This document shows positions 1 through 49,160 of a stretch of 49,160 nt of DNA, one piece after another. Under the pieces are notes generated by a model. That model saw only the letters and a program-made list of their open reading frames with translations, searched no databases and was not told the DNA's origin. Source of the DNA: Lachnospiraceae bacterium (GTDB taxonomy: Bacteria > Bacillota > Clostridia > Lachnospirales > Lachnospiraceae); assembly GCA_014799405.1 (NCBI GenBank), contig JAAVIA010000001.1, positions 1-49,160 of the forward strand, written 5' to 3'. Position 1 is the stretch's first letter. Every line of letters begins with the position of its first letter. A program made the translations under genes and the position numbers.

Positions 1-650
1 TGTATCATACCTACTGTAAAAAACATTTTATCAATTTTTTTAGTTTTTTCATTATCTAACTGTAAATATGCGTTAACAACCTTTTTTTCAAAAATCTGTT
101 TTACACCAATACAAACATATACCAGTCTGCCTAAATGAAGCTTGTTGAGGAACTGCTTTAATTTGCTTCGTCCAACTTCTTCGCAGATTGCCGCATCATA
201 GCCGATACCAGAGCTGATTATAAAACGCCTGGTGTTTTTTTCTCCTGATGTGGTTAAATATGTGGCTTCACCATAGTCAAGTTTATATTCCTTCGGAGAA
301 TTTAGTAAATGGAGTATATTTTCCTCATAGTTTTTCGGTATATTCATATTTCTTGCAAAATCATTGCCAGAACCAATGCGAATGCAGGATAACAGAGTAT
401 GTTCAAAATCCACAATTCCCTGCAAAACGGCATTAATAGTTCCGTCTCCGCCTACAACAACAATATGTATATCCTCATTCAGGTTACTGGTGAGACGGGA
501 CACTAAAAGAGTGGCATCGTCTGCGCTATCCGGCAAGTATATCTTATAATCAATCTGCTGCTCTTTTATAAAGGACAAAATATTGCCCCATATGGTTTTG
601 CCCTTATCTGAACCTGAGTGTGTATTGACAATAAAATGATATGTTTTCAT
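1..650 (-). CDS. Diacylglycerol/lipid kinase family protein (3' end outside window)
   Basis: Read on the minus strand, an open frame begins at the ATG at 650 behind a GGAAGAA ribosome site and runs off the left edge after about 216 codons. It opens MKTYHFIVNTHSG and carries GGDGT at about residues 67-71 and GSGNDFAR at about 93-100. These are the nucleotide-binding and substrate motifs of the DagK/YegS/BmrU catalytic domain. Such enzymes phosphorylate diacylglycerol or a related membrane lipid with ATP at the inner face of the membrane, recycling lipid freed by envelope polymer synthesis. Family members are about 290-310 aa, so roughly the last third is missing. The substrate (DAG versus another lipid) cannot be told from this part. 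It is divergent from the next gene. Confidence 0.9.
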   Translation of the reverse strand, partial: MKTYHFIVNTHSGSDKGKTIWGNILSFIKEQQIDYKIYLPDSADDATLLVSRLTSNLNEDIHIVVVGGDGTINAVLQGIVDFEHTLLSCIRIGSGNDFARNMNIPKNYEENILHLLNSPKEYKLDYGEATYLTTSGEKNTRRFIISSGIGYDAAICEEVGRSKLKQFLNKLHLGRLVYVCIGVKQIFEKKVVNAYLQLDNEKTKKIDKMFFTVGMI

Positions 651-686
651 ATTTTCTTCCTTATCTGCTGTAATTTGATACAATTT

Positions 687-715
687 ATTATATAAGAAAT
701 TTGACTATATTCCAA
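687..715 (-). promoter_or_regulatory. Promoter of the lipid kinase gene
   Basis: On the minus strand a -35-like TTGGAA (710-715) and a perfect -10 TATAAT (687-692) are separated by 17 bp. They lie about 37 bp upstream of the kinase start. This is pattern recognition only. Confidence 0.55.
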
Positions 716-921
716 TCATATTTTTCCTCAGAAAGCTGTAATGCTTTTTATGGAGCCTGAAATAGATGCTTTTGTACAAGGTCGTTTACAAATTATGTAA
801 CATTTTCTGATTGGTTAGGGGATAAATAAAGAATAAAAACTTGCATTTATTTCAAGTTTATTTTAATTCTTGCAAACTATTGATTTTACCCCGTAAATTG
901 CATAAAATAAGGAGGAATGGT

Positions 922-1242
922 ATGGGTAAAAATATTGCATATCAGAACAAGGATATTACAAGTAAGATTTTTGCGGACAATTTTAAGGAAAAGTCTCTTT
1001 CGGTATATGGGCTTGATATTCCTAAAATTGTAAAGGAGTGGATTAGTATGACGCAGGTTGGAAGACTATTTGCAGAGGAAAAAGAGGAGGCGGTTAGGGA
1101 AGTCGAAATGAAAGCTGCGCAGGAAAAAAGGGAAGCGGCATTAAAACTCTTAAAAAAGGGTATGTCAGTAGATGACATTGCAGATGTTTTAACGGTTTCT
1201 ACAGATGAAGTCCTTGAGATTGCTCAAAATCTTATAATGTGA
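922..1242 (+). pseudogene. Rpn/PD-(D/E)XK nuclease-transposase remnant with core deleted
   Basis: A 106-codon frame starts at ATG 922 behind GGAGGAA. Residues 1-37 (MGKNIAYQNKDITSK..., ending VYGLDIPKIV) look like the N-terminus of the Lachnospiraceae Rpn family (recombination-promoting nuclease/putative transposase). From about residue 38 (KEWISMTQVGRLFAEE) the sequence matches the C-terminal tail of that family, ending in a small helical segment (LLKKGMSVDDIADVLTVS). Full-length members are roughly 280-330 aa, so some 200 residues including the nuclease active site appear to be missing, yet the two ends remain in frame. It is therefore probably an inactive deletion derivative, though a short expressed DNA-binding or assembly protein is possible. 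The family match is from memory of conserved sequence, not a search. Confidence 0.6.
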
Positions 1243-1301
1243 AAACAGCATGGAACGGATAGGCGATATATAACGTCAAATTAAACGCTATAAATTTTAA
1301 A

Positions 1302-1335
1302 AACCCCTTGACAAATACGTCAAAGGGGTTATAAT
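1302..1335 (+). promoter_or_regulatory. Promoter of metal efflux operon, spacer within a stem-loop
   Basis: A consensus -35 TTGACA (1308-1313) and -10 TATAAT (1330-1335) are 16 bp apart. The -35 lies inside an inverted repeat, AACCCCTTGAC (1302-1312) against GTCAAAGGGGTT (1319-1330), which runs into the -10. The metal-regulator operator lies immediately downstream. Confidence 0.75.
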
Positions 1336-1344
1336 ATAATCAAA

Positions 1345-1366
1345 CATATGAATAATTGTTCATATG
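1345..1366 (+). promoter_or_regulatory. ArsR/SmtB-type operator
   Basis: A 22-bp inverted repeat has half-sites CATATGAATAA and TTGTTCATATG (one mismatch between arms). The shape and the ATATGAA...TTCATAT core match operators of SmtB/CadC/CzrA metal sensors. It sits about 10 bp after the -10 and about 47 bp before the first gene. The likely ligand is the ArsR-family protein encoded at 3562-3930 in the same operon, giving metal-relieved autorepression. Binding is inferred. Confidence 0.75.
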
Positions 1367-1412
1367 ATAAAACGAGTTAATAAAAAATATTGAATAAGCG
1401 AGGTATAATATT

Positions 1413-1631
1413 ATGAAAAAAACTTACAAAATTGAAGTGGACTGTGCAAACTGTGCAAACAAGATGGAGGAGGCTGCGAAAAACACGGCAGGGGTTAAGG
1501 ATGCAACCGTTAATTTTATGACACTTAAAATGAATGTGGAATTTGATGAGGGAAGCGACCCGAAGGTAGTTATGAAGGATGTACTTAAAAACTGCAAAAA
1601 GGTTGAGGATGACTGTGAAATATATATCTAA
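1413..1631 (+). CDS. Heavy-metal-associated (HMA) domain protein
   Basis: A 72-aa single-domain protein. It keeps the ferredoxin-like HMA pattern: strand KKTYKIEVDCANCANKM with the metal-binding CxxC (C11-A-N-C14), then a helix, then NFMTLKMNVEF. It ends with two further cysteines and acidic residues. Such proteins bind a soft or transition metal ion in the cytoplasm and pass it to a partner ATPase. The ATPase starts 20 bp downstream and lacks its own N-terminal HMA, so this looks like that domain encoded as a separate chain. It is the first gene after the operator, so it is expected to be induced by metal. Confidence 0.88.
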   Translation: MKKTYKIEVDCANCANKMEEAAKNTAGVKDATVNFMTLKMNVEFDEGSDPKVVMKDVLKNCKKVEDDCEIYI

Positions 1632-1651
1632 ATAATAGGAGATGATATATT

Positions 1652-3517
1652 ATGACTAAAAAGCAGAAAAAGGTTCTTATCAGAATTATAGTGGCAGCGG
1701 TCCTTATGATTGGTTTTTCGTTTCTTCCCGTCTCCGGCTGGCTTGCATTCGGACTTTATATGATACCCTACATAGTTATTGGCTATGATATATTAAAGAA
1801 AGCATTTAAGGGTATTTTAAACAGACAGGTTTTTGATGAGAATTTCCTTATGGCTGTTGCAACCGTGGGAGCCGTATGCCTTGGCGAATATAAAGAAGGC
1901 GTGGCCGTTATGCTGTTTTATCAGATTGGTGAGCTTTTTCAAAGCTATGCAGTGGGAAAGAGCAGGAAGAATATAAGCGCACTTATGGATATCCGACCTG
2001 ATTACGCAAATATTGAAAGAGACGGAGATATCGTGGCAGTTGACCCTGATGAGGTTGCTATAGGTGAAATTATTATAGTAAAACCGGGTGAGAAAATCCC
2101 TATTGACGGAATTATAGTGGAGGGAAATGCATCCCTTAACACAAGTGCGCTTACAGGTGAGAGTGTTCCGAGAGATGCTAAACCAGGCGATGAAGTTATA
2201 AGCGGATGTATAAACATGTCCGGAGTGCTTAAAATAAAAACCACAAGGGAGTTTGGAGAATCTACGGTTTCAAAGATTTTGGATTTGGTGGAAAATTCAA
2301 GCTCCAAAAAATCAAAATCAGAAAATTTTATTTCCAAATTTGCAAAATATTACACACCTGCTGTCTGCTACAGTGCTCTTGCACTTGCGATTTTACCGCC
2401 TCTTGCAAGAATGATATTTATGAGTGCTTCGCCACAGTGGGGCGTATGGGTATACAGGGCGCTTACGTTTCTTGTAATAAGCTGTCCGTGTGCTCTTGTA
2501 ATCAGTATACCGTTAAGCTTCTTTGCAGGCATAGGTGGCGCCAGCAGACAGGGAGTGCTTGTGAAAGGCTCAAATTATCTTGAAACATTGTCCAAGGTAA
2601 AGTATATTGTATTTGATAAGACAGGAACGATGACCAAGGGTGTTTTTGAGGTTGCAGGAATCCATCACAATGAGTTGGAAAATGAAAGGCTTATTGAGTA
2701 TGCCGCACTTGCGGAAAGCTATTCCTCCCATCCTATAAGTAAAAGCTTGCTTTTGGCTTACGGAAAGCCTGTTGATAAAAACAGGGTAACTGATCTTGAG
2801 GAGATAAGCGGTCATGGTGTAACGGCAAAGGTGGATGGTATAAGCGTTGCAGCGGGCAACGGCAAGCTTATGCGAAAGCTTGGTATAGAATATAAGGACT
2901 GTCACCATGTGGGGACAATCGTGCATGTTGCTGTAGATGGAAAATATGCAGGACACATTCTCATTTCTGATATGATAAAGCCTAATGCAAAGGCTGCAAT
3001 AGACGGACTTTACAGGGCAGGCATCAAAAAGACGGTTATGCTTACGGGAGATGCAGGGGCTGTTGCAGAAAATGTTGCAAATACTCTTGGTATATCGGAG
3101 GTTTACAGTGAGCTTCTTCCTGCCGATAAGGTGTCTAAGGTTGAGGAGCTTTTGGATAAAAAGGGCGAAAAGGAAAAGCTGGCATTTGTAGGTGACGGAA
3201 TAAATGATGCACCTGTGCTTTCAAGAGCGGATATAGGTATTGCAATGGGGGCGCTTGGCTCTGATGCCGCTATTGAGGCAGCAGATATCGTGCTTATGGA
3301 TGATGACCCTCTTAAGATACCTGTCGCAATTGGAATTGCAAGAAAATGCTTAAGAATAGTATACGAAAATATTTATTTTGCAATAGGAATTAAGCTTATA
3401 TGCCTTGTTCTCGGAGCATTGGGAATTGCTAATATGTGGCTTGCAATATTTGCCGATGTGGGAGTAATGGTTATTGCGGTTATAAATGCCATAAGGGCAT
3501 TGTTTGTGCGGACATGA
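1652..3517 (+). CDS. Zn/Cd/Pb-type P1B ATPase (heavy metal exporter)
   Basis: A 621-aa membrane ATPase that pumps divalent soft metals out of the cytoplasm. Visible motifs are the actuator TGES (LTGESVPRD), the membrane CPC motif at about residues 278-280, the phosphorylation site DKTGT at about 322, the HP motif (SSHPIS) near 360, and GDGINDAP near 514. In the last two membrane helices a Lys (IGIKLI) and an Asp (FADVG) match the P1B-2 (ZntA/CadA) signature rather than Cu+ pumps. There is no N-terminal metal-binding domain. The HMA protein 20 bp upstream probably supplies it. The start is preceded by AGGAG (TAGGAGATGATATATT). Zn or Cd as the physiological ion is inferred from these residues and from the neighbouring sensor. 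Confidence 0.93.
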   Translation: MTKKQKKVLIRIIVAAVLMIGFSFLPVSGWLAFGLYMIPYIVIGYDILKKAFKGILNRQVFDENFLMAVATVGAVCLGEYKEGVAVMLFYQIGELFQSYAVGKSRKNISALMDIRPDYANIERDGDIVAVDPDEVAIGEIIIVKPGEKIPIDGIIVEGNASLNTSALTGESVPRDAKPGDEVISGCINMSGVLKIKTTREFGESTVSKILDLVENSSSKKSKSENFISKFAKYYTPAVCYSALALAILPPLARMIFMSASPQWGVWVYRALTFLVISCPCALVISIPLSFFAGIGGASRQGVLVKGSNYLETLSKVKYIVFDKTGTMTKGVFEVAGIHHNELENERLIEYAALAESYSSHPISKSLLLAYGKPVDKNRVTDLEEISGHGVTAKVDGISVAAGNGKLMRKLGIEYKDCHHVGTIVHVAVDGKYAGHILISDMIKPNAKAAIDGLYRAGIKKTVMLTGDAGAVAENVANTLGISEVYSELLPADKVSKVEELLDKKGEKEKLAFVGDGINDAPVLSRADIGIAMGALGSDAAIEAADIVLMDDDPLKIPVAIGIARKCLRIVYENIYFAIGIKLICLVLGALGIANMWLAIFADVGVMVIAVINAIRALFVRT

Positions 3518-3561
3518 GCATGTAATAATTGTTACGATTCAATAAACGAAAGGATGATTAT

Positions 3562-3930
3562 GTGGCAGAAGTAAAAAAGATAGAATGCTGTGATACGGTA
3601 GAGGTACACGACCATCTCTTAAAAATAGTAAACGAAAAAATGCCCCCTGAAACGGAGCTATATGATTTGGCGGAGCTTTTTAAGGTTTTTGGGGATTCCA
3701 CAAGAATACGGATATTGTTCGTTCTTTTTGAGGCTGAGGTCTGCGTCTGTGATTTGGCGGAGGCGCTTAACATGACCCAGTCGGCAATATCTCATCAGCT
3801 CAAAATTTTAAAGCAGAATAAGCTTGTGAAAAGTCGCAGGGAAGGGAAATCCATTTTTTATTCTCTTGCGGATAACCATGTACGGACAATAATTGCTCAG
3901 GGCTGCGAGCATATTGAGGAGGATGATTGA
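3562..3930 (+). CDS. ArsR/SmtB-family metal-sensing repressor
   Basis: A winged-helix repressor of 122 aa, GTG start at 3562 behind AAAGGATG. An upstream TTG at 3529 lacks a ribosome site. The HTH reads LAEALNMTQSAISHQLKILK. Two metal sites of the family are visible. The alpha-3 type motif is EVCVCDLAE with N-terminal cysteines (ECC), as in CadC. The alpha-5 type motif is D-x-H-(10 residues)-H-x-x-E near the C-terminus (DNHVRTIIAQGCEHIEE), as in SmtB/CzrA. It should release the operator at 1345-1366 when Zn, Cd or a similar ion binds. It lies 44 bp after the ATPase in the same operon. Which site is used in vivo is unknown. Confidence 0.92.
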   Translation: MAEVKKIECCDTVEVHDHLLKIVNEKMPPETELYDLAELFKVFGDSTRIRILFVLFEAEVCVCDLAEALNMTQSAISHQLKILKQNKLVKSRREGKSIFYSLADNHVRTIIAQGCEHIEEDD

Positions 3931-4493
3931 TGAAAACAAGCTTTTACAGTGAGGAAGAACTGAAGGAGATAGGACTCTGTGCTTATGGAAAAAATGTGTT
4001 AATAAGCAGAAATGCAACAATATACGGAGCGGACAAAATCAAAATCGGAGATAATGTGAGAATAGACGATTTCTGTATTTTAAGCGGAAATATAAGCTTG
4101 GGAAGCCATATTCATATTGCTGCATATTGCGGGCTGTTTGGTGGTGAGGCAGGCATTATTATGGAGGATTTTACTACATTATCATCTCGTTGTGCCGTAT
4201 ATGGAGTAAGTGATGATTACAGCGGAGAGTCTCTCACAAATCCCATGCTTCCTGATAAATTTAGAAATGTGATAGAGGGAGCAGTCACAATAAAAAAGCA
4301 TTCCATCATCGGTACAGGGTCAACTATATTACCTAATGTAACAATAGGTGAGGGTTGTTCTGTGGGCAGTATGTCTTTGGTAAATAAAAGTATTGATGCT
4401 TGGGGTATATATGTGGGAATCCCATGCAAAAGAATAAAAGAGAGGAAAAAAACTTTGCTTGAGCTTGAAAAAGAATTTTTGAAGGAAGAATAA
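3930..4493 (+). CDS. Hexapeptide-repeat acyltransferase (LbetaH family)
   Basis: 187 aa. The start ATG at 3930 overlaps the ArsR stop codon by one base (TGATG) and has a GAGGAGG site inside the upstream gene, so translation is probably coupled. The protein shows repeated hexapeptide turns such as ADKIKIGDNVRIDDFCILSG and IGTGSTILPNVTIGEGCSVG, the left-handed beta-helix of the maltose/galactoside/sugar O-acetyltransferase class. A His in HSIIGTGS fits the usual position. The acceptor is unknown. Its place in a metal-efflux operon is odd, and a sugar or capsule-modifying role unrelated to metals is possible. A terminator follows. Confidence 0.82.
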   Translation: MKTSFYSEEELKEIGLCAYGKNVLISRNATIYGADKIKIGDNVRIDDFCILSGNISLGSHIHIAAYCGLFGGEAGIIMEDFTTLSSRCAVYGVSDDYSGESLTNPMLPDKFRNVIEGAVTIKKHSIIGTGSTILPNVTIGEGCSVGSMSLVNKSIDAWGIYVGIPCKRIKERKKTLLELEKEFLKEE

Positions 4494-4528
4494 AAATGTT
4501 ATAAAAATTAAATTTTTCCGTTTATTTT

Positions 4529-4566
4529 CATGGCTAATTGGTGTAAAATTAGCCATGAGCTTTTTT
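4529..4566 (+). terminator. Intrinsic terminator after the metal operon
   Basis: A perfect 11-bp stem (CATGGCTAATT, 4529-4539, with AATTAGCCATG, 4547-4557) with a 7-nt loop, followed after AGC by a run of six T. Confidence 0.88.
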
Positions 4567-4617
4567 ATTTAAAGCGCTTCAATCTTTCCAAAACAAAAAG
4601 TTTTTGTGAGGCATTAT

Positions 4618-5238
4618 ATGAGAAATATTATTCTTGCATCCCAATCACCACGGAGACGTGAGCTTATGGAGCAGGCGGGATACACCTTTGAAATTATACC
4701 TTCATATGCAGATGAGGTAATTGCTGATAAAGAGCCTGAAATAGTTGTACAAAAGCTTTCCATGCTTAAGGCATGTGATGTGTATGAAAGGTATGCAGAG
4801 AAAATAGCTCAATGCAAAGATGTCAACTGCAATAATGCATTGGAAAATATACTTGTCATAGGTGCTGACACGATTGTTTCCATAGGAGGAAGGATACTTG
4901 GAAAGCCTGCTTCGACTGATGAGGCAGTGGAGATGATAAAAAGCCTACAGGGAAATACACATGAGGTTTATACAGGGGTTTCTTTTGTGTGGTATGACCC
5001 GAACGCTACTGTATGCACACACTGCTTTTGTGAGTGTACAAGAGTTACATGCTATCCCATGACAGATAAAGAAATTGAGGATTACGTTGCGAAAGGGGAA
5101 TGCATGGACAAGGCCGGAGCATATGGAATACAGGGGAGCTTCGGTGTATACATAAAGGATATATGCGGAGATTACAATAATGTTGTAGGATTGCCCATTG
5201 CAAGGCTGTATCATGAGCTTGAAGCATTGGAACTTTAA
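4618..5238 (+). CDS. maf: Maf-family nucleoside triphosphate pyrophosphatase
   Basis: 206 aa. It begins MRNIILASQSPRRRELM, the diagnostic Maf N-terminus (ASxSPRRxELL) that binds the nucleotide phosphates, and contains the conserved GADTIV block near residue 83 and KAGAYGIQG near the C-terminus. Maf enzymes hydrolyse dTTP/UTP or modified nucleotides to the monophosphate plus PPi in the cytoplasm, and some affect septation. ATG 4618 is preferred over the in-frame GTG at 4606 because GAGG lies at the right distance. The middle carries a Cys/Asn-rich insert (around residues 60-80) that is longer than in typical 190-200 aa members. It follows the terminator and precedes the AAA+ gene by 34 bp. Confidence 0.9.
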   Translation: MRNIILASQSPRRRELMEQAGYTFEIIPSYADEVIADKEPEIVVQKLSMLKACDVYERYAEKIAQCKDVNCNNALENILVIGADTIVSIGGRILGKPASTDEAVEMIKSLQGNTHEVYTGVSFVWYDPNATVCTHCFCECTRVTCYPMTDKEIEDYVAKGECMDKAGAYGIQGSFGVYIKDICGDYNNVVGLPIARLYHELEALEL

Positions 5239-5272
5239 TGATATATAAAATTAATTTATTGGGAGTATAGAG

Positions 5273-6949
5273 ATGGCATTAGATTTAAAGTTCGGTTTTA
5301 AAAAACCGAAGGTAAAAGTAAAACAGGAAAGTCTTGCCATGTATAACTTATGCTATCGGCGTGCCGTAAGCATTGGAAGGGCTGAGTATGTCCGTACTGA
5401 GGGAAGGGTTGCGTTAGAGGAATCCTACAGAACGGATATGCTTAATTTTCTTGTTTACCTTGCATATTCTGACGGCGTGCTGTCAGATGATGAGATAATG
5501 TACATAAACGAATTTTTTAAAATGCCATACACAGCTAAGGATTTGTCAAAATATGCGGACAGGTGGGATTTAAAAACTGAAAAAATTAAAGAGAGACCTC
5601 CCATATCTCTTGAACCGTTTGTAAGGTCAAACGTGGGACCTGAAACGGGAGAAATAAGCAATCAATATTATGATTTGATTATGCTGTATGTAACTACATT
5701 CAATTATGTAGGAAATGATTTTATTTCATGTAATGACGAGGTAACTGCCAATGAGGTAGCTGCACTTTCCGGATATATAATGATGCTCCGTGAAAATATT
5801 GATATTATTCAGGGGAAAATTATGTCCTTTATGCCTACAATAGAATTTAAGTCAGGCAGCAAGGTTAAGCAGGAGGTTGTGAAGTACGGCTATGACGACG
5901 CAGAGTATAGTGAGCCGACATATGATGAAATACAGGATTTGGTAAGTACTGATAGGGAGCGTCTTGATGAGAAACCGCATAACTTTTTCTTTAACTCAAA
6001 CAGGGATGTATATACCCACAACATGCCTGAAGCAAGTGGAACTCTTGATGCGGACATAACTCCTTCACAAGAGGCAGAAAGTAAGGATGAGAATAAATTT
6101 ATAGGTAATATAACCGAGGCGGAGGAAGCGGTGAGTCTTGAGGAAATGTTAAGCGAATTAAACGACCTTATAGGCATGCTGAGCGTAAAAAAGGAGGTAA
6201 ACAACCTTGTAAACCTTCTTAAGATATGCAAAATACGACAGGAAAAGGGCTTAGAGATTCCGCCTACAAACAATCACCTTGTATTCCTCGGTAATCCAGG
6301 GACAGGTAAGACAACAGTGGCAAGAATTCTTGCAAAAATATACCACTGTCTTGGAGTTTTATCCAAGGGACAGCTTGTTGAGGTGGATCGTTCCGGTCTT
6401 GTTGCGGGATACATGGGACAGACAGGTATAAAGGTTATGGAGGTTGTGGAAAAGGCAAAGGGAGGCATTTTATTTATTGATGAGGCATATGCTCTTTCAA
6501 CAGGACAGGAGGGTGACTTCGGAAAAGAAGCCATTGATGTGTTAAATAAGGCAATGGAGGATTTCCGTGATGACCTTATTGTAATTGTTGCGGGTTATCA
6601 TGATGAGATGCAGGATTTCCTTGATGCAAACCCGGGTCTTCGCTCCAGATTTAACAGGACGATAGAATTTCCTAATTACAGTGCATCAGAGCTTATTACA
6701 ATTATGCAGAACAGGGCGGCAAAGCTTGACTATGCCATTACTGATGAGGCTGTGGAGCATATAGAGGAATATTTTAATGAAGTACTTGAGTATCCGCCTG
6801 AAAACTTTGGTAATGCCCGTTCCGCAAGAAACTATCTTGATAATGCCATAAATAATCAGGCTAACAGACTTGTAAATATGTCGGATTTTTCAGATGATGA
6901 GCTAACAATCATCTCGCTTGCCGACGTGGAGGGGCTGACGTTGTCGTAG
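5273..6949 (+). CDS. TerB-like N-terminus fused to CbxX/CfxQ-type AAA+ ATPase
   Basis: 558 aa. Residues about 40-200 contain a segment resembling a TerB-like helical domain (LVYLAYSDGVLSDDEIMYINEFF). A linker rich in acidic residues follows, and then a CbxX/CfxQ (SpoVK/EccA-like) AAA+ module. Walker A GNPGTGKTT is at about 340, Walker B ILFIDEAYAL has Asp at about 403, the RSRFNRTIEF segment carries the arginine finger, and the C-terminal sensor region reads NARSARNYLD. This group forms hexameric remodelling motors. The client is unknown. No type VII secretion or carboxysome genes are nearby, so the context does not name a partner. It is preceded by GGGAGTATAGAG and followed by a palindromic repeat. 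Confidence 0.85.
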   Translation: MALDLKFGFKKPKVKVKQESLAMYNLCYRRAVSIGRAEYVRTEGRVALEESYRTDMLNFLVYLAYSDGVLSDDEIMYINEFFKMPYTAKDLSKYADRWDLKTEKIKERPPISLEPFVRSNVGPETGEISNQYYDLIMLYVTTFNYVGNDFISCNDEVTANEVAALSGYIMMLRENIDIIQGKIMSFMPTIEFKSGSKVKQEVVKYGYDDAEYSEPTYDEIQDLVSTDRERLDEKPHNFFFNSNRDVYTHNMPEASGTLDADITPSQEAESKDENKFIGNITEAEEAVSLEEMLSELNDLIGMLSVKKEVNNLVNLLKICKIRQEKGLEIPPTNNHLVFLGNPGTGKTTVARILAKIYHCLGVLSKGQLVEVDRSGLVAGYMGQTGIKVMEVVEKAKGGILFIDEAYALSTGQEGDFGKEAIDVLNKAMEDFRDDLIVIVAGYHDEMQDFLDANPGLRSRFNRTIEFPNYSASELITIMQNRAAKLDYAITDEAVEHIEEYFNEVLEYPPENFGNARSARNYLDNAINNQANRLVNMSDFSDDELTIISLADVEGLTLS

Positions 6950-6974
6950 ATATGGCAGACAGCTGTAATATAGG

Positions 6975-7177
6975 GATGAGCAAAACGTGCCATTGCGAAA
7001 ATACAGTTGTACAATATAGACAATATCGTAAGCAAGGCATTGGGGAGCCGTCGGTACTTAGGTGTCGTATTTGGACACCTTATGTACCGTTACGTGCGAC
7101 ACATAGCGAAAGCGTGCCTTGCGATGATTTGTCTATATTATACAACGGATGTCTGCGAAAAATAAGTTTTGCTCATC
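6975..7177. repeat. Nested inverted-repeat element, copy B
   Basis: An imperfect palindrome whose outer arms are GATGAGCAAAAC (6975-6986) and GTTTTGCTCATC (7166-7177), with inner arms ACAATATAGACAA / TTGTCTATATTATAC and AAGCAAGGC / GCCTTGC. The tip carries module M2 (GCCGTCGGTACTTA, 7048-7061) opposite module M1 in reverse (GTACCGTTACGT ... AGCGAAAGCGTG, 7084-7116), closed by GGTGTC/GACACC. The outer arms differ from the other copies, and the GGCTGTCGCACTAAG terminus is absent. A 76-codon open frame across it is a by-product of the repeat, not a credible gene. It fills the gap between the AAA+ and decarboxylase genes. Confidence 0.8.
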
Positions 7178-7202
7178 TCTAGAGGTAAGGAGCATAATTA
7201 CA

Positions 7203-8549
7203 TTGGAAAAATATATTGTTAATGGCTTACAGGCATATATTGATGGACAAAACTTCCCATGGCACATGCCCGGGCATAAAAGAAAAGGGTTTAACTTTAA
7301 GGGCAGACATGTGAATGTAAGGTCGGTTATATCTGAGGTTTATGGAATGGATGTAACGGAGGTTTATGGTCTTGATGACTTACATATGCCAGAGGGAATG
7401 ATAGACAAGTCACAGAAGGAGCTTGCAGGGGTGTATAACACATTTGCAAGCTATTATCTTGTTAATGGGGCTACTTGCGGAATTATGACGGCAATTGCGG
7501 CTACTCATGCAAAAAAGCTTATCGTGGCAAAAAACTGTCACAAGTCCGTTATAAATACAGTACAGCTTTTAGGGCTTGAGGCTGTTTACATAGAGCCCGA
7601 GAGGCTTGAAATAGTGTGCGGTGAAGACGGCGGACATAAAAGTGAAATTTATGGTTCAATTGATATGGGTGAGCTTGAAGCAATATGTGCAAAGCAGGAT
7701 GATATCGGGGCAATGGTTATTACAAGTCCTACATATGAGGGAATAATATCCGATATTTACTCTATAAGTAAAATACTTCATCGTTACGGAATCCTGCTTA
7801 TTGTGGATGAGGCTCACGGCGCTCATCTGCCGTTTATGTATAAGAATGACGGGTTAAGCGCTATACCATATGCGGACCTTGTCGTACAGAGCCTTCATAA
7901 GACGCTTCCTGCCATGACGCAGACGGCGTTGCTGCATGTTATAAATCCGCTGTTGGACAAGGCGGTACAAAAATATAAATCCATATTTATGTCATCCTCG
8001 CCCTCCTATGTTATGCTTTCCAGCATGGAGCTTGCGGTGGATTGGGCCTGCTCTTATGATTATGGGGGCTACCTTGATGCTTTGGCGGATTTTAGGCAAA
8101 GGGCGGCGGGGCTTAAAAATATTGTATTGTTTCCTGAAAGCTTGAAAAATAGGGACATAGCATATGACAGTACACGCATCGTTTTTTGCACAAAGGAATA
8201 CGGAACAATTGTTGAGGAAAAGCTTAGACAGCATGGCATAATATGCGAGATGTCAGGAATACATCATATTGTGCTAATATCAACACCCTTTGACAGCGTG
8301 GAGGATTTTGATTATTTATATGAAGTATTAAAAGACTTGGACAAAGATACACAGGTAACACCCGGGTACAGTGAAATAGAATGGGAAACTGAGAAGATAA
8401 AGGGGCTTCTGGGAACCTTTGCGGAAGATGATATATATGTGTATCCGCCGGGGAGCTGTATAGCTGTTAAGGGTGAAGTTATAGAGCAGGAGGATGTGGA
8501 TATTTTGCTTTCCTACTATGAGAGTGGTAAAATAATCAGGGGATTGTAA
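7203..8549 (+). CDS. Orn/Lys/Arg decarboxylase-family PLP enzyme
   Basis: 448 aa from TTG 7203, chosen because AAGGAG lies upstream. An in-frame ATG at 7149 lies inside the palindrome and has no ribosome site. Family signatures are WHMPGHKRKG near the N-terminus, YGLDDLHMPEG, the NGATCGI substrate/PLP loop, IVDEAHGAHLPF (PLP-binding Asp) and SLHKTLPAMTQTA with the Schiff-base lysine at about residue 233. The short YaaO/SpeA-like subgroup includes Arg and Lys decarboxylases acting in polyamine synthesis as well as uncharacterised members. The substrate cannot be assigned here. No other polyamine gene is adjacent. Confidence 0.85.
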   Translation: MEKYIVNGLQAYIDGQNFPWHMPGHKRKGFNFKGRHVNVRSVISEVYGMDVTEVYGLDDLHMPEGMIDKSQKELAGVYNTFASYYLVNGATCGIMTAIAATHAKKLIVAKNCHKSVINTVQLLGLEAVYIEPERLEIVCGEDGGHKSEIYGSIDMGELEAICAKQDDIGAMVITSPTYEGIISDIYSISKILHRYGILLIVDEAHGAHLPFMYKNDGLSAIPYADLVVQSLHKTLPAMTQTALLHVINPLLDKAVQKYKSIFMSSSPSYVMLSSMELAVDWACSYDYGGYLDALADFRQRAAGLKNIVLFPESLKNRDIAYDSTRIVFCTKEYGTIVEEKLRQHGIICEMSGIHHIVLISTPFDSVEDFDYLYEVLKDLDKDTQVTPGYSEIEWETEKIKGLLGTFAEDDIYVYPPGSCIAVKGEVIEQEDVDILLSYYESGKIIRGL

Positions 8550-8593
8550 ATATTTTGCAGTTATTTGACAATTAATACTATACGAGGTTTCAT

Positions 8594-9922
8594 ATGAAAG
8601 AATTAACAAAGGGAAAACCATGGAAAGTTATTTTGCTTTTTGCAATACCGATCATGTGCAGAAGTGTTTTTCAGCAGTTTTACAATTTTGTGGACAGTAA
8701 AATAGTAAGTACATATATAAGTACAAATGCATTTGCCGCAGTAGGCGCAACAACTGTTGTGTCAAATACAATAATAGGCTTTTTGAATGGATTTACACAG
8801 GGCTTTGCAATTTCCGTAGCCAACAGCTATGGTGCAAGGGATTACAAAAGAATGAGAAAGTATATTGCAGGTGCGATTGTACTTGCATTTTCCATTGCGG
8901 TAATCCTTACGGCAGTAAGTCATTTCTTTATTGACGATTTGCTTAGAATGCTTGCAACTCCTGAGGATATCATGGAGGATGCCCTTGCATATGTGAAGAT
9001 AATTTTGTCCGGCATTATATTTTCTGCCGTTTACAATTTGTGTGCAAACATACTGATGTCGGTGGGTGACAGCAAAACGCCGCTTTACTGCCTTATTGCG
9101 GCGCTTGTTATAAACACCGGACTTGATTTTTTATTTGTAAAGGGTTTATCCATGGGAATAAAGGGTGCCGCTTATGCAACTATAATTTCACAGGCAATTG
9201 CAGGAGGGCTCTGCGTGATATATATTTTCGCAAGGTTTAAAGAGATTATACCGTCCAAAGAAGATTGGAGACTTGAGAAAAAGCAGTATCCGGAGCTTTT
9301 CACAACCGGTCTTTCCATGGGACTTATGGGCTGTATAGTAAATGTGGGAAGCATCGTGCTTCAAAATGCCATAAACAAGCTTGGCACTGCATATGTTGCG
9401 GCACATACGGCCGCAAGAAAGCTGTTTGACATGCTCACAATATTGATGTTCTCAATAGCAGTTGCAATCACCACATATGTGAGCCAAAATATGGGTGCCG
9501 GAAAATTTGCACGTGTGAGGCAGGGAATCCGTCAGGCAATATATATGACTATGATTACAACGACATTTCTTATTTTTGTGTGCTATACCTTTGGCGAGGG
9601 AATTTTGAAATGGATAACAAGCACGGATGATGCGACTATTATATCGGCAGCAGTTATGTACATGAAGATAAGCATTGTATTTTTCTATGTGCTTGGACCG
9701 CTTCTTATATTGCGGTGTGCACTTCAGGGAATGGGGCATAAGATAATGCCGCTTTTTTCAAGCGGAATGGAGATGGTTGTGAAAATTGTGTCTGCCAATT
9801 TGATTGTTCCCGTGTTTGCATATAAGGGCGTTGCCTTTACCGAACCTATAAGCTGGATACTTATGACAATCATGCTTACCGTGTCTTACATGATAGCAAG
9901 GCCTAAAGGTGACGGGGAGTAA
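8594..9922 (+). CDS. MATE family efflux transporter
   Basis: A 442-aa polytopic membrane protein with two homologous halves of about six helices. The N-terminal half has the family pattern LLFAIPIMCRSVFQQFYNFVDS and GFLNGFTQGFAISVANSYGA. The second half repeats it (NVGSIVLQNAINKLG and FSIAVAITTYVSQNMGAGK). MATE proteins export cationic drugs or metabolites using Na+ or H+ gradients. The ribosome site is ACGAGGTTTCAT before ATG 8594. It lies 44 bp behind the decarboxylase and could export a product of it, but that is speculation. The substrate is unknown. Confidence 0.92.
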   Translation: MKELTKGKPWKVILLFAIPIMCRSVFQQFYNFVDSKIVSTYISTNAFAAVGATTVVSNTIIGFLNGFTQGFAISVANSYGARDYKRMRKYIAGAIVLAFSIAVILTAVSHFFIDDLLRMLATPEDIMEDALAYVKIILSGIIFSAVYNLCANILMSVGDSKTPLYCLIAALVINTGLDFLFVKGLSMGIKGAAYATIISQAIAGGLCVIYIFARFKEIIPSKEDWRLEKKQYPELFTTGLSMGLMGCIVNVGSIVLQNAINKLGTAYVAAHTAARKLFDMLTILMFSIAVAITTYVSQNMGAGKFARVRQGIRQAIYMTMITTTFLIFVCYTFGEGILKWITSTDDATIISAAVMYMKISIVFFYVLGPLLILRCALQGMGHKIMPLFSSGMEMVVKIVSANLIVPVFAYKGVAFTEPISWILMTIMLTVSYMIARPKGDGE

Positions 9923-9954
9923 GAAACGAAAAACATATGTGGAAGCTGGCGGAG

Positions 9955-10275
9955 TTAATTGTGTCTGTGTTCCTTCAGTCGGTTTATTAAATTAAGGATT
10001 AGAAGCAGATCCTCATCCGACAGCTCATTCATGCCGTCTACTGCCTTTTGTATTAAGCCCGGATAGTGTGCCTGCTCTGTAAAAAATTCAGCGGGAGTAA
10101 TATTAAAATAAGCACAAATGGAAAGAAATTCATTCATAGGAGGTAAACATTTGCCGGAGGAGATATTATAAATATATCCCCGACTGTGTCCTAAATCGTA
10201 ACTCATCTGATATTCTGATACGCCTTTTAACAGGCGTAATTCTGTAATTCTATCCCTGATAAAAGAATTGTCCAT
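9955..10275 (-). CDS. XRE-family helix-turn-helix regulator
   Basis: 106 aa on the minus strand, start ATG 10275 behind GAGGTGATT. The N-terminal HTH (IRDRITELRLLKGVSEYQMSYDLGHSRGYIYNISSGKCLPP) matches the Cro/C1 fold: helix 2 around VSEYQMSYDLG, recognition helix around SRGYIYNI. The C-terminal 35 residues are helical (LSDEDLLLILNLINRL) and probably dimerise. It is convergent with the MATE gene and divergent from the MBOAT gene, so it may regulate its own promoter region. The target is unknown. Confidence 0.85.
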   Translation of the reverse strand: MDNSFIRDRITELRLLKGVSEYQMSYDLGHSRGYIYNISSGKCLPPMNEFLSICAYFNITPAEFFTEQAHYPGLIQKAVDGMNELSDEDLLLILNLINRLKEHRHN

Positions 10276-10350
10276 ACAATCACCTCACAACTTTGAGCGT
10301 CAGCTTATTTCGGATTTGTCTTTGGCATATATAAATCAAAATTCTATGGG

Positions 10351-10398
10351 TTGACATCGTGTCTCGGTGGCTTTCTCACCGGACATACTATATGTCAA
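10351..10398. repeat. Compound stem-loop upstream of the MBOAT gene
   Basis: TTGACAT (10351-10357) pairs with ATGTCAA (10392-10398). Inside it, TGTC pairs with GACA and CGGTG pairs with CACCG around a 7-nt loop. No T-run follows, so it is more likely an operator or cruciform than a terminator. It could be a target of the divergent XRE regulator. Confidence 0.5.
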
Positions 10399-10479
10399 GT
10401 TTTGCCCTCAAAATCTGATATAATTTCTATGATAATAAAACATTAGCATTATGCGTCAAAAGAAATATGTTGTTTTTTG

Positions 10480-10508
10480 TTGAAAAGACAATATATATAT
10501 GTTATAGT
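10480..10508 (+). promoter_or_regulatory. Promoter of the MBOAT/DHHW pair
   Basis: -35 TTGAAA (10480-10485) and -10 TATAGT (10503-10508) with a 17-bp spacer, leaving a leader of about 130 nt before the gene. Confidence 0.6.
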
Positions 10509-10645
10509 CTAAGTGAAAATGAGATAAAAGAAAAATATAACTAGGAATACAGGACAGAAACAAGGATTTTTGGACTTTGTTAGAAAGTTGTGGATAACAA
10601 AATTGAAAAGCTCAGGGGCTTGTAAATAATGTGTGAGGAAGTATT

Positions 10646-12115
10646 ATGGTTTTCACTAGTAGTATATTTGTTTATGTGTTTATGCCGCTTTTTTTGCTAC
10701 TATATTTGTTTGTGAATAAATTATCCGAGAAATTTTATTTTTTTAAGAAAATTCGTATAATAGATATTTTATGTTTAATAGCAAGCTTTATATTTTATAT
10801 GTGGGCTGGCTCTTTTAATATAGTTTTTTTGTTGTATATGATTATTTCTGCATATATTTTGGGTGTTATAATTAACAAAACCAAAGATATTTCGTTTAAT
10901 ATGGGAATTAAATATATTATTCAGTTTTTCAGAGAATTGTCAGTCGGACGTTTTTTTGTTGCTGTAGGTGTGGTGGCTGCTGTTTTTCTTTTGTACAGGT
11001 ATAAATATTTTGGCTTAACATTAATAACGTTTCCTAATATTTCAAATATAATGACACCCATAGGGGTTTCTTTTTTGATATTTTCGCTGATTTCCTATCT
11101 TGTTGATGTATATAAAGGAGCCGATGCCGGAAACTTAATAGATGTGGCTCTTTATATAAGTTTTTTTCCAAAGGTAATTTCCGGACCAATTATACTTTGG
11201 AAGGAATTTTCTGAAAAATTAAGAACAAGAGAAGTATCAATAGAAAAAATTTCATCTGGCATTTGTAAGCTTGTCTATGGTTTTGCAAAAAAAGCAATCA
11301 TTGCAGATTATTTTGGATCTGTTATTTTGTTGATTCAAAAAACTAACGGAACTGTCATAGATATTCCGACTGCATGGCTCATTTGTATATTATATATGTT
11401 TCAGATATATTATGATTTTGCGGGTTATTCGGACATTGCAATTGGGTTATCGAAAATTATGGGTATGGAATTTGATGAAAATTTTAATTTTCCGTATATA
11501 TCGACTTCCATATCCGAGTTTTGGAGAAGATGGCATATATCACTTGGGGCATGGCTCAGAAAGTATGTTTATATTCCGTTAGGAGGAAATAGAAAAGGAA
11601 AAAGGCGTATGTTGCTAAATTTATTTATTGTAATGGTGGTTTCAGGAATTTGGCATGGAGAGGGAGTGGCATATTTATTGTGGGGCGTTATGCACGGAAT
11701 ATGTATTGTGTTTGAAAAGGTTATGGGCAATAAAAATTGGTATAAAAAAATTCCTGATATTCTTAAGTGGCTTCTGACGATGTTTATTGTGATGATGGGA
11801 TGGGAGGTGTTTCGACTGGGAAATTTTTCCAGTGTAATAGAATTTTTGGGGATTTTGGTGGGAATCAATAGGGCGGAAACGGTTACCTGTACTTATCAGT
11901 ATTATATAACTGTTAAGTTGATTGTAATGCTGATTATTGCTTTTACAGGAGCTGTAATATTCGGTTTGATTTCTAAAATGGAATTGTTTGGGAAACTGAA
12001 AAACAAACCTCCTGTTTTAATTGGAGAGTATATTATATCTATTGCCCTTTTTATAGTTGCATGTGTTTGCATTACCAATGGAACATACAGTCCATTTATT
12101 TATTTTCAGTATTAG
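10646..12115 (+). CDS. MBOAT family O-acyltransferase (AlgI/DltB-like)
   Basis: A 489-aa multi-spanning membrane protein. It has the AlgI-type signatures FFPKVISGPI, YYDFAGYSDIAIGLSKIMG, FWRRWHISLGAWLRKYVYIP with PLGGNRKG, and SGIWHGEGVAYLLWGVMHG containing the conserved catalytic-region histidines. These proteins move acyl (usually acetyl) groups across the membrane to an extracytoplasmic acceptor that modifies exopolysaccharide or wall polymers. The partner gene starts 22 bp downstream, a usual arrangement. Codon use is noticeably more AT-rich than in the flanking genes, which may point to horizontal acquisition. Confidence 0.92.
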   Translation: MVFTSSIFVYVFMPLFLLLYLFVNKLSEKFYFFKKIRIIDILCLIASFIFYMWAGSFNIVFLLYMIISAYILGVIINKTKDISFNMGIKYIIQFFRELSVGRFFVAVGVVAAVFLLYRYKYFGLTLITFPNISNIMTPIGVSFLIFSLISYLVDVYKGADAGNLIDVALYISFFPKVISGPIILWKEFSEKLRTREVSIEKISSGICKLVYGFAKKAIIADYFGSVILLIQKTNGTVIDIPTAWLICILYMFQIYYDFAGYSDIAIGLSKIMGMEFDENFNFPYISTSISEFWRRWHISLGAWLRKYVYIPLGGNRKGKRRMLLNLFIVMVVSGIWHGEGVAYLLWGVMHGICIVFEKVMGNKNWYKKIPDILKWLLTMFIVMMGWEVFRLGNFSSVIEFLGILVGINRAETVTCTYQYYITVKLIVMLIIAFTGAVIFGLISKMELFGKLKNKPPVLIGEYIISIALFIVACVCITNGTYSPFIYFQY

Positions 12116-12137
12116 AAGTAGGAGTGATTAAGATTTT

Positions 12138-13553
12138 ATGAAACAAGTAAAAATTATATTTATAGTGATATTCTTTGTAGTGTTATATCTGCCAATGATT
12201 TTCTTTAATCATCAGAAGAATGCTGTTTCTGAAATTGATAATAAAGTATTAACCGAAAATCCCCTTAGTGCAAATGCGAAGCCCGTAGATGATTTGACAA
12301 ACGCATTGGAGTCTTTTGTGTCAGAAAGAATCGGCTTTAGAGATGAGATGATTTTAGGTTATACTATTGTAAATGATTGGTTGTTTGGAGAAATGGTACA
12401 TCCGAGTTATATGTATGGCAAGGACGGATATGTATTTATTAAGGTAAAACAAAATAAGGAATATGGAGCATATCATGATGCATTTGTAAATATGCTTTGT
12501 GAAATCCAAAAATATTGTGATGACCGTAATATTGCATTTGTTTTTATATATCAACCATCTAAAAAGGATGTTCTAAGGGAAAAATTACCAAATGGATATA
12601 ATTATAACAATGACTGGGTAAGTATTTTTTTTGATAAGCTTGACGAAAACGGAATCAATTATGTCGATAATTCGGCTCTCCTGAAACGGTGTACAGAGGA
12701 GGGTATTCAGGTTTTTAATGTTAAGTATGATGCAAACCATTGGAATGCTACAGGAGCATTTTATGGCGTAAATAACGCATTGAGCAAGTTAAAGGAAAGC
12801 AATCCGCTGGTTCATGTGAATACCATAGAAGAATTCATTATCGATCAAGAATTACGTACAACTTTACACGAACAGGTATCCAAATTCCCTATCAAAGAAT
12901 ATGTACCTGTTTTCTATTTGGTGGATTCAGATAAAATTGAGAACGTGACAGATGATTATAATGATGAAATAGAAATTGATACACAGCATAAACATTTTTC
13001 ATATTTTAGGAATAGAAAAAGACTTGAAGAAGATGCACCAAAAGTATTAGTTTTTCAGGGAAGCTATATAAACGGAAAAGGATATAAATATTTTCAAAAC
13101 AGCTTTGGAGAATATATTGGAGTTCATTCGTATAACAATATAATTAATTTTGATTATTATGTTAATATTTTTAAACCGGATTGTATCGTGTTAGATTGTG
13201 CTGAACAGGCTTTTTCAGATTCGTATTTTAATAGTGACAGTATGAGCAGTTTTAAATTAAATCCGTTGCTTTCATCTTTTGACGACTATAAAACGATACA
13301 AATTGATGGAAACATGGAGTTGCAACAAGGAACATCATTGACACAGATTAAATTGTATGATGCGATTGACAGCGATTGGGCATATGTTGTTATTAACGAT
13401 ATAGTGTTTGATATGAAAAAATGTATTGATGAGGAAACACACGAAATATATTATACAGTAACAATTATAAATGATAATTATAATGCGGAAAATATTTCTT
13501 TTATATTAATTGATACCAAAGAACAGACAAAAAGTATTTTGCATATAAATTAG
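12138..13553 (+). CDS. DHHW/AlgJ-like extracytoplasmic O-acetylation protein
   Basis: 471 aa with an uncleaved-looking N-terminal membrane anchor (KIIFIVIFFVVLYLPMIFF), then an extracellular SGNH-hydrolase-like domain. Typical features are the early ALESFVSERIGFRDEMI segment, YGKDGYVFIK, VFIYQPSKKDV and YDANHWNATGAFYG, which matches the D-x-x-H/NHW motif of AlgX/AlgJ and DHHW proteins. It is expected to take the acetyl group exported by the upstream MBOAT protein and transfer it to a surface polymer. The C-terminal 200 residues are less typical. It shares the AT-rich composition of its partner, and the two form an operon. The polymer is not identified here. Confidence 0.85.
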   Translation: MKQVKIIFIVIFFVVLYLPMIFFNHQKNAVSEIDNKVLTENPLSANAKPVDDLTNALESFVSERIGFRDEMILGYTIVNDWLFGEMVHPSYMYGKDGYVFIKVKQNKEYGAYHDAFVNMLCEIQKYCDDRNIAFVFIYQPSKKDVLREKLPNGYNYNNDWVSIFFDKLDENGINYVDNSALLKRCTEEGIQVFNVKYDANHWNATGAFYGVNNALSKLKESNPLVHVNTIEEFIIDQELRTTLHEQVSKFPIKEYVPVFYLVDSDKIENVTDDYNDEIEIDTQHKHFSYFRNRKRLEEDAPKVLVFQGSYINGKGYKYFQNSFGEYIGVHSYNNIINFDYYVNIFKPDCIVLDCAEQAFSDSYFNSDSMSSFKLNPLLSSFDDYKTIQIDGNMELQQGTSLTQIKLYDAIDSDWAYVVINDIVFDMKKCIDEETHEIYYTVTIINDNYNAENISFILIDTKEQTKSILHIN

Positions 13554-13604
13554 AGAGGAAAAACAAATAAGTGTCGCTGTCAAAACGGCTAAAGGGTTTT
13601 AAAT

Positions 13605-13646
13605 AAGAGCTTTCGGAGACTACGGGGGATCTGGCAGCTCTTTTTA
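13605..13646 (+). terminator. Probable terminator after the DHHW gene
   Basis: AAGAGCT (13605-13611) pairs with AGCTCTT (13636-13642), a 24-nt G-rich loop lies between, and a T-run overlaps and follows the stem. Confidence 0.6.
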
Positions 13647-13779
13647 TATGCTTGTTATAACTTTAAATTTGTTTTTTAATATAAGTTAAACAAAAGAATT
13701 TACTGATTATTGAAGATATTGAAAACAGAATCAACTTATAATATTGCCCTCGATGGGTGCAAAATTATAAAATAGCGTT

Positions 13780-13819
13780 AGAGCATACAGACATTGAAAA
13801 ATCTATATGCTCTATTTTT
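13780..13819 (+). terminator. Second terminator-like hairpin
   Basis: AGAGCATA (13780-13787) pairs with TATGCTCT (13806-13813), followed by ATTTTT. Confidence 0.6.
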
Positions 13820-13853
13820 GCCATAGACTTTAGAGACTATGAGCTTTTCCATA

Positions 13854-13883
13854 TTGATAAAACAGGCTGTACTGTGGTATAAT
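13854..13883 (+). promoter_or_regulatory. Promoter upstream of the small membrane protein and ptb-buk
   Basis: -35 TTGATA (13854-13859), 18-bp spacer ending in an extended TGTGG, and a perfect -10 TATAAT (13878-13883). No other clear promoter precedes ptb, so this may drive all three genes. Confidence 0.65.
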
Positions 13884-13947
13884 AATTTTTATGGGTAAAC
13901 CTGCGATGCGGGTATATGTAATGCGATTTTGAAATGGGGGTTTTCGC

Positions 13948-14184
13948 TTGGCAGAATCAAAGAAATTAAAGGTTAAGAAAGCAAAAAAGCCTAAAAAGGT
14001 AAAAGAGCCGAAAAAGGCAATAAAATACAAGCTTACAAAGGAGCAGAAAAAGCTGCTTAAGGAGGCGGTTAAGCACAGGAAGGACATTCAAAAAAGCATA
14101 AATAGGGCAATCGGTGTGGTTGCCGTGATTTTGTGTATTATATCATCGGGATTGGACGTGTTGATAAGCAAAAGGTCACGATGA
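13948..14184 (+). CDS. Small, very basic single-span membrane protein
   Basis: 78 aa, TTG start at 13948 behind a GGGGG ribosome site. The first 50 residues are extremely lysine-rich and built from short repeats (KKAKKPKKVKEPKKA, then LTKEQKKLLKEAVKHRKD). A single hydrophobic helix follows (AIGVVAVILCIISSGLDVLI) and a basic tail. The topology would place the lysine region in the cytoplasm near nucleic acid or the acidic membrane surface. I recognise no family. It shares a probable promoter with ptb-buk, 89 bp upstream of ptb. Confidence 0.65.
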   Translation: MAESKKLKVKKAKKPKKVKEPKKAIKYKLTKEQKKLLKEAVKHRKDIQKSINRAIGVVAVILCIISSGLDVLISKRSR

Positions 14185-14273
14185 ATGTAATAAATGGGTA
14201 AGACATTATGCTCTGCCATACAATAAAGAAAGGTTAATCGCCTGTTAATAAGCGATAGAAAGGAAAATGACAA

Positions 14274-15185
14274 ATGAACAATTTTGAAGCATTATTGGAA
14301 AAGGTAAAATCATGCAGCATGAAGAAGCTTGCAGTTGCAGTTGCACAGGATGATGCAGTGCTTGAGGCAGTTGCAGCAGCTAAGGAAAGAGACATTGCAG
14401 ACGCCATTTTGGTTGGAGATGAGGACAAGATAAAGGAAATAGCTGCAAGCTTTAATATCGATATAAGCGGCTTTGAGATTATCGATGTCAAGGATACAAC
14501 AGAGGCAGCGCTCACTGCTGTTAAGCTTGTACATGACGGCAAGGCTGATATGTATATGAAAGGACTTATCGACACAAAGGGATTTCTTAAGAGTGTGCTT
14601 GACAAGGAGGTTGGTCTTAGGACAGGTAAGCCTCTTTCACATGTGGCTCTTTTTGAGATTGCGGGATATGATAAAATGTTCTTCCTTACGGACGTTGCAT
14701 TTATTCCTTACCCTACGCTTGAGGACAAGATAGGCATAATAAACAATACCGTTGAGGTCGTTCATGCATGCGGTATCGCCAATCCTAAGGTTGCTCCACT
14801 TGCAGCAGTTGAGGTCGTAAATCCTAAAATGCCTGCTACGGTTGAGGCAGAGCAGCTTACAAAGATGAATGAGGCAGGGGAAATAACAGGCTGTATAATT
14901 GATGGACCTCTTTCCATGGATCTCGCCATTGACCCTGAGGCGGCAAGACATAAGGGTGCAACAGGAAGAAAGATAGTCGGAGACGCTGACATTTTACTTT
15001 TCCCTGATATACATGCAGGAAATATTACATATAAGACGTTGGTTCATACGGCAAACACAAAGAACGGATGTATTCTTACGGGAACAAAGGCTCCTGTCAT
15101 ACTTACATCACGCTCAGATACATGTGAGACAAAGGTTAACTCCATAGCGCTTGCGGCAGTTGTTGCAGCGGCAATGGCAAAATAA
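14274..15185 (+). CDS. ptb: Phosphate butyryltransferase
   Basis: 303 aa of the phosphate acetyl/butyryltransferase family. It catalyses butyryl-CoA + Pi to butyryl-phosphate + CoA in the cytoplasm. Recognisable blocks are KLAVAVAQDDAVLEAV at the N-terminus, DMYMKGLIDTKGFLKSVLD, IPYPTLEDKIGII, GPLSMDLAIDPEAARHKG, DILLFPDIHAGNITYKTL and APVILTSRSDTCETKVNSIA, which are characteristic of Ptb rather than Pta. The length is normal. It starts behind AAAGGAAAA and is followed 19 bp later by butyrate kinase, the enzyme for the next step. Its presence indicates butyrate formation by the kinase route. Confidence 0.95.
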   Translation: MNNFEALLEKVKSCSMKKLAVAVAQDDAVLEAVAAAKERDIADAILVGDEDKIKEIAASFNIDISGFEIIDVKDTTEAALTAVKLVHDGKADMYMKGLIDTKGFLKSVLDKEVGLRTGKPLSHVALFEIAGYDKMFFLTDVAFIPYPTLEDKIGIINNTVEVVHACGIANPKVAPLAAVEVVNPKMPATVEAEQLTKMNEAGEITGCIIDGPLSMDLAIDPEAARHKGATGRKIVGDADILLFPDIHAGNITYKTLVHTANTKNGCILTGTKAPVILTSRSDTCETKVNSIALAAVVAAAMAK

Positions 15186-15210
15186 ATAATCATAGAAAGG
15201 AATTATGGAA

Positions 15211-16281
15211 ATGGGATATAAATCACTTATTATTAATCCGGGTTCAACATCAACAAAGATTGGTGTGTTTGAGGATGAGACATTACTTTTTGAGGAGACC
15301 TTAAGACATGCAACAGAGGTTATTGCGCAGTATGACAGCGTTGTTGCGCAAAAGGATTTCCGCAAGGAGGTTATTACAAATGTACTTGCAGAGAAGAATT
15401 TTGACATTAAAACGCTTGATGTGGTTGTCGGACGTGGCGGACTTTTAAAGCCTATTCCGGGAGGAACATATGCTATCTCTGATGAGCTTATAAAGGATTT
15501 GACAGAGGCAAAGAGAGGAGAGCATGCATCAAATCTTGGAGGTCTTATTGCAAAGGAAATAGCAGATGAGCTTGGAGTTCCTTCATTTATTGTAGACCCT
15601 GTAGTTGTTGACGAGCTTCAGGATGTTGCAAGACTTTCGGGACATCCGGAGCTTCCAAGAACAAGTATATTCCATGCACTTAACCAGAAGGCAGTTGCAA
15701 AGAGATATGCAAAGGAAGTTGGAAAGAAATATGAAGATCTTAACCTTATTGTAGTTCACATGGGTGGCGGTGTATCCGTTGGGGCACATAAGAACGGAAG
15801 GGTTATTGACGTATTTAACGCTCTTGATGGTGATGGTGCATTTTCACCTGAGAGAGTTGGAGGAGTTCCAAATGGCGAGCTTGTAAAGCTCTGCTATTCA
15901 GGAAAGTACACAGAGAAGGAAATGATTAAGCAGCTTGTAGGAAAAGGTGGTTACAACGCCTACCTTGGAACAAATGACGCAAGGGATGTTGAGGACCTTG
16001 CATTTAACAAAAAAGATGAAAATGCAAAGCTTGTTCTTGATGCATTTTCCTATCAGGTTTGTAAGGACATAGGCGCACAGGCAGCAGTTCTCGCAGGCAA
16101 GGTAGACCAGATTATACTTACAGGTGGTATTGCTTACTCAGCATACACAACAGGCAGAATTAAGGAAATGGTATCATTTATTGCAGACGTTACCGTATAT
16201 GCAGGAGAGGATGAGCTTCTTGCTCTTGCACAGGGAGCCCTTAGAGTTCTCAATAAAGAGGAGGAAGCTAAGGTATATTAA
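15211..16281 (+). CDS. buk: Butyrate kinase
   Basis: 356 aa of the acetate/butyrate kinase (ASKHA) family, converting butyryl-phosphate + ADP to butyrate + ATP. The phosphate-binding N-terminus reads [58 protein letters not shown] and ILTGGIAYS are further family blocks. ATG 15211 is favoured over ATG 15205 because the AAAGG site is only 4 nt from the latter, but two extra residues are possible. It forms a two-gene catabolic unit with ptb. The next gene starts 14 bp after its stop and may be cotranscribed. Confidence 0.95.
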
Positions 16282-16295
16282 AAGGAGAGATATTA

Positions 16296-18752
16296 ATGGA
16301 TAATAATTTTAATAACGGCATGCCACAGCAGGTAACTCCAAATCCTGAAATGGCACAGCCGGATATGAATCAGCAGATGTATGGGCAGCAGGTACAGCTG
16401 GAGATTCCACAGACCGATACAGTTCAACCTGCACCATATGGAATGCCTCAGCCTGATATGAACCAGCAGATGTATGGACAGCAGGTACAACCCGACATGA
16501 ATCAGCAGATGTACGGACAGCAGGTACAATCTGACATGAATCAGCAGATGTATGGACAGCAGGCACAATCTGGTGTGAGCCAGCAGATGCCTCAGGCAGT
16601 ACCTGTAAATGGAGGAAATGGAGGTGGAAAGCCGCCGAAGCCTCCAAAGGTTAAGAAGCCTATGACAGGCGGAACGCTTGCAGGAATTATATGCGGTGGA
16701 ATTGCTGCCGTTGCCGCAATCGTCTGTGGTGTTATATTTATACCGAAGCTTTTTAAGACTCCGAAAGAGGTCGTTATAGATGCCTTTGAAGCAACACTTA
16801 ATACCAACACGGAAAACGTTTATTATGATGATGTTTTGGGATTATCGGATATTCAAAACAAGTTTCGGGAGAGCGGCGGAACGGTTCATATGGATTTTGG
16901 TATTGCTGACGTTGAGCTTGAGGATGTCAACATGAGCTTTGTGGTTGACGAGGTTTATAATCCTGTTGATAAGCTGGTTGAATATTCCATGGAGATGATT
17001 GCATGTGATGACAGGATTATTAAAACTAACTTCTTTGGCGATGAGGTAAATACCTATGTGGAGTTTGAGGATATCATTGACGGTTATTTTATGATTCCTA
17101 ATGATGACCCTATGGGAGCCTTGTGCAGCTCGTTTTTAGGTGACGAACTGGATGCTACAGAGGTAACAGCCATGAGCGGTCTTTTACAGCTTGATTACTT
17201 TGGCTATAATTCTTCTGATGAAAATACGATGAATATTAATTCAGGATATGTTAATGCCGTTGAGGAGCTGTGGGATAAAGCAGAATTTGAAAAGCAGGGA
17301 AACGCTAAGATTGATGTAAATGGAAATACGGTTACTGCAAAGGAATATACGGTTACCTTAAAGGAAGAAAACATTGAAAGTGCATTTGTTTCCATTTTTG
17401 ACGGTGTAAAACAGACATATGTAGACGACCCTTCCCTTCTTGAAGATTCGGGAATGGATTATGCAACCTTTGACGCAACCATAACACAGGTTCAGGCAAT
17501 GATACCTTCACTTGTAAGCGGAGATTTTGTTGTAAAGGTATATATAAAGGATAAAAAGGTAGTTAAGGTTACATCCGCAGACAAAATTTCACTTTACGGC
17601 GTGAGTATGTCATATGACTTTTTCCTTGATATGGATGACAATGATGTTCAGGGTGCATTGAATTTTAATGTTATGGAAGAGGGAATGGGTATTTCTTTCG
17701 AGGCGCATGATTTGAAAGGAAATGCAAATGGCAAGGTGGTAATGTCAGCAGATGGAGAGCGGGTAGAGATGGTATATAACTCCACAGTCGATGATACCGA
17801 TGCTGCCAAAAATGTTACATTTAATTTTGACATTCTTGAGGATGGAGACAATATTTTTTCTGTTGCTGGCGAAAAGAAATTTAATAAAGCAGACAACTCA
17901 TTTAGTGCAAACATAACAATGGGTGATGGTATAGAAGATTTGAGATTTAATGTTTCCGGAAAGCTTACAGATATAAATAAGGGAATATCCTTTAAGTTTG
18001 TTGTTGATGAGATAACGGTTGTCTCAGATGAAGATACCGTGAAAATGAATATGGAATATGTCATCGATACATCTGCAAATACGCCAGGAAAATATGACAG
18101 CAGCAAGAAGGTGTATGAGCTTGCAACGCTTACGGAAACCGAATTTGAGAGTATTTTAGAAGAAAATGACAGCCTCATTATAAATTGGTTGCAGAAGCTT
18201 ATGGAGAATGAATTTTTTATATTTATGAATTCTACTACTATACCGGAGCCTCCTATGGGTGAGCCTTTGAATGGAGAGCCAAATGAGCCTGTAGCGACAA
18301 ATCCTCAGGGTGATATGATATTAGAGGATGGAGATGTCAAGGTTCGCATTCTTGAAAGTCTGCCGGGGCTTAAATGTACGTACGAGGGAGTTTATTTTAT
18401 AACTTTTGAGGATGATAATTATAATTATGAGGTAGACTATTCCATTTATACAGATATGACGCCAGAGGTGGCCGTAGAGTTGTACTTCTACCCGGATGAG
18501 GAGACTGCAAATGATGAGGGAGCTGTGGACGAGGTTGATTCCGAGCTTACTTTATCGGATGGCTCTAAAGTTTGTTATTCATTTTCAAAAAGAGGAACGG
18601 ATACAAACAGTTATGACTGTCAGGCTATTTATGCCAAGGATTTAGGCAATGGAGCATGTATTGTTGCTGAAATATATGTATATGGACATGATGTAACCTC
18701 CGCAGAGCTTGGAGAGGCATTGTTAGACAAGAATTTTGAGCGTATTCAGTAA
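16296..18752 (+). CDS. Repeat-rich membrane-anchored extracellular protein
   Basis: 818 aa, ATG behind AAAGGAGAG. Residues about 20-105 are Gln/Met/Tyr-rich with 13-residue repeats of the form PDMNQQMYGQQVQ. A Gly/Pro/Lys linker (KPPKPPKVKKP) follows, then one transmembrane segment near residues 124-150 (TLAGIICGGIAAVAAIVCGV). The remaining 660 residues are acidic and beta-rich, with no cysteine motif or known catalytic signature. A cytoplasmic low-complexity N-terminus and an extracellular domain are likely, since the preceding KKP stretch is on the inner side. The layout resembles Lachnospiraceae proteins of unknown function that carry a zinc-ribbon or Q-rich head before one TM span. Function unknown. 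It lies 14 bp after buk. Confidence 0.8.
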   Translation: MDNNFNNGMPQQVTPNPEMAQPDMNQQMYGQQVQLEIPQTDTVQPAPYGMPQPDMNQQMYGQQVQPDMNQQMYGQQVQSDMNQQMYGQQAQSGVSQQMPQAVPVNGGNGGGKPPKPPKVKKPMTGGTLAGIICGGIAAVAAIVCGVIFIPKLFKTPKEVVIDAFEATLNTNTENVYYDDVLGLSDIQNKFRESGGTVHMDFGIADVELEDVNMSFVVDEVYNPVDKLVEYSMEMIACDDRIIKTNFFGDEVNTYVEFEDIIDGYFMIPNDDPMGALCSSFLGDELDATEVTAMSGLLQLDYFGYNSSDENTMNINSGYVNAVEELWDKAEFEKQGNAKIDVNGNTVTAKEYTVTLKEENIESAFVSIFDGVKQTYVDDPSLLEDSGMDYATFDATITQVQAMIPSLVSGDFVVKVYIKDKKVVKVTSADKISLYGVSMSYDFFLDMDDNDVQGALNFNVMEEGMGISFEAHDLKGNANGKVVMSADGERVEMVYNSTVDDTDAAKNVTFNFDILEDGDNIFSVAGEKKFNKADNSFSANITMGDGIEDLRFNVSGKLTDINKGISFKFVVDEITVVSDEDTVKMNMEYVIDTSANTPGKYDSSKKVYELATLTETEFESILEENDSLIINWLQKLMENEFFIFMNSTTIPEPPMGEPLNGEPNEPVATNPQGDMILEDGDVKVRILESLPGLKCTYEGVYFITFEDDNYNYEVDYSIYTDMTPEVAVELYFYPDEETANDEGAVDEVDSELTLSDGSKVCYSFSKRGTDTNSYDCQAIYAKDLGNGACIVAEIYVYGHDVTSAELGEALLDKNFERIQ
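16359..16606 (+). repeat. 39-bp in-frame tandem repeat in the gene
   Basis: Units begin at about 16359 (separate from the rest) and, contiguously, at 16452, 16491, 16530 and 16569, the last degenerate. Each 39-bp unit encodes 13 residues. Near-identity between units suggests recent slippage or unequal recombination, so the copy number may vary between strains. Confidence 0.85.
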
Positions 18753-18765
18753 GGATTAATGTGTC

Positions 18766-19542
18766 ATGAGTTTTGTTGAGATTAAAGGAAAAAAAATCGG
18801 CGAGGGAAGTCCGAAAATCTGTGTGCCCGTTATGGGGCACACAGATGAAGAAATATTACGGCAAATAAACATGATAAATGCTCTGCAAAATAATCAGATT
18901 ATTGATATGGTCGAAGTAAGAGCTGATTATTTTCAAGGACTTGGAATCCCTGACGAGGTAGAAAGGCTTATGACGGCAGTACAAAGAGAGCTGTCGGAAA
19001 AAATAGTGCTTTTTACCATAAGAAGCGAAAAAGAGGGCGGTAAGAAGCTGTCATCTGAAATTACGGATATTGACGGGATAAACAGGCTGGTCATAGCAAA
19101 TAAGCTTGCGGATATTGTGGATGTTGAGCTTTCTGACGGAATTCCATCAAAAAGGGAGCTTGTAGAACTGGCGCATGATAATGGCGTTAAAATCATTATG
19201 TCGTATCATAATTTTGACACAACCCCTGAGCAGGAATTCATGACAGGGAAGCTGGAAGCCATGAAAAATATGGGCGCTGACATAATAAAAATAGCTGTCA
19301 TGCCAAGAAACATACATGATGTATACAGACTTATGGAAGCAGCCTTATACACAAAAGAAAAGTTTAATGTACCCATTGTTGCTATTTCTATGGGAGCATT
19401 TGGTGCAATAACAAGAGTATCGGGAGCGCTTTACGGAAGCGACATAACCTTTGGGGCACTGGAGCAGGCTTCAGCGCCGGGTCAGATACCTGTGTCCGAT
19501 TTAAAAAGGATGATGGATGATATTGAACGATACTGCATGTAA
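18766..19542 (+). CDS. aroD: Type I 3-dehydroquinate dehydratase
   Basis: 258 aa of the class I aldolase-type dehydroquinase, which forms a Schiff base and converts 3-dehydroquinate to 3-dehydroshikimate in the shikimate pathway. Signatures are KICVPVMG at the N-terminus, VEVRADYFQ (conserved Glu/Arg), IIMSYHNFDTTP with the catalytic His, IIKIAVMP with the Schiff-base lysine and SMGAFGAITRVSGALYGSDITF near the end. The length is normal for the family. No other aromatic amino-acid gene is adjacent. The stop codon overlaps the first bases of a long inverted repeat. Confidence 0.95.
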   Translation: MSFVEIKGKKIGEGSPKICVPVMGHTDEEILRQINMINALQNNQIIDMVEVRADYFQGLGIPDEVERLMTAVQRELSEKIVLFTIRSEKEGGKKLSSEITDIDGINRLVIANKLADIVDVELSDGIPSKRELVELAHDNGVKIIMSYHNFDTTPEQEFMTGKLEAMKNMGADIIKIAVMPRNIHDVYRLMEAALYTKEKFNVPIVAISMGAFGAITRVSGALYGSDITFGALEQASAPGQIPVSDLKRMMDDIERYCM

Positions 19543-19947
19543 AATATAGGGCTGTCGCACGAAAGTATGAGCGTACGGCTCGCCTGCGACTGTCACTGCT
19601 GCTCTATCTACACATAAAACACGCTTTCGCTCGTCTCAGACGTAGCGGTACTAAGAGCTCGGATTTCAGTTGTATAGGTACATGGCAAATAAAAACCGTT
19701 TGAAGACGTCGGTACTTAAATTGCCGGTCTAAGATTCCTTGATATGGGGGTATCTTAAACCGGCAATTTTTAGTACCGTTACGTCGGAGACGAGCGAAAG
19801 CGTGTTTTTATATGCCATGTACCTATGGAACGAAACCCGAGCTTAAGTACCGACGTCTTCAAACGGTTTTATGTGTAGATAGAGCAGCATGTAGCAGCCG
19901 CAGGCGAGCCATACACTCAAATTTTCGTGCGATAGCCCTATATTTTT
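19541..19947. repeat. Nested inverted-repeat element, copy A (about 400 bp)
   Basis: The whole gap between two convergent genes is one long imperfect palindrome. The outer arms are AAAATATAGGGCTGTCGCAC (from 19541) and its complement ending at 19947. The next arms are CTCGCCTGCG...GCTCTATCTACACAT and the mirror at 19871-19912. Then comes module M1 (19621-19654), M2 (19693-19719), a core hairpin AATTGCCGG...CCGGCAATT (about 19718-19770), M1 reversed (19770-19807) and M2 reversed (19842-19870). Thus an M2-core-M1' unit sits inside an M1...M2' unit in opposite orientation. M2 and M2' are identical over 27 bp, and M1 and M1' differ at about two of 36 positions. No coding frame is credible. Confidence 0.9.
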
Positions 19948-20926
19948 ATTCCATCGGAAACTTTATCTTCCACGTATCTCTTAAATAATCAAGAAACTTC
20001 ATTGTATTTATTAAAAGCTCCTGTGGCTGGTATGGGTCCTCAATTTTTCCTATAATTATATTGTCTCTGGCAGTAAGAAATTCAAACTCATATCCTGATA
20101 TTTGTTTTTCAGGTAATTTTGTATCATTAATAAGCTGTCCGTCACCGTTATAAACACGGAAGCCTGTAGGGCAGTTTATATTATCAAGTTCAACATAACC
20201 ACGTTCACCATATATAACCGCATTATTGTCAGCCTTATACATGGCGGTTACAAAAACGGAAGCTGTCTGCCCCTGTCCAAATCGCAGCTGCAAAACCTCC
20301 TGCGCATCCACATTCGTTGGAAGCTTGGCACATTCCGAAATAACTGAGGTTGGAAGCGTGCCGTAAATCATCTGAAGCATATTTATAGGATATACACATA
20401 AATCAAGCAGGGCACCACCGCCAAGTGAAGGCTCCTTAATACGCTCCTTATCAAAAACCTTGTAGCCGAGGCTGCATGTAACATGGTGAATGTCCCCGAT
20501 AATGCCCAGCTTTAGATTGTAAATCAGTCGGAGATATATCGGCAGTGAACGTATCCACATGGCTTCTGCCGCATATAAATTTTTTTCCTTCGCAAGCTTT
20601 AAAATTTCTTCCGTAGTTTTTGCATTATAGGAAAAAGGTTTTTCAACCAAAACCGGCTTACCTGCATTTAGGGCAAGACGGGCGTGCTCTGCGTGAAGCG
20701 AGTTTGGAGTTGCAATGTAAATAAGCTCAACCTCAGAATCATTTACAAGCTCCTCGTATGAACCGTAGCGCTTAAATATATTATACTTTTCACCGAAGGC
20801 TTCTGCCTTTTCTATATCTCTTGAAGCTACGGCATATGCCTCCACGCCATCTAATTTTTCTAATGTATCTGCAACCTTGCCAGCAATGTGACCGGCACCT
20901 AAAATTCCAACCTTAAATCTAATCAT
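19946..20926 (-). CDS. Gfo/Idh/MocA-family NAD(P)-dependent oxidoreductase
   Basis: 326 aa, start ATG 20926 behind AAAGGATG on the minus strand. Upstream in-frame starts lack a ribosome site. The Rossmann motif GILGAGHIAGKVADTL is at the N-terminus. The family block EKPFSYNAKTTEEIL (EKP with catalytic-region Lys) is near residue 95, and GGGALLDLCVYPINML (DxxxYP/H type) is near 185. Members oxidise or reduce sugars, inositols or trans-dihydrodiols, and the substrate is not evident. It is convergent with aroD, and its stop codon lies in the last bases of the long palindrome. Confidence 0.9.
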   Translation of the reverse strand: MIRFKVGILGAGHIAGKVADTLEKLDGVEAYAVASRDIEKAEAFGEKYNIFKRYGSYEELVNDSEVELIYIATPNSLHAEHARLALNAGKPVLVEKPFSYNAKTTEEILKLAKEKNLYAAEAMWIRSLPIYLRLIYNLKLGIIGDIHHVTCSLGYKVFDKERIKEPSLGGGALLDLCVYPINMLQMIYGTLPTSVISECAKLPTNVDAQEVLQLRFGQGQTASVFVTAMYKADNNAVIYGERGYVELDNINCPTGFRVYNGDGQLINDTKLPEKQISGYEFEFLTARDNIIIGKIEDPYQPQELLINTMKFLDYLRDTWKIKFPME

Positions 20927-21051
20927 AAAAAACATCCTTTCAATCACTACATAAAAACTATCATACATTATACTTTAAAAAAAAATAATATTCAACTCAT
21001 GTAATGCAAAAATAAAACAGTAATTAAAAGGGGTTAAAAACCAGCTTTCCA

Positions 21052-21105
21052 TTGACATATAAAGGTAAATTGGTTTATACTTAAAACTTGGTGAGTACTA
21101 GGTTT
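21052..21105 (+). promoter_or_regulatory. ileS promoter with a palindrome at the transcript start
   Basis: -35 TTGACA (21052-21057), 18-bp spacer, -10 TATACT (21076-21081). Immediately downstream AAAACTTGGT and ACTAGGTTTT form an imperfect dyad around GAGT (about 21084-21107). No T-box leader (no specifier stem or AGGGTGGNACCGCG-like box) is present, which is unusual for an ileS gene in Firmicutes. The dyad may be an operator. Confidence 0.6.
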
Positions 21106-21127
21106 TAACAAGAAAGGAAATACAAAT

Positions 21128-24100
21128 ATGTATGAAAAGGTTTCTGCTAAACTGAACTTTGTTGAGCACGAGGATAAGGTGCTTTCCTTTTGGAAGGAAA
21201 ATAAGGTATTTGAAAAAAGTATCGAGGAAAAAAAGGATTTGCCAACGTATACATTTTATGATGGACCTCCTACAGCAAACGGAAAGCCACATATCGGTCA
21301 TGTGCTTACCCGTGTTATAAAGGATATGATTCCAAGATACCAGACTATGAAGGGACATAAAATTATAAGAAAAGCAGGATGGGATACACATGGTCTTCCT
21401 GTTGAGCTTGAGGTTGAAAAGCTTCTCGGAATAGATGGTAAGGAGCAGATAGAGGAATATGGACTTGATCCATTTATTACAAAATGTAAGGAATCTGTTT
21501 GGAAATATAAGGGCATGTGGGAAGAGTTTTCCGGTAAGGTTGGATTTTGGGCCGACATGGATGACCCGTATGTTACCTACGAGAATACATTTATTGAATC
21601 AGAGTGGTGGGCTCTTAAAAAGATTTGGGAGCAGGGACTTTTATATAAGGGCTTTAAAATTGTACCATATTGTCCAAGGTGCGGAACACCTCTTTCAAGC
21701 CATGAGGTTGCACAGGGATATAAGGCTGTTAAAGAGCGTTCGGCAGTAGTGAGATTTAAATGTATAGGTGAGGATGCATATTTCCTTGCATGGACAACTA
21801 CTCCTTGGACGCTTCCAAGTAATGTTGCACTCTGTGTGCATCCGGATGAGACATACTGTAAGGTTAAGGCGGCAGACGGAAATGTATACTATATGGCGGA
21901 AGCACTTCTTGATAAGGTGTTGGGTGGACTTGCAGCTGAGGGTGAGAAGGCTTATGAAATACTTGAGAGCTATAAGGGTTCTGATCTTGAGCGCAAAGAA
22001 TATGAACCGCTTTTTGAGTGTACCGCTGAGGCAGTTAAGAAACAAAATGGGAAAGGACATTATGTGACATGTGACACATATGTAACGATGTCAGATGGTA
22101 CGGGAATTGTCCATATTGCACCTGCATTTGGTGAGGATGATGCCAATGTGGGAAGAAATTATGATCTTCCGTTTGTACAGCTTGTAAACGGCAAGGGTGA
22201 GCTTACCGATGACACTCCTTATGCGGGAATGTTTGTAAAGGACGCAGATCCAAAGATTTTAGTTGACCTTGATGCAAAGGGCCTTTTATTTGATGCACCT
22301 AAATTTGAGCATGATTACCCGTTCTGTTGGAGATGTGATACACCTCTCATTTATTATGCAAGAGACACATGGTTCATCAAAATGACAGCAGTCAGGGACA
22401 AGCTTGTAAAAAATAATAACACTGTAAATTGGATACCGGAGAGCATAGGAAAGGGACGTTTCGGTGACTGGCTGGAAAATGTTCAGGATTGGGGACTTTC
22501 CCGTAACCGTTATTGGGGAACACCTCTTAATATATGGGAATGTTCATGTGGTGAGAGGCATGCTATAGGTTCTATAGAGGAGCTTAAGAGCATGAGCAAA
22601 AACTGTCCTGACAACATAGAGCTTCACCGTCCGTATATTGATGAAGTTAAGATTTCCTGTCCGAAGTGTGGCGGTGAGATGAAGCGTGTACCTGAGGTTA
22701 TTGACTGTTGGTTTGATTCGGGAGCAATGCCATTTGCACAGTGGCATTATCCTTTTGAAAATGAAGAAATATTTAATGACAATTTCCCTGCTGATTTTAT
22801 AAGTGAGGCAGTTGACCAGACAAGAGGCTGGTTCTATTCCCTTATGGCTATATCAACGCTTATATTTGACAAGGCTCCTTATAAGAATGTTATTGTGCTG
22901 GGACATGTTCAGGATAAGGACGGACAGAAAATGTCCAAGTCAAAGGGAAATGCGGTTGACCCTATGGAGGCGCTTAATAAATACGGGGCAGATGCAATAA
23001 GATGGTATTTCTACAGTAATTCGGCACCGTGGCTGCCAAACCGTTTCCATGAGGATGCGGTTGTCGAGGGACAGCGAAAATTTATGGGAACTCTTTGGAA
23101 TACCTATGCATTTTATGTGCTGTATGCGAATATAGATGAATTTGACCCAACTAAGCATAAATTGGAGTATGATAAGCTTTCGGTTATGGACAAGTGGCTT
23201 TTGTCAAAGCTTAACACGGTTGTTAAGGCTGTTGACGACAATCTTGGTTCATATAAGATACCTGAGGCAACAAGGGCATTGTCGGAATTTGTGGATGACC
23301 TTAGCAATTGGTACGTAAGAAGGTGCCGTGAGCGCTATTGGGCAAAGGAAATGCCGCAGGACAAGATAAATGCATATATGACTTTGTATGAGGCACTTGT
23401 TACCCTCTGTAAAATTGCAGCGCCTATGATACCGTTTATGACGGAGGCCATTTATCAGAATTTAGTGAGAAGCGTGGATAAGGCTGCGCCTTTAAGTATT
23501 CATCTCTGTGATTTCCCTGCCGTAAATGAGGCATATATCGACAAGGAGCTTGAGGCCAGCATGGATGAGGTATTAAAGTGCGTCGTATTCGGACGTGCCG
23601 CAAGAAATACCGCAAACATTAAGAGCAGACAGCCGATTGGCAAAATGTTCATAAAGGCTGACAAAAAGCTTGATGATTATTTTGTGGAGATAATTGAGGA
23701 TGAGCTTAACATAAAGAGTGTTGAGTTTAAGGATGATGTTTCCGCTTTTACCACCTACAGCTTTAAGCCACAGCTTAAAACAGTGGGACCGAAGTATGGC
23801 AAACAGCTTGGCGGTATCAGGGAGTATCTTTCATCGGTGGATGGAAATGATGCAATGAATACCCTTAAAACGGAGGGGGCACTTAAATTTACTGTTGGCG
23901 ATGTGGAGGTAGCTCTTGCTGAGGAGGACCTTCTTATAGATGTTGCCAAGATGGAGGGATTTGTGTCTGAGGGTGACAACTTTGTTACTGTAGTTATTGA
24001 CACAACTCTTACGCCTGAGCTTATTGAGGAGGGCTTTGTGAGAGAGATTATTTCCAAGGTGCAGACCATGCGTAAAGAAGCAGACTTTAATGTAATGGAC

Positions 24101-24280
24101 AAGATTAAAGTATATGTATGTGGAAATAATAAAATAACTGACATTATAGGAAAAAATGCGGAGGAGATAAAAACCGTCTGCCTTGCAAATGAGTTTGTAA
24201 TTGAGGAAAAGACAGAAAATTCTAAGGAGTGGAATATAAACGGAGAAAAGGTTACGCTTGGAGTTTGTGTTGATGCCTAA
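21128..24280 (+). CDS. ileS: Isoleucyl-tRNA synthetase
   Basis: A 1050-aa class I synthetase charging tRNA-Ile. The HIGH motif appears in PTANGKPHIGHVLTRV near residue 50, and KMSKS in DGQKMSKSKGNAVDP near residue 600. The large CP1 editing domain between them carries GWDTHGLPVE and TTTPWTLPSN. Cysteine pairs (CSCGERH and CPKCGGEM) lie before the KMSKS domain, and the anticodon-binding domain follows. The length and the lack of a C-terminal zinc finger fit the long 'eukaryote-like' IleS type, which is often associated with mupirocin insensitivity; that assignment is inference. It starts behind AAGGAAATACAA. Confidence 0.96.
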   Translation: MYEKVSAKLNFVEHEDKVLSFWKENKVFEKSIEEKKDLPTYTFYDGPPTANGKPHIGHVLTRVIKDMIPRYQTMKGHKIIRKAGWDTHGLPVELEVEKLLGIDGKEQIEEYGLDPFITKCKESVWKYKGMWEEFSGKVGFWADMDDPYVTYENTFIESEWWALKKIWEQGLLYKGFKIVPYCPRCGTPLSSHEVAQGYKAVKERSAVVRFKCIGEDAYFLAWTTTPWTLPSNVALCVHPDETYCKVKAADGNVYYMAEALLDKVLGGLAAEGEKAYEILESYKGSDLERKEYEPLFECTAEAVKKQNGKGHYVTCDTYVTMSDGTGIVHIAPAFGEDDANVGRNYDLPFVQLVNGKGELTDDTPYAGMFVKDADPKILVDLDAKGLLFDAPKFEHDYPFCWRCDTPLIYYARDTWFIKMTAVRDKLVKNNNTVNWIPESIGKGRFGDWLENVQDWGLSRNRYWGTPLNIWECSCGERHAIGSIEELKSMSKNCPDNIELHRPYIDEVKISCPKCGGEMKRVPEVIDCWFDSGAMPFAQWHYPFENEEIFNDNFPADFISEAVDQTRGWFYSLMAISTLIFDKAPYKNVIVLGHVQDKDGQKMSKSKGNAVDPMEALNKYGADAIRWYFYSNSAPWLPNRFHEDAVVEGQRKFMGTLWNTYAFYVLYANIDEFDPTKHKLEYDKLSVMDKWLLSKLNTVVKAVDDNLGSYKIPEATRALSEFVDDLSNWYVRRCRERYWAKEMPQDKINAYMTLYEALVTLCKIAAPMIPFMTEAIYQNLVRSVDKAAPLSIHLCDFPAVNEAYIDKELEASMDEVLKCVVFGRAARNTANIKSRQPIGKMFIKADKKLDDYFVEIIEDELNIKSVEFKDDVSAFTTYSFKPQLKTVGPKYGKQLGGIREYLSSVDGNDAMNTLKTEGALKFTVGDVEVALAEEDLLIDVAKMEGFVSEGDNFVTVVIDTTLTPELIEEGFVREIISKVQTMRKEADFNVMDKIKVYVCGNNKITDIIGKNAEEIKTVCLANEFVIEEKTENSKEWNINGEKVTLGVCVDA

Positions 24281-24402
24281 GAATTTTATTGACTTTGTGA
24301 CAAATAATGTCTAATTTTGGGTTATTATAGGTTAATATAACGAAAAAATATTAAATTATTGTACAAAACCCGAATGTTTGTTAAACTTATAGTGTTTGAC
24401 TA

Positions 24403-24427
24403 AATGTTTGCGGCAAAGCCGCATTGT
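24403..24427. repeat. GC-rich hairpin upstream of the phosphorylase gene
   Basis: GCGGC (24410-24414) pairs with GCCGC (24418-24422) around AAA, extended by AAT/ATT in the flanks. It has no T-run and is a possible leader structure. The 211-bp gap also holds several AT-rich near-promoters, but I cannot choose one. Confidence 0.4.
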
Positions 24428-24491
24428 TCCATTAAGATATGAAGCGTCGCTGTTTGGATGTTGTGACGTTTAATAATAAGGAGGATAAAGT

Positions 24492-26933
24492 ATGAAAAAG
24501 ATAGCTGGATTTGATAAGGAGGGCTTTAAAAAGGAAGTCATTAACAACGTTAAAGTATTGTTTAGAAAAACCATTGATGAAGCAACTCCAAAGCAGGTAT
24601 TTCAGGCCGTAGCATATGCAGTTAAGGACGATATTATAGACCGTTGGATTGCTACACAAAAGGAATATGAAAAGAAGAATGTAAAAACGGTTTATTATCT
24701 TTCCATGGAATTCCTTATGGGTAGAGCACTTGGAAATAACCTTATCAACCTTACCTACTATGATCAGGTTAAGGAAGCACTTGATGAATTAGGCTTTGAC
24801 CTTAACTTTATAGAGGATCAGGAGCCTGATGCAGCACTTGGTAACGGAGGTCTTGGAAGACTTGCAGCATGTTTCCTTGATTCACTTGCAACACTTGGCT
24901 ATCCTGCATATGGCTGTGGCATAAGATACCGTTATGGTATGTTCAAGCAGGCTATTAAGGATGGTTTTCAGGTTGAAAAGCCGGACAACTGGTTAAAGGA
25001 TGGAAATCCATTTGAGGTAAGACGTTCAGAGTATACAGTTGAGGTTAAGTTTGGCGGATATGTTCGTGTTGAAAACAGAGACGGAAAAAATGTATTTATA
25101 CATGATGGATACCAGTCCGTACGTGCAGTACCATATGATCTTCCTGTTATCGGCTATGGAAATAATATAGTTAATACACTTAGAATTTGGGATGCGGAGC
25201 CTATGCAGGAGTTCAATCTTGACAGCTTTGACAAGGGTGAGTACCAGAGAGCTGTTGAGGAACAAAACCTTGCAAGAAACATTGTTGAGGTACTTTATCC
25301 AAATGATAACCATTATTCAGGTAAGGAGCTCAGACTTAAGCAGCAATATTTCTTCGTATCAGCATCTGTACAGAGAGCAATACTTAAGTTTAAGGAAAAT
25401 AATGATGATATTCATAAGCTTCCTGAAAAGGTTACATTCCAGCTTAATGATACACATCCTACAGTAACAGTAGCTGAGCTTATGAGAATACTCGTAGATG
25501 AGGAAGCTCTTGAGTGGGATGATGCATGGGATATCGTTTGCAAAACATGTGCATATACAAATCATACAATCATGGCAGAGGCACTTGAAAAGTGGCCGAT
25601 AGACCTTTTCCAGAGACTTCTTCCAAGAGTTTATCAGATTGTAGACGAGATAAACAGAAGATTTGTTGCTCAGATTGAGGATATGTATCCGGGAAATCAG
25701 GATAAGGTTAGAAGCATGGCAGTTCTTTATGATGGCCAGGTTAAGATGGCTCATCTTGCAATTGCAGGAAGCTATTCAGTAAATGGTGTTGCACAGCTTC
25801 ATACAGATATTCTTAAAAAGAGAGAGCTTAAGGACTTCTATGAGATGAAGCCTGAGCAGTTTAATAATAAGACAAATGGTATTACACAGAGACGTTTCCT
25901 CCTTCATGGTAATCCACTTCTTGCAGATTGGATTAACAAGAAGATTGGTAATGAGTGGATTACAAATCTTCCTGCCATTGAGAAGCTTAAGCCTCTTGCA
26001 ACTGACAAGAAGGCTCAGAAGGAGTTCATGGACATTAAGTATAAGAATAAGGTTCGTCTTGCTGAGTACATTAAGGCTAAAAATGATATAGACATTTCAC
26101 CTGATTCAATTTATGATGTTCAGGTTAAGAGATTACATGAATACAAGAGACAGCAGCTTAACATTCTTCACGTAATGTACCTTTATAATGAGCTGAAGGC
26201 TAATCCTGATATGGACTTTACACCGACAACATTTATCTTTGGTGCAAAGGCAGCAGCAGGATACATGACAGCAAAGCTTACGATTAAGCTTATAAATGCC
26301 GTTGCAGATGTTGTAAACAACGACAAGTCAATAAAGGATAAGATTAAGGTTGTCTTTATTGAAAACTATAGGGTTTCAAACGCAGAGATTATATTTGCGG
26401 CAGCAGATGTAAGTGAGCAGATTTCAACAGCTTCAAGAGAGGCTTCCGGTACAGGTAACATGAAGTTCATGCTTAACGGAGCGCCTACACTTGGAACTAT
26501 GGATGGAGCAAATGTTGAGATTGTTGAAGAGGTTGGTGAAGAGAACGCATTTATCTTCGGTATGTCAGCAGATGAGGTTATGAAATATGAGCGTGAGGGT
26601 GGATACAATCCTATGGATGTGTACAACTCAAACTCAGACCTTAGAAGAGTACTTGACCAGCTTGTAGACGGAACATACTCACCTGATGATAAGGAGAGAT
26701 TCAGACCATTGTTTGACTCACTTACTAAGAAGGATGTATATTTCACCCTTAAGGATTTTGATTCTTACAAGGCGGCACAAAAGAGAGTCAATGAGGCTTA
26801 TAAGGATAAAGAGAAATGGGCTAAAATGGCTATGCTTAACACAGCATGCTCAGGTAAATTCACCTCCGACAGAACAATTGAGCAGTATGCTCAGGAGATA
26901 TGGAAGCTTGAGAAGGTTCAGGTTAAGCTGTAA
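24492..26933 (+). CDS. glgP: Glycogen/maltodextrin phosphorylase
   Basis: 813 aa of the GT35 family. It releases glucose-1-phosphate from alpha-1,4-glucans using phosphate. The protein has EFLMGRALGNNLINL, the glycine-rich ALGNGGLGRLAACFLDS, FQLNDTHPT, VKRLHEYKRQQLN and EASGTGNMKFMLNGAPTLGTMDG, in which the PLP lysine is at about residue 658. The length is normal. It starts behind AAGGAGG. With cellobiose phosphorylase downstream it indicates a phosphorolytic carbohydrate economy that saves ATP. An inverted-repeat element begins right after the stop. Confidence 0.96.
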   Translation: MKKIAGFDKEGFKKEVINNVKVLFRKTIDEATPKQVFQAVAYAVKDDIIDRWIATQKEYEKKNVKTVYYLSMEFLMGRALGNNLINLTYYDQVKEALDELGFDLNFIEDQEPDAALGNGGLGRLAACFLDSLATLGYPAYGCGIRYRYGMFKQAIKDGFQVEKPDNWLKDGNPFEVRRSEYTVEVKFGGYVRVENRDGKNVFIHDGYQSVRAVPYDLPVIGYGNNIVNTLRIWDAEPMQEFNLDSFDKGEYQRAVEEQNLARNIVEVLYPNDNHYSGKELRLKQQYFFVSASVQRAILKFKENNDDIHKLPEKVTFQLNDTHPTVTVAELMRILVDEEALEWDDAWDIVCKTCAYTNHTIMAEALEKWPIDLFQRLLPRVYQIVDEINRRFVAQIEDMYPGNQDKVRSMAVLYDGQVKMAHLAIAGSYSVNGVAQLHTDILKKRELKDFYEMKPEQFNNKTNGITQRRFLLHGNPLLADWINKKIGNEWITNLPAIEKLKPLATDKKAQKEFMDIKYKNKVRLAEYIKAKNDIDISPDSIYDVQVKRLHEYKRQQLNILHVMYLYNELKANPDMDFTPTTFIFGAKAAAGYMTAKLTIKLINAVADVVNNDKSIKDKIKVVFIENYRVSNAEIIFAAADVSEQISTASREASGTGNMKFMLNGAPTLGTMDGANVEIVEEVGEENAFIFGMSADEVMKYEREGGYNPMDVYNSNSDLRRVLDQLVDGTYSPDDKERFRPLFDSLTKKDVYFTLKDFDSYKAAQKRVNEAYKDKEKWAKMAMLNTACSGKFTSDRTIEQYAQEIWKLEKVQVKL

Positions 26934-26938
26934 ATACT

Positions 26939-27163
26939 GAAAAGAGGCTGTCACACTAAGGAATCACTGTATCGTATGGCACACTGGCGGTTGTCATTTG
27001 CTGCTATATATGCCAAAAACGCGCTTTCGCTCTTTACAGACGTAGTGGTGCTAAGAATTGCCTGTACGGATACAGCCTATACAGTAACGAAAAACCGTTG
27101 GAAGACGTCGGCACTTAAATTGCCGGCTTAAGGTAGAATATCTTAAGCCGGCAATTTTTAGTG
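26939..27163. repeat. Inverted-repeat element, copy C (right arm lost)
   Basis: It begins AAAAGAGGCTGTCACACTAAGG like the other copies (terminus GGCTGTCACACTAAG). Next come a CTGCTGCTATATATGCC segment shared in type with copies A and E, then M1 (CGCTTTCGCTC...GACGTAGTGGTGCTAA, about 27021-27054), then M2 (CCGTTGGAAGACGTCGG, 27095-27111) and an excellent core hairpin, AATTGCCGGCTTAAG (27118-27132) with CTTAAGCCGGCAATT (27142-27156). Only the first bases of the reversed M1 (TTAGTG) follow, and the matching outer arms are missing. It looks like a deletion derivative lying just upstream of the SpoIID-like gene. Confidence 0.8.
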
Positions 27164-27255
27164 TATGCGGACTTTTACCACATGCCATGCATATTATGTA
27201 TTTTGGCATTATAAAATATATGGAGGGTTTTTTAAATAATTTGTGGGGGGTGTGT

Positions 27256-27690
27256 ATGAAGGATAAGCTTCTTAGCTCGGTTTTGGCGGGTGTGCTTTGT
27301 CTTATAATTCCATATTTAATGACGGTTGTTATAAATGGAGGTACAAGAGGAGATGACTCTAAAATTACAAAAATCAGTACAGGAAAGGATGTCATAGTAC
27401 GGATTGACGGTCAAAATAAGCTTATTGATGTTGAACAATACATAGTAGGTGTTTTGCCGGGGGTAGTATCGGCAGACGCGGATGCAGATGTTATTGAGGC
27501 ACAGGCAGTTGCAGTTCGTACAAAAATATATCATTCCATGGGCAATGATACAATAATTGATGCGGGCAAGCTTGACTTTACATATTTCAGTGAAAAAGAA
27601 TTAAAAGAAAAACTGGGAGAAAAAAATTATAACAGGATAATGTCAGTGTATGAAAATGCAGTTGAAAATACCGTGGGTAAGATAATGTAG
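27256..27690 (+). CDS. Truncated, catalytically altered SpoIID-like protein
   Basis: 144 aa from ATG 27256 (GGGGGG ribosome site). A single membrane anchor (LAGVLCLIIPYLMTVVI) is followed by the start of a SpoIID/LytB domain: VEQYIVGVLPGVVSADADADVIEAQAVAVRT aligns without gaps to the family core. In active lytic transglycosylases of sporulation the core carries a Glu (as in AEMP) where this protein has Val (residue V in PGVVS). The frame stops at KIM, about half-way through the domain, and no continuation is visible in other frames. The neighbour is a SpoIIQ-like gene, as in clostridial spoIID-spoIIQ clusters. It is probably a degenerate or structural relic of the engulfment machinery. Confidence 0.65.
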   Translation: MKDKLLSSVLAGVLCLIIPYLMTVVINGGTRGDDSKITKISTGKDVIVRIDGQNKLIDVEQYIVGVLPGVVSADADADVIEAQAVAVRTKIYHSMGNDTIIDAGKLDFTYFSEKELKEKLGEKNYNRIMSVYENAVENTVGKIM

Positions 27691-27759
27691 TTTTTTTGAA
27701 TAAAATTTACCACCTTTGCCAATAATATCAGCATAGTTTAACTAGGAGGCAAAGAGTAA

Positions 27760-28551
27760 ATGAAAAAAACATGGAGTTTCTTTAGAACAAAAATATTTTA
27801 TGTTGCACTTGCTGTAGGTCTTGTAGCTTTTGCCAGTCTTGTGGCAGTGTATAATTATCGGGATGCAAAGGAAGAACTTAATCAGGGACAGGCAATAGAT
27901 TTAAATCAGCCTGTTGATAATAATTTAAACTTAGATACGGCAGTGGGACAAAATGATGAGTTGGACTATTCCAAGGAGCCTGTTACGCAGATAGGAAAAA
28001 TAAGTGAAAGTACGACAGAGGCAAAATCTACGGAGGAGACAACAGAGGAAGTAACGGAAGATGTGGCAGCCGAGGAAAATGAGGATGACACAGCACCTGT
28101 ATCAAGCAACAGTGCGTCCGCAGCGCCACAGCTTAATTATAACGGTGAGCAGGAGCTTGCCTGGCCGCTTATTGGCGACGTAATTCTTCCATTCTCCATG
28201 GAAACAACAGTATACTATCAGACCTTAAATGCATATAAGTGTAACCCGGGAATGTTAATAAGAGGTAACGAGGGAGCAAATGTATTGTCTGTATACGAGG
28301 GAGTAGTGGCAGACATTTATGAGACAAAGGAACATGGAACGGTAGTGGAAATAGACTTAGGAAACGGATATAGAGCAACCTATGGACAGCTTATGAATGT
28401 GTGCGTAAATGTAGGGGATAAGGTATCAATGGAACAAAACATTGCTGAGCTTGGACCTGTAAGCAGCTATTACACAGAGGAAGGCACACACCTTTACTTC
28501 CAGATAACAAAGGATACAGAGCCGGTTAATCCGCTTACACTCATAAAATAA
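27760..28551 (+). CDS. SpoIIQ-like M23 pseudopeptidase
   Basis: 263 aa. It has an N-terminal membrane anchor (FYVALAVGLVAFASLVAVY), a long Glu/Thr-rich linker (residues 45-125) and a C-terminal LytM/M23 fold (ELAWPLIGDVILPFS to PVNPLTLIK). The zinc ligands are gone. The HxxxD block reads NPGML, the YAHL block reads YGQL, and the HLHFE block reads HLYFQ. SpoIIQ pairs with SpoIIIAH across the forespore membranes and is often catalytically inactive in Bacilli, whereas clostridial versions usually keep the site. Placement next to a SpoIID-like gene supports the assignment. It starts behind AGGAGGC. The function may be structural only. Confidence 0.75.
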   Translation: MKKTWSFFRTKIFYVALAVGLVAFASLVAVYNYRDAKEELNQGQAIDLNQPVDNNLNLDTAVGQNDELDYSKEPVTQIGKISESTTEAKSTEETTEEVTEDVAAEENEDDTAPVSSNSASAAPQLNYNGEQELAWPLIGDVILPFSMETTVYYQTLNAYKCNPGMLIRGNEGANVLSVYEGVVADIYETKEHGTVVEIDLGNGYRATYGQLMNVCVNVGDKVSMEQNIAELGPVSSYYTEEGTHLYFQITKDTEPVNPLTLIK

Positions 28552-28562
28552 TAGGAAAATGA

Positions 28563-28624
28563 AAGAGGCTGTCGCAGTAAGGATTTAAAGAGTATATTTC
28601 CTTACCTGCGGCAGGCCTTTTTTA
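28563..28624. terminator. Solo GGCTGTCGCAGTAAGG hairpin (bidirectional terminator)
   Basis: GAGGCTGTCGCAGTAAGGA pairs with TCCTTACCTGCGGCAGGCC, followed by a T-run; A-rich sequence precedes it. It lies between the convergent SpoIIQ-like and Fur-family genes and could stop transcription from both sides. Its left arm is the same sequence that begins the long elements C and D. Confidence 0.85.
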
Positions 28625-28655
28625 TTTTTGCTTTTCTATTGTTTATAGTGATAAT

Positions 28656-29045
28656 TTATCCTTGACTGCATGCATCACAAATTCCGGAAAACAGTACAGA
28701 CGCTTCGTCAATGAAAAATGCTGAATGTTTTTTTGCAGACTCAATAAGTGCAGGCAGTGGCTGCATCTCCATGTCTTTTACGGCGCCGCAGCATTTGCAG
28801 AAGAAGTGATAATGAGGTGTGGTTGTAGCGTCAAAATGGTCAGTTTTGCCATTACAGTAAAGCCGTACAATAATACCTGCATCTGCCAATTGATTAAGAT
28901 TTCTATACACCGTTGCAAGGCTTATGTTAGGTAGTTCCTGTTTTATATCCTGATAAACCATCTCTGCCGTGGGATGGTCATAGCGTGATTTTAAATTGCT
29001 TAAAATTGCCTCCCGCTGGTGACTATACTTAATAGGTACGGACAT
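28656..29045 (-). CDS. Fur family regulator (PerR-like)
   Basis: 129 aa on the minus strand, ATG 29045 behind AAAGGAAG. The N-terminal winged helix reads YSHQREAILSNLKSRYDHPTAEMVYQDI and ISLATVYRNLNQLADAG, the latter being the Fur/PerR recognition helix. The C-terminal metal domain has HFDATTTPHYHFFCKCCG and GICDAC, giving two CxxC pairs for structural zinc and a His-rich regulatory site. The HFDATTTPHYHF arrangement resembles PerR, a peroxide sensor, more than Fur or Zur. It controls iron/oxidative-stress genes elsewhere. A PerR-box-like sequence lies in its own leader. Confidence 0.88.
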   Translation of the reverse strand: MSVPIKYSHQREAILSNLKSRYDHPTAEMVYQDIKQELPNISLATVYRNLNQLADAGIIVRLYCNGKTDHFDATTTPHYHFFCKCCGAVKDMEMQPLPALIESAKKHSAFFIDEASVLFSGICDACSQG

Positions 29046-29065
29046 AAATAATCTTCCTTTCAAAC

Positions 29066-29080
29066 TGATAACAATTATTA
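29066..29080 (-). promoter_or_regulatory. Possible PerR/Fur box upstream of the regulator
   Basis: TGATAACAATTATTA (reverse TAATAATTGTTATCA) matches the 15-bp TTATAAT-n-ATTATAA pattern at about 11 positions and lies 21 bp upstream of the start, suggesting autoregulation. Confidence 0.4.
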
Positions 29081-29264
29081 TTTTCAGTATATTCATAAAC
29101 CCTTAATTAGTCAATATACAATAATTGGAATGTAGAAATTTTTTTATTTTCTATTTATTTTGTGTACAAATTGCATAAAAGTAATTGACATTAATCTTTT
29201 GTGTTGGTATATTTGTTTTATATACTGTTTTTTGTGCTATGGTAAATATAGGAGCTTTTAAATT

Positions 29265-30947
29265 ATGAATTTTGGTGAAATTAGAGAAGGTTTGGATGTT
29301 GAAGGTACAAAGCATGTTATAGACTCCATTTTAAATGCGGGATTCAGTGCTACAATTGTTATCGACAGAGCCAGCTTTGAAATTATATATGAGAACAAAA
29401 AGGCAAGAGAGCTTATTGGAAGTAAGGTTGGTTCTGCTTGCCATGAGGTATTTTGTACAAAAGAGGTACCGTGTCAGGGATGTCCTATTGTAAGCCTTGA
29501 TAACACCTCGATTCTGATATCAAAATATGAAGAACTGTTTGACGAAAAAGCAACATGGATTTTTTCAAATATTCAGTGGTTTGATGGAAAAGATGCAATT
29601 ATGGCAACATTGGTCAAACTGGAGGACAAACAGAATATATCCATAAGCAATGATGTAATAGAACTTACTGAAGATAAAATAAATCTTCGTAAAAATGAAA
29701 TAGACAGCCTGACGAACATACCGAATTACGCTAAATTTTACATAGATGCAGAAAGCACAATAAGAAGTAATTTAGATAAGCAGTATGCCATAGTCGTTTT
29801 TGATATTGATAGATTTAAAAACATAAATGATTTATATGGAATGTCAAAGGGCGATGAGATTTTAAAATTTGTGGGTAATGTACTTAGGGATACATTTGGC
29901 TATAGTGAAAACTATGCAAGAATGCATTCGGATATGTTCTCATTTTATATGGAATATGACAGAAAGGTTGACATTATCCGTGTTATAGAGAAAATAAGAA
30001 AAAAGATAGGTTCAAACAGTGTGGACTGTGATCTTAATACGTCATTTGGAATTTACCTTGTTCAGGACAGGGGCGTTCCGATTAACCTTATGTGTGACAG
30101 AGCGATGGTTGCAAGCAAAACCACAAAGGGTGACGTGGTGAGATTTTGTGCATTTTACGATGAGCAGTACAGGGAGGATATGCTCAGAGTCAGTGAGATA
30201 GAGCATGATATGAACAGAGCCTTGGAGGAGCGTCAGTTCCAAATGTATTTGCAGCCTAAATTCAGGCTTGATACGGAGGAGCTTTGCGGTGCAGAGGTAC
30301 TTACAAGATGGCTGCATCCAAGCAAGGGAATTATTCCACCTATGGATTTTATACCACTTTTTGAAAAAAACGGATTTATATTAAAGCTTGATGAGTATAT
30401 GTGGGAGGAAGCCTGTAAGACGTTGCGTGGCTGGATTGACGAGGGCAGGGAGCCTATACCTCTTTCCGTAAATATATCCAGATATCATATAAAACATAAT
30501 GACCTTGAAAATGTACTTATGGGACTTGTGAAAAAATACGACATAAAGCCGGAATATCTCCACTTGGAGATTACGGAGTCTCTTTTTCTGGATAATCCTG
30601 AGGAGCTTAACCGTGTGCTTGAAAGACTTAAAAAACTGGGATTTTTCTTGGAGGTTGACGATTTTGGTTCGGGATTTTCATCCCTTAACCTTATAAGAAA
30701 CATAACAGTTGACACAATTAAAATCGATAAGGACTTTTTGGACAACGAGATTGCTTCTGAAAAAGGACAGATAGTTGTAAACCATACGATAGACATGGCA
30801 AAGGATTTAAGGCTTCAGGTTATAGCTGAAGGTGTGGAGACAAAGGAGCATGTGGATTTCCTTAAAAAGTCCAGATGTGACATCGCTCAGGGCTATTATT
30901 TTGCAAAGCCAATGCCGCTTACCGAGTTTATGAAGTTTGATTTTTAA
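29265..30947 (+). CDS. PAS-like / degenerate GGDEF / EAL cyclic-di-GMP protein
   Basis: 560 aa, ATG behind ATAGGAG. Residues about 20-125 form a PAS-like sensor with four cysteines (ACHEVFCTKEVPCQGCP). Residues about 145-300 are a GGDEF domain that keeps VFDIDRFKNINDLYG, but its signature loop reads MHSDMF instead of GGDEF, so cyclase activity is unlikely. The C-terminal EAL domain looks active: EVLTRWLHP, NISRYHI, HLEITES, VDDFGSGFSS, IKIDKDFL and VIAEGVET keep the metal- and substrate-binding residues. It should therefore hydrolyse c-di-GMP, possibly gated by the cysteine-bearing sensor. There is no transmembrane segment. Confidence 0.88.
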   Translation: MNFGEIREGLDVEGTKHVIDSILNAGFSATIVIDRASFEIIYENKKARELIGSKVGSACHEVFCTKEVPCQGCPIVSLDNTSILISKYEELFDEKATWIFSNIQWFDGKDAIMATLVKLEDKQNISISNDVIELTEDKINLRKNEIDSLTNIPNYAKFYIDAESTIRSNLDKQYAIVVFDIDRFKNINDLYGMSKGDEILKFVGNVLRDTFGYSENYARMHSDMFSFYMEYDRKVDIIRVIEKIRKKIGSNSVDCDLNTSFGIYLVQDRGVPINLMCDRAMVASKTTKGDVVRFCAFYDEQYREDMLRVSEIEHDMNRALEERQFQMYLQPKFRLDTEELCGAEVLTRWLHPSKGIIPPMDFIPLFEKNGFILKLDEYMWEEACKTLRGWIDEGREPIPLSVNISRYHIKHNDLENVLMGLVKKYDIKPEYLHLEITESLFLDNPEELNRVLERLKKLGFFLEVDDFGSGFSSLNLIRNITVDTIKIDKDFLDNEIASEKGQIVVNHTIDMAKDLRLQVIAEGVETKEHVDFLKKSRCDIAQGYYFAKPMPLTEFMKFDF

Positions 30948-30965
30948 AAAAATAAATAACAATTC

Positions 30966-30994
30966 TTGACATATATATATAGCTGTTGTATATT
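30966..30994 (+). promoter_or_regulatory. Promoter of the acyl carrier protein gene
   Basis: Perfect -35 TTGACA (30966-30971), 17-bp spacer, -10 TATATT (30989-30994). Confidence 0.75.
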
Positions 30995-31055
30995 GAAAAA
31001 CATAAGAAGCTGGTAAGGCTATCGGATTTATAATATAAAAAGGAGATTATAAACT

Positions 31056-31289
31056 ATGTTAGAGAAAATGAAAGAAATTATTGCTGAACAGTTGGGAGTA
31101 GATGCGTCAGATGTAGAGCTCTCAACATCCTTTAAGGATGACCTTGGTGCTGATTCACTTGACCTTTTTGAGCTTGTTATGGCACTTGAGGAGGAGTTCA
31201 ACTGTGAGATTCCTTCAGATGATTTAACATCAATTGCAACTGTGGAGGATATCATCAAGTATCTTAAGGATATGGGTATCGAGGAGTAG
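31056..31289 (+). CDS. acpP: Acyl carrier protein
   Basis: 77 aa, ATG behind AAAGGAGA. It is a four-helix ACP with the phosphopantetheine attachment motif GADSLDLFELV (Ser at about residue 34), the acidic helix II, and a C-terminal TVEDIIKYLKDMG helix. It carries growing fatty acyl chains as a thioester for fatty acid synthesis. It is monocistronic here, with a strong promoter, and no fab genes are adjacent, so it may be the housekeeping ACP or an additional one. Confidence 0.93.
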   Translation: MLEKMKEIIAEQLGVDASDVELSTSFKDDLGADSLDLFELVMALEEEFNCEIPSDDLTSIATVEDIIKYLKDMGIEE

Positions 31290-31340
31290 CTTTAGCTGCT
31301 ACACCATTGTATAAATACAGTTTAAAAACAGATTTATAAA

Positions 31341-31647
31341 AAAGAGGCTGTTGCAGTAAGGATTTGAGGTTTATGATATGCTCCATTCTAGATAGACAAG
31401 TGAAATAATAAAAACTTGTCACTTAGAAGGGAGCATATTTATGTGTCAAAGAAAATATTTGATGAAGAGAAACGGCGGCAGGTAAAACAGAGGGATGTAG
31501 CGGTACTAAAAATTGCCAGCTTAAGACATTCCTATATAAGAATATCTTGAGCTGGCAATTTAAGTACCGACGTCCCCAAACGGTTTTTAGTTACTATATA
31601 AGCCGTGTCAGACAGGCAATTTTTAGTATCGCTATATCCTCAAACGA
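31341..31647. repeat. Inverted-repeat element, copy D (rearranged)
   Basis: It starts AAAGAGGCTGTTGCAGTAAGG, nearly identical to the solo hairpin at 28563. A different hairpin (31376-31438) follows. Then comes a worn M1 (GATGTAGCGGTACTAA, 31494-31509) and a core hairpin with AATTGCCAGCTTAAG (31510-31524) pairing to CTTGAGCTGGCAATT (31546-31560). Reversed M2 follows (TAAGTACCGACGTCCCCAAACGG, 31561-31583), and then a second GGCAATTTTTAGTATCGC piece like a reversed core/M1 end that reaches the stop codon of the phosphorylase gene. No matching right-hand outer arm is seen. It lies between convergent genes. Confidence 0.78.
31376..31438 (+). mobile_element. Hairpin resembling the end of an insertion sequence, inside copy D
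   Basis: ATATGCTCC...GACAAGT pairs with ACTTGTC...GGAGCATAT in a near-perfect 63-bp stem-loop. Right after it an open frame with the start VSKKIFDEEKRRQVKQ (GTG 31443) runs into the M1 sequence and stops after about 35 codons. This looks like the left end plus first codons of a transposase gene, cut off by the repeat. The IS family is not identified. Confidence 0.4.
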
Positions 31648-34131
31648 TTAGCCCATTACTACTTCAACAGTGTGAGTCTGTCCGTCTCCCGCAACAGGGA
31701 TAACATTTCCTTCAACGGTCTTTCCGTCTACAACAAGGCTCTTAACACCCTTGTTTACGTGATTTGGATTAGTAACCTTAATATCGTAAGTGTCCCCTCT
31801 GAACTGACGTGTTGCAGTAAGTCCGTCCCAAGCGGCAGGAATTGAAGGGTCAATCTTAAGTCCATCCCAATCAGGCTGAACACCTAAAATGTACTGTGAA
31901 ATTGCTACCATATTCCATGCAGCAGTACCTGTAAGCCATGAGTTCTTGCCCTGTCCAAAGTGGTTGCCCGGCTTTCCGATATCAGAGCCTGCATCCTTAC
32001 CACCAATCATCTGACCATATACATATGGCTCTGTCTTATGGATGTCAGAAGTCTCCTCAGTGAAAGCAGGAGCAATCTTTGAATAGTATTCAAACGCCTT
32101 ATCTCCACGTCCTGCATAAGCCTCGGCACAGATAATCCATGCATTGTTATGAGTAAATATTCCGGCATTTTCCTTGTAACCGCCCGGATATGTTGAAATC
32201 TCACCATACTGGATGTAATACTTGGTAAATGCAGGATTGTTAAGTACAAGACCAAAGTCTGTGTTAAGGTATTTATCAATAGAGTTAAGCGTCTTTATGT
32301 CAGCGCCTTCCTCCTTGCCAATCTCTGACATAACTGCAAAGCCCTGTGGCTCAATAAATATCTTACCTTCCTCGCATTCCTTAGAGCCCATCTTAGCGCC
32401 TGTTGAGTCGTAAGCTCTCAGGAACCAGTCGCCGTCAAATGCATGCTCCATAACATTCTTCTTCATCTTGTCAATCTCTGCCTGAGCAGCCGCAGCTTCG
32501 TCATCCTTACCCAAATGCTTTAAGATAGCCACATAGTTCGGTCCGGTATATGTAAAGAGTGTAGCAACCATAACTGATTCGGCAATCTTTGAGTATCCTC
32601 CCTCTGCTGCAAACTTAGGGTTTGTATATGTCTGGAAGCTTTCGCCCGGTGTATCTGAGAAGCATGAAAGGTTGATACAGTCATTCCAGTCAGCTCTCAT
32701 AGCAAGCGGAAGTCCGTGTGGTCCGAGATTATTTACTATTTTGTAGAATGAAACCTTAAGGTGGTCAAGCATTGGCTTAGCCTTTGACTCGTCATTGTCG
32801 TAAGGAACCATCTCATCAAGAATAGCCCAGTCGCCTGTTTCCTTGATATATGCTGACACTGAAAGAATCATCCATAATGGGTCATCAGAGAAGTCTCCGC
32901 CTATATCTGAATTACCCTTCTTTGTAAGAGGCTGGTACTGGTGGTAGCAGCCACCGTCAGGAAGCTGTGTGGAGGCAATGTCGATAATTCTCTCCCTTGC
33001 ACGATCCGGAATCTGATGAACGAAACCGAGAACGTCCTGGTTAGAATCACGGAAGCCCATACCACGACCGATACCGGACTCGAAGTAGGAAGCGGAACGT
33101 GAAAGGTTAAAGGTAACCATACACTGATACTGATTCCAAATATTAACCATACGGTTAACCTTATCATCAGGAGTGTCTACTGTTAAAATGCCAAGAAGCT
33201 TGTCCCAAGTTTCCTTAAGCTCTGCAAGACCGGCAGCAACCTTCTCAGGCGTATTGTACTTGTCCATCATGGCAAGTGCCTTAGTCTTGTTTATTGTCTT
33301 GCCGTCAGCTTCAAATTTTTCGTCAACAGGCATCTCAACATAGCCGAGAATAAATACTAAGGTCTTTGTCTCGCCCGGAGCAAGAGTAATCTTCTTGTAG
33401 TGTGAAGCAATTGGTGACCAGCCGTCTGCAAATGAGTTGTTAGCTGCAGCTGCTTCAACCGCCTGTGGATTATTAAATCCGTTGTAAAGACCAATGAAGG
33501 CATCCCTGTCTGTGTCGTAGCCGTCAATCTCGTCATTTACTGTGTAAAAAGCGAAATGGTCACGTCTGTCTCTGTATTCTGTTTTGTGGTAGATTGTTGA
33601 ACCTGCAACCTCAACACGACCTGTAGAGAAGTTTCTCTGGAAGTTTGTACAGTCATCCTGTGCATCCCACAAGCACCATTCAGCAAATGAGAAAAGTGAA
33701 AATGTCTTTTCGGTTGCACCCTCGTTAGTGAGAACGAGCTGCTGAACCTCACCATCATAGTTTTGCGGCACGAAGAATGTAACCTCTGCCTTCAAATCAT
33801 TTTTCTTACCGGTAATAATAGTGTAACCCATACCGTGACGACACTCATAAGCGTCAAGCTCAGTCTTAACAGGTGACCAACCCGGATTCCAGATTGTACC
33901 GTTCTCGTTGATATAAAAATAACGGCCACCCATGTCAATAGGAACGTTGTTGTAGCGGTAACGGGTAATTCTTCTAAGACGAGCATCTTTGTAGAAAGAG
34001 TATCCTCCGGCTGTATTGGAAATCAGTGAAAAGAAACCCTGTGTGCCTAAGTAGTTAATCCATGGATATGGAGTCCTAGGCGAAGTGATTACATACTCTC
34101 TTTTGGAGTCATCAAAGTAACCAAATTTCAT
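31648..34131 (-). CDS. Cellobiose phosphorylase (GH94)
   Basis: 827 aa on the minus strand, start ATG 34131 behind AAAGGAAGG. It begins [20 protein letters not shown], with PYPWINYLG next, the standard start of GH94 cellobiose phosphorylases. The catalytic Asp lies in [11 protein letters not shown]. Other family blocks are [18 protein letters not shown] and [19 protein letters not shown], with [17 protein letters not shown] near the C-terminus. It splits cellobiose with phosphate to glucose-1-phosphate and glucose in the cytoplasm, saving one ATP per disaccharide. There is no signal peptide. Cellodextrin or chitobiose specificity is less likely from the N-terminus. No transporter is adjacent. 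Confidence 0.95.
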
Positions 34132-34358
34132 GTAATATACCTTCCTTTCATAAAACACTGCCAACATTATATAATAAAAATGCCCAAAACACAACAAAAA
34201 TTGTTGGGATTATGGGTATTATTTCACAAAAAAAACAGGGCTGACAAAACAGGCTGTAAAAGGTTTGCATTGACTATACGATGTTGTAATATTCGGTACA
34301 ATATGATAAAATCAGCAAATATGGAATGGTTGATGTTCAAGGTGAGAGGAGAAATCAT

Positions 34359-35609
34359 ATGATTTTATATATAGATCCCGGAACGGGAAGCATGCTGTTT
34401 ACAATTCTTATCGGTGTTATTGGAACAGCGGTTTATTCCCTGCGGATGCTTTTCATAAAAATACATTTTAAACTTACAGGTGGCAAGGTTACGGTAAATC
34501 AAAATAAAATACCATTTGTGATTTTTTCAGATAATAAGCGGTACTGGTCAGTATTTGAGCCGATTTGCCGTGAAATGGACAGGCGTGGAAAGGACATTTT
34601 ATATATAACGGCATCTCCTGACGATCCGGTGCTTGAATGCCCGTACTCACATGTTACGGCGGAATGTATTGAAAATAATAATAAGCTTTTTACAAGATTA
34701 AACTTTTTGAATGCTACAATTGTTTTGTCCACCACACCAGGGCTTGAGGTCTATCAGTGGAAACGCTCCCCTGATGTGGAGTATTATGTGCATATTCCTC
34801 ATACGGCGGGTACGCTTATTCTTTATAGGATGTTTGGAATTGACTATTATGATGCAGTTTTGCTTTCAGGGAATTTTCAGGAAAGGGATGTACGTAATCT
34901 TGAGAAGCTCCGTTCCCTGCCGGAGAAGGAGCTTGTAAAAGTTGGTATTCCGTATATGGATGAGATGGCAAAACGGATTGAAAAAAGCGGATTGGCATTT
35001 GAACATGAACGAACTGTATTACTGGCACCATCATGGGGAAGTAGTGCCATATTTGCCGTGTATGGGGGCAGAATTATTGAGGTGCTTTTGAAAACGGGAT
35101 ACCATGTAATTGTCCGTCCTCACCCGCAGTCTCTTACGTCAGAGAAGAATATGATTGAAAAGCTGATGGAGGAATATCCGGAGCAGGAGAAGCTTGAGTG
35201 GAACAGGGATACGGATAATTTTGAGGTTTTACGCCGTGCGGATATACTTATTTCTGATTTTTCGGGTGTTGTGTTTGAGTTTGCCTTAGTATATGATAAG
35301 CCGATTATTTATACGAATCCTGATTTTAACCTTGACCCTTATGATGCATGGTGGCTTGACAATCCTGTTTTGACAACTACCGCATTTTTTCCAAAGCTGG
35401 GCTGTGAGCTTAATGAGGATAATATGGAATCGCTAAAGGAGCTTATTGACTCCTGTATAGATGATGAGAAATATGCTGAGGGAAGATGTGAGGTAAAGAA
35501 GGAAGCATGGGCATATTTTGGTGAGGGATGCAGCCGTACTGTTGACTACTTGGTAAAAAAGTACGAAGAAATAACCGCTTGTGATAAAGAGGAGAAGGGG
35601 ATATCATGA
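34359..35609 (+). CDS. CDP-glycerol glycerophosphotransferase family protein (TagF/TagB-like)
   Basis: 416 aa from ATG 34359 (GAGAGGAGAAATCAT). A short N-terminal hydrophobic segment is followed by a GT-B-like fold. Family marks are VHIPHTAGTLILY, VLLAPSWGSSAIF, VIVRPHPQS and the C-terminal ADILISDFSGVVFEFALVYDKPIIY (donor-binding SDxSG). These enzymes transfer glycerol-phosphate from CDP-glycerol to teichoic-acid-like polymers on the cytoplasmic face. The stop codon overlaps an ATG (ATGA) that starts a broken yidC-like fragment, so an intact partner gene probably once followed directly. The YidC-sulfatase gene further on fits the same envelope pathway. Confidence 0.85.
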   Translation: MILYIDPGTGSMLFTILIGVIGTAVYSLRMLFIKIHFKLTGGKVTVNQNKIPFVIFSDNKRYWSVFEPICREMDRRGKDILYITASPDDPVLECPYSHVTAECIENNNKLFTRLNFLNATIVLSTTPGLEVYQWKRSPDVEYYVHIPHTAGTLILYRMFGIDYYDAVLLSGNFQERDVRNLEKLRSLPEKELVKVGIPYMDEMAKRIEKSGLAFEHERTVLLAPSWGSSAIFAVYGGRIIEVLLKTGYHVIVRPHPQSLTSEKNMIEKLMEEYPEQEKLEWNRDTDNFEVLRRADILISDFSGVVFEFALVYDKPIIYTNPDFNLDPYDAWWLDNPVLTTTAFFPKLGCELNEDNMESLKELIDSCIDDEKYAEGRCEVKKEAWAYFGEGCSRTVDYLVKKYEEITACDKEEKGIS

Positions 35610-35731
35610 CTTTTTTTGAATTATATATTTCTTGCTGTTAGGTCCGTTAAAGTTGTTTTTGAGATTATATATGAGGTTGCAACAGGTATGTTCAAGAGTG
35701 CTTTCAAGAATTGTGATAGTGGTAGGTTTTA
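35606..35731 (+). pseudogene. 5' fragment of a YidC-like gene, frameshifted
   Basis: It begins ATGACTTTTTTTGAA, like the intact gene at 36822 (ATGACTTTTTTTCAA), and stays alignable for about 95 bp. Conceptual translation with two indels gives MTFFELYI..LLGPLKLFFEIIYEVATGMFKS against MTFFQIIYTLFIGPLKLFFEFIFEIANRF. Without correction the frame stops after 11 codons. The pieces GGTCCGTTAAAGTTGTTTTT and GGACCACTGAAGCTGTTCTT show the match, with one T missing. It overlaps the stop of the TagF-like gene by four bases. The divergence is more than a fresh duplication would show. Confidence 0.75.
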
Positions 35732-35800
35732 AGGGAGATACCAAGATATATCAATAGTTTAACTAAATATTAAAAGCAATAATATGGAAAGAGGTTTATT

Positions 35801-36745
35801 ATGAAAATCATATCATTTGACAAAATTAAAGAATTGAATATTTCTCCATTGACCTGTTATAAGTGGGTATCCGATGCAATTGTATTAAAAAAAGAAGCAT
35901 TCCTTCCTGCAAAAATCAGCCTAAAGCCACATATACAGGGTGTGTTTTACAATACAATGCCGGTTATTATTCCATCTGCAAATATAGGAGGGGTAAAACT
36001 TGTTACCCGGTACCCGGAAAGAAAGCCGAGCTTAGATAGCGAAATTCTTCTTTATAATCTTGAGACAGGCGAGAATATAGCACTTATGGATGGCAATTGG
36101 ATTACAGCTATGCGTACCGGTGCGGTAGCTGCTCATTCAGTCAAGCTTTTTGCAGTTGAAGATTTTAAGGAAATAGGAATTATTGGGCTGGGTAACACGG
36201 CAAGGGCGACGCTTAAAGTTTTATTGGCAATTTACCGGGAACGGGAGCTGGTTATAAAACTTAAAACATATAAAGATCAGCATGAAAATTTTGCACAAGA
36301 ATTTTCCGGGTTCAGCAATGTTAAATTTGTGTATTGTGATACCTATGAAAGGACGATAGAAAACTGTGATGTAATTCTTTCTGCAGTGACAGTTTTTGAG
36401 AACGATATCTGTCCGGATGACTGTTTTAAGGAAGGTGTACTAGTAGTTCCGGTTCATACCAGAGGATTTACTAATTGTGATTTGTTTTTTGATAAGGTTT
36501 TTGCAGATGATACGAACCATGTAAAAGGTTTCAAATACTTTGAACAATACAAATATTTTGCCGAGGTTTCCGATGTTGTCAACGGAATGAAGCCTGGCAG
36601 AGAAAGCAACAAGGAAAGAATTCTTGCCTATAATATCGGTATTGCATTGCATGATATCAATTTTGCAGGAAAAATCTATAAGCTGGTAAAAGATACCTGT
36701 GAGGAGATTTCTCTAAATGCACCTGTAGATAAGTTCTGGGTCTGA
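35801..36745 (+). CDS. Ornithine cyclodeaminase / mu-crystallin family protein
   Basis: 314 aa, ATG behind GAAAGAGG. The NAD-binding Rossmann motif reads EIGIIGLGNTARATLKVL near residue 125, preceded by the family pattern GGVKLVTRYPERKPSLDSEILLYN (substrate Lys and Arg region) and WITAMRTGAVAAHSVKLF. The family includes ornithine cyclodeaminase, alanine dehydrogenase, ketimine reductases and siderophore-precursor (SbnB-like) synthases, and the reaction here cannot be named. It interrupts the likely ancestral pair of TagF-like and YidC-like genes, lying between the broken yidC fragment and the intact fusion gene. Confidence 0.85.
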   Translation: MKIISFDKIKELNISPLTCYKWVSDAIVLKKEAFLPAKISLKPHIQGVFYNTMPVIIPSANIGGVKLVTRYPERKPSLDSEILLYNLETGENIALMDGNWITAMRTGAVAAHSVKLFAVEDFKEIGIIGLGNTARATLKVLLAIYRERELVIKLKTYKDQHENFAQEFSGFSNVKFVYCDTYERTIENCDVILSAVTVFENDICPDDCFKEGVLVVPVHTRGFTNCDLFFDKVFADDTNHVKGFKYFEQYKYFAEVSDVVNGMKPGRESNKERILAYNIGIALHDINFAGKIYKLVKDTCEEISLNAPVDKFWV

Positions 36746-36775
36746 TAAGTGGATGCAAGTTGTTACAAATTATTC

Positions 36776-36803
36776 TTGACGAGTATAAATTTTCAAATAC
36801 AAT
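36776..36803 (+). promoter_or_regulatory. Promoter of the YidC-sulfatase gene
   Basis: -35 TTGACG (36776-36781), 16-bp spacer, -10 TACAAT (36798-36803), just after the ornithine-cyclodeaminase-like gene. Confidence 0.6.
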
Positions 36804-36821
36804 GATGGAGGAATAAATTAA

Positions 36822-39629
36822 ATGACTTTTTTTCAAATAATATATACATTATTCATCGGACCACTGAAGCTGTTCTTTGAGTTTATATTTGAGATTGCCA
36901 ACAGATTTACTTCACATCAGGGGCTTTCGATTATCTTTTTGAGCCTCATTATGAATATACTTGTACTGCCTCTTTACAGACGTGCGGATGCCATGCAGGA
37001 GCAGGCGAGGGATATTGATGCAAAGCTTAGAGATGGTGTGACACATATAAAGAAAACATTTTCCGGCGATGAGAAAATGATGATGCTTCAGACATACTAT
37101 AGGCAGAATAACTATAAACCGACAGACGCTTTGAAGGGCTCTGTGTCACTATTGCTTCAAATTCCGTTTTTTATTGCGGCATATCAGTTTTTGTCGCATT
37201 TAGAAAGTCTTACCGGTGTATCATTAGGACCCATAGTGGATTTAAGCAAGCCTGACGGAATGCTTGTTGTTGGCGAATTTACTATAAACCTGCTGCCTGT
37301 CATTATGACATCCATAAATATAATATCATGCTCTCTTTATTTAAAGGGCTTTCCTGCAAAGACTAAGGTGCAGCTTTATGGCATGGCTCTGTTTTTTCTT
37401 GTATTTTTATATGGCTCACCATCGGGTCTTGTATTTTACTGGACGCTTAACAATGTGTTTTCGCTCGTTAAGACAATTTTTTATAAGCTGAAAAATCCTA
37501 AGAAAGTGCTCCGTGTGATGCTGGCACTTATCGGCACGCCGCTGCTTATATATTCAGCCTTTATATACAACACGCCTTCACTTAAGAAAAAGGTGTTTCT
37601 TATTTTGGTGGCATTGCTTTTTATATTGCCGCTGATGCTCAATATAATTAAATCAAGTGTAAATATAAATAAGATATCAGGAAAATTGGAAAATCTGTTT
37701 GGTAATGTGCGGGTTTCGGAGTATGGTCAACCAAAATTATTTTTTGTGGGAACCATATTTCTTACCGTGCTTGTGGGATTGCTTATACCGTCAAATTTTA
37801 TAGCAGCATCTCCACAGGAGTTTGTCGATATTACATATTTTCATAGTCCTATTTGGTATGTCGTCGCCTCTCTCGTAATGGCAGCAGGCACATTTTTAGT
37901 TTGGCTTCGTGTGTTCTACCTGCTGGCAAGCCCAAATGGAAAGGTGTTTTTTGAAAGGCTTGTCTGGATTATGTGCGGACTTATGCTTGCCAACTACATG
38001 TTTTTTGGCACGGAGCTTGGAAGCGTTTCCTCCACATTGCAGTACAGCAGTAGTATGGCTTTTTCAAGAAAAGAACAGCTTATAAATATGCTGGTGCTTA
38101 TGGCGGTAGCTCTGATTATGTACATTTTAATATTGAAATTTTACCGCATGGCAGTTTCGGTGCTACTCATTGCATCCATTGCTCTTGGTGTCATGTCGGT
38201 TGCTAATATTTCCACCATCAAATCCTCTGTGGATAAGGTTGTTGTAGAAAATGTTTCTGATGAGTTGACCTTCAGAATGAGTACGTCAGGTCAAAATGTT
38301 GTGGTTATTATGCTTGACAGGGGAATGGGAGAATACATACCATATCTTTTTAATGAAAAACCGGAACTTATGCAGCAGTTTGCAGGTTTTACATACTATC
38401 CCAATACAATATCCTTTGGCAACTCTACGAATTTTGGGGCACCGACTCTGCTGGGAGGATATGAATACACCCCTGTAGAAATGAACAAAAGGGCAGACGA
38501 GCCTTTGGCTGACAAGCACAATGAAGCAATAAAGATAATGCCGGTTTTATTTTCAGATAACGGATATGAAGTTACTGTCTGCGACCCTGTTTATGTAAAT
38601 TATCAGTGGATTTCTGATACATCAATTTTTAATGAGTATCCGAATATCAATGCATGTATTACAAAGGGAAGGTTCAGCTCACCGCAGACAAAGCAGCAGA
38701 AAATAGATAATAATGAACGCAATTTTTTCTGTTTCAGCATTATGAAAACAATGCCACTTATTGTACAGCCTACAATATATGCCAATGGTACATATAATCA
38801 AAATCAGTCTGAGAGCAGTGGAATACAGACCGCCGATGGCATACATAAGGCGGAGGGATTAAGCTCGTTATTTATGGACCCTTATAATGTACTTGACAGT
38901 ATGCCTTTCATGACGGCTGTGACAGAGGAGAATGTAAACACATTTTTATATATGACAAATAATGTTACCCATGAGCCTATGCTGCTTCAGGAGCCTGAAT
39001 ATATTCCTGCGGAAGAAGTAGACAACACAAAATATGATGCGGAAAATATGGACCGGTTTACGGTTGACGGCAGGACAATGAAGGTGGAGGATTATATGCA
39101 GATGGCCCATTATCAGTCAAACATGGCGGCACTTCTCAAGCTTGGCGAATGGTTTGACTTTTTAAGAGAGCAGAATATATATGATAATACAAAAATAATC
39201 ATAGTTTCAGACCACGGAAGACATCTTGGACATTTTGATGAGCTGGTGATGGGCGATCAGGATGTTTTTAAAAATGTAGAAATGTATTATCCTCTGTTGC
39301 TTGTTAAAGATTTTAACAGTACAGAGTTTACCGTGTCGGAGGAGTTTATGACTACGGCGGATGTTCCGACCATAGCAGTAAAGGATTTGATTGATAATCC
39401 GGTTAATCCGTTTACGGGAAAAGTAATTACTAATTCCGAGAAAACAGCACATGAACAGTATATTATTATGTCGGACAAAAATGATACGAATGTTAATAAC
39501 GGCAATACCTTCCTACCTGCAAGATGGGCGAGGGTAAAGGATGATTTGTGGAATAAAGAAAATTGGGAATTTTATGACGAGGAAATTGTGCTCGATGAAT
39601 ATGCATTCCCGACAGACACCGTAAGATAA
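36822..39629 (+). CDS. YidC/Oxa1 insertase domain fused to a sulfatase/LtaS-like domain
   Basis: 935 aa. Residues 1 to about 240 are a YidC/Oxa1-type domain: FFEFIFEIANRFTSHQGLSIIFLSL, NILVLPLYRRADAMQEQARD, LKGSVSLLLQIPFFIAAYQFL and FLYGSPSGLVFYWTLNNVFSLV are its core helices. About six further transmembrane segments fill residues 245-470. Residues about 490-860 form an extracellular alkaline-phosphatase/sulfatase-type domain with VVVIMLDRGMGEYIPYLF (metal Asp near 497), FGNSTNFGAPTLLGGYEYTP (likely nucleophile Thr/Ser region) and IIIVSDHGRHLG (metal DH near 797). LtaS-like enzymes transfer phosphoglycerol to surface glycans. The nearby TagF-like gene suggests a teichoic-acid-like pathway. 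What a fused insertase domain does is unclear. Confidence 0.88.
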   Translation: MTFFQIIYTLFIGPLKLFFEFIFEIANRFTSHQGLSIIFLSLIMNILVLPLYRRADAMQEQARDIDAKLRDGVTHIKKTFSGDEKMMMLQTYYRQNNYKPTDALKGSVSLLLQIPFFIAAYQFLSHLESLTGVSLGPIVDLSKPDGMLVVGEFTINLLPVIMTSINIISCSLYLKGFPAKTKVQLYGMALFFLVFLYGSPSGLVFYWTLNNVFSLVKTIFYKLKNPKKVLRVMLALIGTPLLIYSAFIYNTPSLKKKVFLILVALLFILPLMLNIIKSSVNINKISGKLENLFGNVRVSEYGQPKLFFVGTIFLTVLVGLLIPSNFIAASPQEFVDITYFHSPIWYVVASLVMAAGTFLVWLRVFYLLASPNGKVFFERLVWIMCGLMLANYMFFGTELGSVSSTLQYSSSMAFSRKEQLINMLVLMAVALIMYILILKFYRMAVSVLLIASIALGVMSVANISTIKSSVDKVVVENVSDELTFRMSTSGQNVVVIMLDRGMGEYIPYLFNEKPELMQQFAGFTYYPNTISFGNSTNFGAPTLLGGYEYTPVEMNKRADEPLADKHNEAIKIMPVLFSDNGYEVTVCDPVYVNYQWISDTSIFNEYPNINACITKGRFSSPQTKQQKIDNNERNFFCFSIMKTMPLIVQPTIYANGTYNQNQSESSGIQTADGIHKAEGLSSLFMDPYNVLDSMPFMTAVTEENVNTFLYMTNNVTHEPMLLQEPEYIPAEEVDNTKYDAENMDRFTVDGRTMKVEDYMQMAHYQSNMAALLKLGEWFDFLREQNIYDNTKIIIVSDHGRHLGHFDELVMGDQDVFKNVEMYYPLLLVKDFNSTEFTVSEEFMTTADVPTIAVKDLIDNPVNPFTGKVITNSEKTAHEQYIIMSDKNDTNVNNGNTFLPARWARVKDDLWNKENWEFYDEEIVLDEYAFPTDTVR

Positions 39630-40019
39630 AACTTAAAAGGGGTTGCACCAAGGAACGGGCTTTCCTGCGGCGGCCCCACTGTTGCTATATGCTCAGAAAA
39701 CCGTTTGAAGACGTCGGTACTTGAGCTGGGGGCTCATACGTCTATGGCATATACAAATACGCTTTCGCTCGTTTCCGACGTAACGGATACTAAAAATTGC
39801 CGGCTTTAAGGTATTCTTATATAAAATAGGAATACCTTAAAGCCGGCAATTTAAGTACCGACGTCTTCAAACGATTTGTATATGCCATAGATGCATGAGC
39901 CCCAGCTCTTAGTACCGCTACGTCGGAAACGAGCGAAAGTGTGTTTTCTGAGCATATAGCAACAGGAGCCCGCCGCAGGAAAGCCCGTTCCTTAATGTCA
40001 CAGCCGCCCCTTTTAAATT
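39630..40019. repeat. Nested inverted-repeat element, copy E (about 390 bp)
   Basis: It fills the gap between convergent genes. The outer arms are AAAAGGGG...CAAGGAACGGGC (from 39636) with GCCCGTTCCTTAATGTCACA...CCCCTTTT (to 40015). The right arm read backwards contains GGCTGTGACATTAAGG, the family terminus. The next arms are TGTTGCTATATGCTCAGAAAA and its complement (39939-39966). Then come M2 (39699-39720), a unique stem GAGCTGGGGGCTCAT...TATGGCATATACAAAT with its mirror (39873-39908), M1 (39759-39796), the core AATTGCCGGCTTTAAGG (39797-39813) with CCTTAAAGCCGGCAATT (39835-39851), M2 reversed (39852-39873) and M1 reversed (39909-39944). The inner unit of about 115 bp is opposite in orientation to the outer unit. 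Confidence 0.9.
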
Positions 40020-41021
40020 TTATTCTGTATAAATATGTTCCGTCAGAGTTTTTGCCTCTCCCGGTGCAAGCTCCACATAACCCGATTCGTCAGCAGGAAT
40101 AGGCTGGTTTGGAGCATCAATAATCCATGTACAAGGCTCAGGACAGAAATATCCTTTGTCGCCGTGGTCATTCCATATAATCCAAAACTTAAAGTCCTCA
40201 CATACCTCATAAACAATTCGTTTGCCCGTAGCGTTATCAGTTATAAGAGCACCGTAAAATTCCCTGTCATCTATGGAACCCTTCTCCGCAAAGAAAACAT
40301 CATTGTCAATGTCATGCAGCACAGGAACCTGCGAACCGGTAATGTACTGTCGGTCATGATTGGTCATAGGAAGAAATTCTCCTGTAGGAATGCAGTGCTT
40401 GTCAAGCTTCCATTTGTCTCCGACAGGAATGTAAAGTCTTGTATCAAGACCATTTCCTCCTGAAGTAAAAGGTCCGTTAATTGTAGTATGATTGCACACT
40501 CCAAAAGGAAGCTGCTTGTCTGAGGTGTTTGTGATTGTAAAGGAATAATCAAGTCCCGATGATGAAAGTGTAAACTTAAAGGAAGCCTTAAAGCTTACAG
40601 GATAATACTGATAAAATTCATCCTTATCATCATAAATATATTCCGTTTTTGCAATTGCCTTATCCCCAACAACCGTTGTGGAAACTATACTGTGCTCCCT
40701 CTTATGAAGGAATCCGTGAATGTGGTTACCCAGAGGGTCATTTACAGGTAAATGATATGTCGCATCAGAAACCGTAAGAACGCCGTTTGCCAGGCGGTTT
40801 GGAAGGTAAAGTGTCGGAAGTCCGTAAACCTCAGCAGATGCTTTAAGCTCATCTACGGTAAGTTTCTCATCATATCTGAAAACCTCTATATTATTTTGTG
40901 TGTCCTGCATCCTGATAACATTACTGCCTAAAAACGGAGCTATAACCGCCCTGTATTTTCCGGCAACTAATTCTATGACATCCTTGCCCTTATAGCTTGT
41001 AACATTAGCTGAAATACTCAT
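40020..41021 (-). CDS. Aldose 1-epimerase family protein
   Basis: 333 aa on the minus strand, start ATG 41021 behind AGGAGGTAGGATT. Signatures of the galactose mutarotase fold are NRLANGVLTV, LGNHIHGFLHKRE with the first catalytic His, LPFGVCNHTTINGP with the second, and CPEPCTWIIDAPNQP with the catalytic Glu near the C-terminus. It interconverts alpha and beta anomers of glucose, galactose or related sugars in the cytoplasm, and may serve sugars released by the phosphorylases. The stop codon abuts copy E. Confidence 0.9.
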   Translation of the reverse strand: MSISANVTSYKGKDVIELVAGKYRAVIAPFLGSNVIRMQDTQNNIEVFRYDEKLTVDELKASAEVYGLPTLYLPNRLANGVLTVSDATYHLPVNDPLGNHIHGFLHKREHSIVSTTVVGDKAIAKTEYIYDDKDEFYQYYPVSFKASFKFTLSSSGLDYSFTITNTSDKQLPFGVCNHTTINGPFTSGGNGLDTRLYIPVGDKWKLDKHCIPTGEFLPMTNHDRQYITGSQVPVLHDIDNDVFFAEKGSIDDREFYGALITDNATGKRIVYEVCEDFKFWIIWNDHGDKGYFCPEPCTWIIDAPNQPIPADESGYVELAPGEAKTLTEHIYTE

Positions 41022-41150
41022 AATCCTACCTCCTGTTTGGAACAAAAACAACTTACTTATTATGACAAATAATAGCATAGTAGGAGAATTATGTCCAGCG
41101 ATAAAGTTGACTTACATGATATTATTAAAGCTGTTTTTTCTATATTAAAG

Positions 41151-41179
41151 TTGATTTTTCCATAATGAGATGATATAAA
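41151..41179 (+). promoter_or_regulatory. Promoter of the lipoprotein gene
   Basis: -35 TTGATT (41151-41156), 17-bp spacer, -10 TATAAA (41174-41179). Confidence 0.5.
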
Positions 41180-41250
41180 TATTGTTAGAAAAAAATAGTT
41201 GGATTTCAAAAACATAAAATACGATAAATATTTAAAGGAGAATTACAAAC

Positions 41251-41748
41251 ATGAAAAAGAAATTTTTATTTATATTGGTGCTTGCCGTTGCGATGATGGC
41301 TTTATTTACAGCATGCGGAAAGGATAAGGGGGATGCGGGAACCCAGGCTGAGGCTAAGGATGTAAAGACTCAGGAGGCGGCTGATGCAATACGGACTCAG
41401 GGTGACTTTAAGGATCAGCTTGCGACGGTTCACAATACAACTGCACTTACAAGACTTTATGTTTTAGATGAAGCAAATATTGAGGAGGCAGCATTTTACA
41501 CTAATTCAAGCTCAACCGCTGAGGAAATTGCAGTTATAAAGGTAAAGTCACAGGATTATATTGATACGGTAAAGGCTGCGTATGAAAAGCGTATTGCAGA
41601 TCAAAAAGACGCATGTAAGGATTATCTTCCTGATGAAATGCCGAAGCTGGATTCAGCAGTTATATATGTAAATGGTAATTATGCCGTGCTCTGTATATCA
41701 AATGATAACAGTAAGATGGAAGGAATTATAAAGGGAATTTTTGAATAA
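41251..41748 (+). CDS. DUF4358-like lipoprotein
   Basis: 165 aa with a lipoprotein signal peptide: KKKFLFILVLAVAMMALFTAC, lipobox LFTAC, mature Cys near residue 22, then a GKDKGDAG linker. The remaining domain, with LTRLYVLDEANIEEAAFYTNSSSTAEEIAVIKVKSQDYIDTVKAAYEKRIADQ in succession and NYAVLCISND near the end, looks like the DUF4358 family of clostridial lipoproteins, whose role is unknown. It is exported and tethered to the outer face of the membrane. It has its own promoter and terminator, so it is a single-gene unit. The family call is from memory of pattern. Confidence 0.75.
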   Translation: MKKKFLFILVLAVAMMALFTACGKDKGDAGTQAEAKDVKTQEAADAIRTQGDFKDQLATVHNTTALTRLYVLDEANIEEAAFYTNSSSTAEEIAVIKVKSQDYIDTVKAAYEKRIADQKDACKDYLPDEMPKLDSAVIYVNGNYAVLCISNDNSKMEGIIKGIFE

Positions 41749-41749
41749 C

Positions 41750-41827
41750 AAAGGACAGGCTGTTTGTATATAGTATAATATAAGTCCATGCGACCTATAT
41801 TCACCATATAAACAGCCTGCCCTTTTT
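41750..41827. terminator. Bidirectional terminator between lipoprotein and Ig-like genes
   Basis: AAAGGACAGGCTGTTT (41750-41765) pairs with AAACAGCCTGCCCTTT (41810-41825). T-rich sequence follows on the plus strand and the A-rich left side serves the minus strand. The loop contains a smaller AT hairpin. Confidence 0.8.
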
Positions 41828-41877
41828 CTTTGTTCTTCTAATAAAATACAATTTCTCCGGTTGCATGTTTATATAAA

Positions 41878-42219
41878 TTATAGTTTAAACTTAATCTTAA
41901 CGGGTTCACTAAGCTTCTGACCGCCCTTTGACTTAACGTCGGAGGTAATAATGAGAAAATAGTATTCATTGGTTGAATACGGCTCAAGCGGTTCAACCTC
42001 AATAATCTCATCCTCAGTTTTATAATTGATTTTTGTCCGCAGCTTTTGATTTTGAGAGTTTGCAACGTACATTGTATTCGGATTGACAGTCTTTGGGTCT
42101 AATGGAGTGCTGAAGCGGACTCTCCATACAAAATTTCCTGTCTTAAACTTCAAGTCCTGCTTAACCTTATTTGAAAGGCTAGGTGGAATTTCTTCAATAT
42201 CTATCAATGCTTTAGCCAT
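41878..42219 (-). CDS. Small Ig-like (Big_5/SbsA-type) domain protein
   Basis: 113 aa on the minus strand, start ATG 42219 behind AAGAGGTG. An upstream extension in frame has no ribosome site. The sequence VWRVRFSTPLDPKTVNPNTMYVANS and YEFLIITSDVKSKGG-like ending (actual YYFLIITSDVKSKGGQKLS) follow the bacterial Ig-like Big_5 pattern of surface-layer and adhesin proteins. It has no signal peptide or anchor of its own, so either it stays in the cytoplasm or its export is unusual. Role unknown. Confidence 0.7.
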   Translation of the reverse strand: MAKALIDIEEIPPSLSNKVKQDLKFKTGNFVWRVRFSTPLDPKTVNPNTMYVANSQNQKLRTKINYKTEDEIIEVEPLEPYSTNEYYFLIITSDVKSKGGQKLSEPVKIKFKL

Positions 42220-42485
42220 AATACACCTCTTAAAAATGTAAATGAATAAGTTAATCATTAAATGTAAATCATTATTAAGTGTACCATATATGAAGGGCTT
42301 ATACAAATATTTTTTTTGTCGGAAAAATAAAAAAATTGCGACCAATAGGGGCTTTACATCGTCAAAACGTAATAATAAAATCTGATTATTACAAAAATGT
42401 TACAAATAAATTACACAACAACCAAATTTCGAAACAAAAAAGTAACCTGTTAAAAATTATGAATGAATTGTAAGGAGATGATAAA

Positions 42486-43259
42486 ATGAAAAATTATTTT
42501 AAAAACTCCTACAAAAGAAAAAACAGACAGACATATGGTGCAAATTTATTTATCGCGACAGTTACAATGGCGGTTGTATTGGCTTTGTCATTTGAAAGAT
42601 CTCTTGCAGCCGGTGAAATAGTACCTTGGAAAAATATACAGACAATGTCAAAGGTATCCTCCTACTCGGAGCCGGTATATAAGGAATGTGTATATGTATA
42701 CGACGATACTCTTGAGGCGGGAAAACGTGAAATAGACCAGGAAGAGATTGTGGGCAGCCGAAAGATTACGGTTATGCAGACATATTACAAGGGTATGGAA
42801 ATGGAAAATAAGATTATAGACAGTCAGGTGGTAAAAGAACCACAGCCAAAGGTGATTCGCATAGGAACCTATGTGCCGCCTGAATATATAGAGCCGGTAT
42901 CGGATTACTTTATTACCTCGGAATTTGGACCAAGGTGGGGAAAAAACCACAATGGTGTAGACCTTGCGGTATGTATGGGAACTGAGGTAAAGGCAACTGC
43001 CGATGGAGTTGTAGTAAGGGCTGACTGGTACAGCAACTATGGAATATGCGTGGATATTGACCATGGAAATGGGGTTATGAGCCGATATGCACATTTAAGC
43101 TCCGCGCTTGTTTCAGAGGGACAGTATGTATCTCAGGGAGAATGTATTGCCCTTTCAGGAAGTACGGGCTACAGCACGGGACCGCATCTGCACTTTGAGC
43201 TTCAATTTGACGGCACGGCAAAAAACCCTTTAGATTACATGGAGCCTATTGACTTATAG
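42486..43259 (+). CDS. G5 domain + M23 (LytM) peptidoglycan endopeptidase
   Basis: 257 aa, ATG behind AAGGAGATG. It has an N-terminal membrane or signal segment (LFIATVTMAVVLALSF), then a G5-like region (about residues 60-125, TLEAGKREIDQEEIVGSRK and KVIRIGTYVPP), then a complete M23 domain. The zinc ligands are intact: HNGVDLA, SRYAHLSS and TGPHLHFEL. It should cleave peptide crosslinks of peptidoglycan outside the membrane. Its position just upstream of the flagellin cluster suggests work on the wall for flagellar or cell-separation purposes. The intact site contrasts with the dead M23 protein at 27760. Confidence 0.9.
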   Translation: MKNYFKNSYKRKNRQTYGANLFIATVTMAVVLALSFERSLAAGEIVPWKNIQTMSKVSSYSEPVYKECVYVYDDTLEAGKREIDQEEIVGSRKITVMQTYYKGMEMENKIIDSQVVKEPQPKVIRIGTYVPPEYIEPVSDYFITSEFGPRWGKNHNGVDLAVCMGTEVKATADGVVVRADWYSNYGICVDIDHGNGVMSRYAHLSSALVSEGQYVSQGECIALSGSTGYSTGPHLHFELQFDGTAKNPLDYMEPIDL

Positions 43260-43308
43260 GAACGAACTGCCAACATAAATTATCAATTCAAGTTTTTGAA
43301 TAGAAAGA

Positions 43309-43328
43309 CCGATAAATAAAATATAGTT
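43309..43328 (+). promoter_or_regulatory. Possible flagellar sigma factor -10 (CCGATAAATAAAATATAGTT)
   Basis: CCGATAA followed by AAATATAGTT recurs upstream of the flagellin gene (46353-46370). It resembles the sigma-28/SigD -10 element (GCCGATAT). No convincing TAAA -35 is visible at the right distance. Confidence 0.4.
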
Positions 43329-43364
43329 ACAGGAGTATATTTATTAAGGGGTCAGGTGCTTAGT

Positions 43365-46328
43365 ATGACAAACATGATTGATAATAATTTGATGAAGGCG
43401 GAGGCTGCATACACAAAGGGAAGGGAAACCGGAGCAAAGGACAAGTCGGCAATGGATGCGCTTTCGTTGGGCAAGGCTGATGAAATAAACGGCTATGTAT
43501 ACGACGGTAAGGAGGCAGGTGACAGGCGGGGCATTGACACCGCAGACCACTTTGCCGATTATCTGGATGCCCAAAGAGAGCGGGCAAAGGAGAAAAAAGA
43601 GGATGTGCGCTCCAAGGAGGAGCAGGAAAAGGAAGCCGCAAAGGAGATTAGAAATAACCTTTCCTCCGAGGAGATAAAAAAGCTTAAAATGATGGGAATC
43701 GATATTGAGGGAGCAACCCTTTCCGACCTTATGGGCGTTATAAATACCATGAGAGGCAATGCCCATAGGGAAGAAACTGCACAGCTTTTTGCAGACATAA
43801 AGGCAGACAGCGGTGATATGGGGGACCTTAATATTGTGGGCGGCAGCGTAAAAGTTGCGGGAACGGACATAAAGGTAGACGTATCCGTAGTTGACGTGGT
43901 TGCCGAAAAAAGCAAAGAGGAGCAGGCTCCTGATTTTGATATAACAAATAATGAGCTGGTCTATCTTATAAAAAATGATTTGGGTGTTTCAAGGGAAAAT
44001 ATTTATAAGGCTCATTACAGCGGAAGCAGACAGAATGACACTCAGGACTCTGAGACATTGGTGGAGCAGATGAGGCAGCAGATTGACAGAGCTATAGAGC
44101 AGGCGGGTTACGAGCCTTCTCCTGAAAGCTACAGAGCAGCCCGTTTTATGATGGACAATCAGCTTGCAGTCACTCCGGATACAATAAAAAAATATATAGA
44201 ATTTCAAGACCTTGTTGGTCAGTCTGTAAAGGAGGCAGATATGCCTGCCGATGATGAAGAAATGGCTGACCTTGAGGCGGAGGAACTTTATGTAAAAACA
44301 AATTCCGTAACAGCGGAGGCTGTGTACGAGCTTGCCATGGAGGATAAGGAAATAACGATTTCTGCGGCGTATACAAAAACCGTATCTTTAAGGCAGAGAA
44401 AATCCAAGCCGAAATATGAGGCGGAGGAGTTAAACAAAATTTTGCAGGGCTACGGTGAAAATGGAACCGAGGCACAGCGAAGGGCAGTTACCGCTATAAG
44501 ACAGATGGAAGAAATAAGGCTTTCCATGACCGTGAGCATGGCGGGAAGACTTGCAAAAATGAATATGAGCATTGACACCAAGGAGCTTTCCAAGGTTGTT
44601 GACACACTTAAACAGATAGAAAATCAGATGATAGAGGAAAAGCTTGGTACGGCGGCGACACCTGAAAATGTAGAGCTATATAAGACATTAAATGAGCATA
44701 TGGAATCTCTTGCCGAAAGCCATATGGGAGTTTTGGGAACGCCTCTTAAAGGAGCGGAATTTACCGTAAGAGGACTTTATGACGCAGGCGCAGAAGCAGC
44801 CTTTCATGATGCTCAAGAAGGCGTAGAAAGTACAGAGGCGGCCTCCTTTGAGAGAGTGAGAAGAAGCTATGAGGCAGTCGGTACCGCACCAAGAAGCGAT
44901 ATGGGCGACAGTATAACGAAAGCATTTTCAAATGTTGACGATATAATTGCGGACCTTGGCTTTGAGGTCAATATTGAAACGCAGAGGGCCGTTAAAATAC
45001 TTGGCTATAATTCCATTTCCATCACGCCTGAAAACATAAATCAGGTAATGGAATATGACAGGCAGGTAAATGAGCTTATGGATGCATTTTATCCGGAGGC
45101 GGTTTTGGGAGCGATAAAAGATGGAATAAATCCTTTGGATGTCCCGATAGACGAGCTTGTGGATATGGTGAGAGCCCACAATTACAATGAGGGCGTAACC
45201 GAAGCGGAAAACTTCGCCACATATCTTATGGATGTTGAAAAACAGGGAAACATAACCAAGGAGGAGCGGGAGAGCTACATCGGTATATACAGGGCTATGG
45301 ATAAGCTCGCCAAATCTAAGGATAGGGAAGCAGGCTGGATATTTGCAAACGGAAGCAGACTGACCGTGAGAAACCTTATTTCGGCAATGAGAAGCCGCAG
45401 GACGGCAGGTATCAGCTTCGGAGTTGATGATAGCTTTGGCGCTTTGGAATCAGGCGGAATAGAAAACAGTATTACCGACCAGATTGAAAGTGCGTTTAAC
45501 AGCATTGAAAAATTCAATTCATTGGATAAAGCCGTAGAAAGATATATTGAGGAAAATCAGATTGAATACTCCATGACGAATGCATTTGCGGTTGATACAA
45601 TGCTGAAGTCAACGGGCGGCATATATCAGATGGTTTCGGAAATTATGGAGAAGCTTAAATTTTCCACTAACGTAAAGGATGAAATGATTGACACTGAAAC
45701 AGAGAATATGGCTGATTCCCTTTCAGGTGAGGAAATAGAGATAGCGTTTACGATGGAAAGTATGTTGGAGCATATTGAAAATAAGTCTGATATTTCACTT
45801 ACATATGACGATATAAGGAATCGTATTACGGAGCTTATGTATAGTGCCGGTGCTGCGGGGATTATAACCGCCGCTGACATTTCTGCAATAAAAACTGTAA
45901 ATGCGGGATTAAATATTGCAAGTCACATGGCAAAAAACGACAAATATCAGATTCCTGTTGACACGAAGGATGGGGTTAAGGTTATGAACCTTACAATAAA
46001 ATCCGGTCAGGGCGACAGGGGAAGCATAAGCGTATCCATTGAGGGAAATGAGATGGGTATGATAAGCGCAAGAGTTTCAGTCGTAAATGAAAATACGCTT
46101 GCCGGCTATATTGAAAGCGCTACAAGCGAGGGCAGCCTTGCCCTTAGTCAGGCGGCAGATGATTTTAGTGTACATATGAGGCAGCTTGGATTTAATACAG
46201 ACAGAGTAAGGGTAGGCGTTGGAATCACAAAATCACAGGTACGTGAAAAGGAATATACAGGAGACGGAAGAATTATATATTCTGCGGCAACGGCGGTGGT
46301 AAAATCCATTGCAAATATTCTTAAGTAG
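43365..46328 (+). CDS. Very large flagellar-cluster protein with FliK-like C-terminus
   Basis: 987 aa from ATG 43365 (AGGTG site; GTG 43356 also possible). It is highly charged, mostly helical and without signal peptide or membrane segment. The first 200 residues include a KEKKEDVRSKEEQEKEAAKE coiled coil. The centre repeats a roughly 90-residue helical pattern several times (blocks with EAGYEPSPESYRAARFMMDN, GFEVNIETQRAVKILGYN and FMTNAFAVDTML-like turns). The last 110 residues (GSISVSIEGNEMGMISARV ... AADDFSVHMRQLGFNTDRVRVGVG) have the pattern of the FliK C-terminal domain that switches flagellar export. A role in hook-length control or export is inferred. It may match a Lachnospiraceae DUF, but I cannot name it with confidence. 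Confidence 0.7.
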   Translation: MTNMIDNNLMKAEAAYTKGRETGAKDKSAMDALSLGKADEINGYVYDGKEAGDRRGIDTADHFADYLDAQRERAKEKKEDVRSKEEQEKEAAKEIRNNLSSEEIKKLKMMGIDIEGATLSDLMGVINTMRGNAHREETAQLFADIKADSGDMGDLNIVGGSVKVAGTDIKVDVSVVDVVAEKSKEEQAPDFDITNNELVYLIKNDLGVSRENIYKAHYSGSRQNDTQDSETLVEQMRQQIDRAIEQAGYEPSPESYRAARFMMDNQLAVTPDTIKKYIEFQDLVGQSVKEADMPADDEEMADLEAEELYVKTNSVTAEAVYELAMEDKEITISAAYTKTVSLRQRKSKPKYEAEELNKILQGYGENGTEAQRRAVTAIRQMEEIRLSMTVSMAGRLAKMNMSIDTKELSKVVDTLKQIENQMIEEKLGTAATPENVELYKTLNEHMESLAESHMGVLGTPLKGAEFTVRGLYDAGAEAAFHDAQEGVESTEAASFERVRRSYEAVGTAPRSDMGDSITKAFSNVDDIIADLGFEVNIETQRAVKILGYNSISITPENINQVMEYDRQVNELMDAFYPEAVLGAIKDGINPLDVPIDELVDMVRAHNYNEGVTEAENFATYLMDVEKQGNITKEERESYIGIYRAMDKLAKSKDREAGWIFANGSRLTVRNLISAMRSRRTAGISFGVDDSFGALESGGIENSITDQIESAFNSIEKFNSLDKAVERYIEENQIEYSMTNAFAVDTMLKSTGGIYQMVSEIMEKLKFSTNVKDEMIDTETENMADSLSGEEIEIAFTMESMLEHIENKSDISLTYDDIRNRITELMYSAGAAGIITAADISAIKTVNAGLNIASHMAKNDKYQIPVDTKDGVKVMNLTIKSGQGDRGSISVSIEGNEMGMISARVSVVNENTLAGYIESATSEGSLALSQAADDFSVHMRQLGFNTDRVRVGVGITKSQVREKEYTGDGRIIYSAATAVVKSIANILK

Positions 46329-46352
46329 CACTTTATCAAAAGATACAAAAAG

Positions 46353-46370
46353 CCGATAAAAAATATAGTT
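46353..46370 (+). promoter_or_regulatory. Possible flagellar sigma factor -10 of the flagellin gene
   Basis: GCCGATAA (46352-46359) with following AAATATAGTT, the same block as at 43309. It lies about 45 bp before the start codon. The -35 is weak. Confidence 0.45.
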
Positions 46371-46403
46371 GTATATAATGCGGTGATTACAGGAGGTACA
46401 TAT

Positions 46404-47831
46404 ATGAGAATCAATCACAATTCACTTGCTTTAAATGCCAGTGACCATTTTGCAAAGCTTAATGCAAATATATCAAAGTCTATGGAGAGACTTTCATCAG
46501 GAACAAAGATTACAAGTCCGGCTGATGATTCGGCAGGATTGGCGATAGCTACCAGAATGGATGCACAGATAAGAGGTCTTAAGAGAGCATCATTAAACTC
46601 AAATGACGGAATATCCGTCATACAGTCTGCCGAGGGAGGCTTAAATGAGATACACAGTATACTTGCCAGAATGAGGGAGCTTGCGGTAAAGGCTGCAAAT
46701 GATGTGGAATATGAGGAAGACAGAGATACCATACAGGAGGAAATTGATTCTCTTGTTGAGGAAATCGATCAGATAACCGATGTAACTGCATTTAACGGAC
46801 AGAAGCTTTTGAACGGTGATATGGCAAGACGTTCTCTTTCCAGTGAATATAGCATACAGGCTACGTATATATCGGAGGAGGTAAGTGTTGGAGTTTATGA
46901 ACTCGAGGTTACTGCCATTGCCACACAGGCAATATATTCAACAGGCTTTTCCTATTCAGGTGCAACCATAACTGCTGATGAAGTGGGAACAGTAAATATT
47001 AACGGCTTCAGCGTATCAATAACGGAGGGAATGACTGCAACAGAGGTTTACAGTGAGCTTCAGTCCCATCTTTATAAGATAGGAATAGACGTTATGGCAT
47101 CTACTGACGGTGGTGTGACGGAGGCTGATTTTGCCACAGGTGCACCGGTTTATTTTAAGACGCAGCAGTATGGCTCAAATGAGAAAATAGAAATAAAAGT
47201 GAGCAATGATGATCTTGCTGCATTCCTTGGTATTACAGATGGAGATTCGGTAAGCGGAACGGATTGCGAGGCAACCTTAAATGTAACCGATGATGGATTT
47301 TCAGCTACGGCAACATTGCTTACCGATGGCAATGAGATAAGTATTGTTGACAGAAGCGGATTTAAGATGACGGTTGAGATTGACCCTGACATTGCTCCGG
47401 CAGGTGGAGCTACTGCAACCATAGAGGTTCTCTCTGCGGGAACAATGGTTATACAGACAGGCTCAAATCAGGGAGAACAGCTCTCCATAGATATACCTGC
47501 GTTGGATGCAGAGGGTCTTAAGGTTGATAATCTTATCATGTATACTCACGCACATGCATCTAAAGCGATAGAGCTTATTGATGAGGCGGTAAAAAAGGTA
47601 TCCTCCATACGCTCAAAGCTTGGCGCATATGAAAACAGATTTGAGGATATATTTGACAACTTAGAGATTCAGAATGAAAGTCTTACAGGTGCATACTCAA
47701 GAATTATGGATACGGATATGGCGGAGGAAATGACAAATTATACACAGCTTGACGTATTGTCACAGGCAGCTATTTCCATGATGCAGAGGTCGAATGAAAG
47801 ACCTGAATCCATATTACAGCTTCTTCAGTAG
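46404..47831 (+). CDS. hag: Flagellin
   Basis: 475 aa from ATG 46404 (AGGAGGTACATAT). The conserved N-terminal D0/D1 region reads MRINHNSLALNASDHFAKLN, then MERLSSGTKITSPADDSAGLAIATRM. The C-terminal D1/D0 helices (KVSSIRSKLGAYENRFE, AYSRIMDTDMAEEMTNYTQLDVLSQAAISMM) end in ILQLLQ. The centre, residues about 150-390, is a variable beta-rich domain with acidic residues that will face the medium. The protein polymerises into the filament after type III export. FliS follows 51 bp later. The symbol hag or fliC is interchangeable. Confidence 0.95.
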   Translation: MRINHNSLALNASDHFAKLNANISKSMERLSSGTKITSPADDSAGLAIATRMDAQIRGLKRASLNSNDGISVIQSAEGGLNEIHSILARMRELAVKAANDVEYEEDRDTIQEEIDSLVEEIDQITDVTAFNGQKLLNGDMARRSLSSEYSIQATYISEEVSVGVYELEVTAIATQAIYSTGFSYSGATITADEVGTVNINGFSVSITEGMTATEVYSELQSHLYKIGIDVMASTDGGVTEADFATGAPVYFKTQQYGSNEKIEIKVSNDDLAAFLGITDGDSVSGTDCEATLNVTDDGFSATATLLTDGNEISIVDRSGFKMTVEIDPDIAPAGGATATIEVLSAGTMVIQTGSNQGEQLSIDIPALDAEGLKVDNLIMYTHAHASKAIELIDEAVKKVSSIRSKLGAYENRFEDIFDNLEIQNESLTGAYSRIMDTDMAEEMTNYTQLDVLSQAAISMMQRSNERPESILQLLQ

Positions 47832-47881
47832 TTATTATTAAGTGAAGCAGAATCAGAATATGGTGATGGAGGGCACAGGGT

Positions 47882-48361
47882 ATGACGAAGGAACAGATAC
47901 AGGAATATACACTTAAAACAAGTCAGGCAAATCACAGCGGACTTATGGTTATCCTTTTTGATGTGGAGAGAATCCATACAGGTGATGCCTTAAGCTCATA
48001 TAAAGCGGGCAATATAGACCAGTATTTAAGATATATTGAACTTGCAAAAAGAGCCCATAATGAAATCATGGCGGGCGTAAATCCTGCAGATAAGGCCGGT
48101 GCAGGTATGCTTAAGGTGTTGAGATTTATATATGCAAGACTTGTAAAAAGCACTGTGACGAGAAAGCCGGATGAACTTGAAAGATGTATGGCTATGATGG
48201 ATAAATTTAAGGCCTGTTTTGAAGAACTTCAGCAGATAGATGACCCTGAGCCTGTTATGAAAAATACTCATCAGGTTTATGCAGGACTTACATATGGACG
48301 TGGAACGCTAAATGAAAGCGTTGACGTACAAAATTATGGAAGCAGAGGATACAAAGCGTAA
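47882..48361 (+). CDS. fliS: Flagellar protein FliS family (flagellin export chaperone)
   Basis: 159 aa, ATG behind GGAGGGCACAGGGT. It is a four-helix protein with LMVILFDVERIHTGDALSSYKAGN, the FliS helix that normally reads LIxMLYDGAIxxxxxA, and a C-terminal extension with conserved NTHQVYAGLTYGRGTLNE. FliS binds the flagellin C-terminal disorder and stops it from polymerising in the cytoplasm. The position immediately after flagellin supports the assignment, although the sequence is divergent from the classical family. Confidence 0.82.
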   Translation: MTKEQIQEYTLKTSQANHSGLMVILFDVERIHTGDALSSYKAGNIDQYLRYIELAKRAHNEIMAGVNPADKAGAGMLKVLRFIYARLVKSTVTRKPDELERCMAMMDKFKACFEELQQIDDPEPVMKNTHQVYAGLTYGRGTLNESVDVQNYGSRGYKA

Positions 48362-48381
48362 TTGTTACGGAGGGTAAAAAA

Positions 48382-48798
48382 TTGAAAAAGGATGATTGTA
48401 TTTTTTGTAAGATAGCAGCAGGTGAAATTCCATCAACAACTGTTTATGAGACAAATGAATTCAAGGTGTTTTTTGATATTGCACCTGCCAGCAAGGGTCA
48501 TGCGCTCATAATTCCAAAGGAGCATTTTGACAATGTTTTTTCCTTGGATAGTGAGACGGCAGGCAAGTTGTTTTCGCTTGCAACGGTTGTTGCCAGAGCG
48601 CTTAAGGAGGAAACGGGCTGCGAGGGAATGAACCTTCTTCAAAATAACGGAGAAATAGCAGGACAGACCGTTCATCATTTCCATATGCATTTTATTCCAA
48701 GATATGAGGGTGACGATATTAAACTTATACCTGCACCCCACGAAGCGGATAAGGATTATCTTGCAGAACTTGCCGAGAGAGTTAAGAAGCATATATAG
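48382..48798 (+). CDS. HIT family hydrolase (histidine triad)
   Basis: 138 aa with a TTG start at 48382 behind GGAGGG. It opens KKDDCIFCKIAAGEIPSTTVYE (the CIFCKI pair is typical of Hint/HIT proteins) and carries the histidine triad HHFHMHF near residue 100, the catalytic His-phi-His-phi-His. It hydrolyses nucleoside phosphoramidates or AMP-conjugates in the cytoplasm. The length is normal. Cotranscription with fliS is likely from the 20-bp gap, but the function is general. Confidence 0.93.
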   Translation: MKKDDCIFCKIAAGEIPSTTVYETNEFKVFFDIAPASKGHALIIPKEHFDNVFSLDSETAGKLFSLATVVARALKEETGCEGMNLLQNNGEIAGQTVHHFHMHFIPRYEGDDIKLIPAPHEADKDYLAELAERVKKHI

Positions 48799-48818
48799 AT
48801 TTATATATTGTAATTTGA

Positions 48819-48877
48819 GGGGCTGTCGCACTAAGAATATTTATATTATGGTATAAATATTCTTAGTGTGACAGCCC
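48819..48877. terminator. Solo GGCTGTCGCACTAAG hairpin (bidirectional terminator)
   Basis: GGGCTGTCGCACTAAGAAT and the following ATTTATA pair with TATAAAT and ATTCTTAGTGTGACAGCCC, a stem of about 26 bp with a single mismatch, then TTTT. It lies between the convergent HIT and TraX-like genes. The stem arm equals the end of the long elements A, C, D and E. Confidence 0.88.
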
Positions 48878-48899
48878 TTTTATACGTTATTAAAATAAA

Positions 48900-49160
48900 C
48901 TATAATAATGCCATATAGATTAAATATAGAATCGTAAGATGTAGTGGATAGTACACATAAAAAGCATATTTCATGGATGGCCCCTTTTTGCCATTGTGCA
49001 ATGCTATCGGTATTATTGATATAAGTGCAAAAAGCTCCCGTGGATTTTCAAAAAGCACTATACATATAAGCATTGCAATGGAAATTTTTACTGGATTGTC
49101 ACGGAATATGTAGAAAATAAGTATGAGCAATATGCCGAAAATGCTGTAGTCCGTGTTAAG
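48900..49160 (-). CDS. TraX-like membrane acyltransferase-family protein (5' end outside window)
   Basis: Minus-strand frame ending at 48900, still open at the window edge (87 codons seen). The sequence runs NTDYSIFGILLILIFYIF, then FENPRELFALISIIPI and HNGKKGPSMKYAFYVYYPLHLTILYLIYMALL. This is the C-terminal part of the TraX family (DNxDxx near NTDY and FYxxYPxHL at the end), which are multi-span membrane proteins related to F-pilin acetylase and widespread in Firmicutes without conjugation genes. No conjugation genes are in the window, so the substrate is unknown. Confidence 0.8.
   Translation of the reverse strand, partial: LNTDYSIFGILLILIFYIFRDNPVKISIAMLICIVLFENPRELFALISIIPIALHNGKKGPSMKYAFYVYYPLHLTILYLIYMALL

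Follow-up and report, generated by a model that had tools for sequence, protein, structure and literature searches.

The repeated palindromes in the 49,160-nt stretch of Lachnospiraceae DNA analysed here (the window) are, as we hold with moderate confidence, non-autonomous, non-coding elements of the MITE class that occur across Lachnospiraceae, and their hairpin core, the M unit, has been selected as an RNA fold. We read the M hairpin as RNA-selected because of its covariation, its GNRA loops, and, in one class, wobble pairs that lie within the hairpin and not in its flanks.

Structure of the M unit and its copies in the window

The initial annotation had described five loci that share two modules, M1 and M2, and M1/M2-like sequence is present at all five. 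Its directional unit M1–core–M2′ was correct, but the modules are not the related ends of a transposon, as had been supposed: M1 and M2 form the opposing strands of a single imperfect helix within a structured core. The pairing of M2 with M1′ creates a three-way junction of P1, P2, and a small GNRA-capped hairpin, and the asymmetry of the unit is that of its conserved internal loops and this side hairpin. A k-turn was considered for the internal loop but given up in favour of the three-way junction, and the M unit is not known to belong to any ribozyme class. The elements are palindromic, directional, and non-coding, as had been claimed, and the M units and hairpins exceed 100 nt. Copies are either single units or two nested units, and the nested units have opposite orientation in all 15 of 15 complete doubles. 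The features of the window are as follows.

6971–7181, + strand: TAG-class mobile element, 211 bp; TIR 6971–6986 / 7166–7181, M hairpin enclosed
7020–7130, sense +: single M unit with divergent core within the 6971–7181 element (L206 1526–1636, 66.2 bits)
7105–7114, + strand: GNRA hairpin AGC-GAAA-GCG of the same element, from the sequence
19541–19947, − strand: double element between convergent genes; outer unit sense −, inner unit sense +
19620–19654, + strand: M1 of the 19541 double, pairs with M2′ 19843–19869
19693–19719, + strand: M2 of its inner unit, pairs with M1′ 19770–19804; best covariance-model match, 131.7 bits
19770–19804, − strand: M1′ of its inner unit, with the GNRA hairpin
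19843–19869, − strand: M2′ of its outer unit
26939–27163, + strand: truncated double; M1 27020–27054, M2 27092–27118, tip kept, M1′ half gone
28562–28620, unstranded: bare GGCTGTCGCAGTAAGG hairpin, terminator-like, then a T run; limits judged by eye
31341–31647, unstranded: degraded locus; GGCTGTTGCAGTAAGG hairpin end, remnant reading frame, M1 31495–31509, M2′ 31560–31586
39630–40019, + strand: double element, module order inverse to 19541; M2 39698–39724, M1 39758–39792, M2′ 39851–39877, M1′ 39909–39943
48820–48877, unstranded: bare GGGCTGTCGCACTAAG hairpin without M unit, same outer-stem family

The four-module complete copies in the window are 19541–19947 and 39630–40019, in inverse module order; the locus first given as 6975–7177 is the divergent single unit of the 6971–7181 element; and at 31341–31647 a GGCTGTTGCAG hairpin end is followed by a single M1...M2′ unit and remnants. 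Bare hairpins that have the outer stems GGCTGTCGCAC and TAGnnATGAGCAAAAC but lack M1/M2 also occur, for example at 48820–48877.

Copy number and distribution

M1 and M2 sites far exceed chance in the genome from which the window derives (2.80 Mb), with 50 M1 and 63 M2 sites at up to 3 mismatches and none for the reversed-pattern controls, and the family is dispersed well beyond the five loci, as had been proposed. The hundreds of copies per genome that the initial annotation expected were not found; the covariance model returned at least 57 M units at E ≤ 0.01, which is in the tens and a lower bound, because only 88 of 805 candidates were scored. Seven contigs (C5, C19, C25, C42, C47, C58, and C60) start inside copies, and the draft assembly therefore undercounts. 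With the same model, 36 of 37 genomes within the genus and 82 of 250 within the family, from 81 of 249 genera, were positive for the M unit; in a class-wide sample of 291 genomes, seven were positive, all of them Lachnospiraceae, with no match outside this family. Some genomes carry dozens of copies, and the neighbours are ordinary host genes. Lachnospira eligens ATCC 27750 has five units on NC_012780.1.

A pattern scan of viral contigs gave no match, and a phage search matched four unannotated faecal contigs, with M units in all three of those examined. Among plasmids, the TAG class had no match, and a search with the double element returned two Lachnospira eligens records. The view that this is not a named family agrees with the absence of Rfam matches at gathering score in the window. 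Across 15 loci at E ≤ 5, the sole Rfam models on a confident M unit were animal miRNAs below gathering score (MIR1319 and mir-75, at L039).

Target duplications, transposase relative, and sites in relatives

The evidence from terminal inverted repeats (TIRs) and target site duplications (TSDs) comes from the TAG class alone. The 211-bp TAG class is short and without coding capacity, and it has TIRs and TSDs, all as expected of a MITE. The target duplications that the initial annotation had envisaged were recovered in part: exact TSDs of 8–10 bp flank 4 of 17 TAG-class elements (L207 and L269, 8 bp; L265, 9 bp; L271, 10 bp), compared with 0 of 272 mismatched flank-pair controls. The other 13 of the 17, the window element 6971–7181 among them, have no exact TSD, although one of these 13 has a near-exact one (8 of 9). 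About 150 bases of this window element are 88–89% identical to copies from another genus, in G247.

A longer relative of the TAG class (G015:C21:5570–6914, 1345 bp) has the same TIR, an 8-bp TSD, and a DDE_Tnp_1 ORF (PF01609, 2.9e-13; best NCBIfam model IS1182, far under its cut-off) that appears incomplete at its start. One TIR class thus has a candidate for the suggested transposase linked to the ends, but the neighbouring genes gave none: of the ORFs that recur beside copies (40 clusters listed), none of nine representatives read by eye was transposase-like. Neither the GGCTGTCGCAC class nor the remaining TIR classes yielded a transposase. Close pairs of units are outward-facing in 19 of 23 cases; an autonomous element between paired units was rejected, as the genes in L137, L138, L245, L246, L248, and L249 look host-like by eye, and the longest start-to-stop frame in the spacers of outward-facing pairs has 75 codons.

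Occupied and element-free orthologous sites, a comparison that the initial annotation had suggested and a pattern typical of MITEs, were seen at four of the five window sites, each compared in up to four relatives. The element is absent at 6975 in G015 and G001, at 31341 in G011, and at 39630 in G035 and G001, which have other short hairpins there. At 19541, G001 has a bare hairpin, and in G015 the M units lie within the hairpin tip.

Covariation, loops, and wobble pairs

Compensatory changes occur in 27 of 32 model pairs, and the covariation score, from an alignment fitted to the model, is 0.563 as against 0.169 for shuffled and at most 0.090 for slid alignments; at columns 45/339 alone, 20 of 76 lack pairing. 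Of 117 complete units, 114 have a GNRA tetraloop, and AAAA is the loop in three units that belong to one subfamily. In the TAG class, the wobble bias is seen only within the hairpin and only on one strand: in eight copies aligned with MAFFT, the hairpin has 32 GU and 4 AC, and the flanks of the same elements have 2 GU and 10 AC (p 8e-6 on cells; counted as columns, 13/4 versus 2/7). A MAFFT alignment of 31 units of the source genome gave 42 GU and 6 AC.

These data bear on the strongest alternative, that the fold matters as DNA, with complementarity kept by hairpin template switching or by an enzyme that reads an extruded DNA hairpin, and with no involvement of RNA. It would account for stems that vary between copies and yet retain complementarity, for the insertion at hairpin tips, and for outer stems in which GT and AC are about equal; those of the source genome have no wobble bias (singles GT 65 / AC 59, doubles GT 49 / AC 68). 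AC also exceeds GU in helix P2b/c (GU 4 / AC 22 in the model-fitted alignment). Within P1, the near part is not significantly biased (GT 85 / AC 68) and the far part leans the opposite way (GT 145 / AC 189), but 13–30 bp out the counts are GT 67 / AC 31. This imbalance, the GNRA loop in nearly all complete units, and a wobble bias that is absent from the flanks of the same eight elements argue against a DNA-level role. Single units beside tandem genes are in sense orientation in 46 cases and in antisense in 46; this even split serves only as a proxy for the replication strand bias of an IS200/IS605-type ssDNA element, and it speaks weakly against lagging-strand ssDNA use. We consider this alternative unlikely, although it deserves to be taken seriously.

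Gene context

An improbable explanation is that the repeats function for the host as intrinsic terminators or mRNA 3′ ends and only resemble mobile elements, the doubles serving two convergent genes. Among doubles of the source genome with both neighbours known, 14 of 15 lie between convergent genes, and in the pooled set this holds for 19 of 26 doubles versus 28 of 137 singles. Bare terminator-like hairpins share the outer stem, a hairpin is kept at site 39630 in relatives, and A/T runs were seen by eye at bare GGCTGTCGCAC hairpins and some doubles, but are absent from several doubles. The even split of singles relative to tandem genes, however, rules out a host 3′-UTR element of fixed orientation, and TIRs with TSDs, element-free sites in relatives, and the similar copies in another genus are features of mobile elements. 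The conserved junction would not be needed by a terminator, and the convergent placement may just reflect where bulky hairpins are best tolerated.

In the MITE explanation that we prefer, transposases of resident IS elements would move the copies in trans, and insertions would survive between genes and in terminator hairpins, the least harmful places. Nested copies would arise when one hairpin inserts into the tip of another, and the transcript from M2 to M1′ may fold and, by binding a protein or through its own processing, serve the element and not the neighbouring genes. If this is true, the retention of an intact RNA-like domain by several short, mutually unrelated transposon classes would clearly exemplify selection on a transposon transcript and not just on its ends. 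The carrier family is a major gut family, the RNA, DNA, and terminator roles are experimentally separable, and the strand test, which compares wobble pairs between a hairpin and the element's own flanks, is usable on other MITEs. A bolder and doubtful reading is that the M unit is itself mobile as a structured RNA. It might then be a new ribozyme, or be used as substrate by a reverse transcriptase or an RNA-binding recombinase, and it would enter hairpin tips in the orientation opposite to that of the host hairpin and be carried along by unrelated transposon families throughout Lachnospiraceae.

Comparison with known systems

REP/BIME-type elements mobilised by a RAYT are likewise palindromic and asymmetric with paired units in inverse orientation, but this explanation is most improbable and was set aside because of size and nesting, as the hairpins exceed 100 nt and the units are nested, not side by side, while the recurring neighbour ORFs read by eye include no recognised transposase and the TAG class has TSDs of 8–10 bp. 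REP/BIME palindromes are described as 20–40 bp long and, when RAYT-mobilised, as tagged at one end by GTAG or CGTC (PMC3733652), and M units of more than 100 nt lie outside this range. The elements share with REPs, BIMEs, and the IS elements that insert in REPs (IS1397, IS621, and ISKpn1) an association with extragenic palindromes, and mobile elements that insert into palindromes are documented (PMC1525189). The same source gives REPs as 21–65 bases, unlike the longer, junction-containing M hairpins.

In human microbiomes, 250 of 3161 candidate structured RNAs were reported as palindromic, 230 of these 250 being predicted terminators; the palindromic examples given there are wholly or mostly from Bacteroidetes, unlike the M elements of Lachnospiraceae (Fremin and Bhatt, 2021; PMC8040213). 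Mobile/repeat sequence candidates (MRSC) from a structured-RNA survey of 50 genomes have many copies per genome, a covarying hairpin, and inconsistent gene orientation (PMC11109978), and M elements have these three properties in common with them; MRSC-65-2, the example described, consists of one long stem that contains a UYCCGG repeat, unlike the M unit.

The closest likeness is to prokaryotic MITEs with structured transcripts (ERIC, BOX, RUP, Correia, and QMITE), which are short, non-coding, intergenic, multi-copy, and form long hairpins; they are also bounded by TIRs, as is one class here, and insertion of elements into one another is described for BOX, RUP, and SPRITE (PMC10969869). Unlike ERIC, BOX, RUP, Correia, and QMITE, the elements described here have one three-way junction core in common despite unrelated TIRs, in about one third of the sampled genera of the family, together with regular inverse nesting and a strand-specific wobble bias in the hairpin of one class.

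Results

Module structure and copy number

The five loci of the family in the window were read directly and scanned with the modules M1 and M2 (M1' and M2' on the reverse strand), a double being two nested units of opposite orientation and a single being one unit:

6975, divergent single unit
19541-19947, double, module order M1-M2-M1'-M2'
26939, damaged copy
31341, damaged copy
39630-40019, double, module order M2-M1-M2'-M1'

The initial annotation had described M1 and M2 as the two related ends of a unit. They are real, recurring modules, but M2 (GACGT-CGGTACT) base-pairs with M1' (AGTACCG-YT-ACGTC), and in the predicted structure the modules form opposite strands of a single fold. Aligned with one another, 31 units fold to the helices P1 and P2 and a small hairpin, AGC-GAAA-GCG, and the covariance model made from this alignment (R1) was the basis of the subsequent model searches.

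The family is dispersed beyond the five loci, as had been expected, since a pattern scan of the whole source genome (2.80 Mb, 61 contigs) found M1 at 50 and M2 at 63 sites, and the reversed-pattern controls at none. The anticipated hundreds of copies per genome were not borne out: R1 gives at least 57 units (E≤0.01, at most 88 candidates scored per genome). Seven contigs (C5, C19, C25, C42, C47, C58 and C60) start within copies; the elements therefore break the assembly, and the copy number is underestimated.

Spacing within complete doubles of this genome is nearly constant, and in 15 of 15 the inner and outer units run in opposite directions; these are not 15 independent events because many copies are akin. 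One arm of a related-species copy (L154, contig C28 of genome G015, the counterpart of window 26939) carries three nested modules, alternating M1-M2-M1; an extra hairpin of ~60 nt lies within the M1' arm, adjoining the GNRA loop of one unit. Among close unit pairs (<600 bp apart), 19 of 23 face outward (L241 and L244 are one place counted twice), three point in the same direction forward (L224, L247, L260) and one backward (L160). Start-to-stop frames of more than 75 codons were absent from the spacers of the outward-facing pairs. In the close pairs of genome G107, the inner P1 is common to both units, and the outer P1 differs yet is self-complementary.

Distribution

Matches to R1 were found in 36 of 37 genomes of the genus (E≤0.01), in 82 of 250 family genomes representing 81 of 249 genera (E≤0.001, stricter filters, 13 candidates scored per genome), and in 7 of the 291 genomes sampled across the class (E≤1e-5, stricter filters), all seven from the same family. 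Named carriers are Lachnospiraceae bacterium UBA7076, Clostridium sp. NALB MAGs and one uncultured Lachnospiraceae MAG. Plasmid NC_012780.1 of Lachnospira eligens ATCC 27750 holds five units; four faecal phage contigs matched, and all three of these that were examined carry units. At 1322-1659 of locus L039, an M unit lies immediately 5' of an S10-Clostridia ribosomal leader (Rfam RF03136).

Evidence for a probable RNA fold

Among 77 distinct units, compensatory changes occur at 27 of 32 pairs, 92.7% of cells are paired, and the covariation score is 0.563, compared with 0.169 in shuffles and at most 0.090 in slid structures; as this alignment was fitted to the model, it shows a fold and not its chemistry. 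The loops were G-initial between unaltered GC closing pairs in 110 of 119 distinct model matches, and all 110 are GNRA (GAAA 48, GAGA 43, GCAA 7, GGGA 5, GCGA 5, GGAA 2). Four of the other nine are GNRA with altered, still-pairing closing bases (the first unit of L143, L185, L210, L233), three units of one subfamily have AAAA (the second unit of L143, L207, L230), and the last two are truncated (L175) or weak and probably chance (L135). With these two set aside and the four counted, GNRA is found in 114 of 117 complete units.

Wobble counts, GU versus AC, served as a strand test for RNA. In a MAFFT alignment of eight elements of the TAG class, the short TIR-bounded class that includes window 6971-7181, the M2-to-M1' strand shows GU 32 and AC 4 within the M hairpin, compared with 2 and 10 in the flanks of these same elements (by columns, 13/4 versus 2/7); the cell p value of 8e-6 is optimistic because the eight copies are akin. 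The 31-unit MAFFT alignment gives GU 42 and AC 6. Across 118 units, GT/AC in P1 is 85/68 near the core, 67/31 at 13-30 bp from it and 145/189 far out. The model-fitted set gives GU/AC of 20/2 in P1, 29/17 in P2a, 16/6 in P2d and 1/1 in P3, and P2b/c runs the opposite way (4/22). As this pattern is regional and the outer stems of own-genome elements are neutral (GT/AC 65/59 and 49/68), RNA constraint is likely, rather than proved, to lie in the core and inner P1 and not in the outer stems.

Turnover and mobility

Filled and empty orthologous sites, a comparison proposed in the initial annotation, were found among the relatives G011, G035, G001 and G015: the element is absent at 6975 in G015 and G001, and at 31341 in G011. 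At 19541, G001 has a bare hairpin whose tip is occupied by M units in G015; G035 has a nested set and G011 nothing similar. At 26939, G035 has an M unit with another hairpin (GGGGCTGTCATAATAAGG) in its tip, G015 has a nested set, and in G011 the site holds what looks like an ordinary terminator; at 39630, G035 and G001 have different short hairpins, and G015 has a contig break. For this small number of sites, the comparisons reveal both turnover and insertion into hairpin tips.

The TAG-class window element (6971-7181, 211 bp) has the TIRs TAGGGATGAGCAAAAC and TAGAGATGAGCAAAAC, and another genus holds copies with 88-89% identity across ~150 of 171 bases. Target-site duplications, also proposed as a check, are exact in 4 of 17 TAG-class elements (8, 8, 9 and 10 bp in L207, L269, L265 and L271) and in 0 of 272 mismatched left-right flank pairs; L284 has an imperfect one (8 of 9 matching), and the window element has no clear one. 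An M unit is present in all four exact cases but L269, a 1345-bp element of G015 with an ORF that matches DDE_Tnp_1 (2.9e-13) and, at a score far short of the cut-off, IS1182. Bare TAG-class forms measure 51-53 bp and 68-78 bp; by eye, L290 and L278 seem to have arisen by deletion from the M-bearing form.

GGCTGTCGCAC-like stems enclose most own-genome copies among those listed, and GGCTGTCGCACTAAG occurs there at 110 sites with at most two mismatches (56 forward, 54 reverse; controls 1 and 3), some being bare hairpins. In other genera, units are housed in elements with different boundaries. Behind a GGCTGTTGCAGTAAGG end, window 31430-31490 retains a remnant reading frame (VSKKIFDEEKRRQ..., by eye), with which a since-lost transposase gene of the GGCTGTCGCA class may have begun.

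Gene context

By simple ORF calls, convergent genes flank 14 of the 15 own-genome doubles for which both neighbours are known, and the singles are 5 convergent, 10 tandem, 1 divergent and 1 unknown; 6 of 34 gene pairs in the window are convergent. In a pooled set of 182 elements (10 duplicates removed, close-pair members counted separately, and 1 double and 18 singles without a called neighbour), the setting is convergent for 19 of 26 doubles versus 28 of 137 singles (p 3.6e-7). Singles between tandem genes are 46 sense and 46 antisense, and because orientation is random, convergent placement reads more as tolerance than as function, with large hairpins persisting where they harm no gene downstream. 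The long window ORF 16296-18752 contains repeats at 39- or 93-bp spacing (16346-16576) that, by eye, encode a repeated MYGQQ-type motif.

Discussion

Mobility of the TAG class is well supported, and we infer it for the remaining TIR classes; RNA selection on the core is supported by the loops, the wobble pattern and the covariation. Rfam gave no match in the window at gathering score, and at E≤5 across 15 loci the confident M units matched only animal miRNA models, below gathering score (L039). We found no description of the M unit in the literature searched, including passages of PMC11109978, PMC8040213, PMC1525189 and PMC10969869; an earlier listing without a name in structured-RNA surveys is possible, the supplements of two such surveys lying outside the search. 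Our preferred reading is a family of MITE-class elements that IS transposases would mobilise in trans, each bearing a hairpin whose core would be selected as RNA.
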